Of a stretch of DNA of 60,962 bases, positions 1 to 60,962 are shown piece by piece. This DNA is from Chrysochromulina parva (taxonomy: Eukaryota > Haptophyta > Prymnesiales > Chrysochromulinaceae), in assembly GCA_002887195.1 (NCBI GenBank), contig PJAB01000024.1, positions 1-60,962 of the forward strand. The letters are read 5' to 3'. The translations under genes and the position numbers were made by a program. The number at the start of each line of letters is the position of its first letter. Position 1 is the stretch's first letter. The notes under the pieces were generated by a model, which saw only the letters and a program-made list of their open reading frames with translations, was not told where the DNA came from and did no database searches.

Positions 1-1
1 T

Positions 2-448
2 GTCACGAGTGATTCTGACGACGCAGTTGGTGAGCTGCGGGCTGCTCTAGCCTCGCGTGGCTGGCAACCACACTGGCCGATCATTGCGAGCACGGCATCG
101 CAGAGTGCTGAGCGCGATCGCTGGTTCAAAGAGTCGCCGCGGGACAAGATTCGAATCGAGGCGCAGTGGGCGGCGGGTGACCTCGACCCTTGGGAGGACT
201 TTGAGTCGTTCCTGATCGACGTTTTTCTCCTAAGGGAGAGCGATGGGTTCGTGGGAAAGTTCACGTCTAACTTTGACAGGCTTGTCTTCGAGTTGATGAG
301 CGCGCGCTTCGGCTGCGTGAGGCCATACTTGTCGCTAGATGCATCTTGGTGCTTCGGAGGCTTTCAAACAAGTCCCGACGGAAACCGTCGCTTCTTATGC
401 GGAGCGCCCGCAGCTGGGGGCTATGGCGGACTGAATACTACGCGGTAG
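2..448 (+). CDS. Fucosyltransferase-like protein, 3' end (partial)
   Basis: The frame is open from the window edge to a TAG stop and gives the last ~148 residues of a longer protein whose start lies outside. The stretch reading DVFLLRESDGFVGKFTSN followed by FDRLVFELMSAR resembles motif III of alpha-1,6/O-fucosyltransferase-type GT-B enzymes (D-x-x-x-L-x-x-x-D-x-x-V-G-x-F-S/T-S, then RL..EL). Such enzymes transfer fucose from GDP-fucose to glycans in the secretory pathway. The tail is rich in Gly, Cys and aromatic residues. The family assignment rests on this one motif; the donor-binding part is not visible. An NodZ/FUT8-like or O-FucT-like protein is equally possible. Confidence 0.5.
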   Translation, partial: VTSDSDDAVGELRAALASRGWQPHWPIIASTASQSAERDRWFKESPRDKIRIEAQWAAGDLDPWEDFESFLIDVFLLRESDGFVGKFTSNFDRLVFELMSARFGCVRPYLSLDASWCFGGFQTSPDGNRRFLCGAPAAGGYGGLNTTR

Positions 449-777
449 CAGCTGTTTCATCCAAAGTGAGGGCTGTATTCGGAAGTTTACACATGTTTAC
501 ACCCAGATGGCACCACCGAGATCTCACAGTGACCGCGTCAACGGACAACCACAACGCGCAACCGTCGCGTCCCCGTCCGGACACGTCGGGACACGTCCGG
601 AGCGCCGCCGCGAGGGCCAATCGGGTGACGTGACGTGCGCCTGATTTGTGTGTACGGTAAGGGTCCCTAGGCGGATTTTGCCCGTCACCACCAGGTAACC
701 ACCTGAATTCGAAACTTATCCCTTTTAGGGAAAGTGAGGAATGCGCCGCGAGATCTCGAGCGCGTGTTTGTTGCGCG
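449..777 (+). promoter_or_regulatory. Intergenic region with ACGT-rich cluster upstream of the SET gene
   Basis: No coding feature is seen. About 140-205 bp before the ATG at 778 there are two CACGTC motifs around 581-597 inside a near-symmetric block, a CCAAT at 617-621 and an overlapping double TGACGTGACGT at 626-636. Plant and algal bZIP factors bind ACGT cores and NF-Y binds CCAAT, so this is a reasonable candidate promoter. No experimental evidence is available. Confidence 0.3.
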
Positions 778-2454
778 ATGCTGCTGGGCTGCTTTCAAAC
801 CCTGGCCTTCGCCGCTCGAGTTCCTGCTCGCATTCATGCCGTGCACATGCAGCTGTCGGCAACCTCGGGCGCGGTCACGCCCTTTGAAGACTGGGCAGAG
901 GCCACCGGTATCAATGCACCAAAGCTTGCCGTCATTGGCCGTGAGGATCTGCGCGGCGTTGTCGTGCTTGAGGATGTAAAGGAGGGCGAGGAGCTGTGCT
1001 GCGTTCCACGCACCTCGTGCCTCGACCTTTCTGCGGTCGAGGGCTCTGGCTCCCCGTGCGAGGCGTTCGTGCCAACCAGCCTGTGGGTCACACTGCGCTG
1101 GTACGAGCGCCTCGCCTGCTGGCTCCTCGCAGAGGAGCGGCGCGGGCAGGAGTCGCCCATCGTGGGCTACCTCGGCTACCTGCCGCGCCCCGAGTCCTTT
1201 GCGAACGCGCCGCTCGTCTGGACCGATGACGAGCTCGCCGAGCTGTGCTACCCGCCGGTCGTCGTCGCCGTTCGCGAGCAGGCGTCCGAACTCAGGGCGC
1301 TGCACGCGGCGCTCGTCGGTGGGCGCGGCGGACCGCTCGCGTCGACGGTGACGCTGTACGAGCTGCGCTGGGCGATGCAGCTCGTGCTCTCCCGCGCGTT
1401 CACCTCCACCATCGCAACGCCAGCGGAGCTCGCGAGGCGAAGGCCGCCGCCGCCGCCGCCGCCGCCCTCACCTTCACAGGTTGCAGCACGAATGTGGTTT
1501 GGCGGGCTGCCCGTGGTTGGGAAGATGTTTTTGGAGCCGCCGCCGCCGCCGCCGCCGCCGCCACTGGGCGACGGGCTCGAGATGGCCATGATGCCCATGC
1601 TCGATGCCTTCAACCACGCCTCGCGAGCAGCGACCCAGTGCTCATACGATGGCGAGCGCAACGCCTTCGTGATGAAGGCGACAGCGGCGCTGCAGCGCGG
1701 CGAACAAGCCTTCATCTCGTACGGCGACAAGTCGAACGACGAGCTGCTGCAGCTGTTTGGCTTCGTCGAGGAGGGCAACCCCTTCGACGTCTTCCTCTCG
1801 ATTGGCCTCGAGGACTTCGTCTGCTCAGCAGGCGAACGCTTCTTCGTGTCGGACGCGGCCATGGAGGTGCACGCTCGCTGGCGAGCATGCTCGAGGGGCT
1901 CTGAGTGCATGCTGAGGGGCTCTGAGTGCAGGCTGAGTGCTTCCTTTGTCAGCTCGCTTCTGCGCATGCTCGATGGGTTCTGAGTGCATCTCTGAGTGCA
2001 TCTCTGAATGCATTCTGATTGCCTCCCTCATCAGGCACGCTTCCGCATCCTCGATGGGCTTGGGCTGGGGGGCGCCTTGCTGGGTGAGCTCACACCGACG
2101 GGTGCGCCGCCGCCGATGATGCACGCGCTGCGCGTCCTGCTCGGCTCGAAGCAGGAGCTGGAGAGAGACCTGAAGCTCCTTGCGACTGCTGGCTCACTTG
2201 AGACTGAGGAACGGGTCTGGGCCGCGCTGCGGGGGTACTGCAAGATGGCGCGCGCCGCAATGGGCGGGCCGCGCAAGGTGGACCTCGACGCCGCCAAGGT
2301 CGCGCGCAAGGCGGGCCAGCCGCGCAAGGACCTGGCCCTCACCTTCCGCGCCGAGAAGAAGCGTCTCCTCTCCGAGCTTGAGAATCGGCTCAACTTAGTC
2401 TCGGCCCGCTCGAAGCAGGCCGGCAAGGTGGTACGGCTCTCGGCGACGGCGTAG
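778..2454 (+). CDS. SET-domain lysine methyltransferase, Rubisco-LSMT-like
   Basis: Two exons, 778-1866 and 2035-2454, give ~502 residues. The intron 1867-2034 is phase 0 and contains in-frame stops, so it must be spliced. The N-terminus is hydrophobic (LLGCFQTLAFAA) and could be a signal or plastid-targeting sequence. A split SET domain follows: PMLDAFNHAS corresponds to the family's D-x-x-N-H and ISYGDKSNDELLQLFGFV to the closing SET motif. The second exon has the helical C-terminal substrate-binding region typical of Rubisco LSMT/SETD relatives, which methylate lysines on Rubisco, aldolases or other non-histone proteins. Two polyproline tracts interrupt the SET domain (near residues 222-230 and 254-263). 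The intron consists of two tandem repeat units (see separate entry). The substrate cannot be read from sequence. Confidence 0.8.
1867..2034 (+). repeat. Tandem-double introner-like intron in the SET gene (family A)
   Basis: This 168-bp intron has two tandem units, 1867-1952 (ending tttgtcag) and 1953-2034 (ending ctgattgcctccctcatcag). Each unit opens with a degraded copy of the sequence that starts the downstream exon at 2035 (GCACGCTTCCGCATCCTCGA) and continues with ctctgagtgca-type repeats. The 3' end matches the introns at 59044-59198 and 20853-20924. Splicing from 1866 to 2035 restores the frame. Confidence 0.7.
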
Positions 2455-2591
2455 ATGCTGCGTGCGTGGATCGGTCGTGTCGTGAGGTTTGTTCCAAATT
2501 TGGAGAGTGCGATCTCGACACGTGGCCACCCTCGCGTTTGACGCTCGCGCGCTTTGAGAAACACGATTGTGGCGCGAGCGCTTTTGCTCCT

Positions 2592-3416
2592 ATGGCCGAT
2601 GAGCCAGCCACGCCTGCGGCGGAGGAGCTCAAGATCCGCGTCAAGAGCGCATCCGTCGAGGTCTTCATTACCCTGAACGCCAAGTTCCTCGCGCAGCCGC
2701 TCGAGAAGGCACTGATCAATCCGTTCATCAAAGTTTACAACAAGAAGACCGACGTGCCCGTCTCCCTCGAGTCGCTGATTTCGATTCACGTGACAGGCGC
2801 CGCTTGCCCAGATGGCCCGGTGACCATCGATACGGCAAAGGATCCGACGGTGGCCGCGTCCACCATCCTTGGTTCCAAGGAAGGCGTCCACATCGAGTTC
2901 ACCTTTGCGGAGCAGCAGATGATGCCCGTGTTCACGGAGGGCATGAGCGAGGTGGACAAGCTCAAGGCTCGGCGTCGGGCTGAGAATGCCGCCAAGCGCG
3001 CTGCAGCTGGCATCACGGATGACGCTGCAGCGGCGTCTGACCCATCGGCCGACACGCCGCCGGTACCGCCGCCTGCAGCGCCCGTAGAGAGCGGCCCACT
3101 CGGCCAGCTGAGCAAGGCTGAGGCGCAGGCGCAGGCTATTGAGACCGAGCTCAAGGCTTGCACCACGGAGCTCGCTGCGGCCACCAGCATGGCCAGCGTG
3201 GACGCCATCTCGACCCGCGCAACGGCGGCGGCCGGCGGCGTCGGCAAGTTGATGGCGATGATGGACGAGATTGATCTCGGCGACCTCGACGAAGAGCCCA
3301 GGGCTGCGGCGCGTGTGCGGCGCAAGGCCATCAACGCCAAGGTGGAGGACGTCCTCGAGCCAGCAAAGAAGGATCTCAACAAGGCCGTCATGGCGGCGCG
3401 GAAGAGACTGGGCTAG
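2592..3416 (+). CDS. Conserved-looking hypothetical protein, helical C-terminus
   Basis: Single-exon ORF of 274 residues, starting at the ATG at 2592 just downstream of the SET gene on the same strand. I do not recognise the family. The first ~110 residues look like a compact mixed fold (IRVKSASVEVFITLNAKF, then IKVYNKKTDVPV). A charged segment SEVDKLKARRRAENAAKRAAAG follows, then a Pro/Ala linker, then a ~110-residue Ala/Glu/Lys-rich helical region that could form a helical bundle or short coiled coil. No signal peptide or membrane segment is visible, so a soluble intracellular protein is likely. An upstream in-frame ATG at 2466 would add 42 unremarkable residues; the later start is preferred because MADEPA begins the ordered sequence. 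Confidence 0.6.
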   Translation: MADEPATPAAEELKIRVKSASVEVFITLNAKFLAQPLEKALINPFIKVYNKKTDVPVSLESLISIHVTGAACPDGPVTIDTAKDPTVAASTILGSKEGVHIEFTFAEQQMMPVFTEGMSEVDKLKARRRAENAAKRAAAGITDDAAAASDPSADTPPVPPPAAPVESGPLGQLSKAEAQAQAIETELKACTTELAAATSMASVDAISTRATAAAGGVGKLMAMMDEIDLGDLDEEPRAAARVRRKAINAKVEDVLEPAKKDLNKAVMAARKRLG

Positions 3417-4045
3417 AGAGGTCACTCCATGTGGACACGAGCTCTCACCCTTTTGCGACCGCACATTTGCAAGAGGTCCGGAGGAGCCATCATCGCCGTT
3501 TCGGGCGTGCTCGCCGCACGCCGCGCTGATGCGCGGTGGGGCGAGGATCGAATATGATTGTGCCAAATGTCGCGTTGTGGCCGCATGGCGAAACTGCACT
3601 GATCGCCTAAAAGGCCAGCTGGTCGGTTCCCTGTTCCATGAGATAACGGTGGCGACCGGACGTAGGGACGACGACGATGACGTGCGTGTGGCGTCGGGAG
3701 TACTTCTACAAAAATTTGAGTTGCAGTCGTCGCGGATCGGTGAGGTGATGCTAGACCAAGATGCACTTAAGGTGAGGTGAAACAGTGTGGTCTCACGTCA
3801 TCGTACATCGACGACGATAAGCGCGTCCAGGGTGTATACCTCGCGGTGACGAACGAAACTCTCCCGCGGTCTCTCTCCGCGTGCGGTGGCGTACGTCCGG
3901 TCCGTCACCACCGCACGCTCTGGGGCATCGAGACCTGGAGCCGTGCTCGGACTGCGCTGGAAGAGCCTGCGCCCGCGCGGACGCGGGACGGGATTGGGTG
4001 CGGCATTATGTGCGGCGCGCGCGCGCTTGTAGTCGCGCCAATGGC
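3417..4045. other. Convergent intergenic region, nothing recognised
   Basis: This 629-bp spacer separates the ends of two convergent genes. It contains only short non-conserved open frames, and I found no RNA gene, repeat family or regulatory motif in it. Confidence 0.4.
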
Positions 4046-7000
4046 TCAGCTGACGATGCAGGCCGCCGACGACCTGCCCCTAGGTGTCGACTGCTGCTGC
4101 CGCGCCTGGACCTCGGAGACGCGCGCGAGGGCGCCCTCAAGGTGCTGCGTGAGTCGCTCGAGCGCCTCGAGCTGGCGCACGTCCAGCGTGCGGCGGTGCA
4201 CATCCAGGGTATGGTCGACTTGCTCATACCGCTCGGCCAGCGCGCGCATCGACTGATCGTACTTCCATTCGAGCTCGCCGACCGCCTGCTCGATGGCGTG
4301 GCGCCCTTCATCAACGAGCATCCCATATCCATACGGGTCGATCGCCTCGAGCGGCACCGCCTCGAGCGCCGTGCTGGGCTCATGCGCGCCGAGGAGCGCG
4401 CCCACGAGGTCCGAATGACGATCCGCGAGCCGCTGCGCCTCGAGAGCGAGATGATCGAGCTCGTCGTCCCGAGATTCGCGCGTGGGCGGGCGCGGGATGT
4501 CCTCGATGGGCGCCGTGATGGGCGCAGGCGGAGGACCTCCAGTCGGGATGGCGCCGAAGCCTTCGTCCTCTCCAGGGGGCTCGTGCTCGAGACGGCGCTC
4601 AGGCTCCTCTGTCGCAATGCGCATCGCCCTTGCTGCTGCGTGCGCCGCCGCAGCGGCGGCGTGGGCAGCGGCCGTCGCCGCGTCCATCGAGCGTTCGAGC
4701 GCGAAACCACGATCCGTGTGGGGGCTGTGAACACGATGCTTGTGGGGGCTGTGAATGGCATCCAGCGCGTCGTCGTGGCGACGATTGTTCGTGGCGGGTG
4801 GGCCACTTAGGCCACGTAGGGGAAGCTGGCTCCGTCGTGGGTTCGGTGTGCTACGTCGTGTGCTCGGTTGGGATCCGACAGCGTCCTCGACGTGGTTCCG
4901 CCAGATCATCGACGCGATCAGCTGGACGGCCTCGGGCGACTGCACGAGCAGGGCACGCGCGCGTGAGGTGAGGTCCTCGTACTCGTCGAGGGAGTGCAAC
5001 TGCTCCCTCTCGACCTGCCGGACGAGGCCAGCGCGCGTGACGTGGCCGCGGACTGCAGACTGGACGATGGTCGCGGCACGCTGCGCCTTGTGGATGCGGC
5101 GCCGGGCTTGCATGCCGCGCGCCTCGCTCTGTATGAAGAGGGCGGCCGCCTCCGCATAGCCAGCCATCGTGGACGACGGCTCCATCGCCCTCGGCATCGC
5201 CCTCGGCATTCGGGGTGCCATCGGCGCCGAGACCGTGCGCGGCGTTGGGGGCGCAGGGATGCCCATCACGGCGCGTGCCCCAAGCGGCGGCATGCCATAC
5301 GCTTGACGCGCGCGCTCACGAAGGCGCTCCGCGCGCTCGGCCTCAGCCGTAACGGCGGCGGCTGCCGCGGCCGCTTCCGGCTCGAGGCCGTAAGTGGCCG
5401 CTTTCAAGCTGAAAGAGCTCCGTGCCGCCGCAACTGCCGCCAAGGCGGCGGCGGCGGCCGTGTCGTCGTCGGAGTGGCCGCTGCCAACGCTGCCGACGGC
5501 CGACACGACGTCCAATTCGGCGCCGTGATGGGCATCGTCCAGTTCGGCGAGGCGCTCGAGGCGCGCCTCAAGCCTCGCAAGCCTGCCGAGGACGGCATCG
5601 TCGCCGCTCCCGCCGAGGCCGAGCTGTGAGAGCATCGCCGTCACGGCCGCCTGCGCCGCCTGCGCCGCGTGCGCGCGCGCCGCCTTCTCCGCCGCCTCCA
5701 GTGCCGCCTGCTGGCTCTGCATCATCGCGCGCATCGCCGCCTGAGCCGCCTCCTCCGCGTGCTCCTTAGCCTTGAGCGCTTGGCTCTTCACTTCGAGGCG
5801 CTTGCCCACCTCCTTTCGCGCCAACTTGACGCGCACGCCCGCCTGTACGGCCCGCGCCGCATCGGCCGTCTCCTCATTTCGTCCCATTTGAAGCGCCGCG
5901 AGCTCCGCCAGCTCCTGTCGCTGCTGCCGGCCGCGCAGCGTGCGCTGGAGCGTGCATGCTGCCCCCTCCTGCCGGACGCGCTGGGCCCGCTCGTCGAGCT
6001 GCGAGAGCAACGCGCGACCGTCCTGCAGCCGCTCCTCGCTCGGCGCGAGGCCGGCACGCGCCGTGCCGAGCGCTCCGCTCAGCGCGTCGAGCAGGTCGGC
6101 GCCTCCGTTGGGCAGTCCACCCGGCAGCCCCGCGAGGGACACCGCGCCGCCCGCCTCGCCGGCGCTCGCGTCGCCGCTCGCACCGCCGCCGCCCACGCCC
6201 ACGCCCTCGCCCTCGAGCTCGCTGCTGAAGAAGACATTGGCTTCGAGGCGGAAGGCGGCCGGCTGGGTGCCGGGCGGAGCGAGGCGGTGCGGGTACAGGA
6301 GGTACTCGCCGGGAAGCAGCGGCGCGGGCACGTCGAGCACTGCCCGTCGGTGCGAGCGCGCTGGCATCGTGTGGGCGATCAGGCGCGGCGGGGGGCCGTC
6401 GTCGGTGGGGCGCGTGCAGAGCAGGAGCGCGATTCCCACCTTGCCGGGCGGCGTGGCACGCGGCGCGAGCTGCTGCTCGAGGAGGAGCGCGATCCGAATT
6501 GGGTGCGCCACACGGAGCACGAAGGCGGGAACCGGTAGGTCGTTCAGATTGGCGCTCGGAGGGCGCGGCCACTCGCCCGAGACGGCGAGCTTGGTGCCCG
6601 AGATCGTCGGGTCGGCGCCGTCGGCGGTGAGCACCGCCGCGTCCACCGCGGGCGCCACCGCCACGTGGAGCACGTCGAAGAGGGCAGGGAGCTCGTCGAA
6701 CGCGATCCACTGACACGTGCTGGGTGCCTCGGGCTGCGACCAGGGGCAGCTGACGAGGACTTCGCGGCTGCCGTTGGTGGCGCGCGTGCGCAGCACCGGG
6801 TACGCGAGGCCGTGCATCATGCCCGATTTCATAGCCGTCCCAACCGAAGCTGCGTCCACGTCGCCGCCGCTGCCACCTCCCACGCCGCCACCTGCGGAGT
6901 CGTTTGCGGACGGGCTGCGTCGCAAGAGGCTCATGGGCGCGCCGTTGGCGGCGAAGCGCCTCAGTCGCTCCCAGCTGAGCGGCTCGCCCGAGCTCGCCTC

Positions 7001-7558
7001 GCTCGAGTCCACGTCAAGAGGCACCGTAAGCGGCAGACCGCCCGTGAGTGCGCGCAGCGCCGTCGGCAGGTGACCGATGCGCAAGGCCGCGTAGCCGCCG
7101 AGCAGCTTGGCGTAGGCCTTCTCCATGAGAGAGACCCACAGCTCGCCCGGATGGGCGCTGCGCGCGTACAGCGGGACGCCCGACGCGTCGCACGGCAGCC
7201 GGTCGTCGACGGTGACGGGCGTCCATGAGTCGCCGATGAAGAGCTGCACAGTGTACACGCCACAGTGGCAGCCGCGCACGGAGAGGAAGAGCTGGTGGAG
7301 CAGCGAAGGCCGACTGGCGACAGTGGCGAGTGCGCCAAGCAGCCAGCTGTCGCCGAGCCGAGCTGAGCCGAGGCTGATCGACGCGCCGTTCTCACGCGCC
7401 ACGCTGTCCGCGAAGAGGGACACCGAGGCACCGAGCGTAGACTCTGTCGGCCGCAGCCACGTCTCTCCGGGTGGCGGAGGGAAGTGCGGGTCTTCGTGCA
7501 GCTGACCAGTGCGCTCGAGATCGCGCACGATGGCTTCCTCGGCCGCGACGGTGGCCAT
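4046..7558 (-). CDS. Calpain-like protein with IQ motifs, catalytic residues lost
   Basis: Single exon of 1170 residues from ATG 7558; the frame continues upstream to 7861 but that part is antisense to the divergent carboxypeptidase's signal sequence. Residues ~60-310 align by eye with the calpain protease core. LGDSWLLGAL has Ser71 where the nucleophilic Cys belongs, HGLAYPVL has Leu251 where the catalytic His of GHAYSV belongs, and VSCPWSQ has Cys271 in place of the Asn of RNPWG. A beta-rich region like calpain domain III follows (~320-450). Then come long Ala/Arg/Glu helices with several IQ-type motifs (ACTLQRTLRGRQQRQ, AALFIQSEARGMQARRR, ATIVQSAVRGHVTR) suggesting calmodulin binding, and a coiled-coil tail. 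It is probably a scaffolding or cytoskeletal pseudoprotease; catalytically dead calpains are known in protists. Confidence 0.75.
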   Translation of the reverse strand: MATVAAEEAIVRDLERTGQLHEDPHFPPPPGETWLRPTESTLGASVSLFADSVARENGASISLGSARLGDSWLLGALATVASRPSLLHQLFLSVRGCHCGVYTVQLFIGDSWTPVTVDDRLPCDASGVPLYARSAHPGELWVSLMEKAYAKLLGGYAALRIGHLPTALRALTGGLPLTVPLDVDSSEASSGEPLSWERLRRFAANGAPMSLLRRSPSANDSAGGGVGGGSGGDVDAASVGTAMKSGMMHGLAYPVLRTRATNGSREVLVSCPWSQPEAPSTCQWIAFDELPALFDVLHVAVAPAVDAAVLTADGADPTISGTKLAVSGEWPRPPSANLNDLPVPAFVLRVAHPIRIALLLEQQLAPRATPPGKVGIALLLCTRPTDDGPPPRLIAHTMPARSHRRAVLDVPAPLLPGEYLLYPHRLAPPGTQPAAFRLEANVFFSSELEGEGVGVGGGGASGDASAGEAGGAVSLAGLPGGLPNGGADLLDALSGALGTARAGLAPSEERLQDGRALLSQLDERAQRVRQEGAACTLQRTLRGRQQRQELAELAALQMGRNEETADAARAVQAGVRVKLARKEVGKRLEVKSQALKAKEHAEEAAQAAMRAMMQSQQAALEAAEKAARAHAAQAAQAAVTAMLSQLGLGGSGDDAVLGRLARLEARLERLAELDDAHHGAELDVVSAVGSVGSGHSDDDTAAAAALAAVAAARSSFSLKAATYGLEPEAAAAAAAVTAEAERAERLRERARQAYGMPPLGARAVMGIPAPPTPRTVSAPMAPRMPRAMPRAMEPSSTMAGYAEAAALFIQSEARGMQARRRIHKAQRAATIVQSAVRGHVTRAGLVRQVEREQLHSLDEYEDLTSRARALLVQSPEAVQLIASMIWRNHVEDAVGSQPSTRRSTPNPRRSQLPLRGLSGPPATNNRRHDDALDAIHSPHKHRVHSPHTDRGFALERSMDAATAAAHAAAAAAHAAARAMRIATEEPERRLEHEPPGEDEGFGAIPTGGPPPAPITAPIEDIPRPPTRESRDDELDHLALEAQRLADRHSDLVGALLGAHEPSTALEAVPLEAIDPYGYGMLVDEGRHAIEQAVGELEWKYDQSMRALAERYEQVDHTLDVHRRTLDVRQLEALERLTQHLEGALARVSEVQARQQQSTPRGRSSAACIVS

Positions 7559-7850
7559 TACCCGGGACAGTCGCCGGGCGGTTGGATGGGCCGACCTGTG
7601 AACGCCATGTTCACGTCGTAAATTGCCATCTCGGCAAGACGCACAACCACAGGTCCCGTGGAGACACAACGTGGAGGGCGCAGTGTCCTGTGAACGTCGA
7701 ATGCGTGCCTGGACAAAGGCCATCCTATTAAACTTGGTCGCGTTCATAAACCTATGTTCAGTACCCCCCGCGCCGCTTTCTCCATCAGCCTGTCCTTGCC
7801 GGTCTGCACCAGCGCGACAAGCGGTGGAAATCCGTCCGGCAAATTCACTC
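7559..7850. promoter_or_regulatory. Divergent promoter region, calpain-like / carboxypeptidase
   Basis: These 292 bp separate two divergent start codons and should hold both promoters. The sequence is less GC-rich in the middle (ggccatcctattaaacttgg around 7720-7739), a possible core element. No specific factor site is evident. Confidence 0.3.
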
Positions 7851-9518
7851 ATGCCCGGCACAGTGCGCCTCCTCGTCGGCCTTCCGCTGTTCCTGGTCGC
7901 AGATGCGCGCCTGCACCAGCGATACTCGGCTTTGAGTCACGGCTCTGCGAGCCAGGCAACGGCAACGGAAGCCAGCGATTTGTGCCAGCCACCAACTGCA
8001 CTGCCATGCGACAAGCAGCAGCTGGTGGGCCGCCAGAAGGTTGAATTTCACCACGCCTTCAACAGCACGCCGCTGGCACTACATTCGACACCTGAGAGCG
8101 GCTACGTGCCCGTCACGGATCGCGACTACCTCTTCTTCCTCTTCTTCTCTCCGCACAAGGCCGCACCGGCAGACGCACCGTTGCTGGTGTGGAGCAACGG
8201 CGGGCCAGGGTGCTCGAGCATGGAAGGTGCGACAACCGGCCTCAGCCCGATCATGCTGTTCAACGCCAAGCCTGGCGCGCATGGTGGCTTCTCGCGCGTG
8301 ATGACGTCCAACCATTGGGGTTGGCACAGGCACGCCGCGCTGCTCTTCGTGGATCAGCCGCGCTACGTTGGCTTCTCCACGGGCACGGGCCCGTACGTGA
8401 CCACGAGCCGCGAGGCGGGGCTCGATATGGTCGTCTTTCTGCGCCGCTGGCGCCGACTCTTTCCTGAGCATGCGCACCGCTCCCTCATCTTCGCCTCGGA
8501 GTCCTATGGCGGCCATTACGTTCCCGCGTGGGTCGACGCGACGCTAAACGCGAACGCGGCGCCGGACGTGGCGCACGAGGACGTGCTTCCGCTGCGCGCC
8601 ATCTACCTCGGCAATGCACTCGTCAACCGGAGCGTGCAGCAGTCGCACAACTCGTGGAACACCTTCTGCCACGCGGAGGGCATCATCAGCCCCAGCGTGA
8701 CGTCGGAGAGCATTGACAAGACCGACGTTGTGGCGCATCTGGGTTACGAGCCGAACATGTACGACTTCCGGCTTGAGTCGCAGGACGGCTGCGGCGCGTA
8801 CGGGTACGACTACAGCCGCTGGGCCAGCACGTTGTACAGCGAGCCCTTCCGACGCGCGCTCCATGTGTGCGGCAAGGCCGGCGCCGACTCATTTGCGGGC
8901 TGCACTGGCGGCTGCCACGTGTGCATCGGCAACCCCCCCCTGCTCCCATTCGACGAGCAGGACGAGTTTGAGTACAGCGCCGCGCTCTCGCGAGCGCTCC
9001 AAGCGGGCCTCCGGCTCACTTTTGTGTACGGCAAGAACGACCTCGCGGTACCCTATGTGGGAGGTCATCGCATGGTCATGGAGACTCTGGAGTGGGGAGG
9101 CGCGTCCGCCTTCCGTGCCGCACCACTCGAACCGCTGCTAGCCGAAGGCACCATTGAGATCGGGCAGGTGCAACGGCACGGGCTGCTCACGTACATGCAA
9201 ATCGAGGACTCGGGCCACATGGTCTTCGCGGACCAGCCCGCCGCCGGCATACTCGCGCTTCAGACCTTGCTACCGGACATGGATCATTTGACCCAGAGGG
9301 CTGTGCCGCCCCTGCTCGTGATTGGCGCGCTGATGCTCTTTGCGGCGCTTGTCGCCGTAGTAGCGCTCGGCTCGGGCGAGCGCATCTACAGGCACATTCA
9401 AGCTATTGCTGACAAGCGCTTTGGCATAGCACGAGGTGCCGACGAGTCGCGGTCCGCGCCCTCGGCAGATGAGTCGGAGCAAAGCGCCGACGACCATTAC
9501 GTCGCTCTTCACAAGTGA
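7851..9518 (+). CDS. Serine carboxypeptidase (S10), membrane-anchored
   Basis: 555 residues with no intron. The ATG at 7851 gives a signal peptide (MPGTVRLLVGLPLFLVADA). The peptidase S10 fold is clear: oxyanion-loop motif WSNGGPGCSSMEG (~114-126), nucleophile Ser218 in ESYGGHYVP, Asp397 in VYGKNDLAVPYVG, and His456 in EDSGHMVFADQP, so the catalytic triad is intact. Several cysteines (~314-358) should form disulfides. A transmembrane helix lies near residues 487-507, followed by a ~48-residue Ser/Glu-rich cytosolic tail, the layout of Kex1-type carboxypeptidases of the Golgi rather than soluble vacuolar CPY. It would trim C-terminal residues from secreted or vacuolar proteins. The upstream open frame is not used because the signal peptide starts at 7851. 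Confidence 0.9.
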   Translation: MPGTVRLLVGLPLFLVADARLHQRYSALSHGSASQATATEASDLCQPPTALPCDKQQLVGRQKVEFHHAFNSTPLALHSTPESGYVPVTDRDYLFFLFFSPHKAAPADAPLLVWSNGGPGCSSMEGATTGLSPIMLFNAKPGAHGGFSRVMTSNHWGWHRHAALLFVDQPRYVGFSTGTGPYVTTSREAGLDMVVFLRRWRRLFPEHAHRSLIFASESYGGHYVPAWVDATLNANAAPDVAHEDVLPLRAIYLGNALVNRSVQQSHNSWNTFCHAEGIISPSVTSESIDKTDVVAHLGYEPNMYDFRLESQDGCGAYGYDYSRWASTLYSEPFRRALHVCGKAGADSFAGCTGGCHVCIGNPPLLPFDEQDEFEYSAALSRALQAGLRLTFVYGKNDLAVPYVGGHRMVMETLEWGGASAFRAAPLEPLLAEGTIEIGQVQRHGLLTYMQIEDSGHMVFADQPAAGILALQTLLPDMDHLTQRAVPPLLVIGALMLFAALVAVVALGSGERIYRHIQAIADKRFGIARGADESRSAPSADESEQSADDHYVALHK

Positions 9519-10015
9519 AAAAGCTTCGCCTTGCGCGCCCGAGCTGCATGCAAGGATGCGGCGCCGACGACGTAACATTTATGTACCATTTACCTATGAG
9601 CGTCGCGTTGTGGCACGGGAGCCGTGGCCGAGCCGGAGCGCGAGCCTCAGCCTGCCCTCTCGCTAGCTAGGCCGGGCTTGATGCTCATTTTACATTTTTT
9701 AAAGAACTCGCCACGAAACTGGAGCGGACCGTGCGAGTACCAACGTGCGCATCCGTTCGGATACAGCACGCACCGATGCTGTACCATGCAGAGCACACAA
9801 CACTCAACAGTCGAGTGAACATGAGGTGCACCGACGACGGTCACCACCACAATGTCCAACACCAAGGGTACACCAAGGGCATCAATTAGGAACCCCCCAG
9901 CACGCCTCCCTGGAAGATTGTACTGTCACATCAGTTGGGCCATGAGACCCATGTTACCGATTCCAAAGCTCATCTTAAGCTCATCTGCGTGTTATCCCTG
10001 TCTTCGCAAAGCGTT
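9519..10015. other. Convergent intergenic region, nothing recognised
   Basis: This 497-bp spacer lies between the ends of the carboxypeptidase and FkbM genes. It is more AT-rich than its neighbours (for example around 9680-9712). I see no gene, repeat family or structured RNA. Confidence 0.4.
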
Positions 10016-10891
10016 TCAGTTCTTCTGACGCTCCATCTTTTTCTTCGTCTTCTGTCCATCTGCACAGAGCATCGTTGCATTGATTCCACGCGGCACGAGC
10101 GACGAAGCTTGGCTATGCTCGATCCACAGCTCCTCACCAAAATCAAAGTCGCATGCATGCACCATGTCGCGCTGATGAAGGATGGTGCGTGCGGCAGCGT
10201 CAGGACGCTCGACGGTGAGCACGCGTACTTTTCGATGGAGGCCACGCAATACGTTCGTCTCGTGGCCTTCGACCTGTCCACAGGCAAGGGGCAAGGGCAA
10301 CTTAGGTCGTTCGGGTGCGGTACTCGAAGGGCACTGGTTCGAGAGCTCTGCAAGAGGAATCACGTCTAGCGACATGTAATCAATCGTTGGGGGCGCCTTG
10401 GCCTCATCGAGAATATCTTCCAAGCTTCGCGGTGTCATTGAACGGTGCATCAGCTTCACCCCGCGCCGGGTGAATTCTTGAACAGTGAGACAGTGTCGAC
10501 CCCAGCAAGTGGGTGCCGCTGTAGATGAAACGACACTTGACAGGCCGTGCATCCACGCAGTCGAAGGCGACGCATTTGGTGGCGGGACGATCTCACGGAA
10601 GAGAAGGGACTTGGTTTCGGATGTGGGATCTCCAGTCAGCGCGAGCATAAAGGTACAAGTGCGATTTGTCTCTGTGAAACGTCTCCTGGAGCGCTTCGCC
10701 GCATCGATGCAAACTCCACGCCATCCATAATGTCGCTCCAGCAGAGCCGTGTTTGAGTTCTGGAATGGCTCGTTAGCTGCTATGTCAATGAAGAACCCGT
10801 TGGTGTTGCGTTCGAGCAACGACAGAACAGCTGCCTCTTGGCCGCTTTGCGAGTAGTACACGTGGCCGCTGTACGATAAGTAGTCGGGCAT
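10016..10891 (-). CDS. FkbM-family methyltransferase
   Basis: Exons 10364-10891 and 10016-10273 give 261 residues. The start at 10891 is the only ATG upstream of the conserved part. The opening YSQSGQEAAVLSLLERNTNGFFIDIAANEPFQNSNTALLE is the signature of FkbM-type SAM-dependent methyltransferases (FIDIGAN-like SAM loop with the GW-x-G-x-C-I strand after it). The family motif DYMSLDVEGHETNVLRGL is interrupted in genomic DNA by a 90-bp GT-AG intron (10274-10363) that is a multiple of three and free of stops; if retained it would insert 30 residues in the middle of that motif. Such enzymes methylate sugars or other small molecules. A lysine-rich tail (KTKKKMERQ) ends the protein. Confidence 0.75.
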   Translation of the reverse strand: MPDYLSYSGHVYYSQSGQEAAVLSLLERNTNGFFIDIAANEPFQNSNTALLERHYGWRGVCIDAAKRSRRRFTETNRTCTFMLALTGDPTSETKSLLFREIVPPPNASPSTAWMHGLSSVVSSTAAPTCWGRHCLTVQEFTRRGVKLMHRSMTPRSLEDILDEAKAPPTIDYMSLDVIPLAELSNQCPSSTAPERPKLPLPLACGQVEGHETNVLRGLHRKVRVLTVERPDAAARTILHQRDMVHACDFDFGEELWIEHSQASSLVPRGINATMLCADGQKTKKKMERQKN

Positions 10892-11108
10892 CGCGGCGTG
10901 GAGAAAGCGCCGACAACTGAGAGCCGCGGGGGATAAGAATAAGAGGCCTGAATACTGTTCCTGTGAATTGGCTGCGTTTCTTGTGAAATTTGGGTCCGCC
11001 GCGCGTGGCCGACAGGCCGCGTTGGGGTAAAATTGTGTTTCTTGTGATGCATGCAAAAATTACATGAGCTTGAATTTATAACGGTCGCCGCGGCAGTTTT
11101 CCTTAGCG

Positions 11109-12687
11109 ATGGCCACAAAATGGGCAGGGAGGGCCGCTCCGGCCCTTCTCGTACAGCTGCTTTTCTTCCTCTTGGCCGTCGCTCAGGGTCCTTTTGCGCC
11201 TGCAGGCGCATGCTGCACCAACACCTGCGCGACCGTCAACGACGGGATATGCTCCGATGGCGGTGCGGGCTCAGAGATGCAGGGTTATTGTGTTCTGGGC
11301 ACGGATTGCGCCGACTGCGGCTCACGCTGCGCACCACCCCCGCCGCCACCCCCGCCGCCACAGCCGCCAGTGAAGCCACCACCTTCGCCGGATCCGTCTC
11401 CTCCGCCTCCGCCGTCTCCCAAACAACCGCCACCCTGGCCTCCTCCGCCACCATGCTCACCGCCAAGGCCTCCTCCGCGGCCTCCGCCACCTAAACAACC
11501 GCCACTACTGCCGCCGCCGCCTTCCCCGCCCCCGCCATCACCGTCGCCACCTCCGCCTGCTAGGCCGCCCTCGCCTTCGCCTCGGCCTGCCGGGCCACCT
11601 CCACCGTTCCCTCCATCGCTGCCGCCCGCTCCGCCCTCGCCACCGGCCCCACCTGCTCCTCCGCCCTTCCCACCACCACCATCGCGACCGCCGTCGAGGC
11701 CACCGCCAAGGTCACCGCCGGCCAAGCCACCGCCGCCGCCCTCGCCCTCGCCACCGCCCTTCCCACCACCCTTGCACCCCCCCCCTCGGTTCCCACCACC
11801 GCCCTCACCGTTGCCTCCGCCTCCGTTCCCGCCCTCACCTCCGCCGCCTTCCCCCTCGCCGCCGCCACCGGCGGATCCACCTTTCTCAGACCCGAGCCCG
11901 CCGCCTTTCCCTCCAGAGCCTTCTCCGCCGCCGCCCTCACCGCCTCCACCCTCGCCGCCGCTGCCCTTACCGCCGCCACCCTCGCCACCGCCACCCTCTC
12001 CGCCTCCACCCTCGCCGCCTCCCTCGAAACCTCCGTCACCGCCGCCCTTTCCGCCCTCGCCTCCGTACCCGCCGCCGCCCTCGCCGCCGCCCACGCCACC
12101 GCCAGCGCCCTCGGTGCCACCACTCCCACCGTCGCCGCCCAGACGGCCACCAATCCCTCCCCGACTGCCACCGATCCCGCCCTCCGCGCCGCCACAGCCG
12201 CTTCCACCGCCCCGGAATCCGCCATCGCCGCAAACCCCACCACCGTCCCCGATTTGGAAGTACCACGTACAAGAGATCAACCACCTGACGGCGAACCCGT
12301 GCGGGTACAGCGTGACGGCGAGCGGGGGCATCAACCCCCGGCATGCCGACTGCCCCAGTGTTCAAATCGATTTGCTCGCGACGGTCTGCGTTTGCTCGGA
12401 TGATGTGCGAGCAGGCGGATGGCGCACCCGAGATGGCGCACCGCTCGGTTCGCCCTCACTGCTTCCGTTCGGCTCGATCCGCCCCTTTCGGCGCTTGCGG
12501 CGCCGGATGGCCTTGCAGGAGGTGGTGGTCGAGGCCATGTGGGAGGACCGCATCGAGGACGAGGACGAGGAGCCCGAGGAGAATGTGACGAACTCGTGGG
12601 TCCACTCGCGGGAGGAGGCCGAGGACAGCGAGTCTGACGTCGAGAAGGACGAGAATGGCATGCAGGAGGATGAGGAGGAGGAGGACA

Positions 12688-12732
<45 letters not shown>

Positions 12733-13673
12733 TCAGCAACCAGGTGAGCAGCGTCGAGGGCGAGGGCGTGGGTGCTCTATCAGGTGCTCGGCTCGACCCA
12801 CACGCCACCATCTATCAGGACGGCACGCGGGACCTTCTGGACGACGATCACACCGCCGGCCTACGCTCGAACGGTGCGCCGATCTGGGAGCATCCAGAGC
12901 CCGGCGGCAAGCCTCCGAGCGACGATGACGACGACGAATCGCACGACAAAGGCGATGTGGCGAGCCGCAAGCGCCCTCGGCGGGATGTTTCAGAGCCCTG
13001 GCGGCCCTCTCACGAGCTGAATCGTCGCATGGACGTCGGTCACAGTCGCGACAATGGCGGCGGCGACAGCGGCGGCGGCACCGCCCATGGCAGCGGCGCT
13101 CATGGCGGCACCACCCATGGCGGACCCTTTGCCCTGGCGCGAGGCGGACGTCGACTACTGTTTGGCGGTCTCTCAAGTGGCAATGCCCACGGCAGCGGGG
13201 GTGGCAGCAGCAGCAGCAGCCCCGGTGGGCCCGTGCTGCCTCCGGTGCCCCCGACTCGCCCGCCGCCCGGTCCTGCACGCGTCCTCTGCACGTGCCAACG
13301 ACCCGACCGCCAGATGCGCCTCGGGCCGAGCCCGCCGCCGACGCCGCCGCCGGCCGTTCCCTTTCCGCCCCGGCCGCCGCCACGTCCGCCGCCCCGGCCA
13401 CCCCGACGCCCGCCGCCCTCGCGACCGCCCCTGCGACCGCCCCTGCCGCCCTCACTGCCACCACCGCCCTCGCCGTCTCCGCCACCGTCACCGCCCTCAC
13501 TGTCCCCCCCCGCGATTTGCTCATCGACATGTGCCGCCTGGCTGTCGGCGCCTTGGGCCACGATGGCAGGCTCGCCATGCGCTTCTCTCCTATGCTGGTG
13601 CACCTCGACCCAGTGGAGGCCTCTGTGTGCTGGCTGCAGCAGTTGCGTGATTTACATGGGGACCGTCGGGTAG
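11109..13673 (+). CDS. Proline-rich secreted-type protein with Cys module (pherophorin-like)
   Basis: Open frame of 854 residues. A signal peptide (PALLVQLLFFLLAVAQG) precedes a short cysteine module (C-x3-C, DGG, then GTDCADCG, residues ~36-74) that also occurs twice in the protein at 51076-55515. A ~300-residue Pro-rich region of PPSPPP/PPPP repeats follows, as in pherophorins and hydroxyproline-rich algal wall proteins. A short Cys-containing segment (~382-440) and a very different half come next: acidic (a run of 14-15 Asp at ~527-541), with basic clusters such as SRKRPRRD, Gly/Ser tracts and a second Pro-rich stretch. The acidic half looks nuclear rather than extracellular, so an unseen intron, a second start near 12508 or a frame change near 13510 is possible. 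The first half is reliable, the 3' end is not. Confidence 0.55.
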
Positions 13674-14030
13674 AAGAGCGACGAGCGCGGAGACGTCAAG
13701 GGGGGCTTGGAGTAGGCTTGGAGAGGTCCATCAAGGGTAATCAAGGGAAGACAACGCAGGGGGTCTGACGTGCATAGACGTGTGCGATGCGTGTGGTACA
13801 TGTAGCTGCATGGGTGCGCGAATGAACCCGGATGCAGCATCCGCTCATGTGCGGGCTCTTGATTGGGGTGTGGGTCTGTGTGAGCGTGGGGCTGACTGTT
13901 GGGGGTCCTTCGGCACCCGGTACATTGTAAATAGCGCGTTCATAGTTATTCCGTGCCGTATGTGGCGTTCCTTGATCTTGCATGCAATTTACGTTTCGTT
14001 CACTGCTCGCACAAGTACAGTTGAGTCAAC
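13674..14030. other. Intergenic region with ccatcaaggg/aatcaaggg repeat
   Basis: This 357-bp spacer lies between two + strand genes. At about 13727-13748 it carries ccatcaagggtaatcaaggg, the reverse complement of the cccttgattg repeats in the intron at 57786-57879. Another reading frame stays open to 13768 across the end of the upstream gene, so part of this region may be transcribed. Nothing else is recognised. Confidence 0.35.
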
Positions 14031-15449
14031 ATGGTGGCGTATGAGAGCGTATGTTCAACTGGGGCACGTGCGGCAGCTGGGGCGGCCGTGGTGAATACGG
14101 CGCAGCCCACGCCGCAACTCTCGCTGCGGGTCTCGCCGCAGCCCAAGCGGCCACGCTTCAGAGTCAACGAACGAGTTCAGTGCCGCGACCACGGTGAGAC
14201 GTGGCAGGTCGGCACGGTGGTCTGCGTGGAGCCACTTCAGGTGAAGCCCGACGGAGCCAAGTGGACCGCCGGGTACGAGTGGGACGAGGTCCTCAGATGG
14301 GAGGCACCGGGCACGCTCTTCGACTTCATCGTCGACACGGGGTCCAAAATCTCGATCGGCGGGATCAGAAAGGTGCTCGAGTCTAAGCGAAAGTTCAAGG
14401 CGCTGCTGCAGCGGCAGCGCGTCTCGGGCCTCCCGGAGCGCCCACATCTCGCCAAGCCCCAGTGGGGAGTACCGCCGGTGTCGGAGCCGCCGACCAGGCG
14501 AGCGAGTCGAGGGGCAGATGAGCGGAGAGAGCTGAAGGCCTTGCTGGGCCAGAACGCTCTGGCTGTCCGAAGCCTTGACGAGGCGACGAGCCTGCTGGCC
14601 GAGCAAGCTGTGAAGGAGAACGCCAAAGCTGCCGTGGCTACGGCTCGAGCTGAATGTGCGAGATTGCAACTCATCATTGACACGGCCGAAATACGCGCTG
14701 AAGCGGCCTTGACGGCGGCGGCGGTGGCGGCGGCGGCGTTCACGAGTCTCGTCGCGGAGGCGGAAGGCGCGAGGCCGAAGCTCAACAGATGGCGGAAACC
14801 ATGGAACACAGAGAGAGCTGCCAGGCTTCTAAAGTCAGCCTGGGAGGAGGCAGAGACGAGGAGAAGATCAAAGGAGGCAGCCGACAAGGCTGCAGAAGAG
14901 GCGAGGAGAGCATCCCAAGAGTTGGCGAGTGGCAAAGCACGGCGAGAAACAGCTCTGCGCGCATGGCAGGAAGCCAAGGTACGTCTCGAGGGGCTCCCGA
15001 AGGCCCCAGTTGTGGTGGGCGGGCGCGTGCGCCTCAGGGAGGGCGTGACCCTATCGCCTGGCTGGCGCGAACAAAGAGTGCACACATTTGAACGCCACAA
15101 GGAGAGGATCGGCACGGTCGTGGCGCTCGAGCTGCCCGAAGAGCAAGACCTTCATCCCAAAGTGGGCGACACCGTCCTCGTCCTCTCTAGTCGTCTCGAG
15201 CCCTCGGATGTGGGCCGGGAGGGGGTGCTCGTCCTCGACGACCAGACGAGTAGCCCGTACAAAGTGCGGTTCGACGACGGCTCGCAAGGGGGATGGTATC
15301 TCCAGGGTGAGCTCCGCGTGAAGCCGGAGCGAGGTCTCTGGAATTGCGTCGTCGATTTCCCAGGTGAGGAAGACTTGGAGACGATCAAGGTGGCGGACCT
15401 CGTCGCTCTTCCCAATCTCTATAATCCCAACCTCTACAAGCCCTTTTAG
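14031..15449 (+). CDS. SH3/Tudor-like domain protein with central coiled coil
   Basis: 472 residues, one exon, ATG at 14031. Residues ~44-80 (RFRVNERVQCRDHGETWQVG and on) resemble a small SH3/Tudor/KOW-like barrel with V-x-C-R-x-x-x-E-x-W-x-x-G-x-V. A long helical region (~165-325), rich in Ala, Arg and Glu, should form a coiled coil. The C-terminal ~120 residues hold two more barrel-like repeats: VVVGGRVRLREGVTLSPGW with IGTVV, and VGDTVLVLSSRLEPSDVGREG with YKVRFDDGSQGGWYLQGELR, similar to MIB/HERC2-type or Tudor-like repeats. There is no signal peptide or membrane helix. A binding or scaffold role is likely; I cannot name the partner or the gene. Confidence 0.55.
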   Translation: MVAYESVCSTGARAAAGAAVVNTAQPTPQLSLRVSPQPKRPRFRVNERVQCRDHGETWQVGTVVCVEPLQVKPDGAKWTAGYEWDEVLRWEAPGTLFDFIVDTGSKISIGGIRKVLESKRKFKALLQRQRVSGLPERPHLAKPQWGVPPVSEPPTRRASRGADERRELKALLGQNALAVRSLDEATSLLAEQAVKENAKAAVATARAECARLQLIIDTAEIRAEAALTAAAVAAAAFTSLVAEAEGARPKLNRWRKPWNTERAARLLKSAWEEAETRRRSKEAADKAAEEARRASQELASGKARRETALRAWQEAKVRLEGLPKAPVVVGGRVRLREGVTLSPGWREQRVHTFERHKERIGTVVALELPEEQDLHPKVGDTVLVLSSRLEPSDVGREGVLVLDDQTSSPYKVRFDDGSQGGWYLQGELRVKPERGLWNCVVDFPGEEDLETIKVADLVALPNLYNPNLYKPF

Positions 15450-15662
15450 CCCAATCCTCGAACCTCGCTCGTGAAGATTGGGTTGTCAAGGCCCTGCCCA
15501 CCCCCCGTCACACCTCGCTCGCGACATGTCGGCCGAGAACCGCTGCAAAAGAAGAAACAGGAATCCAGGATATCCAGATACGGGAAAGCATGCTTGACTT
15601 ATTGTGCACATGAATGGAACTAAAGCGACGGGTCTGAAAAGAGAAGCGCACAATTCATTATC
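15450..15662. other. Convergent spacer
   Basis: A 213-bp spacer between two gene ends, containing an A-rich stretch (gcaaaagaagaaacaggaat near 15543-15562). No terminator-like or RNA structure is evident. Confidence 0.3.
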
Positions 15663-18261
15663 TCACGTTTCATCTCGACGCAGCCCCGCCCCCCCCCTCG
15701 CAATCCACGAGCAACTCTTTGCATCCCCCTTCCTCGGTGCCGCTGTAGCTGCATCAGCCTCCGCCGCGTTGTGACGATCCCCACCGCCATGCTCGCCGCA
15801 CGTGTGCACAAACGGCGTCGGCGCTTTGCCGTCCCGCTTCTTCCGGGAGCCTCGCAGCCTGCGCAGCGCACCCTCGGTCCAGTGCGCGAGCAGCAGGCAG
15901 GGGAACGTGTAGCGCACCACACGGCTCGGCTTCTCGGACTTGAGCAGTTGCGTGTGGGTCGCCATTGGTGTGGTTCGCTCGACAGTGATGCCCGGCACCT
16001 CCTCCTGCACGTACAGCCAGATCTCGCTCCCCCGGCGCACCATCGAAGGCGCTGCCGGGTGGTCCATGGTGCGCTCCCCGTACCTGTGGGGAAGGGCAGG
16101 GCGCCGTGGTGAGCACATGCATGCAAGGCATGGGGGCCGGGTGGTCCATGGTGCGCTCCCCGTACAGACGACAGCTGAGCAGCGGCGTCACGCGCGTCCA
16201 GCGCACGCCGTCAACCGACGCGGCGATCGCCAGGCAAGCGCGCAGTCGGTGCACGAGCGGAAAGACGGCCACGAGCGAACCGTTATGGGACGGGTTGGCC
16301 TGTACCCCAAAGAAGTACACGTCACCCGTCTCGTCGTAGCCGTCAATGCGGATCGTCTCAAACGGCGCCCAGCTTGACGCCCAGCTCGACGAGGAGCCAC
16401 TTGCCTCGCTGGCTCTCAAGGTCCTCGGCCCGCCTGTGCCCGCCTCGATGGCCGGCTCAGCGGCCAGCTCGACGTTCGGCGCGCCCTCCGGTGCGAGCCC
16501 GAATGATGGGCGAGCTGTGAGGTCGCGACCTCGATAAGGGTCCCGAGAGCGCGTCACTTGCACATGGCGCCGTCCGCTCGCCGCAAGGTTTGCACGTGCG
16601 TACAGCAGGAACTCCCCCCCAAAGTGAACGAGCGACAGCCGCCCATCATACTCACACACGCCGCCCTCGTACAGGTACTTGGCAAAGTCGGCGCGCGCGC
16701 GCACATCGCGACGCTCGACGCAGCCCGGGTGCCGTCCGTCAAGGATCAAGTGCTTGTGCTGCCACTGCGTGGTCTCGGGCTCGTCCACACCTCCATAGGG
16801 GGAGAGCCACGGGTGGCTCTCGCCCACCGCACTGTCGGCCGGAGGACGGCCGTCAAAGCGCCAGGAGCGTCCGCGCACCATCCATAGCCCATTGCGCGGA
16901 GCATCGAAGCGGCTTGGGCTGAAGCCGAAGCGCTGCGTGAGCGCCGCCGCCGCCTTGGGCAGCAGCAGCGGGGAGTTGAAGGTGAACCGATCGCTCAGCT
17001 TATTGTGACGGCCGCCGACCGCAAACCATTCGCCGCTCTCCAGTCGCGTCAGGGCAAGATTGTGCGTCATCGAGGCGCCGAGCATCCTCACACGCGAGCT
17101 CACGTTCCGCAGATATTGCGCCCGCTGCGACATGGCAGCCCCCAGCTCGCCCTTGTGACCCCGCGCGCGGTGGACGACCTCATCGAAACTTAGATTGCGC
17201 CATGCCGTGTCGTCTGCACTCACTGCGACATTGGCCGCCGCCGCCGCCGCCGCTGCCGCCGCTGCCATGCGCCGTGCGCGCCGCGCGATGGGCAGCGCAA
17301 GGGGCTGGGAGCTCAGCCCCTTTGGGAGCGCCTGTGAGCGCAGCGTCAATTTTGGCATCACGAGGGCAGGGTCCCCGTCGAAGCTGAGCCCGTCAGCCGA
17401 GGTCAAGCCTGCGACAAACTCTTCCATGACCTCATCCTTGAAGAGAAGGCACACCTTCTCGATGCCGTCCTCATCGCACGCGAGCGCCGAGTAGTAGCGA
17501 AGGTGGCGCCGGAAGAGGTGGGTGAGCGTGCTGCGCGCGTGCGTGGCCTTGGTCCACAGCCAGGAGCTCGCGGCCACCCGAACATCCTGCTTGCGCACGG
17601 CACAGAGATGCGGCGCGCCACCAGCGGAGCTGGCGCTTCCTACGCCGAGCGCCAACCCGTTCCATCGCTCGAGCAGCGGCACCTGACGTGCGCACGCAGA
17701 CGCCTGCTCTGCGTACATCCCCATGCACAAAACCTCGTGCGCTGGCGCTGGCCCTGCTGTGCACTTGACGTTCGTCAGCGTGCCAGCCGTGCCAAGCGAC
17801 TGAAACCGCTCGGTCGCACACGGTTCGGTTAAGTTGAACATCCAGAAAGGCCCCGAGTAGAGCCCCGGTGGGCGAGAGGCACAGTCCACAGCTCGCATCG
17901 CGATGAGGCTTTGTGCGGATGCGTGCTGCAAGAGAACAGTCAGCTCTAGAAGTAGCGCAGTCCGAGCCGCGGCTGTGGGTGCCTCATGGCGTATGATGAT
18001 CGCGTCGCACACACCCAGGCTTTGCTCCACGTCTTTGGCGCGCACCGTATACGCTGGTGTCGCACGGAGAAAGCGGAGCCGCCGGTCGTCGGAGTGCCAT
18101 GCTTCGCCCTCAAAGGTGATGGCCGTGTAATGCTTGATGTGCTGCAGTGCTGCAAGAGTGGAACGTACCGACGCCAAACTTTGAGCATTGACCTCGCATA
18201 GGCGGCGCACATTGCGACTGCGCAGTGCCGCAACAAGCTCCTTCTCGAGTGCGTCAGACAT
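15663..18261 (-). CDS. GH43/GH32-like beta-propeller protein of unknown substrate
   Basis: Exons 16166-18261 and 15663-16083 give 838 residues, starting at ATG 18261. The last third has repeated blade-like motifs: HLILDGRHPGCVE, CEYDGRLSLVHFGGEFLLYARANLAA, then FETIRIDGYDETGDVYFFGVQ, AASVDGVRWTRVTPLL, and after the intron YGERTMDHPAAPSMVRRGSEIWLYVQEEVPGI. This pattern fits five-bladed propeller proteins of the GH43/GH32 superfamily and uncharacterised algal relatives. The N-terminal half has Cys-containing segments and no strong signal peptide. The 82-bp intron opens with 30 bp identical to the start of exon 2 (see separate entry); splicing as given restores ...RLYGERTMDHPAAPSMV. Activity is unproven and catalytic acids cannot be assigned by eye. 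Confidence 0.6.
16054..16165 (-). repeat. Introner-like intron with perfect 30-bp flanking duplication (family B)
   Basis: The intron is 16084-16165 on the minus strand. Its first 30 bases (16136-16165, beginning gtacggggag) are identical to the first 30 bases of the downstream exon (16054-16083). The remaining 52 bp contain the core tgcatgcatgtgctcacca followed by cggcgccctgcccttccccacag. The same core is found at 42793-42834 and, reversed, at 30230-30258. Confidence 0.8.
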
Positions 18262-18526
18262 GTGCTGGGCCTCACGAAAAAACTTCAGTCGGTCGAGGAC
18301 ACCGACTTGTGGAATGCATGCAAACGCGGACCAACGCGTCGTTTTTGCGATTGATGCAAGCAGCCTTTATCGTGCGCCCAAATCTGTGGGGTACTTAAGA
18401 CTTGGGACCTATTGGGACCTACCCTGTAACTTATAGCTCCATACTAAACAGACCTCCCGCAGGCTATATCCTGTTGAGATTTACTGGTAGTCTTGAGGGA
18501 CACCTCCCACGCACATGGCAGGCTTC
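18262..18526. other. Upstream region of the propeller gene
   Basis: This 265-bp spacer holds the promoter of the minus-strand propeller gene and the 3' end of the next minus-strand gene. An AT-richer stretch near 18340-18440 includes a duplicated cttgggacctattgggacct at 18400-18420. No defined site is recognised. Confidence 0.3.
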
Positions 18527-21147
18527 TCAGAATCTGCTCTGCGCAATTTGCGCAGCTCGGCGGCTCACGCGGCCCGCGCTGGACACGAGCAGGCCGGCGC
18601 CGGCGCTACGGGGTAGGCCCACGGTCTTCTTCATCGCCAGGTTGCGCGCGGCGGCGAGCAGCATCGCATTGGCCGCGAGGTGTGCATCTGCGGAGGGTGG
18701 ATGGCCGCCCGCACTGCGCACGCGATTGGCGGGCACGCGTCGTTCAAAGTCGCCCTCGAGCGACGCCTCGGAGAACTCGTCGTGGATGTATTGGATCGCA
18801 TAGCCGGTCCAAAACTCGACGTCATCATACCAGGAGTACGCGACAATGCCCGAGTGCCACGTGCGCGGCCCCGAATGCGCCTTCAAAGGCTCTTGTACCT
18901 CGACCAGGTCGCCGCGGACGAAGGCTCCTTCGGCAGGCGGCGCGTACAGCACCTCGGAAAGTGGCCGGCGCACTGGCGGCGAGCGCGGGTATGCACTGTT
19001 GGGCCTGGTCACATCGCCCAGCACGGCGCTCGGCGGGTGCGCGGGTGCTGGCAGCGGCTGCAGCGCTTCGCGAGACTCGTCGTCCTCTTCCACCCTGTCC
19101 TCGTCCTCCTCGTCCTCCTCGTCCTCCTCGTCCTCCTCGTCCTTCTCCTCCTCGTCTTCCTCGTCCTCGTCCTCGTCATCCTCGTCGTCCTCGTCCTCTG
19201 CCATTTGCGAAGCCATCGGAGTAAACGGCGGAGTTGTCACCACTCTGTCCTCGCCCTCATCGCCCTCCTCGTCCTCCTCGTCCTCCTCGTCCTCCTCCTC
19301 CTCCTCGTCTTCCTCGTCCTCGTCGTCCTCTGCCAGAGGCGAAGCCATCGCGGTAAACGGCGGAGTTGTCACGTGCGTTCGTTGCCAAGTTCGTTGCGCT
19401 AGACTTTGTGCTTGTGCATCTGAACTACCTCCTCCCCCTCCAGCACATTCCAAGTTGGGGGAAACTAGCGGAATCTCCTCGTCCTCGTCGTCCTCTGCTA
19501 GCGGGGTATAAAGAGTAAATAGAGGGATCTCCTCGTCCTCGTCGTCCTCTGCAAGCGGGGTATAAGCGCGTTGGAGCGGGCTCTCGACGTCACGGGTCCC
19601 CTCGCTGCTGCGTGCGACAGTATCAGCCCCCCCGGCGGTGCCAATGGCCGCCGCGATGGTTGCTGTGGCATCAGTGACCATGTTTCCTCCCCCTGTGACC
19701 GTGCTCCCCCCCACTCCCCCCGCGTCAGGCTGTTTCGGCCAGACTGCGGCGGGCATGGATTCGACTGCTCCACTGATAGACATCGCAGCGCTCGCTCCAC
19801 TGATAGACAGCGCAGCGTTCGCTTCACTGATAGGCAGCGCAGCGTTCGCTCCACTAATAGGTAGCGAAGCGTTCGCTTCCCTTGCCAAGCTCGGCAGCAG
19901 AGGCGCCGTATCGGTCACCTTCGTCTCCCGCGCCGTATCGGTCACCTCTCGGCGGGCCGGCTCGAGCGCTCCATGGCCGCCAAATACGGCGCCCTCATTG
20001 CCGGCGCTCCGCTCCTTGCGCCGATTTGGAGGCTCCGCTACTTGGAGGCGCCTGCTTGGAGGCTCGCCGCGGCTGCTGTCAGAGCGCTTGCGCTTCTTAC
20101 TCGCACTTACGCCGCGGTCGCCCCGGTACAACTCGCGAGCTGCCTGCTGATGCGCGGCGGAGCGCTGGCACGTGTGCGCCGTCTTTCGTTGGGGGAAGCG
20201 GCACGCGATGCACTGCGCCTCGGTCGTCTGCATCCTGCCGCCGCCGCCGCCGCCGCCGAAGCCGTTGGCGCCCTTCGCGTCGGCACCACGACCGTGAGCT
20301 GCCTGCTGATGCGCGGCGGAGCGCTGGCACGTGTGCGCCGTCTTTCGCTGGGGGAAGCGGCACGCGACGCACTCCGCCTCGGTCGTCTGCATCCTGCCGC
20401 CGCCGCCGCCGCCGCCGAAGCCGTCGGCGCCCTTAGCGTCGGCACCACGACCGTGAGCCCCCCTTTCCATAGCGGATGGCGCTCTCCCGTCCTCCAGACG
20501 CGCGTACCCATGCGTGCCCAATACGGCGCGCGTACGCATCACGGGCTGCTCGTCCCACCCGTCGGCCACCGCGATGCCCAGACTCTCGAAGTCCTCAATG
20601 CTCGAGAGCCTGAGCACTGCGGAGGAGCCGCACGCGGGCGGCGGCGTGCGGCGCGCCGCGCGCCAGCGTGCTTCGTTCAGGCAAGCCGGTGGCGCAAAGG
20701 ACTTGGCGCGTCCTATCCTATGATCAACTCGCACCTCAGCGCCGGCAGCAATCGGCTCAGTCGCCACGATCAGCACCACGCCGCCGCCTCTCTCGACGTC
20801 GGTGCCCGCGAAGGCGCTCGCGGTGAGAGGGATGTGCTCCGGCGAGGCCCACCTGCATGCAATGAGGGAGGCCATCAGCATGCAATCAGAGGCAATCGGA
20901 GGGATGTGCTCCGGCGAAGCCCACCGCTCGAGGCGAGCATTGGGAAGCGCAGAGTGGTTGACGTGGGCGCCGAGGTGGGCGCCGAGGTGGGGCATTGCTC
21001 CGAGGTGGGCGTCGAGGTGGGGCATGCCGCCGCCGCCACGTCCGTCGATGAAGCCGATCGCGGTACCTTGCCTGGCGTCGGTGTCCGCACCGCCGCCGCT
21101 GCTGCTCGAGGCAGCGCTGCTCGAAGCGCCCGCCGTAGCCAAGGGCA

Positions 21148-21216
<69 letters not shown>

Positions 21217-22348
21217 TGCTACTGTCAAAGAGCGTACAGATCGCTTGGCCGCGGATGAGCTGACTGCGTGCAAAGAGCCCTAGCCCTAGCTGCCCCCCGA
21301 GCTGTGAACGTGCACACCCTCCGAGCTGTGAACGTGCACATCCACCGAGCTGCACACCCCCCGCCGACGGCGCCACGAAGGCAAAGTGGTTCATCGGGCC
21401 GTGCGCAGCTGCGCTCAGTAAGGCCGCCGTCTCTCGAGCAGCGTCCTCCGCGAGGCGCTTGCGTGAGTGCAGCTTGGGTGGCGCAATCTCGGGAGCGAGC
21501 TCGAGTGAGAAGCCGCAGCCAGACCGCTCGCGCGCGCACCACCAGCGCCCGTAGCGGAAAGAAGCTGACAGGCCACACCCACACAGAGGCGCCCGCGCCG
21601 TGGGCGGCGGGTGCAGCTCGACGCCGCAGCCCATCGGCGCATCGTCCGCGCCGCTGCTGCTGCTGCCGCTGCTGCCGGCCGATACTTGCACGGCTGGGCG
21701 CGTGTCCGCCTCACACCACCACCGGCCACGTTCCCAGACGCACGGCCGCGGCGGCGTGCAGCCGCACTGCGGCGGCGGCGCGGGCGGGGGCTGCACGGCC
21801 GGCGTAGTCAGGCTGTGCAAGGTGGCCTGGTATCGAGGGCCGACTGACGTGTAATTGATCGCTTCGAAGCCGCCGTCGAGAAGGAAGGCGGCACTGTCCA
21901 CGCCGCCTCCGCCCACCGGCAGCGCATAGATCCGTAGGCCAGCGCCGCCAGCGAAATCATCGTCAAGACGAGGCTCTTCATTAGCCCGTTGGCGGTCCGA
22001 GGCAACGCCCGGCCAATGCGCGGCGCCGGGCCGAGGACCGCCTGGCCGAGGAATGGGCTTGTCAGGCCGGTGGATGCATGCCTTGCGCAGCTTGCCCGGA
22101 CCGCCATTTTTGGGCTTGTCGCGGCACGCCTCGCACCTGCCACACTCGAAAATTCTTCTGCTGCTCGGAGGTGCGTCGCCACTCACGCTCGCGTCGGCGC
22201 GGGCGGCGACCAGCACTGCACCGTTGGCTCCGATAGTGAGTGTGACGATGACACGCGCTGGTGGCACCGACGCGCTCGGCCTGGGTATTGCCGGCCGCTT
22301 GGACGGAGAGGACATGAAGGGCAGCCTCCTCTCGGTGTCGTCCTTCAT
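18527..22348 (-). CDS. CXXC zinc finger / SET domain / Tudor-like chromatin protein
   Basis: Exons 20925-22348 and 18527-20852 give 1249 residues (start ATG 22348; MSSPSK at 22315 is an alternative). Near the N-terminus CGRCEACRDKPKNGG followed by GKLRKAC fits a CXXC-type zinc finger that reads CpG DNA. Two Cys-rich WWC motifs (GRWWCEAD, YGRWWCARERSGCGF) may be GRF-like fingers. A divergent SET domain is indicated by HVNHSALPNA and VATEPIAAGAEVRVDHRIG. A 53-residue module with C-x2-C-x8-H-x-C is then present twice in tandem. Long acidic repeats follow (YTPLAEDDEDEEIPL, poly Glu/Asp), and a Tudor-like domain ends the protein (FVRGDLVEVQEPL, then WHSGIVAYSW). It is a probable histone lysine methyltransferase of Trithorax/plant type. 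A 24-residue polyproline run sits inside the SET region. Confidence 0.7.
20137..20454 (-). repeat. 159-bp tandem duplication encoding a Cys/His module
   Basis: 20137-20295 and 20296-20454 are two adjacent copies, 159 bp each (53 codons), nearly identical and in frame. Each encodes a Gly-rich linker followed by C-x2-C-x8-H-x-C (CIACRFPQRKTAHTCQRSAA), a likely zinc-binding unit. The high identity argues for a recent duplication. Confidence 0.85.
20827..20924 (-). repeat. 72-bp introner-like intron with 26-bp flanking duplication (family A)
   Basis: The intron is 20853-20924 on the minus strand. Its first 26 bases (20899-20924, gtgggcttcgccggagcac...) recur with one mismatch as the start of the next exon (20827-20852). 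The 46-bp filler contains gattgcctctgattgcatg and ctgatggcctccctcatt before gcatgcag. The intron is a multiple of three without stops, so retention would add 24 residues and duplicate WASPEHIP in the protein. Confidence 0.7.
21148..21213 (+). repeat. Perfect (GCG)22 trinucleotide tract
   Basis: 66 bp of uninterrupted GCG on the plus strand, encoding polyproline in the minus-strand SET-domain gene. Uninterrupted CGG/CCG tracts of this size are usually unstable and can form G-quadruplex or hairpin structures. Confidence 0.9.
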
Positions 22349-22556
22349 GAATCCCTTCACAGAGAACAAGCCTGCTCCCGGTGTGAAGGTTGATCCGATC
22401 AAGTGAGTGAGTCACTCACTCACTCATCAAGAGTGCGCAAATAACCGGGCTACTGTACACAACGACACTACTAACCACGCCAGAAAGGCTTCGCAGTATT
22501 GACTGAGAACGAAGCGAGGGCGTGTTTTGCTGCCATGCCTGAACACCAACCGAGGC
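22349..22556. other. Spacer with gtgagtgagtcactcac inverted repeat
   Basis: This 208-bp spacer lies between two minus-strand genes. At 22403-22426 the sequence gtgagtgagtcactcactcac forms an inverted repeat that could make a hairpin in RNA, close to the 5' end of the CXXC-SET gene. Its function is unknown. Confidence 0.4.
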
Positions 22557-25500
22557 CTAGAGCGAAGGACGCGGCCAGAGCACGCGCTCGGCGTCGATGA
22601 CAACCTCGACCACGCCCCGGAGGAAGGCGATCTGAGGGTGCTCCCACATGACCTCGCCGCTGAGTGCGCTGTGGTAGTAGCGGGTGCCGTGCTCATCGGT
22701 GAGCTCAGTCCAGCCGAGCGGCCGCTGCGCGCACAGCGCCGCATCGGCGATCCACAGTTGTTCGCAGCCGAGCTCGCCGCCGTAGGGCAGGCCGAGGTAA
22801 GCTGCCATCACGAGAACCTCTTCGAGAGCGCGCGGCATGGCCTGGAGGGAGCGCGCGCGCTGCATGTCGAAGGAGGAGCGCAGAGCGTCCACCTCGGCCA
22901 GCCTGCACCACGCGAGCCGCACCTCGGGGCTTGCACTCGGCGGTGGCAGGAAGGTGGGCGCAGGCAATGCGCTCCAGGCCGAGCTGGGCGTGGCAGAAGG
23001 TGCGAGGGCGGGAGATCGCGATCTGCCGTGGAGGGGATGGCCGCGAGGGTAGTAGCTCTCCTCAGTGATGGAGCTCTCCTCCCCGTCAAATGCGCTCAGA
23101 TCGATCCTCAGGCGCACACTACCATCACCGAAGCCTGCATTCTCGAGCTCGAGCAGGGCGAGCGCCGCCTTGGGCGCCACGGGCGCGGGCTTCACAGGCT
23201 TGGGCCGAAGAGGCTCCCTGTGAAGAGGCTCCCTCGAGGCCACGGGCATGCCAGCGTCGAGGGCGGCGAGGCGCTCCTTGGCAGCGTGCTCGAGGGACGC
23301 ACGTGAGAGCTCCATTACGCGGCGCGCAGTGGGCTCAATTGGTGCGTTCGGTGCGAAACGGTAGCGCGAGCCTCGCAGCGCGGGGAAACGACAAATCGAG
23401 AGCCCGCGCGTCTCCGGCGAGGTGCCCGCCATGCCCACTGGGTGCCCGCCATTCGAATCCGGGCTCGGCTCCATGCCGGGGCCGACGCTGGCACCCTCGC
23501 GTCGTATCGAGCCGTTGCCCTCGCGCACCGGGACGCGGGTGTGCGTCTCGTTCGCCCCCATGCTCTGCCAGCCGGGCCCAAAGCGGTGGCGCTTGCGAGC
23601 GGACGCGCGCATGTCGACGCAGCACGGCTGGCCGTCGAGAGCGAAGAGGTACCACGCGACGACCGGCTGCTTCTTGAGCGAGACCTGTGGCGCGTAGTTG
23701 CAGAAGCGGCGCGCGGTCAGCTGGTACGACTCGCGCAGCGGATGCTCGTGGAAGTCGTGGACCTCGCCTTGGTCGTGCTTGCGATAAATGGGCTTCTTCC
23801 AGCGCGCCGAGCCGCCCGTCGCCTCCGCAGGCACGAAGGACCAGAGCGCGGGGAGCGGCGCGAGGATGAACTCGGCGGCCACCCAAAGCGCGCGAAAGGG
23901 AGCGGCGAGGGTCGACTTGCCGGGGGGTGGCGAGCCGATGCCGGCCGACGCGCCCACGAGCCCAGCGAGCAGCCCGAGATCGTCCGCCGCATCGAGCACG
24001 CGAGCGGGCGTGAGGCATCTCGTGCTCAGGAACGGAGCGTTTTCGTACGTGCCCTGCAGCACGGCGAGGCCCTTGAAGTCGCCGAGCCGCTTGAAGCTGC
24101 TCACGTGCGCTTGCTCCGCGAGCGACTGCACGAGTGTGCTGCGCCAGAATTTGCGCTCCCAGCGTATGGCGTGCAACGCATTGTACAGGTAGCCGCCCAT
24201 CACGGCGGGGTCGAGATGCTTTGGGGGCGCCTTGACATCATTCTTGCCCTCGCCTGGCAGGTGGCGCTGACGAGCATTCGACAGGGCAGACGCGACGCCG
24301 CCGAGCTGATACGAGCCGCGGCGCGCCACCTTGGCCTCCACCGCAGCGGTCGCCTGAGCGCCGATCGCGCGGCGCAAGACGTCGCCCTCCTCCCCGAGGC
24401 TCGCTCGCACCTCGTCGAGCGCCCCGGGGGGGAACTCGCGCACGCCGGCCCGCTTGCGATGTATGCACTGCCACATCGGGTGGCTCGCGCTCACGGGCTG
24501 GTGCGAGCCGCCGAGCCCCCCCGCGCAATAGAGGCACAACTTGAGCCGCGCGCCCATGATGCCCTCGCCGAAGGCTGCAGGACAGCACTGCTCGGCGATC
24601 AATTCTACGCCGAGCTTGGCGGCGCCGGTGTGGAGCCGGAGGGGATGCACGCGCGCCTTGACAACGTCGGACGAGAGCCCGAGATTCCACGCCACATCGA
24701 TGATGCCCTCGCCGCGCCACGGCATATACGGCAGCCGCGCCGCGGAGACGTGAAGCAACACCAGATTGAGCATCTCCTGCGCCGCGCACCGCTGCTGCCT
24801 CTCGATGAGCTCCTTGCGCGTGGCCGAGTTGCGCTTCGCTTGCTTCTGCTGCTCCTGCACGCGCACAAGCTCCTTGACGTGCTCCCATCGCATGCGGCTC
24901 GCGACCTTGCTCTCGAGCGCCTTGGAGGCCGAAGGGATCATCGAATGCTCCGTCTGCAGTGCCGCCAGTGCCTCTGTAGGCTGCCCTTTGAGCCAGCTGA
25001 CTGCCCCTTCGAGAAAGTACCACTTCTGCTTCGAAGCCCACGCTCGCGTGCGCGCCTCGGCACCGAGCTTGTCGAGCCCCGCCTGGTGCGTCGCAAACTC
25101 GGCCTGGGCTGCTCGAATGGACTCGGCCATCGTCGGCTCGACGTGCACCTCCGTCGAAGAGCCTCGACACGCGCCGACCTCGAGGCCAATGTACGAGCAG
25201 CCCCAGAGCTCGGCGAGGTCAGGCAACCGCTTGAGCTCGATCCGACCCTGGGGCATCTCGCGCAGCTGCTCGACCACGGCGTGGATCGCGTTGACCGTCT
25301 GCACGGTGGGCGGCACCACCTTGCGCCGTGTGGGTGAGGGTGGGCGGTTCGTCATCTGCGACGCCTCGAAGAGGATCAGGCTCACCTCCAAAATGTTCTT
25401 CGCCTTCACGCCCGTCTTCTCCGCACGCAGGCCAATGCGCGGGTCGATGCTGAACCAGTCGCGCAGTTCGAGGCACAGCGTGGCCGCCGCGTGCTCATCG

Positions 25501-28500
25501 AGCTCGGGAGGGTTGCTGCCCTTCCAATCTTGGCAAGTGAGCTGCAGCGCCATGCGCGCGTCGTGCGGCGTGATCGGCAAAAAGTCGTCCAGCGCCTCCA
25601 GCGCCTCCTGGCACATGCGCACGAGCGTGAAGCGCTTACGCATCCCCTTGAGCCGATGACAAAACTCGAGGCGCATCTTCGCCTTGAGCCCCTCCTGCCG
25701 CTGCAGCGCAAGGCGGTTGAGCAAGGCGGTGTACCTCTCCTCCTGGAATGTGTTGACAATCGCCGCGGTGCCAGTGAGCCGCGCCCACGTGAGCAGCCGC
25801 TCGACCGCGCTCCCGATGTCCGGGGTCCGATACATGCCCGGTGAAGGAGAGATGCGCCCAGGCGGCACGGGCGGTGGCGCGCGTAGCTGCTGCGTGATCA
25901 GCTGACGCTGGCCCAAGAGGGACGAAAACTCGGCCCAGGCTCCCTCGAGGCGCTCGAGCGTGTGCAGCGCTCCCTCGAGCAGCCCTCGCTTGATGAGTGC
26001 CGCCACCCACGCGCTGATCGACGACGCCGTCACGTCGAGCTTGCCCTTGCCGAGCGACTCGAGCACCGCATATTGCACTCCCTCGGCAAGCAGTTGCTCC
26101 GTCTGCGAAACCACCGCGGCCGTGATCGGCTCCGGTCGATTGCGCTCATTAGCCGGTAAGGCGCCCAGCGAGATGGCGATCTCCCGCCGCCCCATGAGCA
26201 CCTGCCGCTCCGCTACGTGGGCTGCCGCGAGCAACGCGGTGCCGCTGGGTGAGAAGGCGTCTTCTGCGGCGATCGCGTTCGCGAATCCGAGCGTCTGCAG
26301 CTGGAAGAGCTCGTACTTTTCCTGTGCAGTCACCTTGTGCGCCTGGAAGATCTGCTGGATCAAGCACGCGTAGTGCTCGGCCATCGGCACGGCCATCGTG
26401 TTGAGAACGTGAGTGCGCTCCTCCGCCGCCTCCTTCTGGCGCTTGTACGCGACACGCGCTTTGGTGAGGTACCGGCGCACGTTCGCCTGCACCGCGACGG
26501 CCATGCGTGTGCGATGAATGTGCTGTGCCTTGAAGTACGGCGAGCGGAAGAAGGAGAGGATGCGGCGCGCTGCCACCTTCATCAGGAGCAACTCGTGCTC
26601 GCGGCGGCGCATCAGCTCGTGCGCACGCAGCGCGCTGGCCGTCGCGGGCAGGCCGCCCTTGGCGCCGCGCGCGCTACCCTTGGCGCCCCGCTTCAAACTG
26701 CCGCCCTTGGGTTCGGCGACGCCTGGGGCTTCGGCTTTTGCCTTCGCCTCTGTCAAACGCATGAGCACGGGGTTCGACTTAACGGCCGCGAGGATGGCGA
26801 GGGTCGCCGTGTGCTCCGCCTTGCGATTGAGCAGCTCGAGACGGCGCCTCTGGAACTCACGCCACACGCGCTGCAGCGCGCGCGCCGCGATGAGCTGTTT
26901 CGTATCCTCATCCATGACCCCACCCACGAGGAAAATTGCATGCGCGCGTGCATTCATCGAGCGGTTACGCGCATCCTGAGCCTCTTTCGCGGCGAGGGCC
27001 TTCAGCACGCGTGCATACCGACCCTCGGCGCCGTAGAGGATCACCTCGAGCCCGCGCCAGACGGCGCGCGCGCGCGCCTCCAAGCGCGCCTTGGCCTCTG
27101 CCGCGGGATCGGCTGGTGGACGGTTGTCAGGTGCGAGGTTGCTCGGCGAGGCCGAGCGCTCCTTGTCGCGCGACGGTGACTTTGCGAGCGACCTCGCCGA
27201 CCGGAGGGAGGTCAAGCTCGATGCGGCGGTGGAAGGGCGCGTCATGCCACGCGCCGACGGCTGTGCCGAGCCAGCTGTGAAGACCGACGGCTGTGCCGAG
27301 CCAGCTGCAGAGGAGAAATGCGTCACAGAGTTGTCTCCCCACGCCACGGAGTGCTCCGCTATCGAGTCTGCCGCCGAGGCCGGGCGTGCCAACGCCGTCG
27401 CGGCGCCGGCCGGCTGGTACGCCAGCGCTGGCGCAGCACGCTCAGCATGGAGGATGGGCGCGCTCGCCGCGGAGGCTCCGGTGAGCGCGGGCAGGGTGCC
27501 CACGGACGCTGAGCCGGAGAGGAGCGCTCGGGGCTCTTTGGCCAGCGGCCGTGGCTGCCTCGACGGCTGGGCTGCCATCTGCGTCGTGGCTGCCATCAGC
27601 CCCGCGGGCGCCGTGTCGCACGTGGTCAACGGAGAGCAAAGATCGCGAACGTGGCCTTGTCGGGACAGGTGCCCCGGCGTGGCACCGGCAACGGCAAAGA
27701 CCAGTTGGGCCGTTAACTCTTTGGAGCGCGCGCTCGACACGGCGCTGACCGGCTCGGCGGCCGGCGGCGGCATCGTGCGTGGCCGGGGTCGCTGCTTGCC
27801 TGAGCCGCTCCTTTTGATCGCCTCGAGCAGCGTGCTCTGCGCCGCATACATGCGCTCGCGGTCGCCCACCGAATGCTGCCGTGAAGCACATACCTTGGTC
27901 GCGGCGATGCAGCTGCCGGCACAGATCGCCCGCCAAATCTCCGCTTTGGAGTCGAACCAGTGAAGAAGCAACGGGTCTTGCTCGAACGGGAGCGGCAGGA
28001 AGCTCACCTTGGCCGTCAGGCTGCACAGGATCGCCGCGTGCCGCTTCGATGAGTACGCGGCGAAGCCGCTCGCGTCGGCCTGGCCGAGACCGCTGCTTGA
28101 GAGTTTCCTCTTCTGACCGTCCTCCGTCGAGTGACTGAACATCTCGCGCAGCCGCGGCAGGTTGAGATTGAGGCACGAGTCGTTTGTCTGCTCGTGCTGG
28201 CACACCTGCACCGCCTCCACCACGCCTACGATGGCCACCCGCAGCGCGCACAGCAGGTCGCCAAGCATCGTGCGTCGCTCGTCCAGCGACGAGTGCTTGC
28301 TCAGCTCGCCGAGCGTCGTGGCAGAGCTCGGTCTCTTGGGCGAGCGGTTTCCGAGGCGCGGGCTCGTCTTGTTCTCGTGCTCCTCGTTGAGCAGTGCGAA
28401 GCGGCGCATCCGGCCGACCAGCTGCTCGAGCTCCGCCAGCCGCTGGTTGAGCAGCTGCTCCGCGCGGCCTGAGGCACCCAGCCCGCCAGGTGGCATGGCG

Positions 28501-28832
28501 AGCCCGATAAGGCTACGCGGCGGTGTGGGCGTCTCGAGTGCCTCGGCGCGCCACGCGTTGATGCGCAGTTTCGACGCCGACACCCCGCGCTCCCTAAACC
28601 ACGGTTTGCCTTGCTTCTCCTCCTCCTCAATCCTCTTCTGCCGCTGCTGGTCACGCCACTGGCCGACGCGACGAGCCGCCTCTCGTGCTGCAGCCGCGGT
28701 TGCGGGACGCACGCCTCGGCGCGTCACCGGAATGGACTCGAGGGACGGTGACGGATGGAGCTGCACTGCCGACAGCTGTGCGCCCTTCGGAGCCCACGAC
28801 TCGCTGAAGGAGTACAGCGTGGACTGCGACAT
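22557..28832 (-). CDS. Giant IQ-motif and WW-domain protein, CEP164-like C-terminus
   Basis: A 6.3-kb intronless frame of 2091 residues from ATG 28832. The N-terminal half is helical, basic and low-complexity with Ser/Ala-rich linkers. Between ~600 and 800 there are helical segments with IQ-like motifs (AARALQRVWREFQRRR, MKVAARRILSFFR, AVAVQANVRRYLTKARVAYKRQ), so calmodulin or light-chain binding is likely. The last ~110 residues contain EEVLVMAAYLGLP followed by a WW domain (LGWTELTDEHGTRYYHS, ALSGEVMWEHP). The combination of a short helical motif then a WW domain is the one found at the N-terminus of the centriolar distal-appendage protein CEP164, here placed at the C-terminus. A flagellar or basal-body role is an inference. 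The middle (~900-1900) is not recognised. Confidence 0.6.
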   Translation of the reverse strand: MSQSTLYSFSESWAPKGAQLSAVQLHPSPSLESIPVTRRGVRPATAAAAREAARRVGQWRDQQRQKRIEEEEKQGKPWFRERGVSASKLRINAWRAEALETPTPPRSLIGLAMPPGGLGASGRAEQLLNQRLAELEQLVGRMRRFALLNEEHENKTSPRLGNRSPKRPSSATTLGELSKHSSLDERRTMLGDLLCALRVAIVGVVEAVQVCQHEQTNDSCLNLNLPRLREMFSHSTEDGQKRKLSSSGLGQADASGFAAYSSKRHAAILCSLTAKVSFLPLPFEQDPLLLHWFDSKAEIWRAICAGSCIAATKVCASRQHSVGDRERMYAAQSTLLEAIKRSGSGKQRPRPRTMPPPAAEPVSAVSSARSKELTAQLVFAVAGATPGHLSRQGHVRDLCSPLTTCDTAPAGLMAATTQMAAQPSRQPRPLAKEPRALLSGSASVGTLPALTGASAASAPILHAERAAPALAYQPAGAATALARPASAADSIAEHSVAWGDNSVTHFSSAAGSAQPSVFTAGSAQPSARGMTRPSTAASSLTSLRSARSLAKSPSRDKERSASPSNLAPDNRPPADPAAEAKARLEARARAVWRGLEVILYGAEGRYARVLKALAAKEAQDARNRSMNARAHAIFLVGGVMDEDTKQLIAARALQRVWREFQRRRLELLNRKAEHTATLAILAAVKSNPVLMRLTEAKAKAEAPGVAEPKGGSLKRGAKGSARGAKGGLPATASALRAHELMRRREHELLLMKVAARRILSFFRSPYFKAQHIHRTRMAVAVQANVRRYLTKARVAYKRQKEAAEERTHVLNTMAVPMAEHYACLIQQIFQAHKVTAQEKYELFQLQTLGFANAIAAEDAFSPSGTALLAAAHVAERQVLMGRREIAISLGALPANERNRPEPITAAVVSQTEQLLAEGVQYAVLESLGKGKLDVTASSISAWVAALIKRGLLEGALHTLERLEGAWAEFSSLLGQRQLITQQLRAPPPVPPGRISPSPGMYRTPDIGSAVERLLTWARLTGTAAIVNTFQEERYTALLNRLALQRQEGLKAKMRLEFCHRLKGMRKRFTLVRMCQEALEALDDFLPITPHDARMALQLTCQDWKGSNPPELDEHAAATLCLELRDWFSIDPRIGLRAEKTGVKAKNILEVSLILFEASQMTNRPPSPTRRKVVPPTVQTVNAIHAVVEQLREMPQGRIELKRLPDLAELWGCSYIGLEVGACRGSSTEVHVEPTMAESIRAAQAEFATHQAGLDKLGAEARTRAWASKQKWYFLEGAVSWLKGQPTEALAALQTEHSMIPSASKALESKVASRMRWEHVKELVRVQEQQKQAKRNSATRKELIERQQRCAAQEMLNLVLLHVSAARLPYMPWRGEGIIDVAWNLGLSSDVVKARVHPLRLHTGAAKLGVELIAEQCCPAAFGEGIMGARLKLCLYCAGGLGGSHQPVSASHPMWQCIHRKRAGVREFPPGALDEVRASLGEEGDVLRRAIGAQATAAVEAKVARRGSYQLGGVASALSNARQRHLPGEGKNDVKAPPKHLDPAVMGGYLYNALHAIRWERKFWRSTLVQSLAEQAHVSSFKRLGDFKGLAVLQGTYENAPFLSTRCLTPARVLDAADDLGLLAGLVGASAGIGSPPPGKSTLAAPFRALWVAAEFILAPLPALWSFVPAEATGGSARWKKPIYRKHDQGEVHDFHEHPLRESYQLTARRFCNYAPQVSLKKQPVVAWYLFALDGQPCCVDMRASARKRHRFGPGWQSMGANETHTRVPVREGNGSIRREGASVGPGMEPSPDSNGGHPVGMAGTSPETRGLSICRFPALRGSRYRFAPNAPIEPTARRVMELSRASLEHAAKERLAALDAGMPVASREPLHREPLRPKPVKPAPVAPKAALALLELENAGFGDGSVRLRIDLSAFDGEESSITEESYYPRGHPLHGRSRSPALAPSATPSSAWSALPAPTFLPPPSASPEVRLAWCRLAEVDALRSSFDMQRARSLQAMPRALEEVLVMAAYLGLPYGGELGCEQLWIADAALCAQRPLGWTELTDEHGTRYYHSALSGEVMWEHPQIAFLRGVVEVVIDAERVLWPRPSL

Positions 28833-28950
28833 ATTGAAACGGAGCAAACTGTCTTTTTAACACCGCCGACTTTCACAACACGTCTCCTCAAATACATGTA
28901 GCTCGCGACGCGTGGAAATTATTCTTCACACTACACTTGCAGACTTCGCT
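28833..28950. promoter_or_regulatory. Short divergent promoter
   Basis: Only 118 bp separate two divergent ATGs. The stretch is AT-richer than its surroundings (tctttttaacaccgccgact, gtggaaattattcttcac), as expected for a shared core promoter. Confidence 0.3.
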
Positions 28951-31464
28951 ATGACCATCCCAGGGGACCGACTTGCGCGAGACGTGATGCCCGAAGACGC
29001 TTCCTCGCCGTGCTTCCCTCACGGGCTCGAAGCCGCCCTGTGCGCGCATGTCGAGGCGGCCTACTACACCGCCTCGCGCTCGTGGACCTCACAGCCGGCT
29101 CATCCGCTCGATGCTAATCCGAGCCGCACCGAGGTGCTCGGAAATCCTCGCGCATGGCTGACAATCTGCTTGCAGAGCCAGCACAAGCCAAACATCAGCA
29201 AGGTGATCGCGTTCCTCTTCGGCGACGAGGCGATTGACGCCGTCGAAGCTGTCATGCGCGTCGCCGTCGGCCCTGCACCCACCGAAGGGCCGGACGACAA
29301 GGCCGCTGTGCCACCGCCGACAGCCAAGGTGAGCTTGCAGCTCGTCTTCCGGCAGTGCTGCTCGAATTACGCGACGCATGGGCGCGTCGCACGAGGCATC
29401 GTGCACGCGATCACGCGGCGCCTCTCCCTGCACAACGCCGCTCGAACCAAGGCCATCCTTTCACTGCTCGACGAGCCGCGACGGTCAAAGCTTGTCTTCC
29501 TCGAGCCGCTCCGTCGGCTCTGCGCGCTATCGGCGGCTTCAGGCCAGCCGGCGGCCGCGGCGGCTTCCGAGGTCGCGTGGCACGAGGCACTGCTGCAGGC
29601 CCTCGAGCTCGTGTCCACCTCCGCATCGCCCACGTGCCGATTCCGGCCGTCCGTGGTCTCCGAGCTCCTCTCAGAGGCGAGACACGTGGCGGTCGACATG
29701 GGACACGTGGCCATCTGGGGCAGCACCGCCGCCGCCGGCAGCAGCACCGCCGCCGCCGGCAGCACCACCGCCGACAGCAGCACCACCGCCGACGGTAGCA
29801 CCAATAGCGCGCAGCCGCTCCTCAACCAGGTGCTTCCGGTGCATGCATCTCTCGCACACCTGCTGCGCACCCGTCTCGCGCCACTCCTCGCCGCCGAGGA
29901 CGACGCGGGCGCGACCACGACGACGCCGCCATACGAGTGGGCGAGTGCAGCTGACTACCTTCCGAACCCAGCGGTGCATTGGGCGCTTTTGCGCACCGCC
30001 GAGGCCGCGCGTGCCCAAGGTGAGAACTTCAAGGCGGATCAAGGCGCGGGTGCTCTTTTGGCGGCCACACGTGGCGATTTGGGCGAGCTTGCGTGCGCAC
30101 TTGGCGCGCTGCTCCATGGCCCTGTGGGAAGTGCGCAGCTCCATGGCCCTGTGGCGGACGGCGCCGTAGCACTCGCAATACTCCAGATGCTCAGCCCCAC
30201 AGGCCGTCGAAGCGTCGCGATGGAAGACGGGGACGGGCGCCGTGGTGAGCACTTGCATACAGGCCGTCGATGCGTCGCGTTGGAAGACGAAGGCGCCGTG
30301 TTGGGCGCCCGTGTGGCCATCGAGCGCCTCGGCGCACCCGGATGGCGCGTGGCGTTGGATGCGGCGCTGGGGGCGGGCGTAGTGGCCGACGGAGGTGGCG
30401 GCGGCAATCCAGCCACGCTCTGTGTGCCCTTGCGGACCTCGTTTGACGCGCGGTCCGATGAGGCGGCAGCACTTTCCCATTGGTGGCCCGCTGTGCGGCT
30501 TTGGGTGCGCCAGCCCGGCCACTCTCGCTATTCGGGCGTGCTGGAGGGCTTGCTACGGCGCGCGGCCCGTCTGCACGCCCAGGGCGGCTGGCTAGACTCG
30601 GGTGGCCCTCGCAAACGGCGCATGCCTGAGATCATCAGCGGCGGCGGCGGCGGCAGCAGCAGCCACGCCGCGCTCGAGCTACGTGCGCCGCTCTTGCCTC
30701 TGCACGACGCGCGCAGGCTGGTGGACGCGTGCGCCCTGTACCTGCCTGCCGTGCTGCCCCTGCTGCGCCCGTCCGACGCGCTCGCGCTGCTCCACGCATA
30801 CGCGCTCGCCACGGCGCGCACCCCCGCCGCTCCGGGCGAGTCTACAGGGCCGCCCGAGATTGCCGAGATTGCGATCTCGAAGCCGCCCGAGATTGCCGAG
30901 ATTGCGATCTCGAAGCCGCCCGAGATTGCCGAGATTGCGATCTCGAAGCTCGTAGACGCAGCGAGCTCGTGGAGGAGGCCGCCTCAGGGTGGCGCGGAGC
31001 CCAAGCGGCCGCCGCTGCAGGCTGGCTGTGCCCTCGCTCTGCTGCCGCTCTGGTACGGCCGCAGCGCCGTGCCGGGCGCACTCTCTGAGCCCACCCTTGA
31101 TCACTCGTTCGCGCCGCTCGCGACACTCGACGGAGCTGGCGCGGACCTCGCTCTCTGCAGCCACTCAAGCTACCTGCTCGCGGCCCTCTACCTGCCGCCC
31201 GCTGCCCCGGTGGCACGCGCCACGCTGCTGCTCGAGCTCGCCGAGCAGTGGGCAGCGGAGGCGCGCTGGAGCTGCGACGTCGGCGCAGTAGCGGCCGCGC
31301 GCGTCCGCCGTGTTGCCGCGGCCCTCGCCAATGTGCGTGCGGCGCTCGACGCCGAGGTAGAAGGGCTCTTGCGCGAATCCGGCGCCACGAAGGTTGCGGA
31401 GCGGCTGCGGGGTGTAGGCGTGCACCTCTTCGGGGGCCCCTCGATGACACACGTGTATGTGTGA
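28951..31464 (+). CDS. Unknown helical repeat-like protein
   Basis: The open frame encodes 837 residues from ATG 28951. I do not recognise the family. It is mostly Ala/Leu-rich helix, compatible with a HEAT/armadillo-type scaffold (for example LVFLEPLRRLCALSAASG, LHDARRLVDACALYLPAVLP), without signal peptide or membrane helix. It carries several recent in-frame expansions: STAAAG/STTAD repeats near 29725-29800, LHGPV twice near 30112-30155, a 60-bp-period duplication at 30199-30289 and three copies of PPEIAEIAISK at 30849-30947. The duplication at 30199 may mark a very short intron (see repeat entry). The C-terminus ends in HLFGGPSMTHVYV. Confidence 0.5.
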   Translation: MTIPGDRLARDVMPEDASSPCFPHGLEAALCAHVEAAYYTASRSWTSQPAHPLDANPSRTEVLGNPRAWLTICLQSQHKPNISKVIAFLFGDEAIDAVEAVMRVAVGPAPTEGPDDKAAVPPPTAKVSLQLVFRQCCSNYATHGRVARGIVHAITRRLSLHNAARTKAILSLLDEPRRSKLVFLEPLRRLCALSAASGQPAAAAASEVAWHEALLQALELVSTSASPTCRFRPSVVSELLSEARHVAVDMGHVAIWGSTAAAGSSTAAAGSTTADSSTTADGSTNSAQPLLNQVLPVHASLAHLLRTRLAPLLAAEDDAGATTTTPPYEWASAADYLPNPAVHWALLRTAEAARAQGENFKADQGAGALLAATRGDLGELACALGALLHGPVGSAQLHGPVADGAVALAILQMLSPTGRRSVAMEDGDGRRGEHLHTGRRCVALEDEGAVLGARVAIERLGAPGWRVALDAALGAGVVADGGGGGNPATLCVPLRTSFDARSDEAAALSHWWPAVRLWVRQPGHSRYSGVLEGLLRRAARLHAQGGWLDSGGPRKRRMPEIISGGGGGSSSHAALELRAPLLPLHDARRLVDACALYLPAVLPLLRPSDALALLHAYALATARTPAAPGESTGPPEIAEIAISKPPEIAEIAISKPPEIAEIAISKLVDAASSWRRPPQGGAEPKRPPLQAGCALALLPLWYGRSAVPGALSEPTLDHSFAPLATLDGAGADLALCSHSSYLLAALYLPPAAPVARATLLLELAEQWAAEARWSCDVGAVAAARVRRVAAALANVRAALDAEVEGLLRESGATKVAERLRGVGVHLFGGPSMTHVYV
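30199..30292 (+). repeat. Reverse-orientation family-B insertion flanked by 31-bp duplication
   Basis: Copies at 30199-30229 and 30259-30289 match at 29 of 31 bases. The 29-bp filler 30230-30258 reads gggacgggcgccgtggtgagcacttgcat; its reverse complement matches the cores at 16084-16135 and 42793-42834. Two splice readings are possible, both in frame: a 48-bp GT-AG intron 30245-30292 using the filler's gtgagc as donor, or a 60-bp GC-AG intron 30203-30262. It may also be unspliced and coding. Confidence 0.55.
30849..30947 (+). repeat. 33-bp in-frame minisatellite (3 copies)
   Basis: Three tandem 33-bp units encode PPEIAEIAISK three times. The units are almost identical at DNA level, indicating recent expansion. 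Confidence 0.85.
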
Positions 31465-31823
31465 ATGTGAATGTGTGTCTGTGTGACTTCTAACACACGA
31501 TCAGAAATTAGGACCGTGGTGTGGAGGCGCGCGCCTCAGTCGTCAATGATCATTTATGTTCGGCGGCGCCCGAGGGCAGATGACGGTGTCCAATTCCGAC
31601 AAAACATTACCGAATTTTTCGCGTCGCAACTTCTATTAAACACATCATCCGTAACTAAAGGAAATGTCTGGAATGATCTCTGGAATGACATCTCGGAGAG
31701 TATCAAGGAGGTCATGAGATACGAATGACATCTTGATGACTTTTGGCAGCTCTAACTGCTGCACACTCATGACCTTCGCTTCCAAAAAGTGACCCCTTGC
31801 AGCGGGCCGACCGGGCGGAAGCG
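31465..31823. other. Intergenic region, upstream of the channel gene
   Basis: This 359-bp spacer is AT-richer than the coding DNA. It begins with a TG-rich stretch after the previous stop codon (gtgaatgtgaatgtgtgtct) and contains aatgatctctggaatgacat near 31671-31690. A cccttgcag at 31794-31802 could be a 3' splice site for an untranslated first exon of the channel gene. Confidence 0.35.
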
Positions 31824-34800
31824 ATGGCCCAGCAGGCCTTTCTCGCAAGGCAGCGCCGGATCTGGGATGAAGAAGCCGCCCCTAAGAAACGAAGGCCACG
31901 CACGGGCCACTTCCACTCGTTCCTCCGCAAGAATGAGCGGCCGCATGACGCGCTGAAAGCAGCGCTCTTCGAATCGCGTGACCGCCTCACAAACTTGTTC
32001 GAATTATGGGACGAGGATGACAACGGGCAATTGAATCGCATTGAATTCCGTCGCGCCGCGAAGATTCTTGGATGCCGTCAAACAAAGGAGGAGCTAGATG
32101 CCTTCTTTGACATCGTTGACACGAACCAGGACGGAACCTTATCTCATGCCGAGTTGATGGACGTGGTCCGTGAACCTGAACTTTCGTCCATCGTGCCCCC
32201 GACCGAGGCGCCCCCGCCCGCCGCTGACGAGCCAAACATCGGACGGGTACAGGGATGCAAACGCTGTGCCCTCAAGGTCATTCGTACAGTCTATGCCATC
32301 GCTAGCTCGGTAACGGTGCAGACGCTCATGTACTTTGCCTTCGTGTACATCGTGCAGATGCTCGTGCGCTCGGTGCGCTCCACAGATGAGTACTATCTCG
32401 ACAAGCAGTTTTCAGACACGTTGATGTGAGTGACGGCCGCGCCCGTGCCCGCACATACAGCTCCTCACGCGCAGCCTGAAACTGTTGCCGACTGACCCAA
32501 AGGCTGTGCCACGTCGTGCGTGCAGCTCGACAACTGGCAACGCCTACGACAACGACCTCAAGGAGTTCAACACCATCCGACGCATCGCGGACATCTGGCA
32601 ATGGGGTAACGCATTGCTGTGGCCCGGGCTGCTCGGCAACATTGGCCCCACCTGCGCGGCTGTGGGCAAAGGCAGCTTCTTCCGGTCGGCGGACATGGCA
32701 ACAGAGACCAATTATAGTGCAATATATTATGGTGCGCCCGGAGACTTTTGCAACGACGACCGGCTGCAGGACGGTGAGGGGTACGGGGTCGTTACCAACG
32801 AGGGGGCCACTCCTCCGTTGGTTGCAGACGTCGTCGACCGCTTCAACCAAATGGACTGGACGGACGGCCTGCGCATCCTGCAGGTGCGCGCGGCGTCCAC
32901 GAGTGCAACGCTCTGCGCGACGGATACCATCGGCGGCACATGCTACCCCGAGCCGGACGGAGTTGGGTACGTTGAGGACACAGCACCGTTTGGATACAAT
33001 GCGACGCACCCTGAGCAGCCCCTGAGCTACCCCTTCCGCTGGCGATCGGCAGAGGAGATGGGCTCAGCCAAGATGTGGTCTGCATCTCCCTCGAGCTTCC
33101 GCGGCTACACGGGCGCCGGCTACGTCTCCTTCGTGATCCCCTTCTTCTCAGAGGTGTTCCTGCGAGATGAGCGGGGCACGCCGTCGCAAGTGACCGATTT
33201 CCAACGGTACCGCGTCCTGCGCGGCGACGGGCGCAAGCCGCACTTCTTCTGCGTACGCCTCTCGTGGGACTCGCATCACGTGCACCAGCTCTGCGACCCG
33301 AACGACCCCAGCCGCCAAAACCGGACCACCGGCATCGTCCGCGCCGCGATCGTCGAGTTCTGGAACGATCTGAAGCGCGCCCATTACGTGGACGCACGGA
33401 CGCGGATGGTCGAGCTGCTCGTGCCGCTCACGTCCAATCATTTGGGCGTCAAGTCCACCGCTCGCCTCATGCTTGAGATCACCTCCACTGGCGCAGTGCT
33501 GCCGTCGTATGACACTCTGACGCGCGTCTCGCGCCAGTTCCAGATAGACGATACGGACTTTTGGCGCAAAATCGGCCTTGCATTCACCTGCTTCTTCTGC
33601 TTGATGGAGTTACTTGAGCTTCTGGGCCTCGAAGATGGTGACCACTTTTGCCACCTTGCCGCGCTGCTTGCCACTGATTGCCGCGGATTGGGTCTCTGAT
33701 TGCATCGAGGATGGTGGCCGCTCGACAGATCAGAGCCAGATGCCCCCCCCCACACCACGCCACTTCTTCCGCACGCGCTCTCCTCCCCTTGTTGTCGCAC
33801 GCTCTCCTCGCCGCCTGCGCTTTATAGACTCAAATGTGCGTTGCATGCCCTCGCTCACTGGGCTTTGGACCGCGGCTTCTACTCCCTTTTCTGGCAGGCG
33901 TCTTCGAGTTAAGCGACGTCATCAAGTACGCCATACTGCCGCCCCTCGCTTCCTTCTGCTGCCCTGCGCGCGCTCCCCAGCCCTGCCTTCCGACACGTCT
34001 CGCGCTGTGCACGCTTCGCCAACACGCGTCGCTATGTCGTCACACAGGTACCTCTCCGACATCTGGAACGCGATGGACTGGGTAGTGTACATCCTCTTCA
34101 TCTTTGTGTACATCTTGGCAACCTCCTACCTGCGGAACGCCCGTTCGTTCGTCTGTGGCGACTTCTGTACCTCCATCGGCTTCCAGGACGACCATCTGGC
34201 CATGACGGATGCACGCCGGCTCAAGTTTTACCTCGCCATGACCTCGTGCCTGCAGCTGCTAAAGATCATGAAGATCATGGCGATACTTGTGCCCAAGATG
34301 GGCTTGGCGCCTTCGGTGCTCAAGAAGGCGATGGCCGACCTCATCTTCTTCGGCGTCGTCTTCGGTATCTCCGTGTTTGCATTCGCCAATGTGCTCTTCA
34401 TCCAACTCGGACCCAATATGGCCGAGTTCGCCTCGCCGTTGAACTCCTTCGTCACCCTCGGCCGCGCCCTCTTCGGCGATTTCGATCTCGACTTGATCAT
34501 TGACAACTCACCCGACTGTGCGTCACTCGCTCTTTGTGCCCTCCGGGCTCTACTCTGTTCGGCCATCCCCTCCTGGTCCTGCCATCCACCCTACATCCAC
34601 CCTTGAATTCAGCCCCTCCTATTCTCGCCCGACGCCATCTGGCTGCATGCGCTGCTGCTTTGACTGTGTGGTGCGTTCCTCTGTTCTGCGCTGATCGCCG
34701 AGCAGACATGAACACGGTGCTCTACCTGATGTACCTGTTCTGCGCTGTCTTCATCCTGCTCTCCATGTTCCTAGCGATCCTCGGCGAGGCGCAGGCCAAC

Positions 34801-35634
34801 TTGCGCGACGACGAGCGCACGCAGCGCAGGAATGCCGAAAGCAAAGGCGAGAAGCTCCCCTCCGAGTATGGCATCTTCACCAAGATGACCACGCTGATCT
34901 CTAGGGGCTTAGCGCGAGTGCCAGTACTCGGCAATAACCTCAAGCAATTTGAGGAAGCGGAGGAGGAGAAGAAGCAAGCTGAGGCGACGAGGGTCGAGGA
35001 GCAGGAGCAAAAGCTCGATGTTCAGCAGGAGCAGGCTTCAGCTTCGTCAATCTTAGTGCCGCTGGCCGATCGCCTCGAGGCTCGCCAGCTCAAGATGGGC
35101 GACAAGATCGAAGAACTCCTGGCTGCATGCGGAGTCTTTGCAAGCGGCGTGAGGCGTAGCTCGTCGAGTGGGGCTGCATGCGGTAGCAGTCCAATCCTGA
35201 GGGCTGGTAGCCCCGGCTTCAGTGACAGCGGCGACGATCGGCTTGAGCGGCTCGAGCAGACGCTGTTGCGGGTGGAGAACGTGGTCATGGAGATGAGGCA
35301 GGCCCATTCATCAATGTTGGAGCGCGACCGAAATGGTGATCGGGGCGTCAGTCGCCACCGGAGCTTAAACCGTCAGGGGCGGCTGCACCATCACATCTCC
35401 AGAGCAGCATCAGCGAACACTGGCGACGACCCTCTGCACCCTGCATCGGGCTCGTCCATGTTCGAAGAGTCGATGAGCTCGTCCGCTACCAAGGAGAAGC
35501 CACCTACGAGGACCCTTTCCACGACCGAGTGTTTGAGCTCGTACAGAGCTGAGGAGAAGCCAGAGAGCTCGTTCACAGCCAAGGAGAAGCCTCCGAGTCG
35601 CCGACGAGTTCGAAAAGTGCATCTCGATGCGTGA
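31824..35634 (+). CDS. Polycystin-2-like cation channel with N-terminal EF hands
   Basis: Five exons: 31824-32425, 32526-33637, 33898-33925, 34048-34517 and 34706-35634, encoding 1046 residues. All four introns are GT-AG, and every joint restores the frame and a conserved stretch (EDGVFELSDVIKYLSDIWNAMDW; DNSPDYMNTVLYLMYL). Two EF hands lie at ~55-105 (DEDDNGQLNRIEF, DTNQDGTLSHAEL). A first transmembrane helix near 170-190 precedes a large extracellular polycystin domain with N-glycosylation sites. The six-helix PKD channel core follows, including FFGVVFGISVFAFANVLFIQL and a pore-like TLGRALFGDFD, then LSMFLAILGEAQANL. The C-terminus has a coiled coil (~740-790) and Ser-rich tail. Polycystin-2 conducts Ca2+/Na+ in cilia; its usual EF hand is C-terminal, so the N-terminal pair is unusual. 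Confidence 0.85.
33898..33925 (+). other. 28-bp microexon of the polycystin-like gene
   Basis: Bounded by ctggcag on the left and gtacgcc on the right, this exon encodes GVFELSDVIK with the flanking partial codons. Skipping it (28 bp) would shift the frame and delete the link between two membrane segments. Confidence 0.75.
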
Positions 35635-36475
35635 TCGGCAGGTCGGCACACGAGGCGGTGCTCGTCTGCCTTCTCAGTCGCCACCACCACCATCGCTTCC
35701 TCGAGGCACTTGTCAGCCTCCATGAAGGGCCCGCCGCCGGGTGCACTCTGTAGCCGCCTCTGCGCTCGCCTCCGCCTGGCGCCATTCTGCCTCCATTGAT
35801 ATTTGTGCGCATATCGCTGCTCGTTCTCCGTCGATCTGCGTACGCATTGCCCCCGTGAGGGTGCCGTCTTATCGCATGCGCCGTTCATACTTGTACATAC
35901 GTCTTCTCGCATATGCCGTCTTCTCGCATGCACCGGTACCTGTCCAGCGCTTCGAGCGTGTAGCGTTGCACCTTGCACCCCCACACCGTGGGTTCCGTGC
36001 GGCGTGCGCCTTTGCGTTGTGTATGCCAGAGCGGAGTGCGCCGCCGGCGGCCTCGCCGCCTGCGCTTGGTATCGCATCAGATACAGTCACGCCTTGTTTA
36101 TTTCGTTGAGCTATTACCGTGCAAAACCGTGCACGGCCATGCCTCCGGGGAGCGAGTGCGACGGCTCCGGCGGGTACCCCGGCTCGTCACACAGCTGGCT
36201 AGGCCTAGTGGGTACGCGGAGGTTCCCGGAGGACAATCTCGATTTGCTTTAAAAATTTCAAGAGGAAAATTATTTTGGAAAATACAATTGTAACCAAATG
36301 TTGTTTGGGTCACGAAAGACGTCGGTGTATCCTCGACATGCTGCGATATGCAAGAACGGGACGACCGACATTTGATCGGAGAGGACCTGGAAAAACCCGA
36401 GCGCCCGAAAAGTGAAAAGGCGGGATTCCGTGATTCTCTTTCATCAATGTATTTCGCAGCAACGAAAAGACGAAT
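35635..36475. other. 841-bp intergenic region
   Basis: It lies between two plus-strand genes. Only short, unconvincing open frames occur on either strand. Repeats of ttctcgcatatgccgtcttctcgcatg type are seen near 35903-35930. The last ~250 bp are AT-richer and include taaaaatttcaagaggaaaa at 36250-36269, probably the promoter of the LON gene. Confidence 0.4.
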
Positions 36476-37432
36476 ATGACGCCGTCCACGGTGGTGATAT
36501 CAATGGCGATTGCATGGCGGCAGCCAACACGAAGCCAGCCATCGATATGCACCGTCGTGCGACGAGCGGACACGCCACGCATGAACGAGTTCGATCTGTC
36601 CGTACTCACGAAGCGTATAGAGACTCAAAAATCAAGCACCAGCATCCCAGCCATTGTAATGGCACCGAGCTGCTTCCTGCCTGGGCAGAAGATGCAGATG
36701 CACAAGGTGAGCGCCGAATTCGCGGCGCTGCTGCGCCGCCTGCAGGTCACCGAGCGGGCGGGCGGGCCGATTGAGACGTACACCATCGCCATCATGGTCC
36801 TTGTGCAAAACAAGCGGCCGCTGCCACTCGGGATCCAAGCGTCGGTCGCCTCTGTGGAGCAGCTCGAGAACGGCACCTGGGAGGCCGCTTTGCTTGCGAA
36901 GCGCATCATCCGCTTCATCGGGGCGGTCGACGACACCGACTATGAGCGAGGCGACCGCGCGGCCCAGCAGGGCAGCGAGCAGGATCGGAACCAACAAGCG
37001 CAAGGCTGGTTGATTGCACGCGTGACACCCGTTGACGTGAAGGCTCTGGACGAGCAGGAGCTGGTGCTTAATGGCGACACGTCCCGCGTGCTCGAGTTCT
37101 TGTCGCGCGAGCTCGATCCTCTGGTCGAGTGCTGGCTCGACCTCGTGCGCACCTCCGACGTGGTCCGACTTGCCAAATCTGGCGACGAGCTCGAGGCGCT
37201 CCTCGAGGAGCTCGGCAGTCTGCCCGGCGTGCACGACTACTCGGCACGCGCTCTGTGGGTGGGGCGGCTGCTGAACCCTGGGCCGATGCGTGTGGCTCAC
37301 GAGATGCGCTCACAGCTTCTGCAGGCCGACTCGGCGCTTGAACGCCTGTACATCGCCCGCGGCGCTCTGGTCGACAGCGTCCAACGGCTCAAAGCTTCCG
37401 AGGAGCACGGCACGCCACTCTTTGTGGACTGA
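36476..37432 (+). CDS. LON substrate-binding-domain protein
   Basis: 318 residues, one exon. The pattern IPAIVMAPSCFLPGQKMQMH, then TIAIMVLVQNKRPLPLGIQASVASVEQLENGTWEAALLAKRIIRFI is that of the N-terminal LON domain (conserved P-G near the start, V-x-x-V-E-x-L-x-x-G-x-W-x-x-x-x-x-G/A-x-x-R strand). A helical second half (~180-318) corresponds to the alpha part of LON domains. There is no AAA+ ATPase or protease part, so this is a stand-alone LON protein, related to bacterial YcaP/PUD-like or cereblon-type proteins, not a Lon protease. ATG 36476 gives a 35-residue leader that could target an organelle; MNEFDL at 36581 is an alternative start. Confidence 0.6.
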   Translation: MTPSTVVISMAIAWRQPTRSQPSICTVVRRADTPRMNEFDLSVLTKRIETQKSSTSIPAIVMAPSCFLPGQKMQMHKVSAEFAALLRRLQVTERAGGPIETYTIAIMVLVQNKRPLPLGIQASVASVEQLENGTWEAALLAKRIIRFIGAVDDTDYERGDRAAQQGSEQDRNQQAQGWLIARVTPVDVKALDEQELVLNGDTSRVLEFLSRELDPLVECWLDLVRTSDVVRLAKSGDELEALLEELGSLPGVHDYSARALWVGRLLNPGPMRVAHEMRSQLLQADSALERLYIARGALVDSVQRLKASEEHGTPLFVD

Positions 37433-38224
37433 TGCGCCGGCCTTGATTGGCAATGTCGGGGACTCGGCTCCACGTGCGCTGTGGACGGTTCCGGGACGTG
37501 TACATTGGGCGTGTGCTTTGGGAGACGATCATCGAGACGATCTGGGGCGCGTGTCGTGGCCTTGGGTGTCCAGCGCGAGCGGCGAGAGCAGTGGGGTCGC
37601 CCCGCAGGCGTCCGCGCGATCTCGCCCAGGAGATGCCTACTCGCGCGATCTTCCGATCTTCGAGAGCGGTGAACGCCCTTTGACTGCGTGACTCGCGCTC
37701 TCGAGAGATGGTGTAACATATCCTTCGCTATAGAGCTGTATATTCTACGATACGAATGGGAATGGGACTTGGCGACTGGGCGGACGATCGGTGGTCGATG
37801 CGAGCCGTGTTAAGCGTATTTCCGCATCCGGGGCGTCGGGAAGGGGTTTTCGGTTTACTAACCTGAAACCTCTAACGCGTAACGGCGAGTCGCTGACTGT
37901 CCATGTACCATCGAACTCTCCATTTTCGTAACATTTTCGACAGGGGTGATATTCGTATTTTCGACCACATGGTCCGACACTCTTCCTCATCACTGGGCCC
38001 ACGGCGGTCACTGGCGCGCGCGCAACTCTGCTCGCCACCTGTTCACGATGCCCTTTTGTACTATGTTGCGGTCATGATTGTCCAGTGGCACCAGCCTGCA
38101 CATCACTGATTCTGTGCTCTCCAGTCCGGTCGCGTGCACTGACAGCAGCTGTGTCCTCTTGTCCGTGCCCGTGCTCGGTTGGCGCGCGCCAACGCTGGCG
38201 CGCTGGGCGACCACGACGGTCGCC
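37433..38224. other. 792-bp convergent intergenic region
   Basis: It separates the 3' ends of the LON and borealin genes. No supported gene. The interval 37690-37960 is AT-richer. I see no repeat family or RNA structure that I can name. Confidence 0.4.
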
Positions 38225-39058
38225 TCACTGCTCGAGGCCTACATTCGCCTTGATGGCGGCCAGATGGCGCTCCACCTGCGCCTTGAGCACCTCGAGCTCG
38301 CTCAGGCCGAGCGTGAGCTCATTGCCGTTTCCGAGCGTGATCGTCGCGACGCCGCCGACGCGCGGGCCTACACCGGCCTTGGCTTTGATCGTGCCAGGCA
38401 CTGCGATGGGCGACCCGTTTGCTGTGAAGGCTAGCTCGCCCTCCTGCAGCGGCCGCGGAGCGCAATCAAAGCGCGGCGTGTATGGCACGGCAGTGGTGCC
38501 GGCAGCGGGCGTCGCGGCCACCGCACCTCGAGCTGTGCTGGCGCCCGCTGGCGTGGAGGCCACGGTGCCCATGCGCGCGCGCGTCTGGCGTGCGCCTGGC
38601 GTCGCGGAGATGCCCGGCATCGCAGCAGCCTCAGTGGCGCGCTTGCGCGGATTATTGACGACGGGCTTGGGCGCGGGCGCGGGCTTGGGCGCGACATTGG
38701 CCTTGCCGCTCGGTGCAAGCAACGCGGGCGGCGGCGGCATGAGCTTGAGCTGGCTGCTCGTCGCCTCCTTGATGGCTTTCTCAACGTCGCCGCCGTACAC
38801 CATGCAGAAGTCCCGCATCGACATCTTTTGGATGCAGGTGGGCAGCTTGAAGAGGATGTCAATTCTCACGGTGCTCTCCAGGTTATCGATCAGCTGCTCG
38901 ACGAGCTGGTTCATCTGCTTCGTCTTCTGCTCGAGCTCGATGTCGAGCTCCTGCAGCACCGTCTCAGGGCCGCCCATGCCGACCATGGCTGCGTCCTCGT
39001 CCTCGGCGATGGCGGCCGGGTGCAGGTCCTCGACGAACGCGGTGGTCGTCGTCGACAT
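38225..39058 (-). CDS. Borealin, chromosomal passenger complex subunit
   Basis: 277 residues, one exon, ATG 39058. The N-terminal helix (~37-85, ELDIELEQKTKQMNQLVEQL... with KLPTCIQKMSMRDF) matches the Nbl1/borealin N-terminal region that packs with INCENP and survivin. A basic Pro/Ala linker with TP sites (STP, ATP, TPGAR) follows, resembling CDK/Aurora target sites. The C-terminal domain has the borealin signature TPRFD (194-198), EGELAFTANGSPIA (~207-219) and ITLGNGNELTLGLSELEVLKAQV near the end, like the dimerisation domain of animal borealin. It would bring Aurora B to centromeres and the midzone. The gene is divergent from the p28-like gene with a 243-bp intergenic region that has cell-cycle-type motifs. 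Confidence 0.75.
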   Translation of the reverse strand: MSTTTTAFVEDLHPAAIAEDEDAAMVGMGGPETVLQELDIELEQKTKQMNQLVEQLIDNLESTVRIDILFKLPTCIQKMSMRDFCMVYGGDVEKAIKEATSSQLKLMPPPPALLAPSGKANVAPKPAPAPKPVVNNPRKRATEAAAMPGISATPGARQTRARMGTVASTPAGASTARGAVAATPAAGTTAVPYTPRFDCAPRPLQEGELAFTANGSPIAVPGTIKAKAGVGPRVGGVATITLGNGNELTLGLSELEVLKAQVERHLAAIKANVGLEQ

Positions 39059-39301
39059 CGAGCCGCGCAACCTGCGCGAGCGGTGGGGCGACGGGTGAGC
39101 GGTGAGAGCGACGGCAGCCAGGTCCGGTGCTGAGGCGCGTCTCACATTGGTTTTTTCAAAGTGACGGTTCAATTCACGCGCCAAAAGGTGTGTGGTGGGG
39201 GGCAGTAGTTCGCCGCGCGCGGCGACTCTGGGAGCATTGTTCTCAAAGTTGAGTGGACGTTCGCATTTCAGACGTCTTTCTTGGTCCAACAGTGTGCGGA
39301 C
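39059..39301 (-). promoter_or_regulatory. Divergent promoter with E2F-, CHR- and CCAAT-like motifs
   Basis: Read on the borealin strand, TTTTGGCGCG (39186 to 39177) matches the E2F consensus, TTTGAA (39160 to 39155) matches the CHR element and CCAAT lies at 39150 to 39146, all 88-128 bp before the borealin ATG. This order of sites is typical of cell-cycle promoters in animals and plants. Each motif is short, so chance occurrence is possible. Confidence 0.4.
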
Positions 39302-40855
39302 ATGACGCTTCTGCCGGCACTGGGTTCGCCGACCTCGGACGACGAGCCGGCCGCCGCTGCAGAGCCACCCCACATCTTCAAGAAGCCCACCTTTTCCGAT
39401 GCGCGCCTCGGTGCTTTGCAGCTGAAAACGCAGGGACTCAGGGCCTTCGGTGGGTTTGTAGCGTCGGCGCGCTCTGACACGGCCGCCCAGGCCGCTGCGA
39501 AGGACCCGGCTCCGCTACTACCGCCCCCTCCGCCCGCAGTCTTGCCCCGTCCGGGCTCGAGCCACGCCGAGGCGGCCCTGAGTGCACGGCTACTCCGTGG
39601 CGTCGGCAGCCATCAGCAGCAGCAGCCATGGGACTCGTGGTTGCAACCGTCACCACCGCAGACGCCGCTGCTGTCCCCTCGCGCCAGAGGCGGCGGCGGC
39701 GGCGGCGGTGCTGGCAGCGGCCCGCTGCCGGAGCCCAACTCGACGCGCTCGCCGCGCCGGCCGATCCCACCAGTGGGCTACGCGCGGCCGCCGACACGCG
39801 GCGACGTTCAGGGACTGTCTGACAAGCTTCGCACGGCCATCGAGCGCGGCGGCCGGCACACGGAGCTGGACACGGCGTGGCACACCACCTTCCTCGAGCT
39901 CGTACGCCAGGTCTACGTGCACTGCGCCGAGCGCGGCCAGCTGCTCGACGCGGTGCGCGTACACCTCGAGCAGGAGCTCAAGAGTGTGCGCACGCTCTGC
40001 GCGCAGCAGGCACGCGAGCTCGCGAAGCTGCGACGCGACGCGAGCGTGCTGCTCGGCGGCTCATCCAGCGGCGCGGGCGCGGGCGCCGTGAGCGCCGTCG
40101 ACGCGCGCGTGGCTGAGGAGCAGCGGATGACGATGCTCACCGACGCAGCTGGCCGGCTCGCGCCCGAATCGCGCGCCGTGTTGGTCACGCGCGTCGTGTC
40201 AGGCAGCGAGGAGGCGGGCAGCCGCGAAGCGCTCTTTGGGGCTACGCTCGACGCCTTGCCCGAGGCCGAGCGCCTCAATTTGCTCGGCACGGCGCTCGAG
40301 GCGCAGTCGGTCGGCAACCTGATGCGCGTGCTGGGCAAGGTACTCGAGAAGGTCGAGAAGTCGCGCCGGCTGCTGCTGCTCGGGCTGCTCACGGACTCGC
40401 TCGACGACGCCGCGAAGGCGAAGCACGCGCTCGAGGTCACCCAGCATCTCACGTCGGAGGCTCGGGCGGCCGTGGCCAAGAGCCTCTTCCACAACCTGCC
40501 CAAGCTCACGCGCCGGCCGGCGGTGGCCGAGCTGCTGAGCGGGCTGTCCAAGGGAGAGCGCATCGAGCTGACCTCGGACGTGCTCAGCAGCATCCCGCTC
40601 TCCGACCTCGTCGAGCTCACCACGAGGCGCTGCGACACGATGGACGGCTCGACGCGCATCGGTTTCGTCTCGGAGACGATGGGCACGATCTCGGCACGCG
40701 AGCGCAACCAGCTCGTCGAGGAGCTGCTCGTCAAGATGCCGGGCAGCGAGCGCGAGAAGCTGCTCGGAAACCTCTTCGGCATGCTCTCTAAGAGTGAGCG
40801 CGAGGAGCTGCAGACCCTATTGCAGAGGACGATGCGCGCGGGTGACAAGGAGTAG
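39302..40855 (+). CDS. Axonemal dynein light chain p28-like protein
   Basis: 517 residues, ATG 39302, one exon. The N-terminal ~160 residues are low complexity (Pro, Gly, Gln). The segment around 190-240, TAWHTTFLELVRQVYVHCAERGQLLDAVRVHLEQELKSVR, follows the p28/DNALI1 pattern (F-x-E-L-x-R-Q-V-x-x-x-C-A-E-R-G-x-L-L-x-x-V-R). p28 is a light chain of inner-arm dyneins in flagella. The remaining ~270 residues are helical repeats with SEREKLLGNLFGML-like units that p28 lacks. The protein is thus a p28-domain protein with an extra C-terminal helical array rather than p28 itself. Confidence 0.6.
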   Translation: MTLLPALGSPTSDDEPAAAAEPPHIFKKPTFSDARLGALQLKTQGLRAFGGFVASARSDTAAQAAAKDPAPLLPPPPPAVLPRPGSSHAEAALSARLLRGVGSHQQQQPWDSWLQPSPPQTPLLSPRARGGGGGGGAGSGPLPEPNSTRSPRRPIPPVGYARPPTRGDVQGLSDKLRTAIERGGRHTELDTAWHTTFLELVRQVYVHCAERGQLLDAVRVHLEQELKSVRTLCAQQARELAKLRRDASVLLGGSSSGAGAGAVSAVDARVAEEQRMTMLTDAAGRLAPESRAVLVTRVVSGSEEAGSREALFGATLDALPEAERLNLLGTALEAQSVGNLMRVLGKVLEKVEKSRRLLLLGLLTDSLDDAAKAKHALEVTQHLTSEARAAVAKSLFHNLPKLTRRPAVAELLSGLSKGERIELTSDVLSSIPLSDLVELTTRRCDTMDGSTRIGFVSETMGTISARERNQLVEELLVKMPGSEREKLLGNLFGMLSKSEREELQTLLQRTMRAGDKE

Positions 40856-41060
40856 GTTCTTGGCTTCTTGCTGGCACGCCCTAGCCGCAGAGCCGGATGC
40901 GCCGAGATGCCGCCGTCCTTGCGTTGTGTACACTTTGGCTTTGCCCCCTTCATGGTAGGATTTATGTAAATACCTTGCCCTCAGAGGAGCAAGCAATCAA
41001 GACACTCACAAAAAGATTCGTCAATTTGGAAAAGTTGGTGTGGCCCCGGCGTCTCCGCAC

Positions 41061-44000
41061 ATGCTGCTGTCTTCGCTGTTGCTCGCCGCCCTCGCAGCGC
41101 TGCCCCCATCGGATGGGCCATTGGCGCGCTTCCTACACGGCATCACCATCGGGCCCGTTACCATGGACCTCTCGCTGCCCGCACCGGTCGGGCACGCTGA
41201 CATCCATCTCGACGAGCTCATGTGCACCGATCTGACGATCGCGAAGCTGTCCACGTCGACCGCACCGCAGCCGCCGCTCGCGCTCTCGTTCGACATCGAG
41301 CTCGGGTACCTGAGCTGCCAGACAGCCCATGGCTCGACACTAAAGGTGATGCCGCTCGGCTACCCGTCGTGGGGCCCGGGCGTGATGCACATCACTCTCG
41401 GCAACACGGAGGGGTCCATGTCGGCCAAGGTAGCCACGACACTCACGCTGGACATCGACGGCGACGGGCTACCCGTCGCCGTGCACTTTGGCACCTCCGA
41501 CGTCAAGCTCGATGGCAGCATCACTATCACGGGCGAGCCGACCTTTGGACGCATCCTTCAACCCGTGATCAACGCACAGGTGGAACAGCTGGAGCAGGAA
41601 CTTCAGAAGAACCTGACGCACCTGCTCGAGGTGACGCTGTCTGAGCGGCTCACGCACGCGCTCTCCAACCTGAGCACCCACGTGCTGCGCCCGCTGCTCG
41701 AGGTGCCCACGGCTCCTCTGGCCGAGGGGCAGGTGGCGCACGAGGCGATCGTATGGAGAAATAGCTCCACCATCGAGCTGCTCGATGTGCTGCTCAACGA
41801 GGTCGTGGGCACGGACGGCCCTTTTGGTCTCAATGGGCTCGCAAAGCGGCTCACGGGCGGGAGCGGCGTCGCCGATCTCAGCGGCCCGCTCGCGCTCCCT
41901 CGCGTGCTCGCCCTCAATGTATCGAGTCTGGGCGCTCTGCAGATCGCTCTGCTGGACGCGCGCGTGGCGGGGCTCGATCAGTTGGAGCAATTTGAGCTGC
42001 TGACGCCCGGGGATGCGGCAGCCGGCGGCGCGCACTCGCTCGGGTTTGCTCTGGGTACGGCGAGCTTGGGCGTGCAGGCCCTCGCCAACTTCACCTTCGT
42101 GCTCGACGGCAGCGTACTCAATGGCAGTGCGCCCATCACGGCGCCACCGCTCACCGAGGCGCTTCATTTAGAGGCGGGCTTGGTCCAGGCGAGCGCGCTG
42201 GCGACCATCTTCGCCGCCATCAACGCGTCGCTCGACGTCGCTGGCGCGCTCGCAGAGCCTGGGTGCATCGCGGCCGCCGTGCTGAACGCGTCGGTGCGCG
42301 CACTGCAGCTGAATGCGAGCCTGAGCGCGCTCACTACGACGCTCACGCTGCCAGGCACGCTCGAGAAGAACCTGTCGAGCACCCTCAACCATCTCTTTGG
42401 GCTGTTTGAAGCGGTCGCCAACCCCATCCTTCCGCAGCTGCTCGCGGGCTTCTCGGCGGGCCCGCTCCGTGGCGGGCTGAATGACGAGCTGAGCGCTTGG
42501 CTCGATCAACGGAACGACACGTGCCCCCCGGCCCCGTCGCCGCCGCCGCCGCCGCCGCCGCCGCCCAGCTTCGCCGAGGCTATCGACTGGACCACCGTGG
42601 GTGCGCTGGTGCGGCTGGATGAGCTCGTCGAGGAGCACGGCGCTCAGGCCATCAACGTGCTCATCACGGCGCTCTTGGGCAACAGTTCGACTTGGGTCCT
42701 TGGGCGGCCGTTGAACTTGACCATCGACGCGAGTGGCACGCCGCTGGGTACCGTACGTGACGCGCCTGGAGCAGACGCCGTGCACCTGTCAGTACTGCAT
42801 GCACGTGCTCACCATGGCGCCCCCCTCCCCACAGGTGACGCTCACGGTGCTCAGCGCGAGCGCGGATGGGCTGTCGACCGTTGAGAATGTGACGCTGCTC
42901 GAGCCGCTCAACGGCCCACTGCTGCGCTCTGGGATCTCGTCCGCGGGGCTGCGCGCCGCGACACGCGTGCGGCTGGACACTGACGCGCCTTGGCTTGCGG
43001 CGGGCGTCGGCGGGCTCGAGATGGCGATCTCGATCGAGCTCGCGCAGCTGGCCATCTCGAGCACGGCGCTGCTGGCAGTCAACCGCTCGGGCTGGGGCGA
43101 TCTGCAGCTGCAGCAGGCACTCAACGGCAGCTGCCTCAACCGGCAGTTGCTCGCCATGCCCTCGCTCTCCGACCTGCAGATGGATCTGGAGTCGATCTCC
43201 CTCGGCTTGACCGGTGACAATTGGGGCTACGGGCCGCCTCAGCCGGTGCAGTTGCCGAGCCGTGCGTTCGCGCTGCCGCCGAACCTCGTGCCCCCACTGC
43301 TCCGCCGTTTCGTCAACCCGCTGCTCGCACAACTCACTGCGTGGCTGCTCGGCACTTCGGACGTGTGCGTCACGCCGCCGCCGTATGCGCGCGGCTCAGC
43401 GCTCATCGACTGGCGTGAGAGCGCGCTGATGCAGGCGCTGCACGGCGTGGTCGACTCGACGGGCGCGCGCCTGAATGGGCTGATTGCGAATTGGACTAAC
43501 CAGACGGGCGCCCTAGAGCTCAATCGGTCGCTCCAGCTCAACATTTACGACGTCAAGCTCGGCGAGATTGGGATCGAGATTGACGAGATCCACATGGGGG
43601 GCCTCGACGGCCTCTTCAACGTGACCATCGCGCAGGCCGACCCGATCGACCCGATCCGGCTGAACAATGAGCTGGGCGTCGGCCAGGCGCGCCACCACAG
43701 CAGCCTCGACGACGAATTTGGCGAGGACGCGCGGCTGCCTTTGACCCTCGGGATGCGCCTGCAGCTGACCATCGACGGGCAACCCCACACTTACAGCGCG
43801 AGTGCGAAATTGCTCGGGGCGCTCCTGCAGCTAGACACAGAGCTGGGCGTCGACCTGGGCGCTTTGGGCGAGCTGCCGCTCCGCACGCTCGCCTCCCACC
43901 CGGCGTGTGCGCTCGTGCTCCCGCTCAACAACCTCTCGCTCACACCGACTTCGGGGTTGTACCTGCTCAATGAGCTCAATGGCGAGGCCGACCTTGAGCT

Positions 44001-46035
44001 CACCTCCCGCGCTGTGGGGATCATGACGAAACTTCGGATGCCGCCGGGCAGCTCGACCGCCAAAAGCGCCTTCGTCGGTGCCAGCCTCGCCGTCCTCGAC
44101 AAGCTAGTCGCTGCGCGTCTCGCTGCCGCGCAGCAGACGTGCTTGCTCGGCCCGGCGCCTGCGCCGCCACCCTCGCCGCACGATGAGGAGCTGAGTGCGC
44201 TCGACGACTTGATCCTGATCTTGTGTGGCCTCGTGCTCGCGTGCGTGCTCGCGTGTGGATACCTTCGCTGGCGCGCGTTGCATCCCAAAGCGAGCGCGCG
44301 CGCACGCAATGTCGATGCAGTCAACTCGATGCTTGAGGCAAGCCGCCCGCTCAGCAGCCAACCTTGGCTACGTCTCGTCAACGAGCAGCGGCCGCCACCG
44401 CCGGCGCAGCCGCTACCGCCCACGACAGCGCCTCAGCGGTACGACCGGCCCTCCACCGACAGCGAGCTGGAGCGAGAGCGGCTCGACTACTCATCCCTCG
44501 ATGGCAACCGCCCCACCGCTGTCGAGCCGCCAGTCGGATGGGTACGCACGGGCGAGGCGCACTCACAAGCGCGCGCGACCCCACGCGGCCACCAATCTCG
44601 GGATGAATCTCGGGGCTCCCACCTGCAGCCGATGCGCGCTCGATATGACGTGAGCGTCGCGAGGCGCTGCTCAGCGGGTGCGCGATGGCTCTTCACACTC
44701 GCGTGCCTGGGCACGATGGGCCTCTTTGCGTTTGGGCATGCGAGTAACGGCGCCACGATGAATGGCATCATGTACCTCTCCGGCGAGCACGTGCAACTTC
44801 CGGGCCTCTTCTATTTCACGCTGTGGGGTTCCATCCGAGATGAGTGGAATGCAGGCACTTACTTCCTCGCGCTGCTCGTGGCGGTCGCCTCTCTGCTCTG
44901 GCCCTTCATCAAGCTGGCCCTCCAGCTCCTCCTATGGTGGCTGCCGCCTTCATGGATGGGGTTCGAGGTGCATGGGATCGGGGTCCGCTTTCTCGACGGC
45001 ACGTGCAAGTTCGCACTCACCAACATCCAGATGGTGGTGCTGCTCATGGTGGGGCTCCACTTCGAGGTCCTGATCCCGTCCGCCGATACGATAGTCCCGC
45101 TACTCGAGCTCAACGTCGAGGTGGCACCGGACACGGGCACGTACGCGTTCATCTCGGCGATGGTCCCTGCGCTAGTGCTCGGACACGTACACGCCTACAT
45201 GCACCGCACGCTCTCGCACCCGCTGCCTCCCGGGCGCACCCGCCGCACGCGCGCGGGCGCCGACGGTGGCGCGGGCAAGAGGGCGCGCCTGGTCCCGCTG
45301 CGCCGCACCGAGTTCGAGTCGCTTCTATTCTGGTCGGATCGTCGTCTGCCGGGCGCCGTGCAGCTCGGTGTGGCGCTTGGGTTGGTGGTGTGCTTGCTGG
45401 GCGTCTCCTTCGGATTGATTCTGGACGTCATCGACCTCGAGGTGGTGGGCGTTGTCGGCGCGCTGCTCGGTGAAAAGCGACGGACCTCGTGGTCCGTCGC
45501 TTCGATGGCCAAGGCCATCTCGAGCGTGACGACGCTCGCCAACCCGACGTGGCTCGCGATCATGCAGGCAGGCTTCTACTTCACCATTGTGGGCATGCCC
45601 GTGCTCTGTCTGCTCCTGGCCCTCTCTCTCTGGATGCTGCCCCTCCGGCCGGAACACATGCACCGGCTACTCATGATCGTCGAGGCGGCAGCGGCATGGG
45701 CGATGCTTGACGTCTTCGTGGTCATCCTGCTCGCCTCCCTGCTCTCACTCGACCAGTTTGCTCAGTACACCCTCTCAGACGACCCGACCGTCGTCGAGCT
45801 CAATACCTTCCTCGCCGCCAACCCTGAGTTCGGCAATCTCCTGCCGGCCGAGCCCGTCGTGCTGGGAGTGCAGCCAACGCTCCTGCGCCCATTCTGGCTG
45901 CTCTTCAGCAGTGGCCTCGCCTCTGTGCCGCTCTGCGTCTTCGTCACTCACTGCGCCAACCACGCCTTCGAGCAGCAGCGTGCGCATGCCGCCGCGATGG
46001 CCGCGGCCGCTCCGCACTATCGGGTGAGTGACTGA
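41061..46035 (+). CDS. BPI/TULIP-like plus PqiA-like membrane protein
   Basis: Exons 41061-42752 and 42835-46035 encode 1630 residues. A signal peptide (MLLSSLLLAALAALP) is followed by ~1000 lumenal/extracellular residues with several repeats of amphipathic strands (for example VKLDGSITITGEPTFGRILQPV, then VEQLEQELQKNLTHLLEV), many N-glycosylation sites and a proline tract at ~491-505. The layout fits BPI/LBP-type TULIP lipid-binding modules. A membrane helix near 1030 leads to a cytosolic Pro-rich linker. The last ~450 residues are polytopic and match PqiA: LWGSIRDEWNAGTYFLALLVAVASLLWPFIKL and HRLLMIVEAAAAWAMLDVFVVILLASLL. Bacterial PqiA works with the MCE protein PqiB in lipid transport. 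A lipid-transfer role at a membrane is inferred. The 82-bp intron restores ...GTPLGTVTLTVLSA. Confidence 0.6.
42753..42834 (+). repeat. 82-bp introner-like intron, family B
   Basis: It starts gtacgtgacgc and ends tgcatgcacgtgctcacca, tggcgcccccctccccacag. Core and length (82 bp) equal those of the intron at 16084-16165 in an unrelated gene. The flanking duplication is weak here (gtgacgc at 42757 versus GTGACGC at 42835, then about 12 of 16 matches), as expected for an older insertion. Confidence 0.65.
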
Positions 46036-46651
46036 GCCGCACTCAGGCTGGCCATGCCGTTGGACTGTCGCGACTGAGAGCCTGTGCGCTGCGGGAGGGC
46101 TGCGCCCCCCGCGCGCGATTGTGACCGATTTCCATTTCCGATTTCGTGTTCGTATTATCTATTAAGTATTATGCGCGGACCGCGGGCCGCTCGGTCCACT
46201 TGGTGTACAGAGGGGACGGTAGCGAACGAGAAAACACCTTTCGTTACCGTACACGTAGGAAACAATATTCCTAGGAAACAAAATTCCGCGACTCGGCGGC
46301 TCGGCCGGCGCGGGGCCCCGGCGCATCGCGTGTACACACGCGGGCACACGCCGCTCGGCTCCACACGCTCAGCTCCAACCATGATTCACACGGACAGTCA
46401 CTCACTCAATCACTACATGATCGTACAGCTTGCTTCAGCTTGCGTGCAAGCGACGCACCGTAATAGGGCATGCCAGAGCACACTCACTGTGCCACACCGT
46501 AGTCCCTACCACCAAATCCCGAGGCAACCAAAAGCACCGAGGGAACGCGAGAAGCATGCGAACCAGCCGTTGAGTGCACGCGGCCAGCGGTGATGAAGCG
46601 AATCATAGCAAGCCTCCCCTTGCCCCAGGTCTTGGCGGCCGCGTGGCGCGC
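46036..46651. other. 616-bp convergent intergenic region
   Basis: It lies between the 3' ends of the PqiA-like and LRR genes. The stretch 46140-46290 is AT-rich and holds the repeated cctaggaaacaa at 46259-46281. No supported gene or RNA. Confidence 0.4.
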
Positions 46652-47715
46652 CTAGAAATGCAATCCAACGCCATTGGCCCGATCCTCACATAACTGCCAG
46701 TTGGCCGAGATCTTACTCTTGACCGTTGCGGGCAAGGAGTTCTCCTTGAGGTTGAGGTACGAGAGCGTGGAGTTGGCCGCCACGGCCGCGATGAAAGCGA
46801 CGCCGCCTGCGGCAGGCAAGAGCAGCGCGTGCGCGGACGCGGTAAGCGACGAGACTGACGCGACTGACGCGACTGACGCAGGCAAAGGCAATCGGACATA
46901 AGTTGACCTCGGCGAGAGGCAGCACGCACCGCGTTCACCAAACTCGTTCGACTCGAGGTTGACGTACTCGATCGTCTTGTTGACGCACAGCATCTGGGCA
47001 ATCGCGGCGACGCCGGCGTCGCTGAGGCAGTTGCGAGCGAGGTCTAAGCGCTTAACCGTCTCATTTGTCTTGAGCAGCTCAGCAATGATGATCTGCCGAG
47101 GCGTCAGACAACGCACGGTGAGCGCCTGACAGGTCTCTGAGTGGCCCCGGGCGTGCCCAGGCGCGTGTGCAGGCTGGCGCAGGACGCGCGCAGGCCGGCG
47201 CGAGCGCGGCGCAGAGAGTGGGCGGACCAACAGCGCTGGCGCACCGCTTCGACGTCATTGTACTCTTCTGAATCCCACTCGAGCTCGTCTTCCTCGAGGT
47301 CGCTGATGGAGATCGAATGCGCTGGCAGTTTGATCTTGGAGAGCGAGCCGTTCTGCGCGAGCAACTGAGCGACGCGCCGCGCCTGCGGCACTGTGAGCTC
47401 GATTTTGGACAGGTCCACGTCCTCTTCGTCAGTCAGCTGCGACTGCTCGAGGCCATCTGGAAGCTCACCGATTTCGGTAGCATCGAACGGTGGTACGTCA
47501 TCGTCGCCACCCAGGCCGTCCTCGTCATCATCACCACCCAGGACAGCCGCGAGGTCGTCCTCATCATCATCGCCACCCAAGGCAGCATCGAGACCGTCAT
47601 CCTCATCCTCGCCGTCGTCCTTTGCCGAGCCCACGAGATCCTGCTCGTCCTCGTCTGGCGCGGCCTTGGCCTTACCAGAGCGACCTGCAGGTGCTTCCGC
47701 TTTGCGCTTCGACAT
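46652..47715 (-). CDS. Leucine-rich-repeat protein (RNase-inhibitor type)
   Basis: Three exons, 47245-47715, 46930-47092 and 46652-46806, encode 262 residues; the introns are 152 and 123 bp, both GT-AG. The N-terminus is lysine-rich (MSKRKAEAPAGRSGKAKAA, possible nuclear signal), followed by an acidic Gly/Asp tract with repeated GGDDDED units. The C-terminal half has RI-type LRRs: ETVKRLDLARNCLSDAGVAAIA, KTIEYVNLESNEFGERGGVAFIAA, STLSYLNLKENSLPA. The second splice joint (G|GCGGCGTC) regenerates the repeat ERGGVAFIAAV exactly. The 123-bp intron is a multiple of three, free of stops and contains a gcgtcagtc microsatellite, so retention would insert 41 residues within one repeat. It probably mediates protein-protein contacts, like tropomodulin or nuclear LRR proteins. 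Confidence 0.75.
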
Positions 47716-47945
47716 CTTAGCTGAGGCTGCCGGTCGATACCGACGCTCTCACTCGGCGGTCAATGGGCGGATTGCCCGAAAGGATGCCGCAACACGCCAA
47801 CCGGCACTTCACGATGTTGACTTGAACCAAATCTCGACCCGGAGATCAAGACTGGTGATAACCGGTGTGTCACTCGGTGCCGAAGTTTGCCGCCGGCGCA
47901 ATTCACAAAAGTGTGTCTCCAGTACGGATACAAAACAAAAGTCGC
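47716..47945. promoter_or_regulatory. Divergent promoter, LRR / macro-domain genes
   Basis: These 230 bp separate two divergent ATGs. A short palindrome cggtcgataccg (47731-47742) and AACCGG near 47859 are present. No assignable factor site. Confidence 0.3.
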
Positions 47946-48815
47946 ATGAGCGCCTCCCCTTCCCAGCCCCCCATGCCTCCGCCGACGCTGCCGGCCACAG
48001 CGGAGGAGGCTGCGTCGATCTCGACGTACGGCATCTTACCTTCGTACGGCCTCTCACCGCGGGGCATGGCATTGGTGCCGCCCTACAACACGCGTGTCTT
48101 CGCAGCGCAGGGCTCGGTGATCAACTTCACCGGCTCGGCGATTGTCAATGCAGCAAACGAGGGGTGCATCTCGGGTGGCGGCGTGGACGGCGCCGTGTCT
48201 GACAAGGGTGGTGATGCGCTGCACAGGGCGCGTCTCGCGCTGCCAATCGTGCGAAAACCTTCTGTCCGCTGCCCTACGGGAGACGCCAAGATGACGATTG
48301 GTGGCGAGCTGCTCTGTGAGTGGTGCATCCACGCCGTCGGGCCCAACTACAGGTACGTCGCCGACGACGACGAGGGCGACCTGCTGCTGTATATGGCTTA
48401 CCACGCGTCCATGCGCGAGGCGCGCAAGAAGGCGTGCCGGACCCTCGCCTTCTCGTTGCTATCCGCGGGCATCTTCCGAGGCCGAAGGGCACTGCGCACG
48501 GTGCTCGCGATCGGCGTGCTCGCGGTGCACGCGGCGCTCTACGAGGGCCTGAGCGACGTCTTCCTCGTCGGATTCACCCATTCCGAATGCGAGACACTCA
48601 CGTCGGTAATCGACGAGCTGCTCGTGCAGCCTGATGCCGAGGACTCGCGCAAGCAGCTCCTAAGCCAGCTCAGCCCGCAGCTGCAGGAGTTGCACCAGCG
48701 CGCTCTCGACGACACTCTCGACCCGCCGCCGCCGCCGCCGCCGCAGATCGGTTATATGATCGCTGCAATGGCGGCCACGGCCATGCACCAGGCAAAGGCA
48801 TGTGTCCCCTCCTGA
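47946..48815 (+). CDS. Macro-domain protein
   Basis: 289 residues, one exon, ATG 47946 (the frame extends upstream only through a non-ATG codon). The macro signature is clear: IVNAANEGCISGGGVDGAVSDKGGDAL (~67-93) corresponds to the ADP-ribose-binding N-A-A-N-x-x-L-x-G-G-G-G-V-D-x-A-I-h-x-A-G loop. IGGELLCEWCIHAVGPNY (~119-136) is the following strand with the H-x-V-G-P motif. The body is a complete single macro domain of ~190 residues with a helical, polyproline-containing tail. Macro domains bind or hydrolyse ADP-ribose on proteins or O-acetyl-ADP-ribose. The Asn and Gly residues of a hydrolase-competent site are present, but the specificity cannot be decided. Confidence 0.8.
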   Translation: MSASPSQPPMPPPTLPATAEEAASISTYGILPSYGLSPRGMALVPPYNTRVFAAQGSVINFTGSAIVNAANEGCISGGGVDGAVSDKGGDALHRARLALPIVRKPSVRCPTGDAKMTIGGELLCEWCIHAVGPNYRYVADDDEGDLLLYMAYHASMREARKKACRTLAFSLLSAGIFRGRRALRTVLAIGVLAVHAALYEGLSDVFLVGFTHSECETLTSVIDELLVQPDAEDSRKQLLSQLSPQLQELHQRALDDTLDPPPPPPPQIGYMIAAMAATAMHQAKACVPS

Positions 48816-49369
48816 AGGCATTTGAGACGAGGGGAGCGCGCGACCAAACTTCAAAGGTCAGAAGGAGAGCATTTTCACTACTTACGATCATGTCTCGAGC
48901 CCAGCGGCAGCGCGCACGCACCGAGATGTGGCAATCAAACTATGGCACCGAGACACGGGGCCGACCTCGCGTGCGGAGGGTGCGGGTTACCGGTGCGTGG
49001 TGGTCGAGAGCGTCGACTCCCATTCCTCGCTGGTGGCTTCACCGTTCACGGAAAGCGGTATACGACTGACGGTATCCGCATCAATGACCTAGTAATACGG
49101 TATACTCAGGCTTTTAGCTTTTTGCGCGCCGGCTGCGGGGGCATCCGCACAAATTCCGCACAGCGTGTACAGCCACGTCTCAGCTCGCACGCACGCGTGT
49201 GAGCGTGTCTGTGACACTGCACACTCGGGCGCGGGGCGGCTCCGCTGCAGAGCAGTTTGGTGTTTGACGCAAACTCGGAAGTCGCCACCAGACCACGCGG
49301 TCCACGCGGTTCGTTCGGCGACGCGCGTGCACATACGTCTCTGTGTGCGCACCCAGCCTCATAGGCTGG
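48816..49369. other. 554-bp convergent intergenic region
   Basis: It separates the ends of the macro and GT8 genes. No gene, RNA or named repeat is seen in it. Confidence 0.4.
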
Positions 49370-50545
49370 TCACCGCACGCGCTGCAGTTTCCCATTGGAT
49401 CGCTTGGGCGGTTTTGATGCATTCACAACTGGTAGCCTGTCGAAGTAACTCGCAAACTTCGCCGCACAATAGCTGGTCGCGATGCGGGTGCTGTAGTTGG
49501 TGTGGGCCAGGTAGTGTGCAACGCGTCCCTTGTTATCAGCTTCGAGCTGCCAAGGTTTCTTCGGCCCCCAGTAATGCCGCGCAGTGTGCGGGCAGCGCCC
49601 CTCCGTGTCCTTGCGAAGGTCGTGGGCCATGGGACGACTGCAGTCCAGATCCTCGGGCACGCTCTCAAAATCGGCGCCGATAGGCAGACCTCCCTGACGT
49701 GGCGTGTGCAGGTAGAACATGTGGAACAAGAAGCCCTGGTCGCAGTCGCCGAATGCAACGTCCCAAGTGTTCTTCCGATACATGGTCGTGTGGCGCATTC
49801 GCTCGCGCAGCCCAGGCAGCCGGTCAAAATGCTCGCGAGGCCGGCCGGCGTAGGCAAAGCCATGCGTCACGTTCCATTTGCCCAGGCGCAGCAAGGCAAG
49901 CCCGTCCTCGTACAGCTCCCGCGATGGTCGACCGAGCGTCCAGAGCCCGCCGTTGAAAGGCGACCAGTGGTCGCCTTCAGAGAAGACGCGTGAGCGGCCA
50001 TTTGGTGGCACGGCATCGTCCCAAGTGCGTCGCCATCTTGCCGCCACGGCGGTGGCGGGTTGCTCGGGTCGCAGGAGCTGCACGTCGAGGTCAGCAAGAA
50101 TGACAATCGAGTAATCGACGAGGGATGCAACCCACCACTTGTACAGCACTGATGTCTGCCACTTGGCGCGGCATCCACCTTGCGGTGAGTTGGCGTAACG
50201 GTGCACCGCCTCACGCAGCTCCGGGTCGAGGCTGTGGACCTTCATCTGCGGGCAGTCGGATGCGATGACGCTGCTTGGACTACCAGCACCGCCCAGCCAT
50301 GAACTCGAGCTTGACGGGCACTCTGGGCAAAACTGCTTGCCTGCTCGCTTGCAGCGGCACTGCTTGCTAGATGTCTGGTAGACATGGTCGTCGGTCAGCA
50401 TCATGAGCAGGTCGGCAGATAGTTCGCCGACGCCGGACACGATTGTGTCGGCGAGGCGCTGTGCGTGCTGACAGTAGTGCAAGACTGCACAGGAATAGTC
50501 CGGCACGCCGTCCCACACGGTTGCGATCGCGAGGCGGCGACTCAT
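49370..50545 (-). CDS. Glycosyltransferase family 8-like protein
   Basis: 391 residues, one exon, ATG 50545. The metal-binding DxD motif appears as ILADLDVQLL (DLD at 152-154), FNGGLWTLGRPS (~197-208) gives the usual FN-x-G strand, and HYWGPKKPW (324-332) is the GT8 H-x-x-G-x-x-K-P-W motif near the C-terminus. Together these identify a GT8-like/GT-A fold enzyme (glycogenin, galactinol synthase and related). A cysteine-rich insertion (C63-C76: CRCKRAGKQFCPEC) lies near residue 70. No signal anchor is visible at the N-terminus, so a cytosolic or otherwise delivered enzyme is likely. Donor and acceptor are unknown. Confidence 0.7.
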   Translation of the reverse strand: MSRRLAIATVWDGVPDYSCAVLHYCQHAQRLADTIVSGVGELSADLLMMLTDDHVYQTSSKQCRCKRAGKQFCPECPSSSSSWLGGAGSPSSVIASDCPQMKVHSLDPELREAVHRYANSPQGGCRAKWQTSVLYKWWVASLVDYSIVILADLDVQLLRPEQPATAVAARWRRTWDDAVPPNGRSRVFSEGDHWSPFNGGLWTLGRPSRELYEDGLALLRLGKWNVTHGFAYAGRPREHFDRLPGLRERMRHTTMYRKNTWDVAFGDCDQGFLFHMFYLHTPRQGGLPIGADFESVPEDLDCSRPMAHDLRKDTEGRCPHTARHYWGPKKPWQLEADNKGRVAHYLAHTNYSTRIATSYCAAKFASYFDRLPVVNASKPPKRSNGKLQRVR

Positions 50546-51075
50546 CTTTTCGCGTCGTGCACATAAGCGAAAGAAATGGTCAGCTCAGAAGGACACACAT
50601 ACGGCGAGGGCCGCGCGTCCCCCCGCAGCTTCCTCACGCACCACGTTGCCAACATCTCCACCGCCATCCAAGCCGCCGACGCCCAAACCATCCTCAACGC
50701 CGCCAGCGCGCATGCTCTAAGGTCCTCGTGTGTGATATTCTGAGACTGAGTGCCGGGCAGTAACAGTGCTGCCGTAGCACCGGTTGTCGCGTCTGTCGTG
50801 ACCACACATCAATTATTTCAAACATGCGTCGGCAACAAACCTCCGCCGCTTCTAGAGGCCAGCAAGTGCGCCACACGCCAGCGCGGCGGCACGCAACATA
50901 TGAACACAGTTCACAATTTGCATGCAACGACGGCGACAACGAGTAGCAGGTTTCAAAATACCTGGCTCTCCAAGTCTCCATCATTCCCCGCCCCGGCTCC
51001 GCACGAGAAGCGACATGTCAAATATGGGAATATAATGCAGGCTCGAACAACAGCTGCAACGAGCTGTGGCCGTGT
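50546..51075. other. 530-bp spacer upstream of the GT8 gene
   Basis: It contains the promoter region of the minus-strand GT8 gene and the 3' flank of the next minus-strand gene. No RNA gene or repeat family is recognised. Confidence 0.35.
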
Positions 51076-54000
51076 TCACACATGCAGATGACGAGTCGCC
51101 GGATCTAGCCATGGGCGGAACCGCGGCGAGGGTGAGGAGGAGGACGAGGGCGAGGAGGAGGGCGAGGTGGCCGTCGGTGACGGCGACGAGTGGAACGCAG
51201 GCACGTGCCAACCTCGTGCCAACGGTGACGAGTGGAACGCCGGCTTGGCACGTGCTGACCTCATGGCCAGGTCGCAGCTGGGGTTCTGGGCTTCCAAATC
51301 CAGTATAGGCAGGACCTGAGGCTGAGCCCTCGCGCTCATCCATCCAATACCAGACCAGCCCGAGCGCGCCGATGCGGATGCCGACGCGGCTGCTGGTGGG
51401 ACATCGGCCCGGGCGGGTGGGACGTCGAGCCGAGACATGCGAAGCGGAGGGACGCCGCCTTGCATCGGGGGCATGCGCGCCCGTGAGCGCACGTCGGTTC
51501 TCAAGTCCGAACTGCTATCGTGCGAACGGCGGGAAGTCTCGTGCGTCGCCTGCTCCAGGCGCGCCGCCTCGCGCATGAGGGCCTGCACCCGCGTAGCCGC
51601 CGCCTCACGCGCCTCCTTATCGGCGCGAGCCTGCTGCAGCGTCCGTTTCGCCAGCCAGGAGCGTGCCCTCGCTTGCAGGACAATCGCCTTCATCATCTCC
51701 TGCATCGCACGCTGTTCCTTCTCCGCTTTGCATCGCTCCTCGAGGAGACGTTGGCGTCGGCGGAACAAGCGCCACAGCATCAAGGCTCCGAGCAAGGCAC
51801 CTAAAAGCATCGGCAGCAAGGCTCCGAGCAAGGCACCTATAAGCATGCTCCCGCTGCTGGCATCGGGTAATGAGAGCTCGGTGCTCCTGGTAGGGGGGGT
51901 GATCGTAACAATGCTCCGAGACGTAATGGTTGGCGTGGACGTCACCGTGAGCCCAAAGAAGGAGCTCGCCACGGACGCGTTCGAAAAAATGGAGGATGCC
52001 ATACTTTCCTCGATGGCGGCAGTCGCGTTCGCAGTTGCCGTGGTGATGATGATGTCGACCCGAGTGGACGCGGCGCTGGCGATCACTTGGACATTGCTCG
52101 GGCCCACGCCCAGCTCGGCCGCGACCCAGACGGCGATGCTGTTCAGCCGAGCCGTCGTGAACGCCTCGATCGGCTCCGCAGCGACGAAGCCGATCACCAC
52201 CTGGAGTGTTATCGTCGTGATCGACCCCGGCACCGCTGGGGACGGCGGGGGCGGCGGCGAGGACGGTGACGGTAGCTCGGGGCACTCTGCGAGAATCGAG
52301 ATGTAGGCATCGACGTAACAGGCGCGGCAGCTGGAGTAGCCACCGGCACCGCAGCCGACGCCGTTAAAGGGGTCGGTGCTCGTTGCCAGGCACCGCGCAT
52401 CAAAGTAGCACTGCTGGCCGGCACACACGGCGGAAGCCAAGGTGCCGCACGGGTCGGGCGACGGCGAGGGCGACGGTGGTGGCGGAGAGGGCGACGGTGG
52501 TGGTGGCGAGGGCCGTGGCGGCGGCGGCGAGGGCGAGGGCGGCGGCGGCGAGGGAGGCGGCGGCGAGGGCGACGGTGGTGGCGGCGAGGGCGACGGTGGT
52601 GGCGGAGAGGGCCGTGGCGGCGGCAGCGAGGGCAAGGGCGGCGGCGCTACGGGCGGAGGCGGCGATGGTGGAGGCGGCGGGGGTGGCGGACGAGGCGGTG
52701 GAGGCGACGGATTCGGCCGTGAGGGCGGTGGAGCCGGTGACGGCGGGGGCGGTGACGGTGAGGGAGGCGGTGGCAACGGTGGCGAAGAGGGAGGAGGCGA
52801 AGGCGGCGGTGGTGTCGGCGGCGGAGAAGGTGACGGCGGTGGCGACGGCGGCGGTGGTGAGGGTGGCGGCGATGGCGGACGAAAGAAGCGCCGTCCACAG
52901 TCGGTGCAATCCGTGCCAAGGGCGCACTGTGCTGGCGTGCCGTACAAGTCTGTAAGCGAGCCCGGCCCGCCGTCCTGGCACACGCCGTTGCTGGCGGCGA
53001 AAGTGCATGAGTCGGTGCATGCCATGGGCGGGGGCGGCGACGAAGGCGGAGACGGTGGCGGCGATGACGGAGGCGGAGACGGCGGGGACACGAAGCGTGC
53101 GCCGCAGTCGTCGCAGTCCGTGCCGATGGCGCACTGTGCCACGGCACCATGTAGGGCAGTCAGCGAGTTTGGGCCACCGTCCTGGCAGGCGCCGTTCTGC
53201 GCATGCGCACACGTGTTGAAACACCACATCGGCGGCGGCGGGGACGGCGGCGGCGAAGGGGTGGGCGAGGGCGGCGGCGAGGACGGAGGCCGCAAGGGCG
53301 GCGGTGGCGAGGGCGGCGGTGGCGAGGGCGGCGGTGGCGAGGGCGGCGGCGGCGAGGGCGGTGGTGGCGGCGGCGGCGTCGGTGGCGGCTTGGGTGGTGG
53401 TGACAGTGGCGGGGGCGGCGATGGCTCGGGTAGAGATGGCGATGGTGGTGGGTAAGGTGGCTTCTTAGGTGCAGGAGGGGGAGAAAACGGCGGGGGCGGG
53501 GGTGGCGATGGCGATGGCGGTGGCGGCGGTGGCGGCGCAGGTGCAGGTGATGGACTAGGCGGCGGCGATGGCGGAGGTGGAGAAGGAGGAGGGGGAGAAG
53601 GCGGCGGTGGCGAGGGCGGCGGCGGCGGCGGCGGCGGGGACGGCGGCGGCGGCCGTGGCGGCGGCGGCGGCGGCGGAAACGGCGGCAGCGGCGGGGGGGA
53701 CGGCGGCAGCACTGGCAGCGGCGGTGCGGGCGGCAGGGGCGGCGCGGCTGGTGGCGGCGGCAGATGGAGTAGCCACAGGTTTGTCACACACAGCCCACAT
53801 GTGCAGAAAAGGTAGAGCGCCCGCCGTGGCACCAGTAGGTTCAACGGGCCGACGAGGAGCTTTCCAACAGCAGCGGAGCTCGCAAAGAGCAAAGCCGCGC
53901 GCTGTGCCACGATGGCTGCACACGCGTCGTCGCGAGCGCCACCGAATGGGAAGGACGCCGCGCCAACGGCGCGCGGAAGCGCGTCGCCCACGACGGCGCC

Positions 54001-55515
54001 AGCCCAGGTCGTGCAGAGGAGCATCGCGAGCGCAAGTGTGAATGTGAATCTGGCCATCTTGGGTGAGCGCAAGGGTGAGCGTAGGTCGGGCGTGAGCACG
54101 CCTCGCACGCCTCGCGCGCCTCCATGACCCAGGCGCTTGCCATGAGACGATGGAGCCATGGACGGGGCGATGCTGCTGCCACCATTCGGCGGGAGCGGTT
54201 TGATCGTGACGGAGAGTGCCGCGTGGTCAAGGTTGAGGTCGTGGTCGAGGTAGGGCGGCAGTGCACAGAAGAGAGGCGCACAGCACGCACAGAGCGCACA
54301 CACGAAGCCGCAAGCCATCGCGACCGTCCGCCAGCCGAACTCGTCAAAGCTCACCTCAAACACACGAGGGAAGCCGATGGTGACCCCGTCAGCCGTCGCC
54401 AGTAGTAAGCCGACGAGCAAAGGTAGGGGATCACCCGAATAAGCACTCGAGCGCACGTGCCGTGCGACGAGGGTGACGAGCACGGGCAAGTCGACAAGCG
54501 CCATGGCGAGCAGGAGCGCCACGCGTGCCGTCATGTAGGCACCGACCGAGTGTGCCGTGCCGAGAGCAGCGCAGCCCAAGCCCAGTACGAGCAGCCCGAT
54601 GCTGGCGAGTCGCGGCGCGGAGATGGCGTCGATCGCGGGCGCCACCAAAAGAGTAAGGATCGGGCGGAGGAGCACACACGTGGTGGCGAGCACGCCCCCG
54701 TCGCTGATCGAAGGCCTTCCGAAGACCTCCGCCGCAGCCGCGCCCGTTGCCGTCGGCAGCACGCGCGCTGCGCATGTGGCCACCCCGAAGGCAACGACGC
54801 TGCCAAAGATTGGGCCGAACCACGACGGGCTGCGCGGCGGCGCTGGCGGCGGCGCTGGCGGCGGTGCGGGTGGCGGTGCGGGTGGCGGTGCGAGTGGCGG
54901 TGCGGGTGGCGGTGCATCAGTAAGTGCATCAGGCGCCGGGATGAAGGCTTCTTCATCATCCCCGAAGTAGCGCACGACGTATAATGGAGCGTCCGCCTGA
55001 GCATCCCTTGGAGTGTCCTCCTGAGCGTCCTCCTCTTTGTCTAGCGACTCCGCTTCCGTATCATCGACCAAGATGCCAACGGTGCGGTACGCTTCCACCA
55101 AGAGCTCGGCCTCAGTCATCGGTGGGGCGGCGACCGGTTCCTCGGGAGCCCACGAACCTCGTCCGAGGGCTACCACCAGATCCGCTGACGCCACGGGTGC
55201 TGCGGCCAGAGGGGCCAGCTCTGAGCTTGCTGACCTCGTCGCACTCGATGTGCGCGTTGGCGGGCCGGCGAAAGTTGTCTCCTCGTCCTCGAGCCACTTG
55301 TATTGCTCCTTGATCACGTGGGCTTTGTCTCCTTGCTGGCTTGGTGAGCGCTTTGCAAGGTTTGCCGAACGCGCGCGTTCGATCCGCGAGTCAACATGTT
55401 CGGCACTCGCCGGCCCGGCAAGGCTGTCGACATGCAGCCCTTCCTCGCTTTCGCGTCGCGTGCGCGGGATGAATTGAACCGGGCTCGGCGGCGGCTGGTG
55501 CCCCGGCGGCGTCAT
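51076..55515 (-). CDS. MFS-like / proline-rich / Cys-module / IQ fusion protein
   Basis: One 1479-residue frame from ATG 55515. An acidic cytosolic N-terminus (~1-230) leads to about ten hydrophobic helices (~235-600) with MFS features (LVAPAIDAISAPRLASIGLL and, in the second half, GKLLVGPLNLLVPRRALYLF, both like the motif between helices 2 and 3). The MFS body appears to stop early and passes into >500 residues of PPSPPP repeats that carry two copies of a Cys module (CFNTCAHAQNGACQDGG, AIGTDCDDCG; CTDSCTFAASNGVCQDGG, ALGTDCTDCG), a further Cys-rich domain and a beta-rich domain. Then come one transmembrane helix (IGALLGALLPMLLGALLGALMLW), a basic IQ-like cytosolic region (AIVLQARARSWLAKR) and a low-complexity tail. 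It may be one cell-surface receptor-like protein or two genes joined by an unseen intron. Confidence 0.5.
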   Translation of the reverse strand: MTPPGHQPPPSPVQFIPRTRRESEEGLHVDSLAGPASAEHVDSRIERARSANLAKRSPSQQGDKAHVIKEQYKWLEDEETTFAGPPTRTSSATRSASSELAPLAAAPVASADLVVALGRGSWAPEEPVAAPPMTEAELLVEAYRTVGILVDDTEAESLDKEEDAQEDTPRDAQADAPLYVVRYFGDDEEAFIPAPDALTDAPPPAPPLAPPPAPPPAPPPAPPPAPPRSPSWFGPIFGSVVAFGVATCAARVLPTATGAAAAEVFGRPSISDGGVLATTCVLLRPILTLLVAPAIDAISAPRLASIGLLVLGLGCAALGTAHSVGAYMTARVALLLAMALVDLPVLVTLVARHVRSSAYSGDPLPLLVGLLLATADGVTIGFPRVFEVSFDEFGWRTVAMACGFVCALCACCAPLFCALPPYLDHDLNLDHAALSVTIKPLPPNGGSSIAPSMAPSSHGKRLGHGGARGVRGVLTPDLRSPLRSPKMARFTFTLALAMLLCTTWAGAVVGDALPRAVGAASFPFGGARDDACAAIVAQRAALLFASSAAVGKLLVGPLNLLVPRRALYLFCTCGLCVTNLWLLHLPPPPAAPPLPPAPPLPVLPPSPPPLPPFPPPPPPPRPPPPSPPPPPPPPSPPPPSPPPPSPPPPSPPPSPSPAPAPPPPPPPSPSPPPPPPFSPPPAPKKPPYPPPSPSLPEPSPPPPLSPPPKPPPTPPPPPPPSPPPPSPPPPSPPPPSPPPPLRPPSSPPPSPTPSPPPSPPPPMWCFNTCAHAQNGACQDGGPNSLTALHGAVAQCAIGTDCDDCGARFVSPPSPPPSSPPPSPPSSPPPPMACTDSCTFAASNGVCQDGGPGSLTDLYGTPAQCALGTDCTDCGRRFFRPPSPPPSPPPPSPPPSPSPPPTPPPPSPPPSSPPLPPPPSPSPPPPSPAPPPSRPNPSPPPPRPPPPPPPPSPPPPVAPPPLPSLPPPRPSPPPPSPSPPPPSPSPPPPSPPPPSPSPPPPRPSPPPPSPSPPPPSPSPSPDPCGTLASAVCAGQQCYFDARCLATSTDPFNGVGCGAGGYSSCRACYVDAYISILAECPELPSPSSPPPPPSPAVPGSITTITLQVVIGFVAAEPIEAFTTARLNSIAVWVAAELGVGPSNVQVIASAASTRVDIIITTATANATAAIEESMASSIFSNASVASSFFGLTVTSTPTITSRSIVTITPPTRSTELSLPDASSGSMLIGALLGALLPMLLGALLGALMLWRLFRRRQRLLEERCKAEKEQRAMQEMMKAIVLQARARSWLAKRTLQQARADKEAREAAATRVQALMREAARLEQATHETSRRSHDSSSDLRTDVRSRARMPPMQGGVPPLRMSRLDVPPARADVPPAAASASASARSGWSGIGWMSARAQPQVLPILDLEAQNPSCDLAMRSARAKPAFHSSPLARGWHVPAFHSSPSPTATSPSSSPSSSSSPSPRFRPWLDPATRHLHV
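52447..53765 (+). repeat. 1.3-kb GGC/GGT-rich asymmetric tract
   Basis: The plus strand is almost entirely runs of ggcggnggc, coding for proline repeats on the minus strand. The opposite asymmetry occurs at 11330-12240, where proline is coded on the plus strand. Such G-rich strands can form G-quadruplexes and R-loops. Confidence 0.7.
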
Positions 55516-55766
55516 GTTCTGACTCAATTCAATTGCGAGAAAAGAGTTGTGACGCCACGTTTCGGAGCGTCACAGAGGGCGAAATTGCATGCAACGTGTC
55601 AAACGAGCAACCGAGAAAGCGCCACGAACCCTCCATCTGTGTTCAGACACGGGGTAATACATTCACATTCATACACGCGCCATTCACGCAAAATGTCCTC
55701 CTGGTCGGAAAGCGTCCCGTCCGTGTCGTCCCGTTGTGCGTGACACCAAGTCGCTGAGTGTACCTT

Positions 55767-58700
55767 ATGGTCGATGCTGCGCTCGTGTACCGTCGCGGCG
55801 TTGAAGCGTTCAACTCCAACGACTTGGCGTCAGCACGTGCCCACTTTGAGGCGGCCACCTTGGCCGCACCAATCGCTTGGGAACCTCTCCTTTCACTCGC
55901 GCACGTACACGTTCGTGCTGGCAAGGTCTTTGCGGCAGCAGAGAGCATGGACGCTGCTGTGGCCCGCTTGTCGGCGTCGGCGGCGGAAAGAACGACGATG
56001 GACGCCTTTTGCTCCGCGGCTCGGCCGCTGCTACCGGTTCTGCCACAAGGACGTGCAGTGGACATTTGCAATTCGCCAAGTGCGCAGTATGACTTTCCCG
56101 GGCCGCCATCCACGCCAGTGCCATTGGAAGAATCCCGAGCAGCAGCAGCAGATCCGCTCCACCTCACAGATCACGCATGCAGCTCGAGCGCTGGCCAGCT
56201 GGAAGCACGCCATTTGGTCTGCGCTGCCGAGTCGTCGGCCACTCCATTTGACACCGAGGCTGCTGCCTTGCTGAGCGCGTCCACCTTTGGGGAGGGCGTG
56301 TGCGTGTGCGCATCCCTGCATGAGGGCACGAATGCTGATTTGGAGGATTGGCTCGCACAGTACCGCTGCTCCACGCGAGGAGGCAGCAGCCGACGCCCCC
56401 ATTCTGGCGCCCATGTCGTGCTCTACGACGATCGGCGTTTGTCGGGTGTCGAATGGGAAGCTGCCTCGTGGTCGCTAGAACCGTGGGTCGAATCGGGCTG
56501 GCTCACCTGGAAGCACACAGCACCGGAGCCACACGATAAGCGAGCGCGAGGTTCGTCACAACACGAGCACTTGCATGCGACGTCGCCCTCCGCCTCGGAT
56601 GCCCGACGGCCTCCCGGGCAGGCGCGTCGCGTCGCGTGCCATGAGCAGCTTGCACGCCATCCGGGGTGCAACTGGATGGCGATGATCGAGGCACCCTATG
56701 AGAGTCTCGTTCACGGGAGCTCGTCGGAGATCTCGCAGCGAGATCACGGGAGCTCGTCGGAGATCTCGCAGCGAGATCACGGGAGCTCGTCGGAGCATCG
56801 AGGGGCTTGCGAGCAGTCGCGAGCGCCGCCGGTATCGACGACTTCGATCCCATCGCAAGACGTTGAGCCCGACGCGGGCGCGTCGGCGAGCGCGTCGCCG
56901 AGCGCCAGGGGTGAATGCCCTGCTGCCGCCGGTGAGACCAGCCGCTCACGCCTACCTGGCGATGGCACAATGCGAGTGGGCGTCGTGCGCTTCGGCCTAG
57001 GCGGCTCGGTTCCTCCTCGCGGTTCACAGCTGGAGGTTGAGCTGCCGGTGCGCCCGTTGCCGGTGGTTTCGGATCGTCGAGAAGCCACGTGGGGGCGCTG
57101 CATCCGGACGGACGGAACGCTGTGCGCATCGCTCGACGAGACGGCGGTACTGATCCGCCTCACGGGCACGCACGAGTCTACCGCTGGGGCTGATGGCAAT
57201 CACAATCGGACCATCGATCCGGATGGCACTCTTCATCATCGGACAAAGGACGATTCGTCTCGTCGACGAGGGGCCAATAGTGCGGTGCCACCGCTGCTCT
57301 GGCCACCGACGGCGCTCGGTGCGCTCAGGGTTCACCGATACACTGGTCGCGCTTGGGGTGATCACGGCAGTGGGAGGGGCGATGGCCGTGGGACGGGGCA
57401 TGTTGGACATGGGGGCAAAGATGGGCGCCATGGTGGGCGCGGAGGGCCGAGCGGTGCAACTTCACACCGCGCAGCTTCACACTCAGCTTCACACCGCCTC
57501 TTCGACCTCGTCGTCGATCCGTTCGGAAGGGAAGCTTTCGAGGCTTGCTTGGCAACGGGCACGCCCAGCTATGCTCGCGACGACGCGCGCAGCGGCAGCG
57601 ACGACGCGCTCGCCTTTGGCTCTTGGGCAGCGGCCGCCTCGGAGGCTGTGACGCACGGTGACGGCCTCGCCATGTTTCGAGGCGCGTTGAGCCGCGCCGA
57701 AGCTTCTTTGCTACGTGAAGAGCTTTTGAGCGCGATCCCGCCCGCAAAGCGCACGACGCGTGTCTTCGCCAACCACATGTGCCAGGTTCGATCTCCCTTG
57801 ATTGCCCTTGATTGCCCTTGATTGCCCTTGATTGCCATCGATGGCCTTCTGAGCGCTCGTTGGCTCCGTGGCCGAGCAGTGCGTCGAAGGAGAGCCGCGC
57901 TCATCGGGCCACGACCCGAGCTGCGAGCCACTCTCTCCCGTGCTGTTGCAGCTCGCAGCTCACCCGCACGTGCTCCGGCTCGTGCGCTCGCTCTTGGGCG
58001 AAGACTCGAGGCTTCACAACGCCGGGCTCTCGCTCGTCACGCCGCCTCCCGAAGCAAAAGGCGAGACGCCCGGGACGACGCCCGAGCGATGGCTCGCTGC
58101 GCCCGGTACGACGCTCGCTGCGCCCGGTACGACGCTCGCTGCGCCCGGGACGACGCCCGAGCGATGGCTCGCTGCGCCCGGGACGACGCCCGAGCGATGG
58201 CTCGCTGCGCCCGGTACGACGCTCGCTGCGCACCTGCCCCATCAGGACCAGCCCGTGAACAGCGCGCGTGCGTGGAGAGGGCGCGCACCGCCACCCACGC
58301 ACCCGCTCTCGCTGCAGGCGCTCTGGATGCTGGATGACTTCACTTGGGACAATGGGGCCTTCTACACGCTTCCTCGCACGCAACGCCGCACCGAGCACAT
58401 CGACTTGTGGGCTACGGAGGCCGCGTCTCGCGCCAACGCGTCCTCCGCGGCGGCTATGCGCGCCGCCGCGGCCCGCGGGCTCCTACCCACACGTCTCGTC
58501 ACCGGGCGCGCTGGCGACGTGGCCTTTGCGCTCGGCTCCCTCTGGCATGCCCCCTCCACATCCCTCCCGGGTCAACGTCCCCGGCTTGCGCTCCTCTTTG
58601 AGTACGCGCCCTCGTTCGTGCAGCCACGGGACCGGTACTCGCCCGCAGTGCTGCGTCGGCATCGGCTCCCCGAACAGCTCTGGCCCATTTTCCCACTGCT

Positions 58701-60125
58701 CCAGCCACATGCACATGGGCAGCGGCCGGTGCCGTCCTATGGTGCCGCCGAGTCTCCATCCAATGCACCCTGGACTTCTTCCGCCGCTTTTGCCTCCAAT
58801 TCTTCCGCCCCTTTTGCCTCCAATCCTGCCGCCGCTTCTACCGCCAATGCACCCTCATCCGGGCCCAGGGCAGTGGATAGGGGCTGCGGGCCTCAGGACG
58901 TCGTCTCCGTGTTCGAATGGTATGCGATGGCGCGGGAACGGCCATGGTGCGTGCACGCGCGCACTCGAGTCGTGCTGCGTGGTGGCGTGACGAGCGTGCC
59001 GGTAGTCGGCCTAGGAACGGGATCGCCCGACGATGAGCCGGAGGTGATCGCGTCGGCCCTTCGAGGAGTATCTGATGACCTCTGATTGCATCTGATGACC
59101 TCTGAGTGCCTCCCTCATCAGGTGATCGCGGCGGCCCTCGAAGAGTATCGGATGACCTCTGATTGCATCTGATGACCTCTGAGTGCCTCCCTCATCAGGT
59201 GATCGCGGCGGCCCTTCGAGCAGGCTTCACCCTCATCGACACCGGCGAGCTCTATGGCAACGAGGAGCGCATCCGCGAAGGCATCCTCTTGAGCGGCATG
59301 CATCGTGAGAGCTTGATTCTCTCGAGCAAGGCAGGCCGCTGGTGCGAGGCCGAGTTGCCACCAACGGTCGCCGCGCGTCTACCTGCCGAGTATCGATCGC
59401 ACGCGCAACAAGGCAGCCCACTTCTACGCGGAGTCTACCCAACACCCCTAGGCACTCTAGGGCGTGGTGTGTGCATCGGGGGTGCGGCCGAGACGCGCGC
59501 CGCGCTCGAGAGGACGCTCGCCCGGCTCGGCACCGAGTATGTGGATCTCTATTTGCTCCATTGGCCTCTCACGCATGCCGCCTATGCGCTGGATGACGCT
59601 CGGCATGCGGCCGTTCGTCTTGAGGCGTGGCGGGAGCTCGTGCGCCTCAAGAGGCGTGGCAAGATCCGTGCGATCGGCGTGAGCAACTTCTCACCGCGCC
59701 AGATCGACGAGATTGCGCCCATTGAGATCCCACAGCTGGTGCAGGTTGAGTTGCATCTGCAGCTCCAACGGCCGGAGCTGCGCGCCTACTGCGAGGCACG
59801 AGGCATCTTGCTCCAGGCGTATGGCCATCACCGTCCCGAGCTGCGAGCCCATCCGATACTGGCGCTGGCGGCGGAGGTGCTCACGCGCGGCACGTCGATG
59901 GCACAGAGCAGCAGCAGCGTTGGGCTCGTCGGTATGAGATGGTCGCTGCAGGCCGGGGTAACGGTAATCCCTCGCTCGCGCCGGCTGGCTTACGTGCAGG
60001 ACAATGCGAGGGTCTTCGAAGTGCCGCCCTTGACGGACGATATGCTCCAGGTCCTCGAGGGCGTCGATGCGAATGCGAGTCTGTATGGACTGCACGAGGC
60101 GTTCGTACAAGATTGGATTGCGTAA
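55767..60125 (+). CDS. TPR / GT92-like / PhyH dioxygenase / aldo-keto reductase fusion
   Basis: Exons 55767-57785, 57880-59043 and 59199-60125 give 1369 residues. Residues ~1-70 look like TPRs (YRRGVEAFNSNDLASARAHFEAA). Residues ~175-310 resemble GT92/DUF23 (VCVCASLHEGTNADLEDWL, VVLYDDRRL, NWMAMIEAPYESL), but the DVDEF acidic motif is absent. From ~625 a phytanoyl-CoA dioxygenase domain begins (GDGLAMFRGALSRAEASLLREEL) with iron ligands His794-x-Asp796 (HQDQP) and His896 (LGSLWHAPS). From ~1035 an aldo-keto reductase follows with intact tetrad Asp1075, Tyr1080, Lys1105 and His1182 (LIDTGELYGNEE, LSSKAG, LYLLHWPL). A repetitive APGTT-LAAPGTT insert (~734-790) interrupts PhyH. ATG 55767 starts the TPR. 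One polypeptide could hydroxylate then reduce a substrate; this is inference. Confidence 0.7.
56699..56796 (+). repeat. 33-bp in-frame minisatellite
   Basis: Tandem 33-bp units encode HGSSSEISQRD twice plus a partial third copy in the GT92-like part of the fusion gene. Confidence 0.8.
57786..57879 (+). repeat. Intron with cccttgattg tandem repeats
   Basis: This 94-bp GT-AG intron joins ...FANHMCQ to CVEGEPRSS in phase 0. It holds four copies of a 10-bp cccttgattg repeat (57795-57834); the reverse complement of such a repeat occurs at 13727-13748. An in-frame stop inside requires splicing. Confidence 0.6.
58060..58231 (+). repeat. GC-rich minisatellite in the PhyH domain
   Basis: Alternating units gcgcccggtacgacgctcgct and gcgcccgggacgacgcccgagcgatggctc expand the coding sequence as LAAPGTT and LAAPGTTPERW repeats between two PhyH elements. 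Confidence 0.75.
59044..59220 (+). repeat. Tandem-double introner-like intron (family A)
   Basis: The intron 59044-59198 is two near-identical units, 59044-59121 (78 bp) and 59122-59198 (77 bp), each ending gagtgcctccctcatcag. Each unit and the following exon open with the same ~22 bp (gtgatcgcggcggcccttcg; 59044, 59122, 59199). Removing both units joins E|VIAAALRAGFTLIDTGELYG, the aldo-keto reductase core. Removing only the first leaves an early stop. Confidence 0.85.
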
Positions 60126-60144
60126 CCGTAAGGGCACGGTTACG
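60121..60144 (+). other. Stem-loop overlapping the fusion gene's stop codon
   Basis: CGTAACCGT (60121-60129) and ACGGTTACG (60136-60144) are perfect inverted repeats with a 6-nt loop; the TAA stop is at 60123-60125, inside the stem. A 14-bp palindrome ccgatcgcgatcgg follows at 60156-60169. A 3' processing or transcript-stability role is possible. Confidence 0.6.
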
Positions 60145-60527
60145 ACGCGCGATAGCCGATCGCGATCGGTCGGATTGTGTAAGGGCACCGGGTATATCGC
60201 CAGAGCCGATACGATCCCGGTCGGGTCGAGACGAGATTAACGCGCGTTGCGCGAGCGGACTAGTCTACGGCCTAGCCACGTACGGTAGGCGGATCCGCGC
60301 GAACGGCGCGGCGTGAAGTACGACGATTTCATAAACTCGAATTGTACCACAACACGCTATCTCTCGCAGAGCTGGTCACCACTGCCTGCCCCACCAACCG
60401 AATCGGCGCACATCAAGGCCAGCCAGTGGCAAGACCACCCAACCAACCAGCTTCCCACTACCCGCGCCTTGGAATATGACGCAGGGTTGAGGGTATACCG
60501 TTGGTAACGGCCGGCTAGATCAGCTGC
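60126..60527. other. Convergent intergenic region
   Basis: A 402-bp spacer between two gene ends. Apart from the hairpin and palindrome at its start and two gtaagggcac repeats (60128 and 60179), I see nothing. Confidence 0.4.
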
Positions 60528-60962
60528 TCATGCCACCACGAGCTCGCGCGGCGCCTCAGGCGCAGCCCCGGCCGCCGACGCGGGCGCGTCTGCCACGATC
60601 GGGACGCCTGACTTGGCTGCCAGAACACTCTGCTTCAGCATTCCCGCCTTTTCACGGGTCAGGCCCGCCTTCGCCAGCACCGCACTAGGGATCAGCATCG
60701 AGCTGAATCCGAGATTCACCTCCGCCGTGGGGGCCGATGACGCCGCCGCCGCCGCCGCCGCTGGCGCCGGCGCCGCGGCTGGCAGGATGACGGAGTCGAT
60801 GATGTGAATGACGCCATTGGTGCACTCGACATCGGTCGTCAGGACCTTGGCGCCGTCGACCATGACGCCGTCCGCGCCGACCTTGATGCTGACCTCGGCG
60901 CCGTTGACGGTGGGCACCTTGGCGCCATCCATGGTGACGACAGCGCTCGCCATCACCTTGCC
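60528..60962 (-). CDS. FAS1 (fasciclin) domain protein, 3' end (partial)
   Basis: The frame is open across the right edge, so the start lies outside; only the last ~144 residues are seen. GKVMASAVVTMDGAKVPTVNG, then VMVDGAKVLTTDVECTNGVIHIIDSVILP is the second half of a FAS1 domain, ending in the H2 motif (N-G-V-I-H-x-I-D-x-V-L-x-P). FAS1 proteins mediate extracellular or plastid-associated adhesion in algae. An Ala/Pro linker and a ~65-residue helical tail follow (FSSMLIPSAVLAKAGLTREK). Confidence 0.8.
   Translation of the reverse strand, partial: GKVMASAVVTMDGAKVPTVNGAEVSIKVGADGVMVDGAKVLTTDVECTNGVIHIIDSVILPAAAPAPAAAAAAASSAPTAEVNLGFSSMLIPSAVLAKAGLTREKAGMLKQSVLAAKSGVPIVADAPASAAGAAPEAPRELVVA

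What the first reader, a model, noticed from the sequence alone, without database searches (positions are those of the whole stretch)
16084..42834. One filler core in three unrelated genes, in both orientations (family B)
The core tgcatgca-n-gtgctcacca followed by a/ t-ggcgccc occurs at 16084-16135 (sense), 42793-42834 (sense, intron also 82 bp) and 30230-30258 (antisense, flanked by a 31-bp duplication, 29/31 identical). Sense copies provide ccccacag as acceptor; the antisense copy provides a ggtgagc donor. This is the pattern of a mobile sequence that carries splice signals usable in either direction.
Basis: partly seen in the sequence, partly recalled or inferred. Interest (0 to 1): 0.92.

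Follow-up and report, generated by a model that had tools for sequence, protein, structure and literature searches.

The report
Introns spreading with borrowed exon scraps
A short DNA sequence has copied itself into well over a thousand places in an unidentified single-celled eukaryote, often making a new intron by duplicating a stretch of the host gene beside it, and in two traced cases it carried a scrap of another host gene along, which bears on how genomes gain introns.

Summary
The core is at all three window places and at 1,720 or more places genome-wide (45 Mb, <=3 mismatches; reversed control 1). It is an introner family: mobile DNA that makes introns.

Two window copies are 82-bp introns (16084-16165 minus; 42753-42834 plus) whose removal keeps the reading frame. 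The 30230 copy is antisense with a 31-bp duplication (29/31) but adds 60 bp, 20 in-frame codons; seamless splicing is impossible, so 'usable in either direction' is not supported.

Unusual: (1) duplications up to 44 bp, 50 of 51 scored ones over 9 bp (3-9 bp in earlier introners); (2) duplication and insert lengths compensate, total near 76 bp; (3) one family takes the acceptor, the donor or neither from the element; (4) a second family (A) shares the layout; (5) two of seven tested inserts carry sequence native to another gene's exon, beside that gene's own copy of the intron.

Best reading: microhomology-guided template switching copies part of a parental intron between two overlapping copies of the new target; selection keeps spliceable products. 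Identity near certain; mechanism about 50%.

The parts
16084..16165 (-). Type I introner intron, 82 bp: 30-bp target copy (16136-16165, supplies the GT donor) plus 52-bp insert (16084-16135, core at 16100-16122, CCCCACAG acceptor)
   Evidence: spliced frame ...PLLSCRL|YGERTMDHPA... matches relatives
16054..16083 (-). Second copy of the 30-bp duplicated target (downstream exon), 30/30 identical
15754..18366 (-). Stop-to-stop ORF of the host gene of the 16084 copy; no Pfam family at E<=0.01 in the unspliced reading, homologues found with part of the spliced protein
30199..30289 (.). Antisense core copy: duplication 30199-30229 / 30259-30289 (29/31) around a 29-bp insert (30230-30258); period 60 bp = 20 codons in frame
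28981..31461 (+). Coding segment holding the antisense copy, no stop codon across it; local coding signal near the copy is weak
42753..42834 (+). Phase-0 introner intron, 82 bp, core 42799-42821, acceptor CCCCACAG; short duplication GTGACGC (42757-42763 / 42835-42841); a 78-bp reading breaks the frame
40959..42752 (+). Upstream exon of the 42753 intron
42835..46008 (+). Downstream exon; the ORF holding it (42721-46035) has a PqiA match, E 4.6e-11
59044..59198 (+). Family A introner-like introns in tandem (78 + 77 bp), same target-insert-target layout, acceptor CCTCCCTCATCAG
20853..20924 (-). Family A-like intron, 72 bp, 26-bp duplication (score 23), acceptor TTGCATGCAG

Best explanation
This is an introner family (called B). 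Most copies have the layout T-C-T. T is a stretch of the host gene, up to 44 bp, present twice. C is an insert holding a conserved block (GCATGCAnGTGCTCACCACGGCGCCC, with a likely branch site CTCAC), a variable spacer and TCCCCACAG. If the spliceosome uses equivalent positions in or beside the two T copies, T+C is removed and the original coding sequence is restored: donor from T and acceptor from C (type I), donor from C and acceptor from T (type II), or both from T (type III, one locus). SHOWN: family size, layout, frame restoration, length compensation, and sequence of another gene's exon in two inserts. INFERRED: copying by template switching. A polymerase on the target jumps at a few matching bases into a parental intron, copies its 3' part, and jumps back at the AG|GT motif a little upstream of where it left, so the stretch in between (T) is copied twice. 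Selection then keeps orientations and total lengths that splice. Whether the template is DNA (break or replication repair) or RNA (reverse transcription) is open.
For: 1,720 core matches against 1 in control. 70 of 115 distinct copies carry an acceptor; 51 of these have a duplicate scoring >=9, 50 of 51 longer than 9 bp, 41 of 51 beginning with GT, 22 of 51 perfect. For the 48 introns <=100 bp, T and C lengths correlate at -0.62 and the total is 76.2 +/- 9.2 bp against an sd of 14.4 +/- 1.0 when shuffled (10,000 shuffles, fraction as tight 0.0000). Type II: 6 of 6 hand-picked copies sense and in frame, two of them with negative coding scores. No target consensus at the far end of T in 42 copies. 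Passenger 1: the 5' part of the L003 intron matches exon and T of a gene at C1068 that has its own B intron; L003's flanks look unrelated; CTGC and CAGGTGA are shared at the junctions. Passenger 2: the L035 intron, with sequence native to its own exon, lies inside an intron of another gene at C2143, 99/107 identical, AGCGGTACGTCG common to both sites. In the same two searches the ten 3-mismatch hits and one 2-mismatch hit have no core beside them. 12 of 14 homologues read through the 16084 junction, among them P0086, 99% identical over 43% of the query.
Against: Only 2 of 7 tested inserts gave a passenger; L001, L028 and L048 hit only themselves, L031 and L041 were inconclusive. 19 of 70 acceptor-bearing copies have no duplicate above the cut-off (scores 2-7), and 10 of 51 scored duplicates do not begin with GT. 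The length constraint may be selection on intron length alone. In passenger cases a B intron could have existed already and been overwritten by ectopic gene conversion. Microhomology was read by eye in two events, with no statistic. Seven of 27 confident sense copies fail the frame test. No RNA data; splicing is inferred from frame and homology.
Confidence: 0.55

Rival explanations
1. Capture at staggered breaks: breaks with long overhangs are filled in (making T) and intron-derived fragments of DNA or RNA are joined in by end joining, as proposed for Daphnia neointrons; selection picks spliceable products.
For: Variable T, no target consensus, two different families with one layout, core-only inserts in two copies that seem not to splice. 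Daphnia precedent (passages of PMC4202315).
Against: Daphnia exon-end repeats are 4-12 bp and the sources mostly unknown; here one core recurs more than a thousand times. Does not by itself explain the 9-12 nt common to donor and target in the C2143 event.
Confidence: 0.2
2. Target-primed reverse transcription of (excised) intron RNA by a LINE-type enzyme: fixed 3' end, 5' truncation, variable duplication.
For: Type I inserts end at the intron 3' end and are ragged at 5'; reverse-transcriptase domains are present, 5 RVT_1 matches; sense orientation.
Against: Type II copies keep the 5' end and lose the 3' end; passenger 2 carries a whole intron with shared flanking bases; no nick-site consensus.
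Confidence: 0.12
3. Conventional non-autonomous DNA transposon (MITE-like introner) with unusually long target duplications.
For: Most known introner families outside ascomycetes carry a DNA-transposon signature (passages of PMC9860276); large family with many perfect duplicates.
Against: No fixed 5' end and no terminal inverted repeat visible in 67 copies stacked on the core; scored T varies from 9 to 44 bp, whereas transposases usually give fixed lengths (general knowledge); passengers.
Confidence: 0.08
4. Passengers come from ectopic gene conversion between introns that already existed, not from intron gain (compatible with any of the other mechanisms for the gain itself).
For: Both partners carry the shared core, which could seed conversion; at C2143 an intron array already existed.
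Against: At L003 the 5' junction has only about 4 matching bases.
Confidence: 0.2

Closest known systems
Introners / introner elements (Micromonas, Aureococcus, dinoflagellates and others; PMC9860276: abstract, passages and section 9 read)
   Same: Repeated introns at many positions, made by insertion into exons; donor recruited from the duplicated target and acceptor carried by the element is a reported arrangement; usually no change of mRNA length; enriched in genes.
   Different: Duplications named there are 3-9 bp in previously characterised families (I did not see lengths for all its families) and 3-5 nt in Amoebophrya; here 50 of 51 scored ones exceed 9 bp and vary within one family. No fixed 5' end or inverted repeat seen, three splice-site modes in one family, length compensation, parental-exon passengers.
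Daphnia pulex neointrons (PMC4202315, passages read)
   Same: New introns with direct repeats, ascribed to staggered-break repair.
   Different: Repeats shared with the adjacent exon 4-12 bp; source of most new introns unknown there.
Intron gain by tandem exon duplication (Rogers model; potato RdRp case, PMC4974935, passages read)
   Same: A duplicated exon segment supplies splice sites; type III fits this arithmetic. In the potato case the branch site, pyrimidine tract and acceptor came with a duplicated intron end.
   Different: Single cases with local source sequence; here a dispersed repeat lies between the duplicates.
Micromonas introners explained by reverse splicing (PMC3879977, passages read)
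   Same: Sense orientation; intron-derived source.
   Different: Simple reverse splicing makes no target duplication (inference); here 89 of 115 copies show a flanking repeat.
Hypoxylaceae sister stwintrons (PMC8469720, abstract and passages read)
   Same: Proliferating introns for which break repair by end joining is proposed; functional only on the coding strand.
   Different: 45-55-nt terminal inverted repeats and no flanking duplications there; here the reverse.

Membership tests
Introners | Highly similar introns at many unrelated positions in one genome | tested here: met
   1,720 core matches against 1 control; frame-restoring introns in many loci
Introners | Intron created de novo by insertion into an exon, coding sequence restored | tested here: met
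   Frame kept in 28 of 41 sense type I copies and 6 of 6 hand-picked type II copies; 12 of 14 homologues read through the 16084 junction
Introners | Splicing seen in RNA | not testable with these tools
   No transcript reads held
DNA-transposon (MITE) introners | Target duplication of fixed short length (3-9 bp) | tested here: not met
   50 of 51 scored duplicates exceed 9 bp, variable; 19 further copies below the cut-off are unresolved
DNA-transposon (MITE) introners | Terminal inverted repeats | tested here: not met
   By inspection: no conserved 5' terminus beyond GCATGCA in 67 copies, and the two ends are not inverted repeats of each other; no dedicated search was run
Staggered-break neointrons (Daphnia type) | Direct repeats flanking an insert that is not a repeat family | tested here: not met
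   Direct repeats yes, but the insert is one repeated family
LINE/SINE-type retroelement | Fixed 3' end with 5' truncation | tested here: inconclusive
   True of type I (where the 3' end was also used to select copies), violated by type II

The most novel reading that the evidence does not exclude
Introns in this organism spread by serial microhomology-guided template switching between genes: each new intron is a patchwork of the 3' part of its parent, scraps of its parents' exons and a duplicated piece of its new host, so the element has no fixed 5' end and descent can be read from the scraps. Two different intron families use the same route, so it would be a property of the cell rather than of one transposon.
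Probability: 0.4. Interest if true: 0.9.

Novelty: new variant of a known kind. Interest (0 to 1): 0.77.

Why it matters
How introners move is an open question; proposals include DNA transposition, reverse splicing and break repair. Sequence from a previous host exon left inside a daughter intron gives direct parent-to-daughter tracing, which turns the question into one that a genome-wide census can answer. [quoted passage not shown]

Tried and rejected
Splicing of the antisense window copy: rejected, no AG|GT in its duplication on either strand, and the insertion is in frame. RNA structure of the core: none beyond chance, z 0.05; no Rfam match at gathering threshold in the window. Local origin of the 29 insert 5' segments of 12 nt or more: mostly no better than shuffles; clear exceptions are tandem copies and a 15-nt match at L020. 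Passengers for L048, L028, L001: only self hits; L031: two 3-mismatch hits (one control hit), judged coincidence after reading them; L041: six places (itself included) against seven in control, best one read, not counted. General GT..AG-plus-duplication scan: 88 hits, 30 with core, but 16 other dinucleotide pairs give 3-121, so the count proves nothing; family A rests on the sequences seen. A first version of that scan had a filter error and found nothing in the window. Species identity: no match to an 18S end motif; a serine carboxypeptidase matched a metagenomic protein at 100% and named algae at about 46%; left open. Sharing of 5' segments among held copies is mostly within tandem arrays or among full-length 5' ends. 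Core invariance is inflated because most loci were seeded by exact core matches, and the acceptor block by the search for it.
Full report
What was checked. The window is contig C24 of a 45.07-Mb assembly in 2,199 contigs, GC 0.59-0.73 per 2-kb step. It encodes matches to serine carboxypeptidase, borealin N-terminus and axonemal dynein light chain, so I take it for a flagellated eukaryote (inference). An 18S end motif was not found. The carboxypeptidase matches a metagenomic protein at 100% and named algae at about 46%, so the species stays unidentified.

The core. Three matches in the window where 0.02 are expected; 856 + 864 in the genome at up to three mismatches, reversed control 0 + 1, a lower bound by the tool's own note. 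I read 115 distinct copies in the fetched loci and the window. Most fetched loci were chosen because they hold an exact core, so the invariance of the core is inflated. Positions not used for choosing still show a sharp edge: G and C before ATGCA in 65 and 67 of 67 acceptor-bearing copies at least 150 bp apart, and 0.21 bit one base further out.

Anatomy. 70 of 115 copies have an acceptor within one mismatch of CCCCACAG in the 50 nt after the core; in 51 of these the sequence after the acceptor duplicates (score >=9) a stretch before the core, which begins with GT in 41, GC in 3 and neither in 7. Scored duplicates are 9-44 bp, one tandem case 92; 50 of 51 exceed 9 bp and 22 are perfect. The lower end is set by the cut-off: 19 of the 70 score 2-7, among them the window copy at 42753. 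Repeat scores of 11 or more occur in 89 of 115 copies and in 9.3% of 300 mismatched flank pairs. The spacer between core and acceptor takes 62 forms in 67 copies. Tandem arrays of the unit occur in L004, L005, L007, L031, L032, L033, L036, L037 and L043.

Introns. A codon-usage model trained on long ORFs puts 41 of 51 copies sense to the better-scoring strand and 10 antisense; in 28 of the 41 the predicted exact splice keeps the frame. In the 31 copies with a clear strand difference, 27 are sense, 4 antisense, and 20 of 27 keep the frame (1/3 expected, P 1.8e-5). Seven of the 27 do not, and tandem members are not independent. A stricter test on 84 copies (repeat score >=11, spacing <=130 bp) gives 34 sense, 0 antisense, 50 undecided. 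Six copies use the reverse arrangement, donor from the element and acceptor from the duplicate; all six are sense and in frame, but they were picked by eye and two have negative coding scores. One locus (L034) seems to take both sites from the duplicate (by eye). All three types fit one rule: equivalent positions in or beside the two T copies are spliced, so the intron is always T plus C.

Length. In the 48 type I introns of up to 100 bp, T is 23.2 +/- 8.7, C 53.0 +/- 11.5 and the total 76.2 +/- 9.2 bp; shuffling partners 10,000 times gives a total sd of 14.4 +/- 1.0, with a fraction of 0.0000 as tight. Selection for a spliceable length is sufficient to explain this.

The window copies. 16084-16165 (minus): perfect 30-bp duplicate, spliced protein ...PLLSCRL|YGERTMDHPA...; 12 of 14 homologues run through the junction without insertion, for example P0080 (66%). 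One of them, P0086, is 99% identical over 43% of the query: an empty allele or a spliced transcript of the same or a very close species, not resolved. P0092, 80% identical over 29% of the query, ends exactly at the junction, which fits an intron there in a relative (inference). 42753-42834 (plus): 82 bp, phase 0, frame kept; the alternative of 78 bp breaks it. 30199-30289: antisense, 31-bp duplicate, 60-bp period, open frame; no AG|GT in the duplicate, so I read it as an exonic insertion of 20 codons. The local coding signal is weak on both strands.

Passengers. In 29 of 51 type I copies 12 nt or more lie between T and the ATGCA of the core, mostly without likeness to the usual 5' sequence. 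I searched seven of these segments in the genome. L003: seven places (control 0), of which one is itself and one, with two mismatches, is the exon and target duplicate of a gene at C1068 that carries its own B intron; I read that gene as Sec1-like from its translation (recalled, not tested). The flanks of L003 do not resemble it. L035: eight places (control 3), of which one is itself and one, with one mismatch, lies in an intron of another gene at C2143 and is part of a 99/107 match to the L035 intron, including sequence native to the L035 exon; both sites hold AGCGGTACGTCG. The remaining hits of these two searches, ten with three mismatches and one with two, have no core beside them, so only the two closest hits sit at B introns. 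In both, direction follows from the passenger being exon in one gene and intron only in the other. L048, L028 and L001 hit only themselves; L031 and L041 were inconclusive. So 2 of 7.

Mechanism. Two jumps guided by a few shared bases, out of and back to the target, would give T-C-T, a ragged 5' end, an AG|GT-anchored 3' end and passengers. In the L003 event the shared bases are CTGC and CAGGTGA, in the C2143 event AGCGGTACGTCG and GTACGTCG (read by eye; no statistic). DNA repair and reverse transcription both remain possible. Ectopic conversion between existing introns remains a rival for the passengers.

Spread. Among the 100 exact-core sites listed (a capped list), 11 pairs lie 130-1000 bp apart, 9 of 11 in the same orientation, some of them array members, and 6 pairs lie within 130 bp. 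There was no matched random control; at this density I would expect well under one pair (rough estimate).

Comparison. Introner duplications named in PMC9860276 are 3-9 bp for previously characterised families, and 49 of 130 assessable families show duplications (passages; I did not see lengths for all). Amoebophrya: 3-5 nt (PMC7789003, passages). Daphnia neointrons: 4-12 bp (PMC4202315, passages). A hand survey of 213 introns of all classes found repeats of 4-30 bp, mean 11.4, so long repeats at introns are not unheard of (PMC11782384, abstract and passages). Fungal stwintrons lack flanking duplications (PMC8469720, abstract and passages). Searches for introner with microhomology (3 papers), with tandem duplication and intron gain (6 papers), and for two of five terms including template switching and reverse splicing (312 papers, 15 listed) showed no title or abstract start that reports parental-exon passengers (listings of open-access papers only). 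The arrangement acceptor-from-element and donor-from-target is already known for introners. I therefore call it a new variant of a known kind.

Noticed in passing
L051:4250-4554 (IMG/VR contig 3300027760_000958): A contig filed as viral, with phage-like sequence in its first 4.2 kb (read by eye), ends in a B core with acceptor beside another target-insert-target structure: chimeric assembly or transfer, not resolved.
   Followed up: partly
L024:1377-1623; L036 minus 4676: Sub-family whose acceptor end is CTAATTAG instead of CCCCACAG.
   Followed up: no
L034 minus 7014 and 7708: Two copies sharing 23 nt of upstream sequence; at one, both splice sites seem to come from the duplicate.
   Followed up: partly
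G000:C2143:2150-2541: Array of four family A units in one intron, closed by a family B unit that supplies the acceptor.
   Followed up: partly
window 30849-30949: Three perfect tandem copies of a 33-bp unit in the host ORF of the antisense copy.
   Followed up: no
window 20134-20451: Two tandem copies of a 159-bp unit, 96% identical.
   Followed up: no
genome G000: Five RVT_1 reverse-transcriptase matches were found (a lower bound by the tool's note), four of them in frames without stops.
   Followed up: no
window 57790-57846: 10-bp period repeat of TTGATTGCCC type, similar in flavour to family A intron sequence.
   Followed up: no
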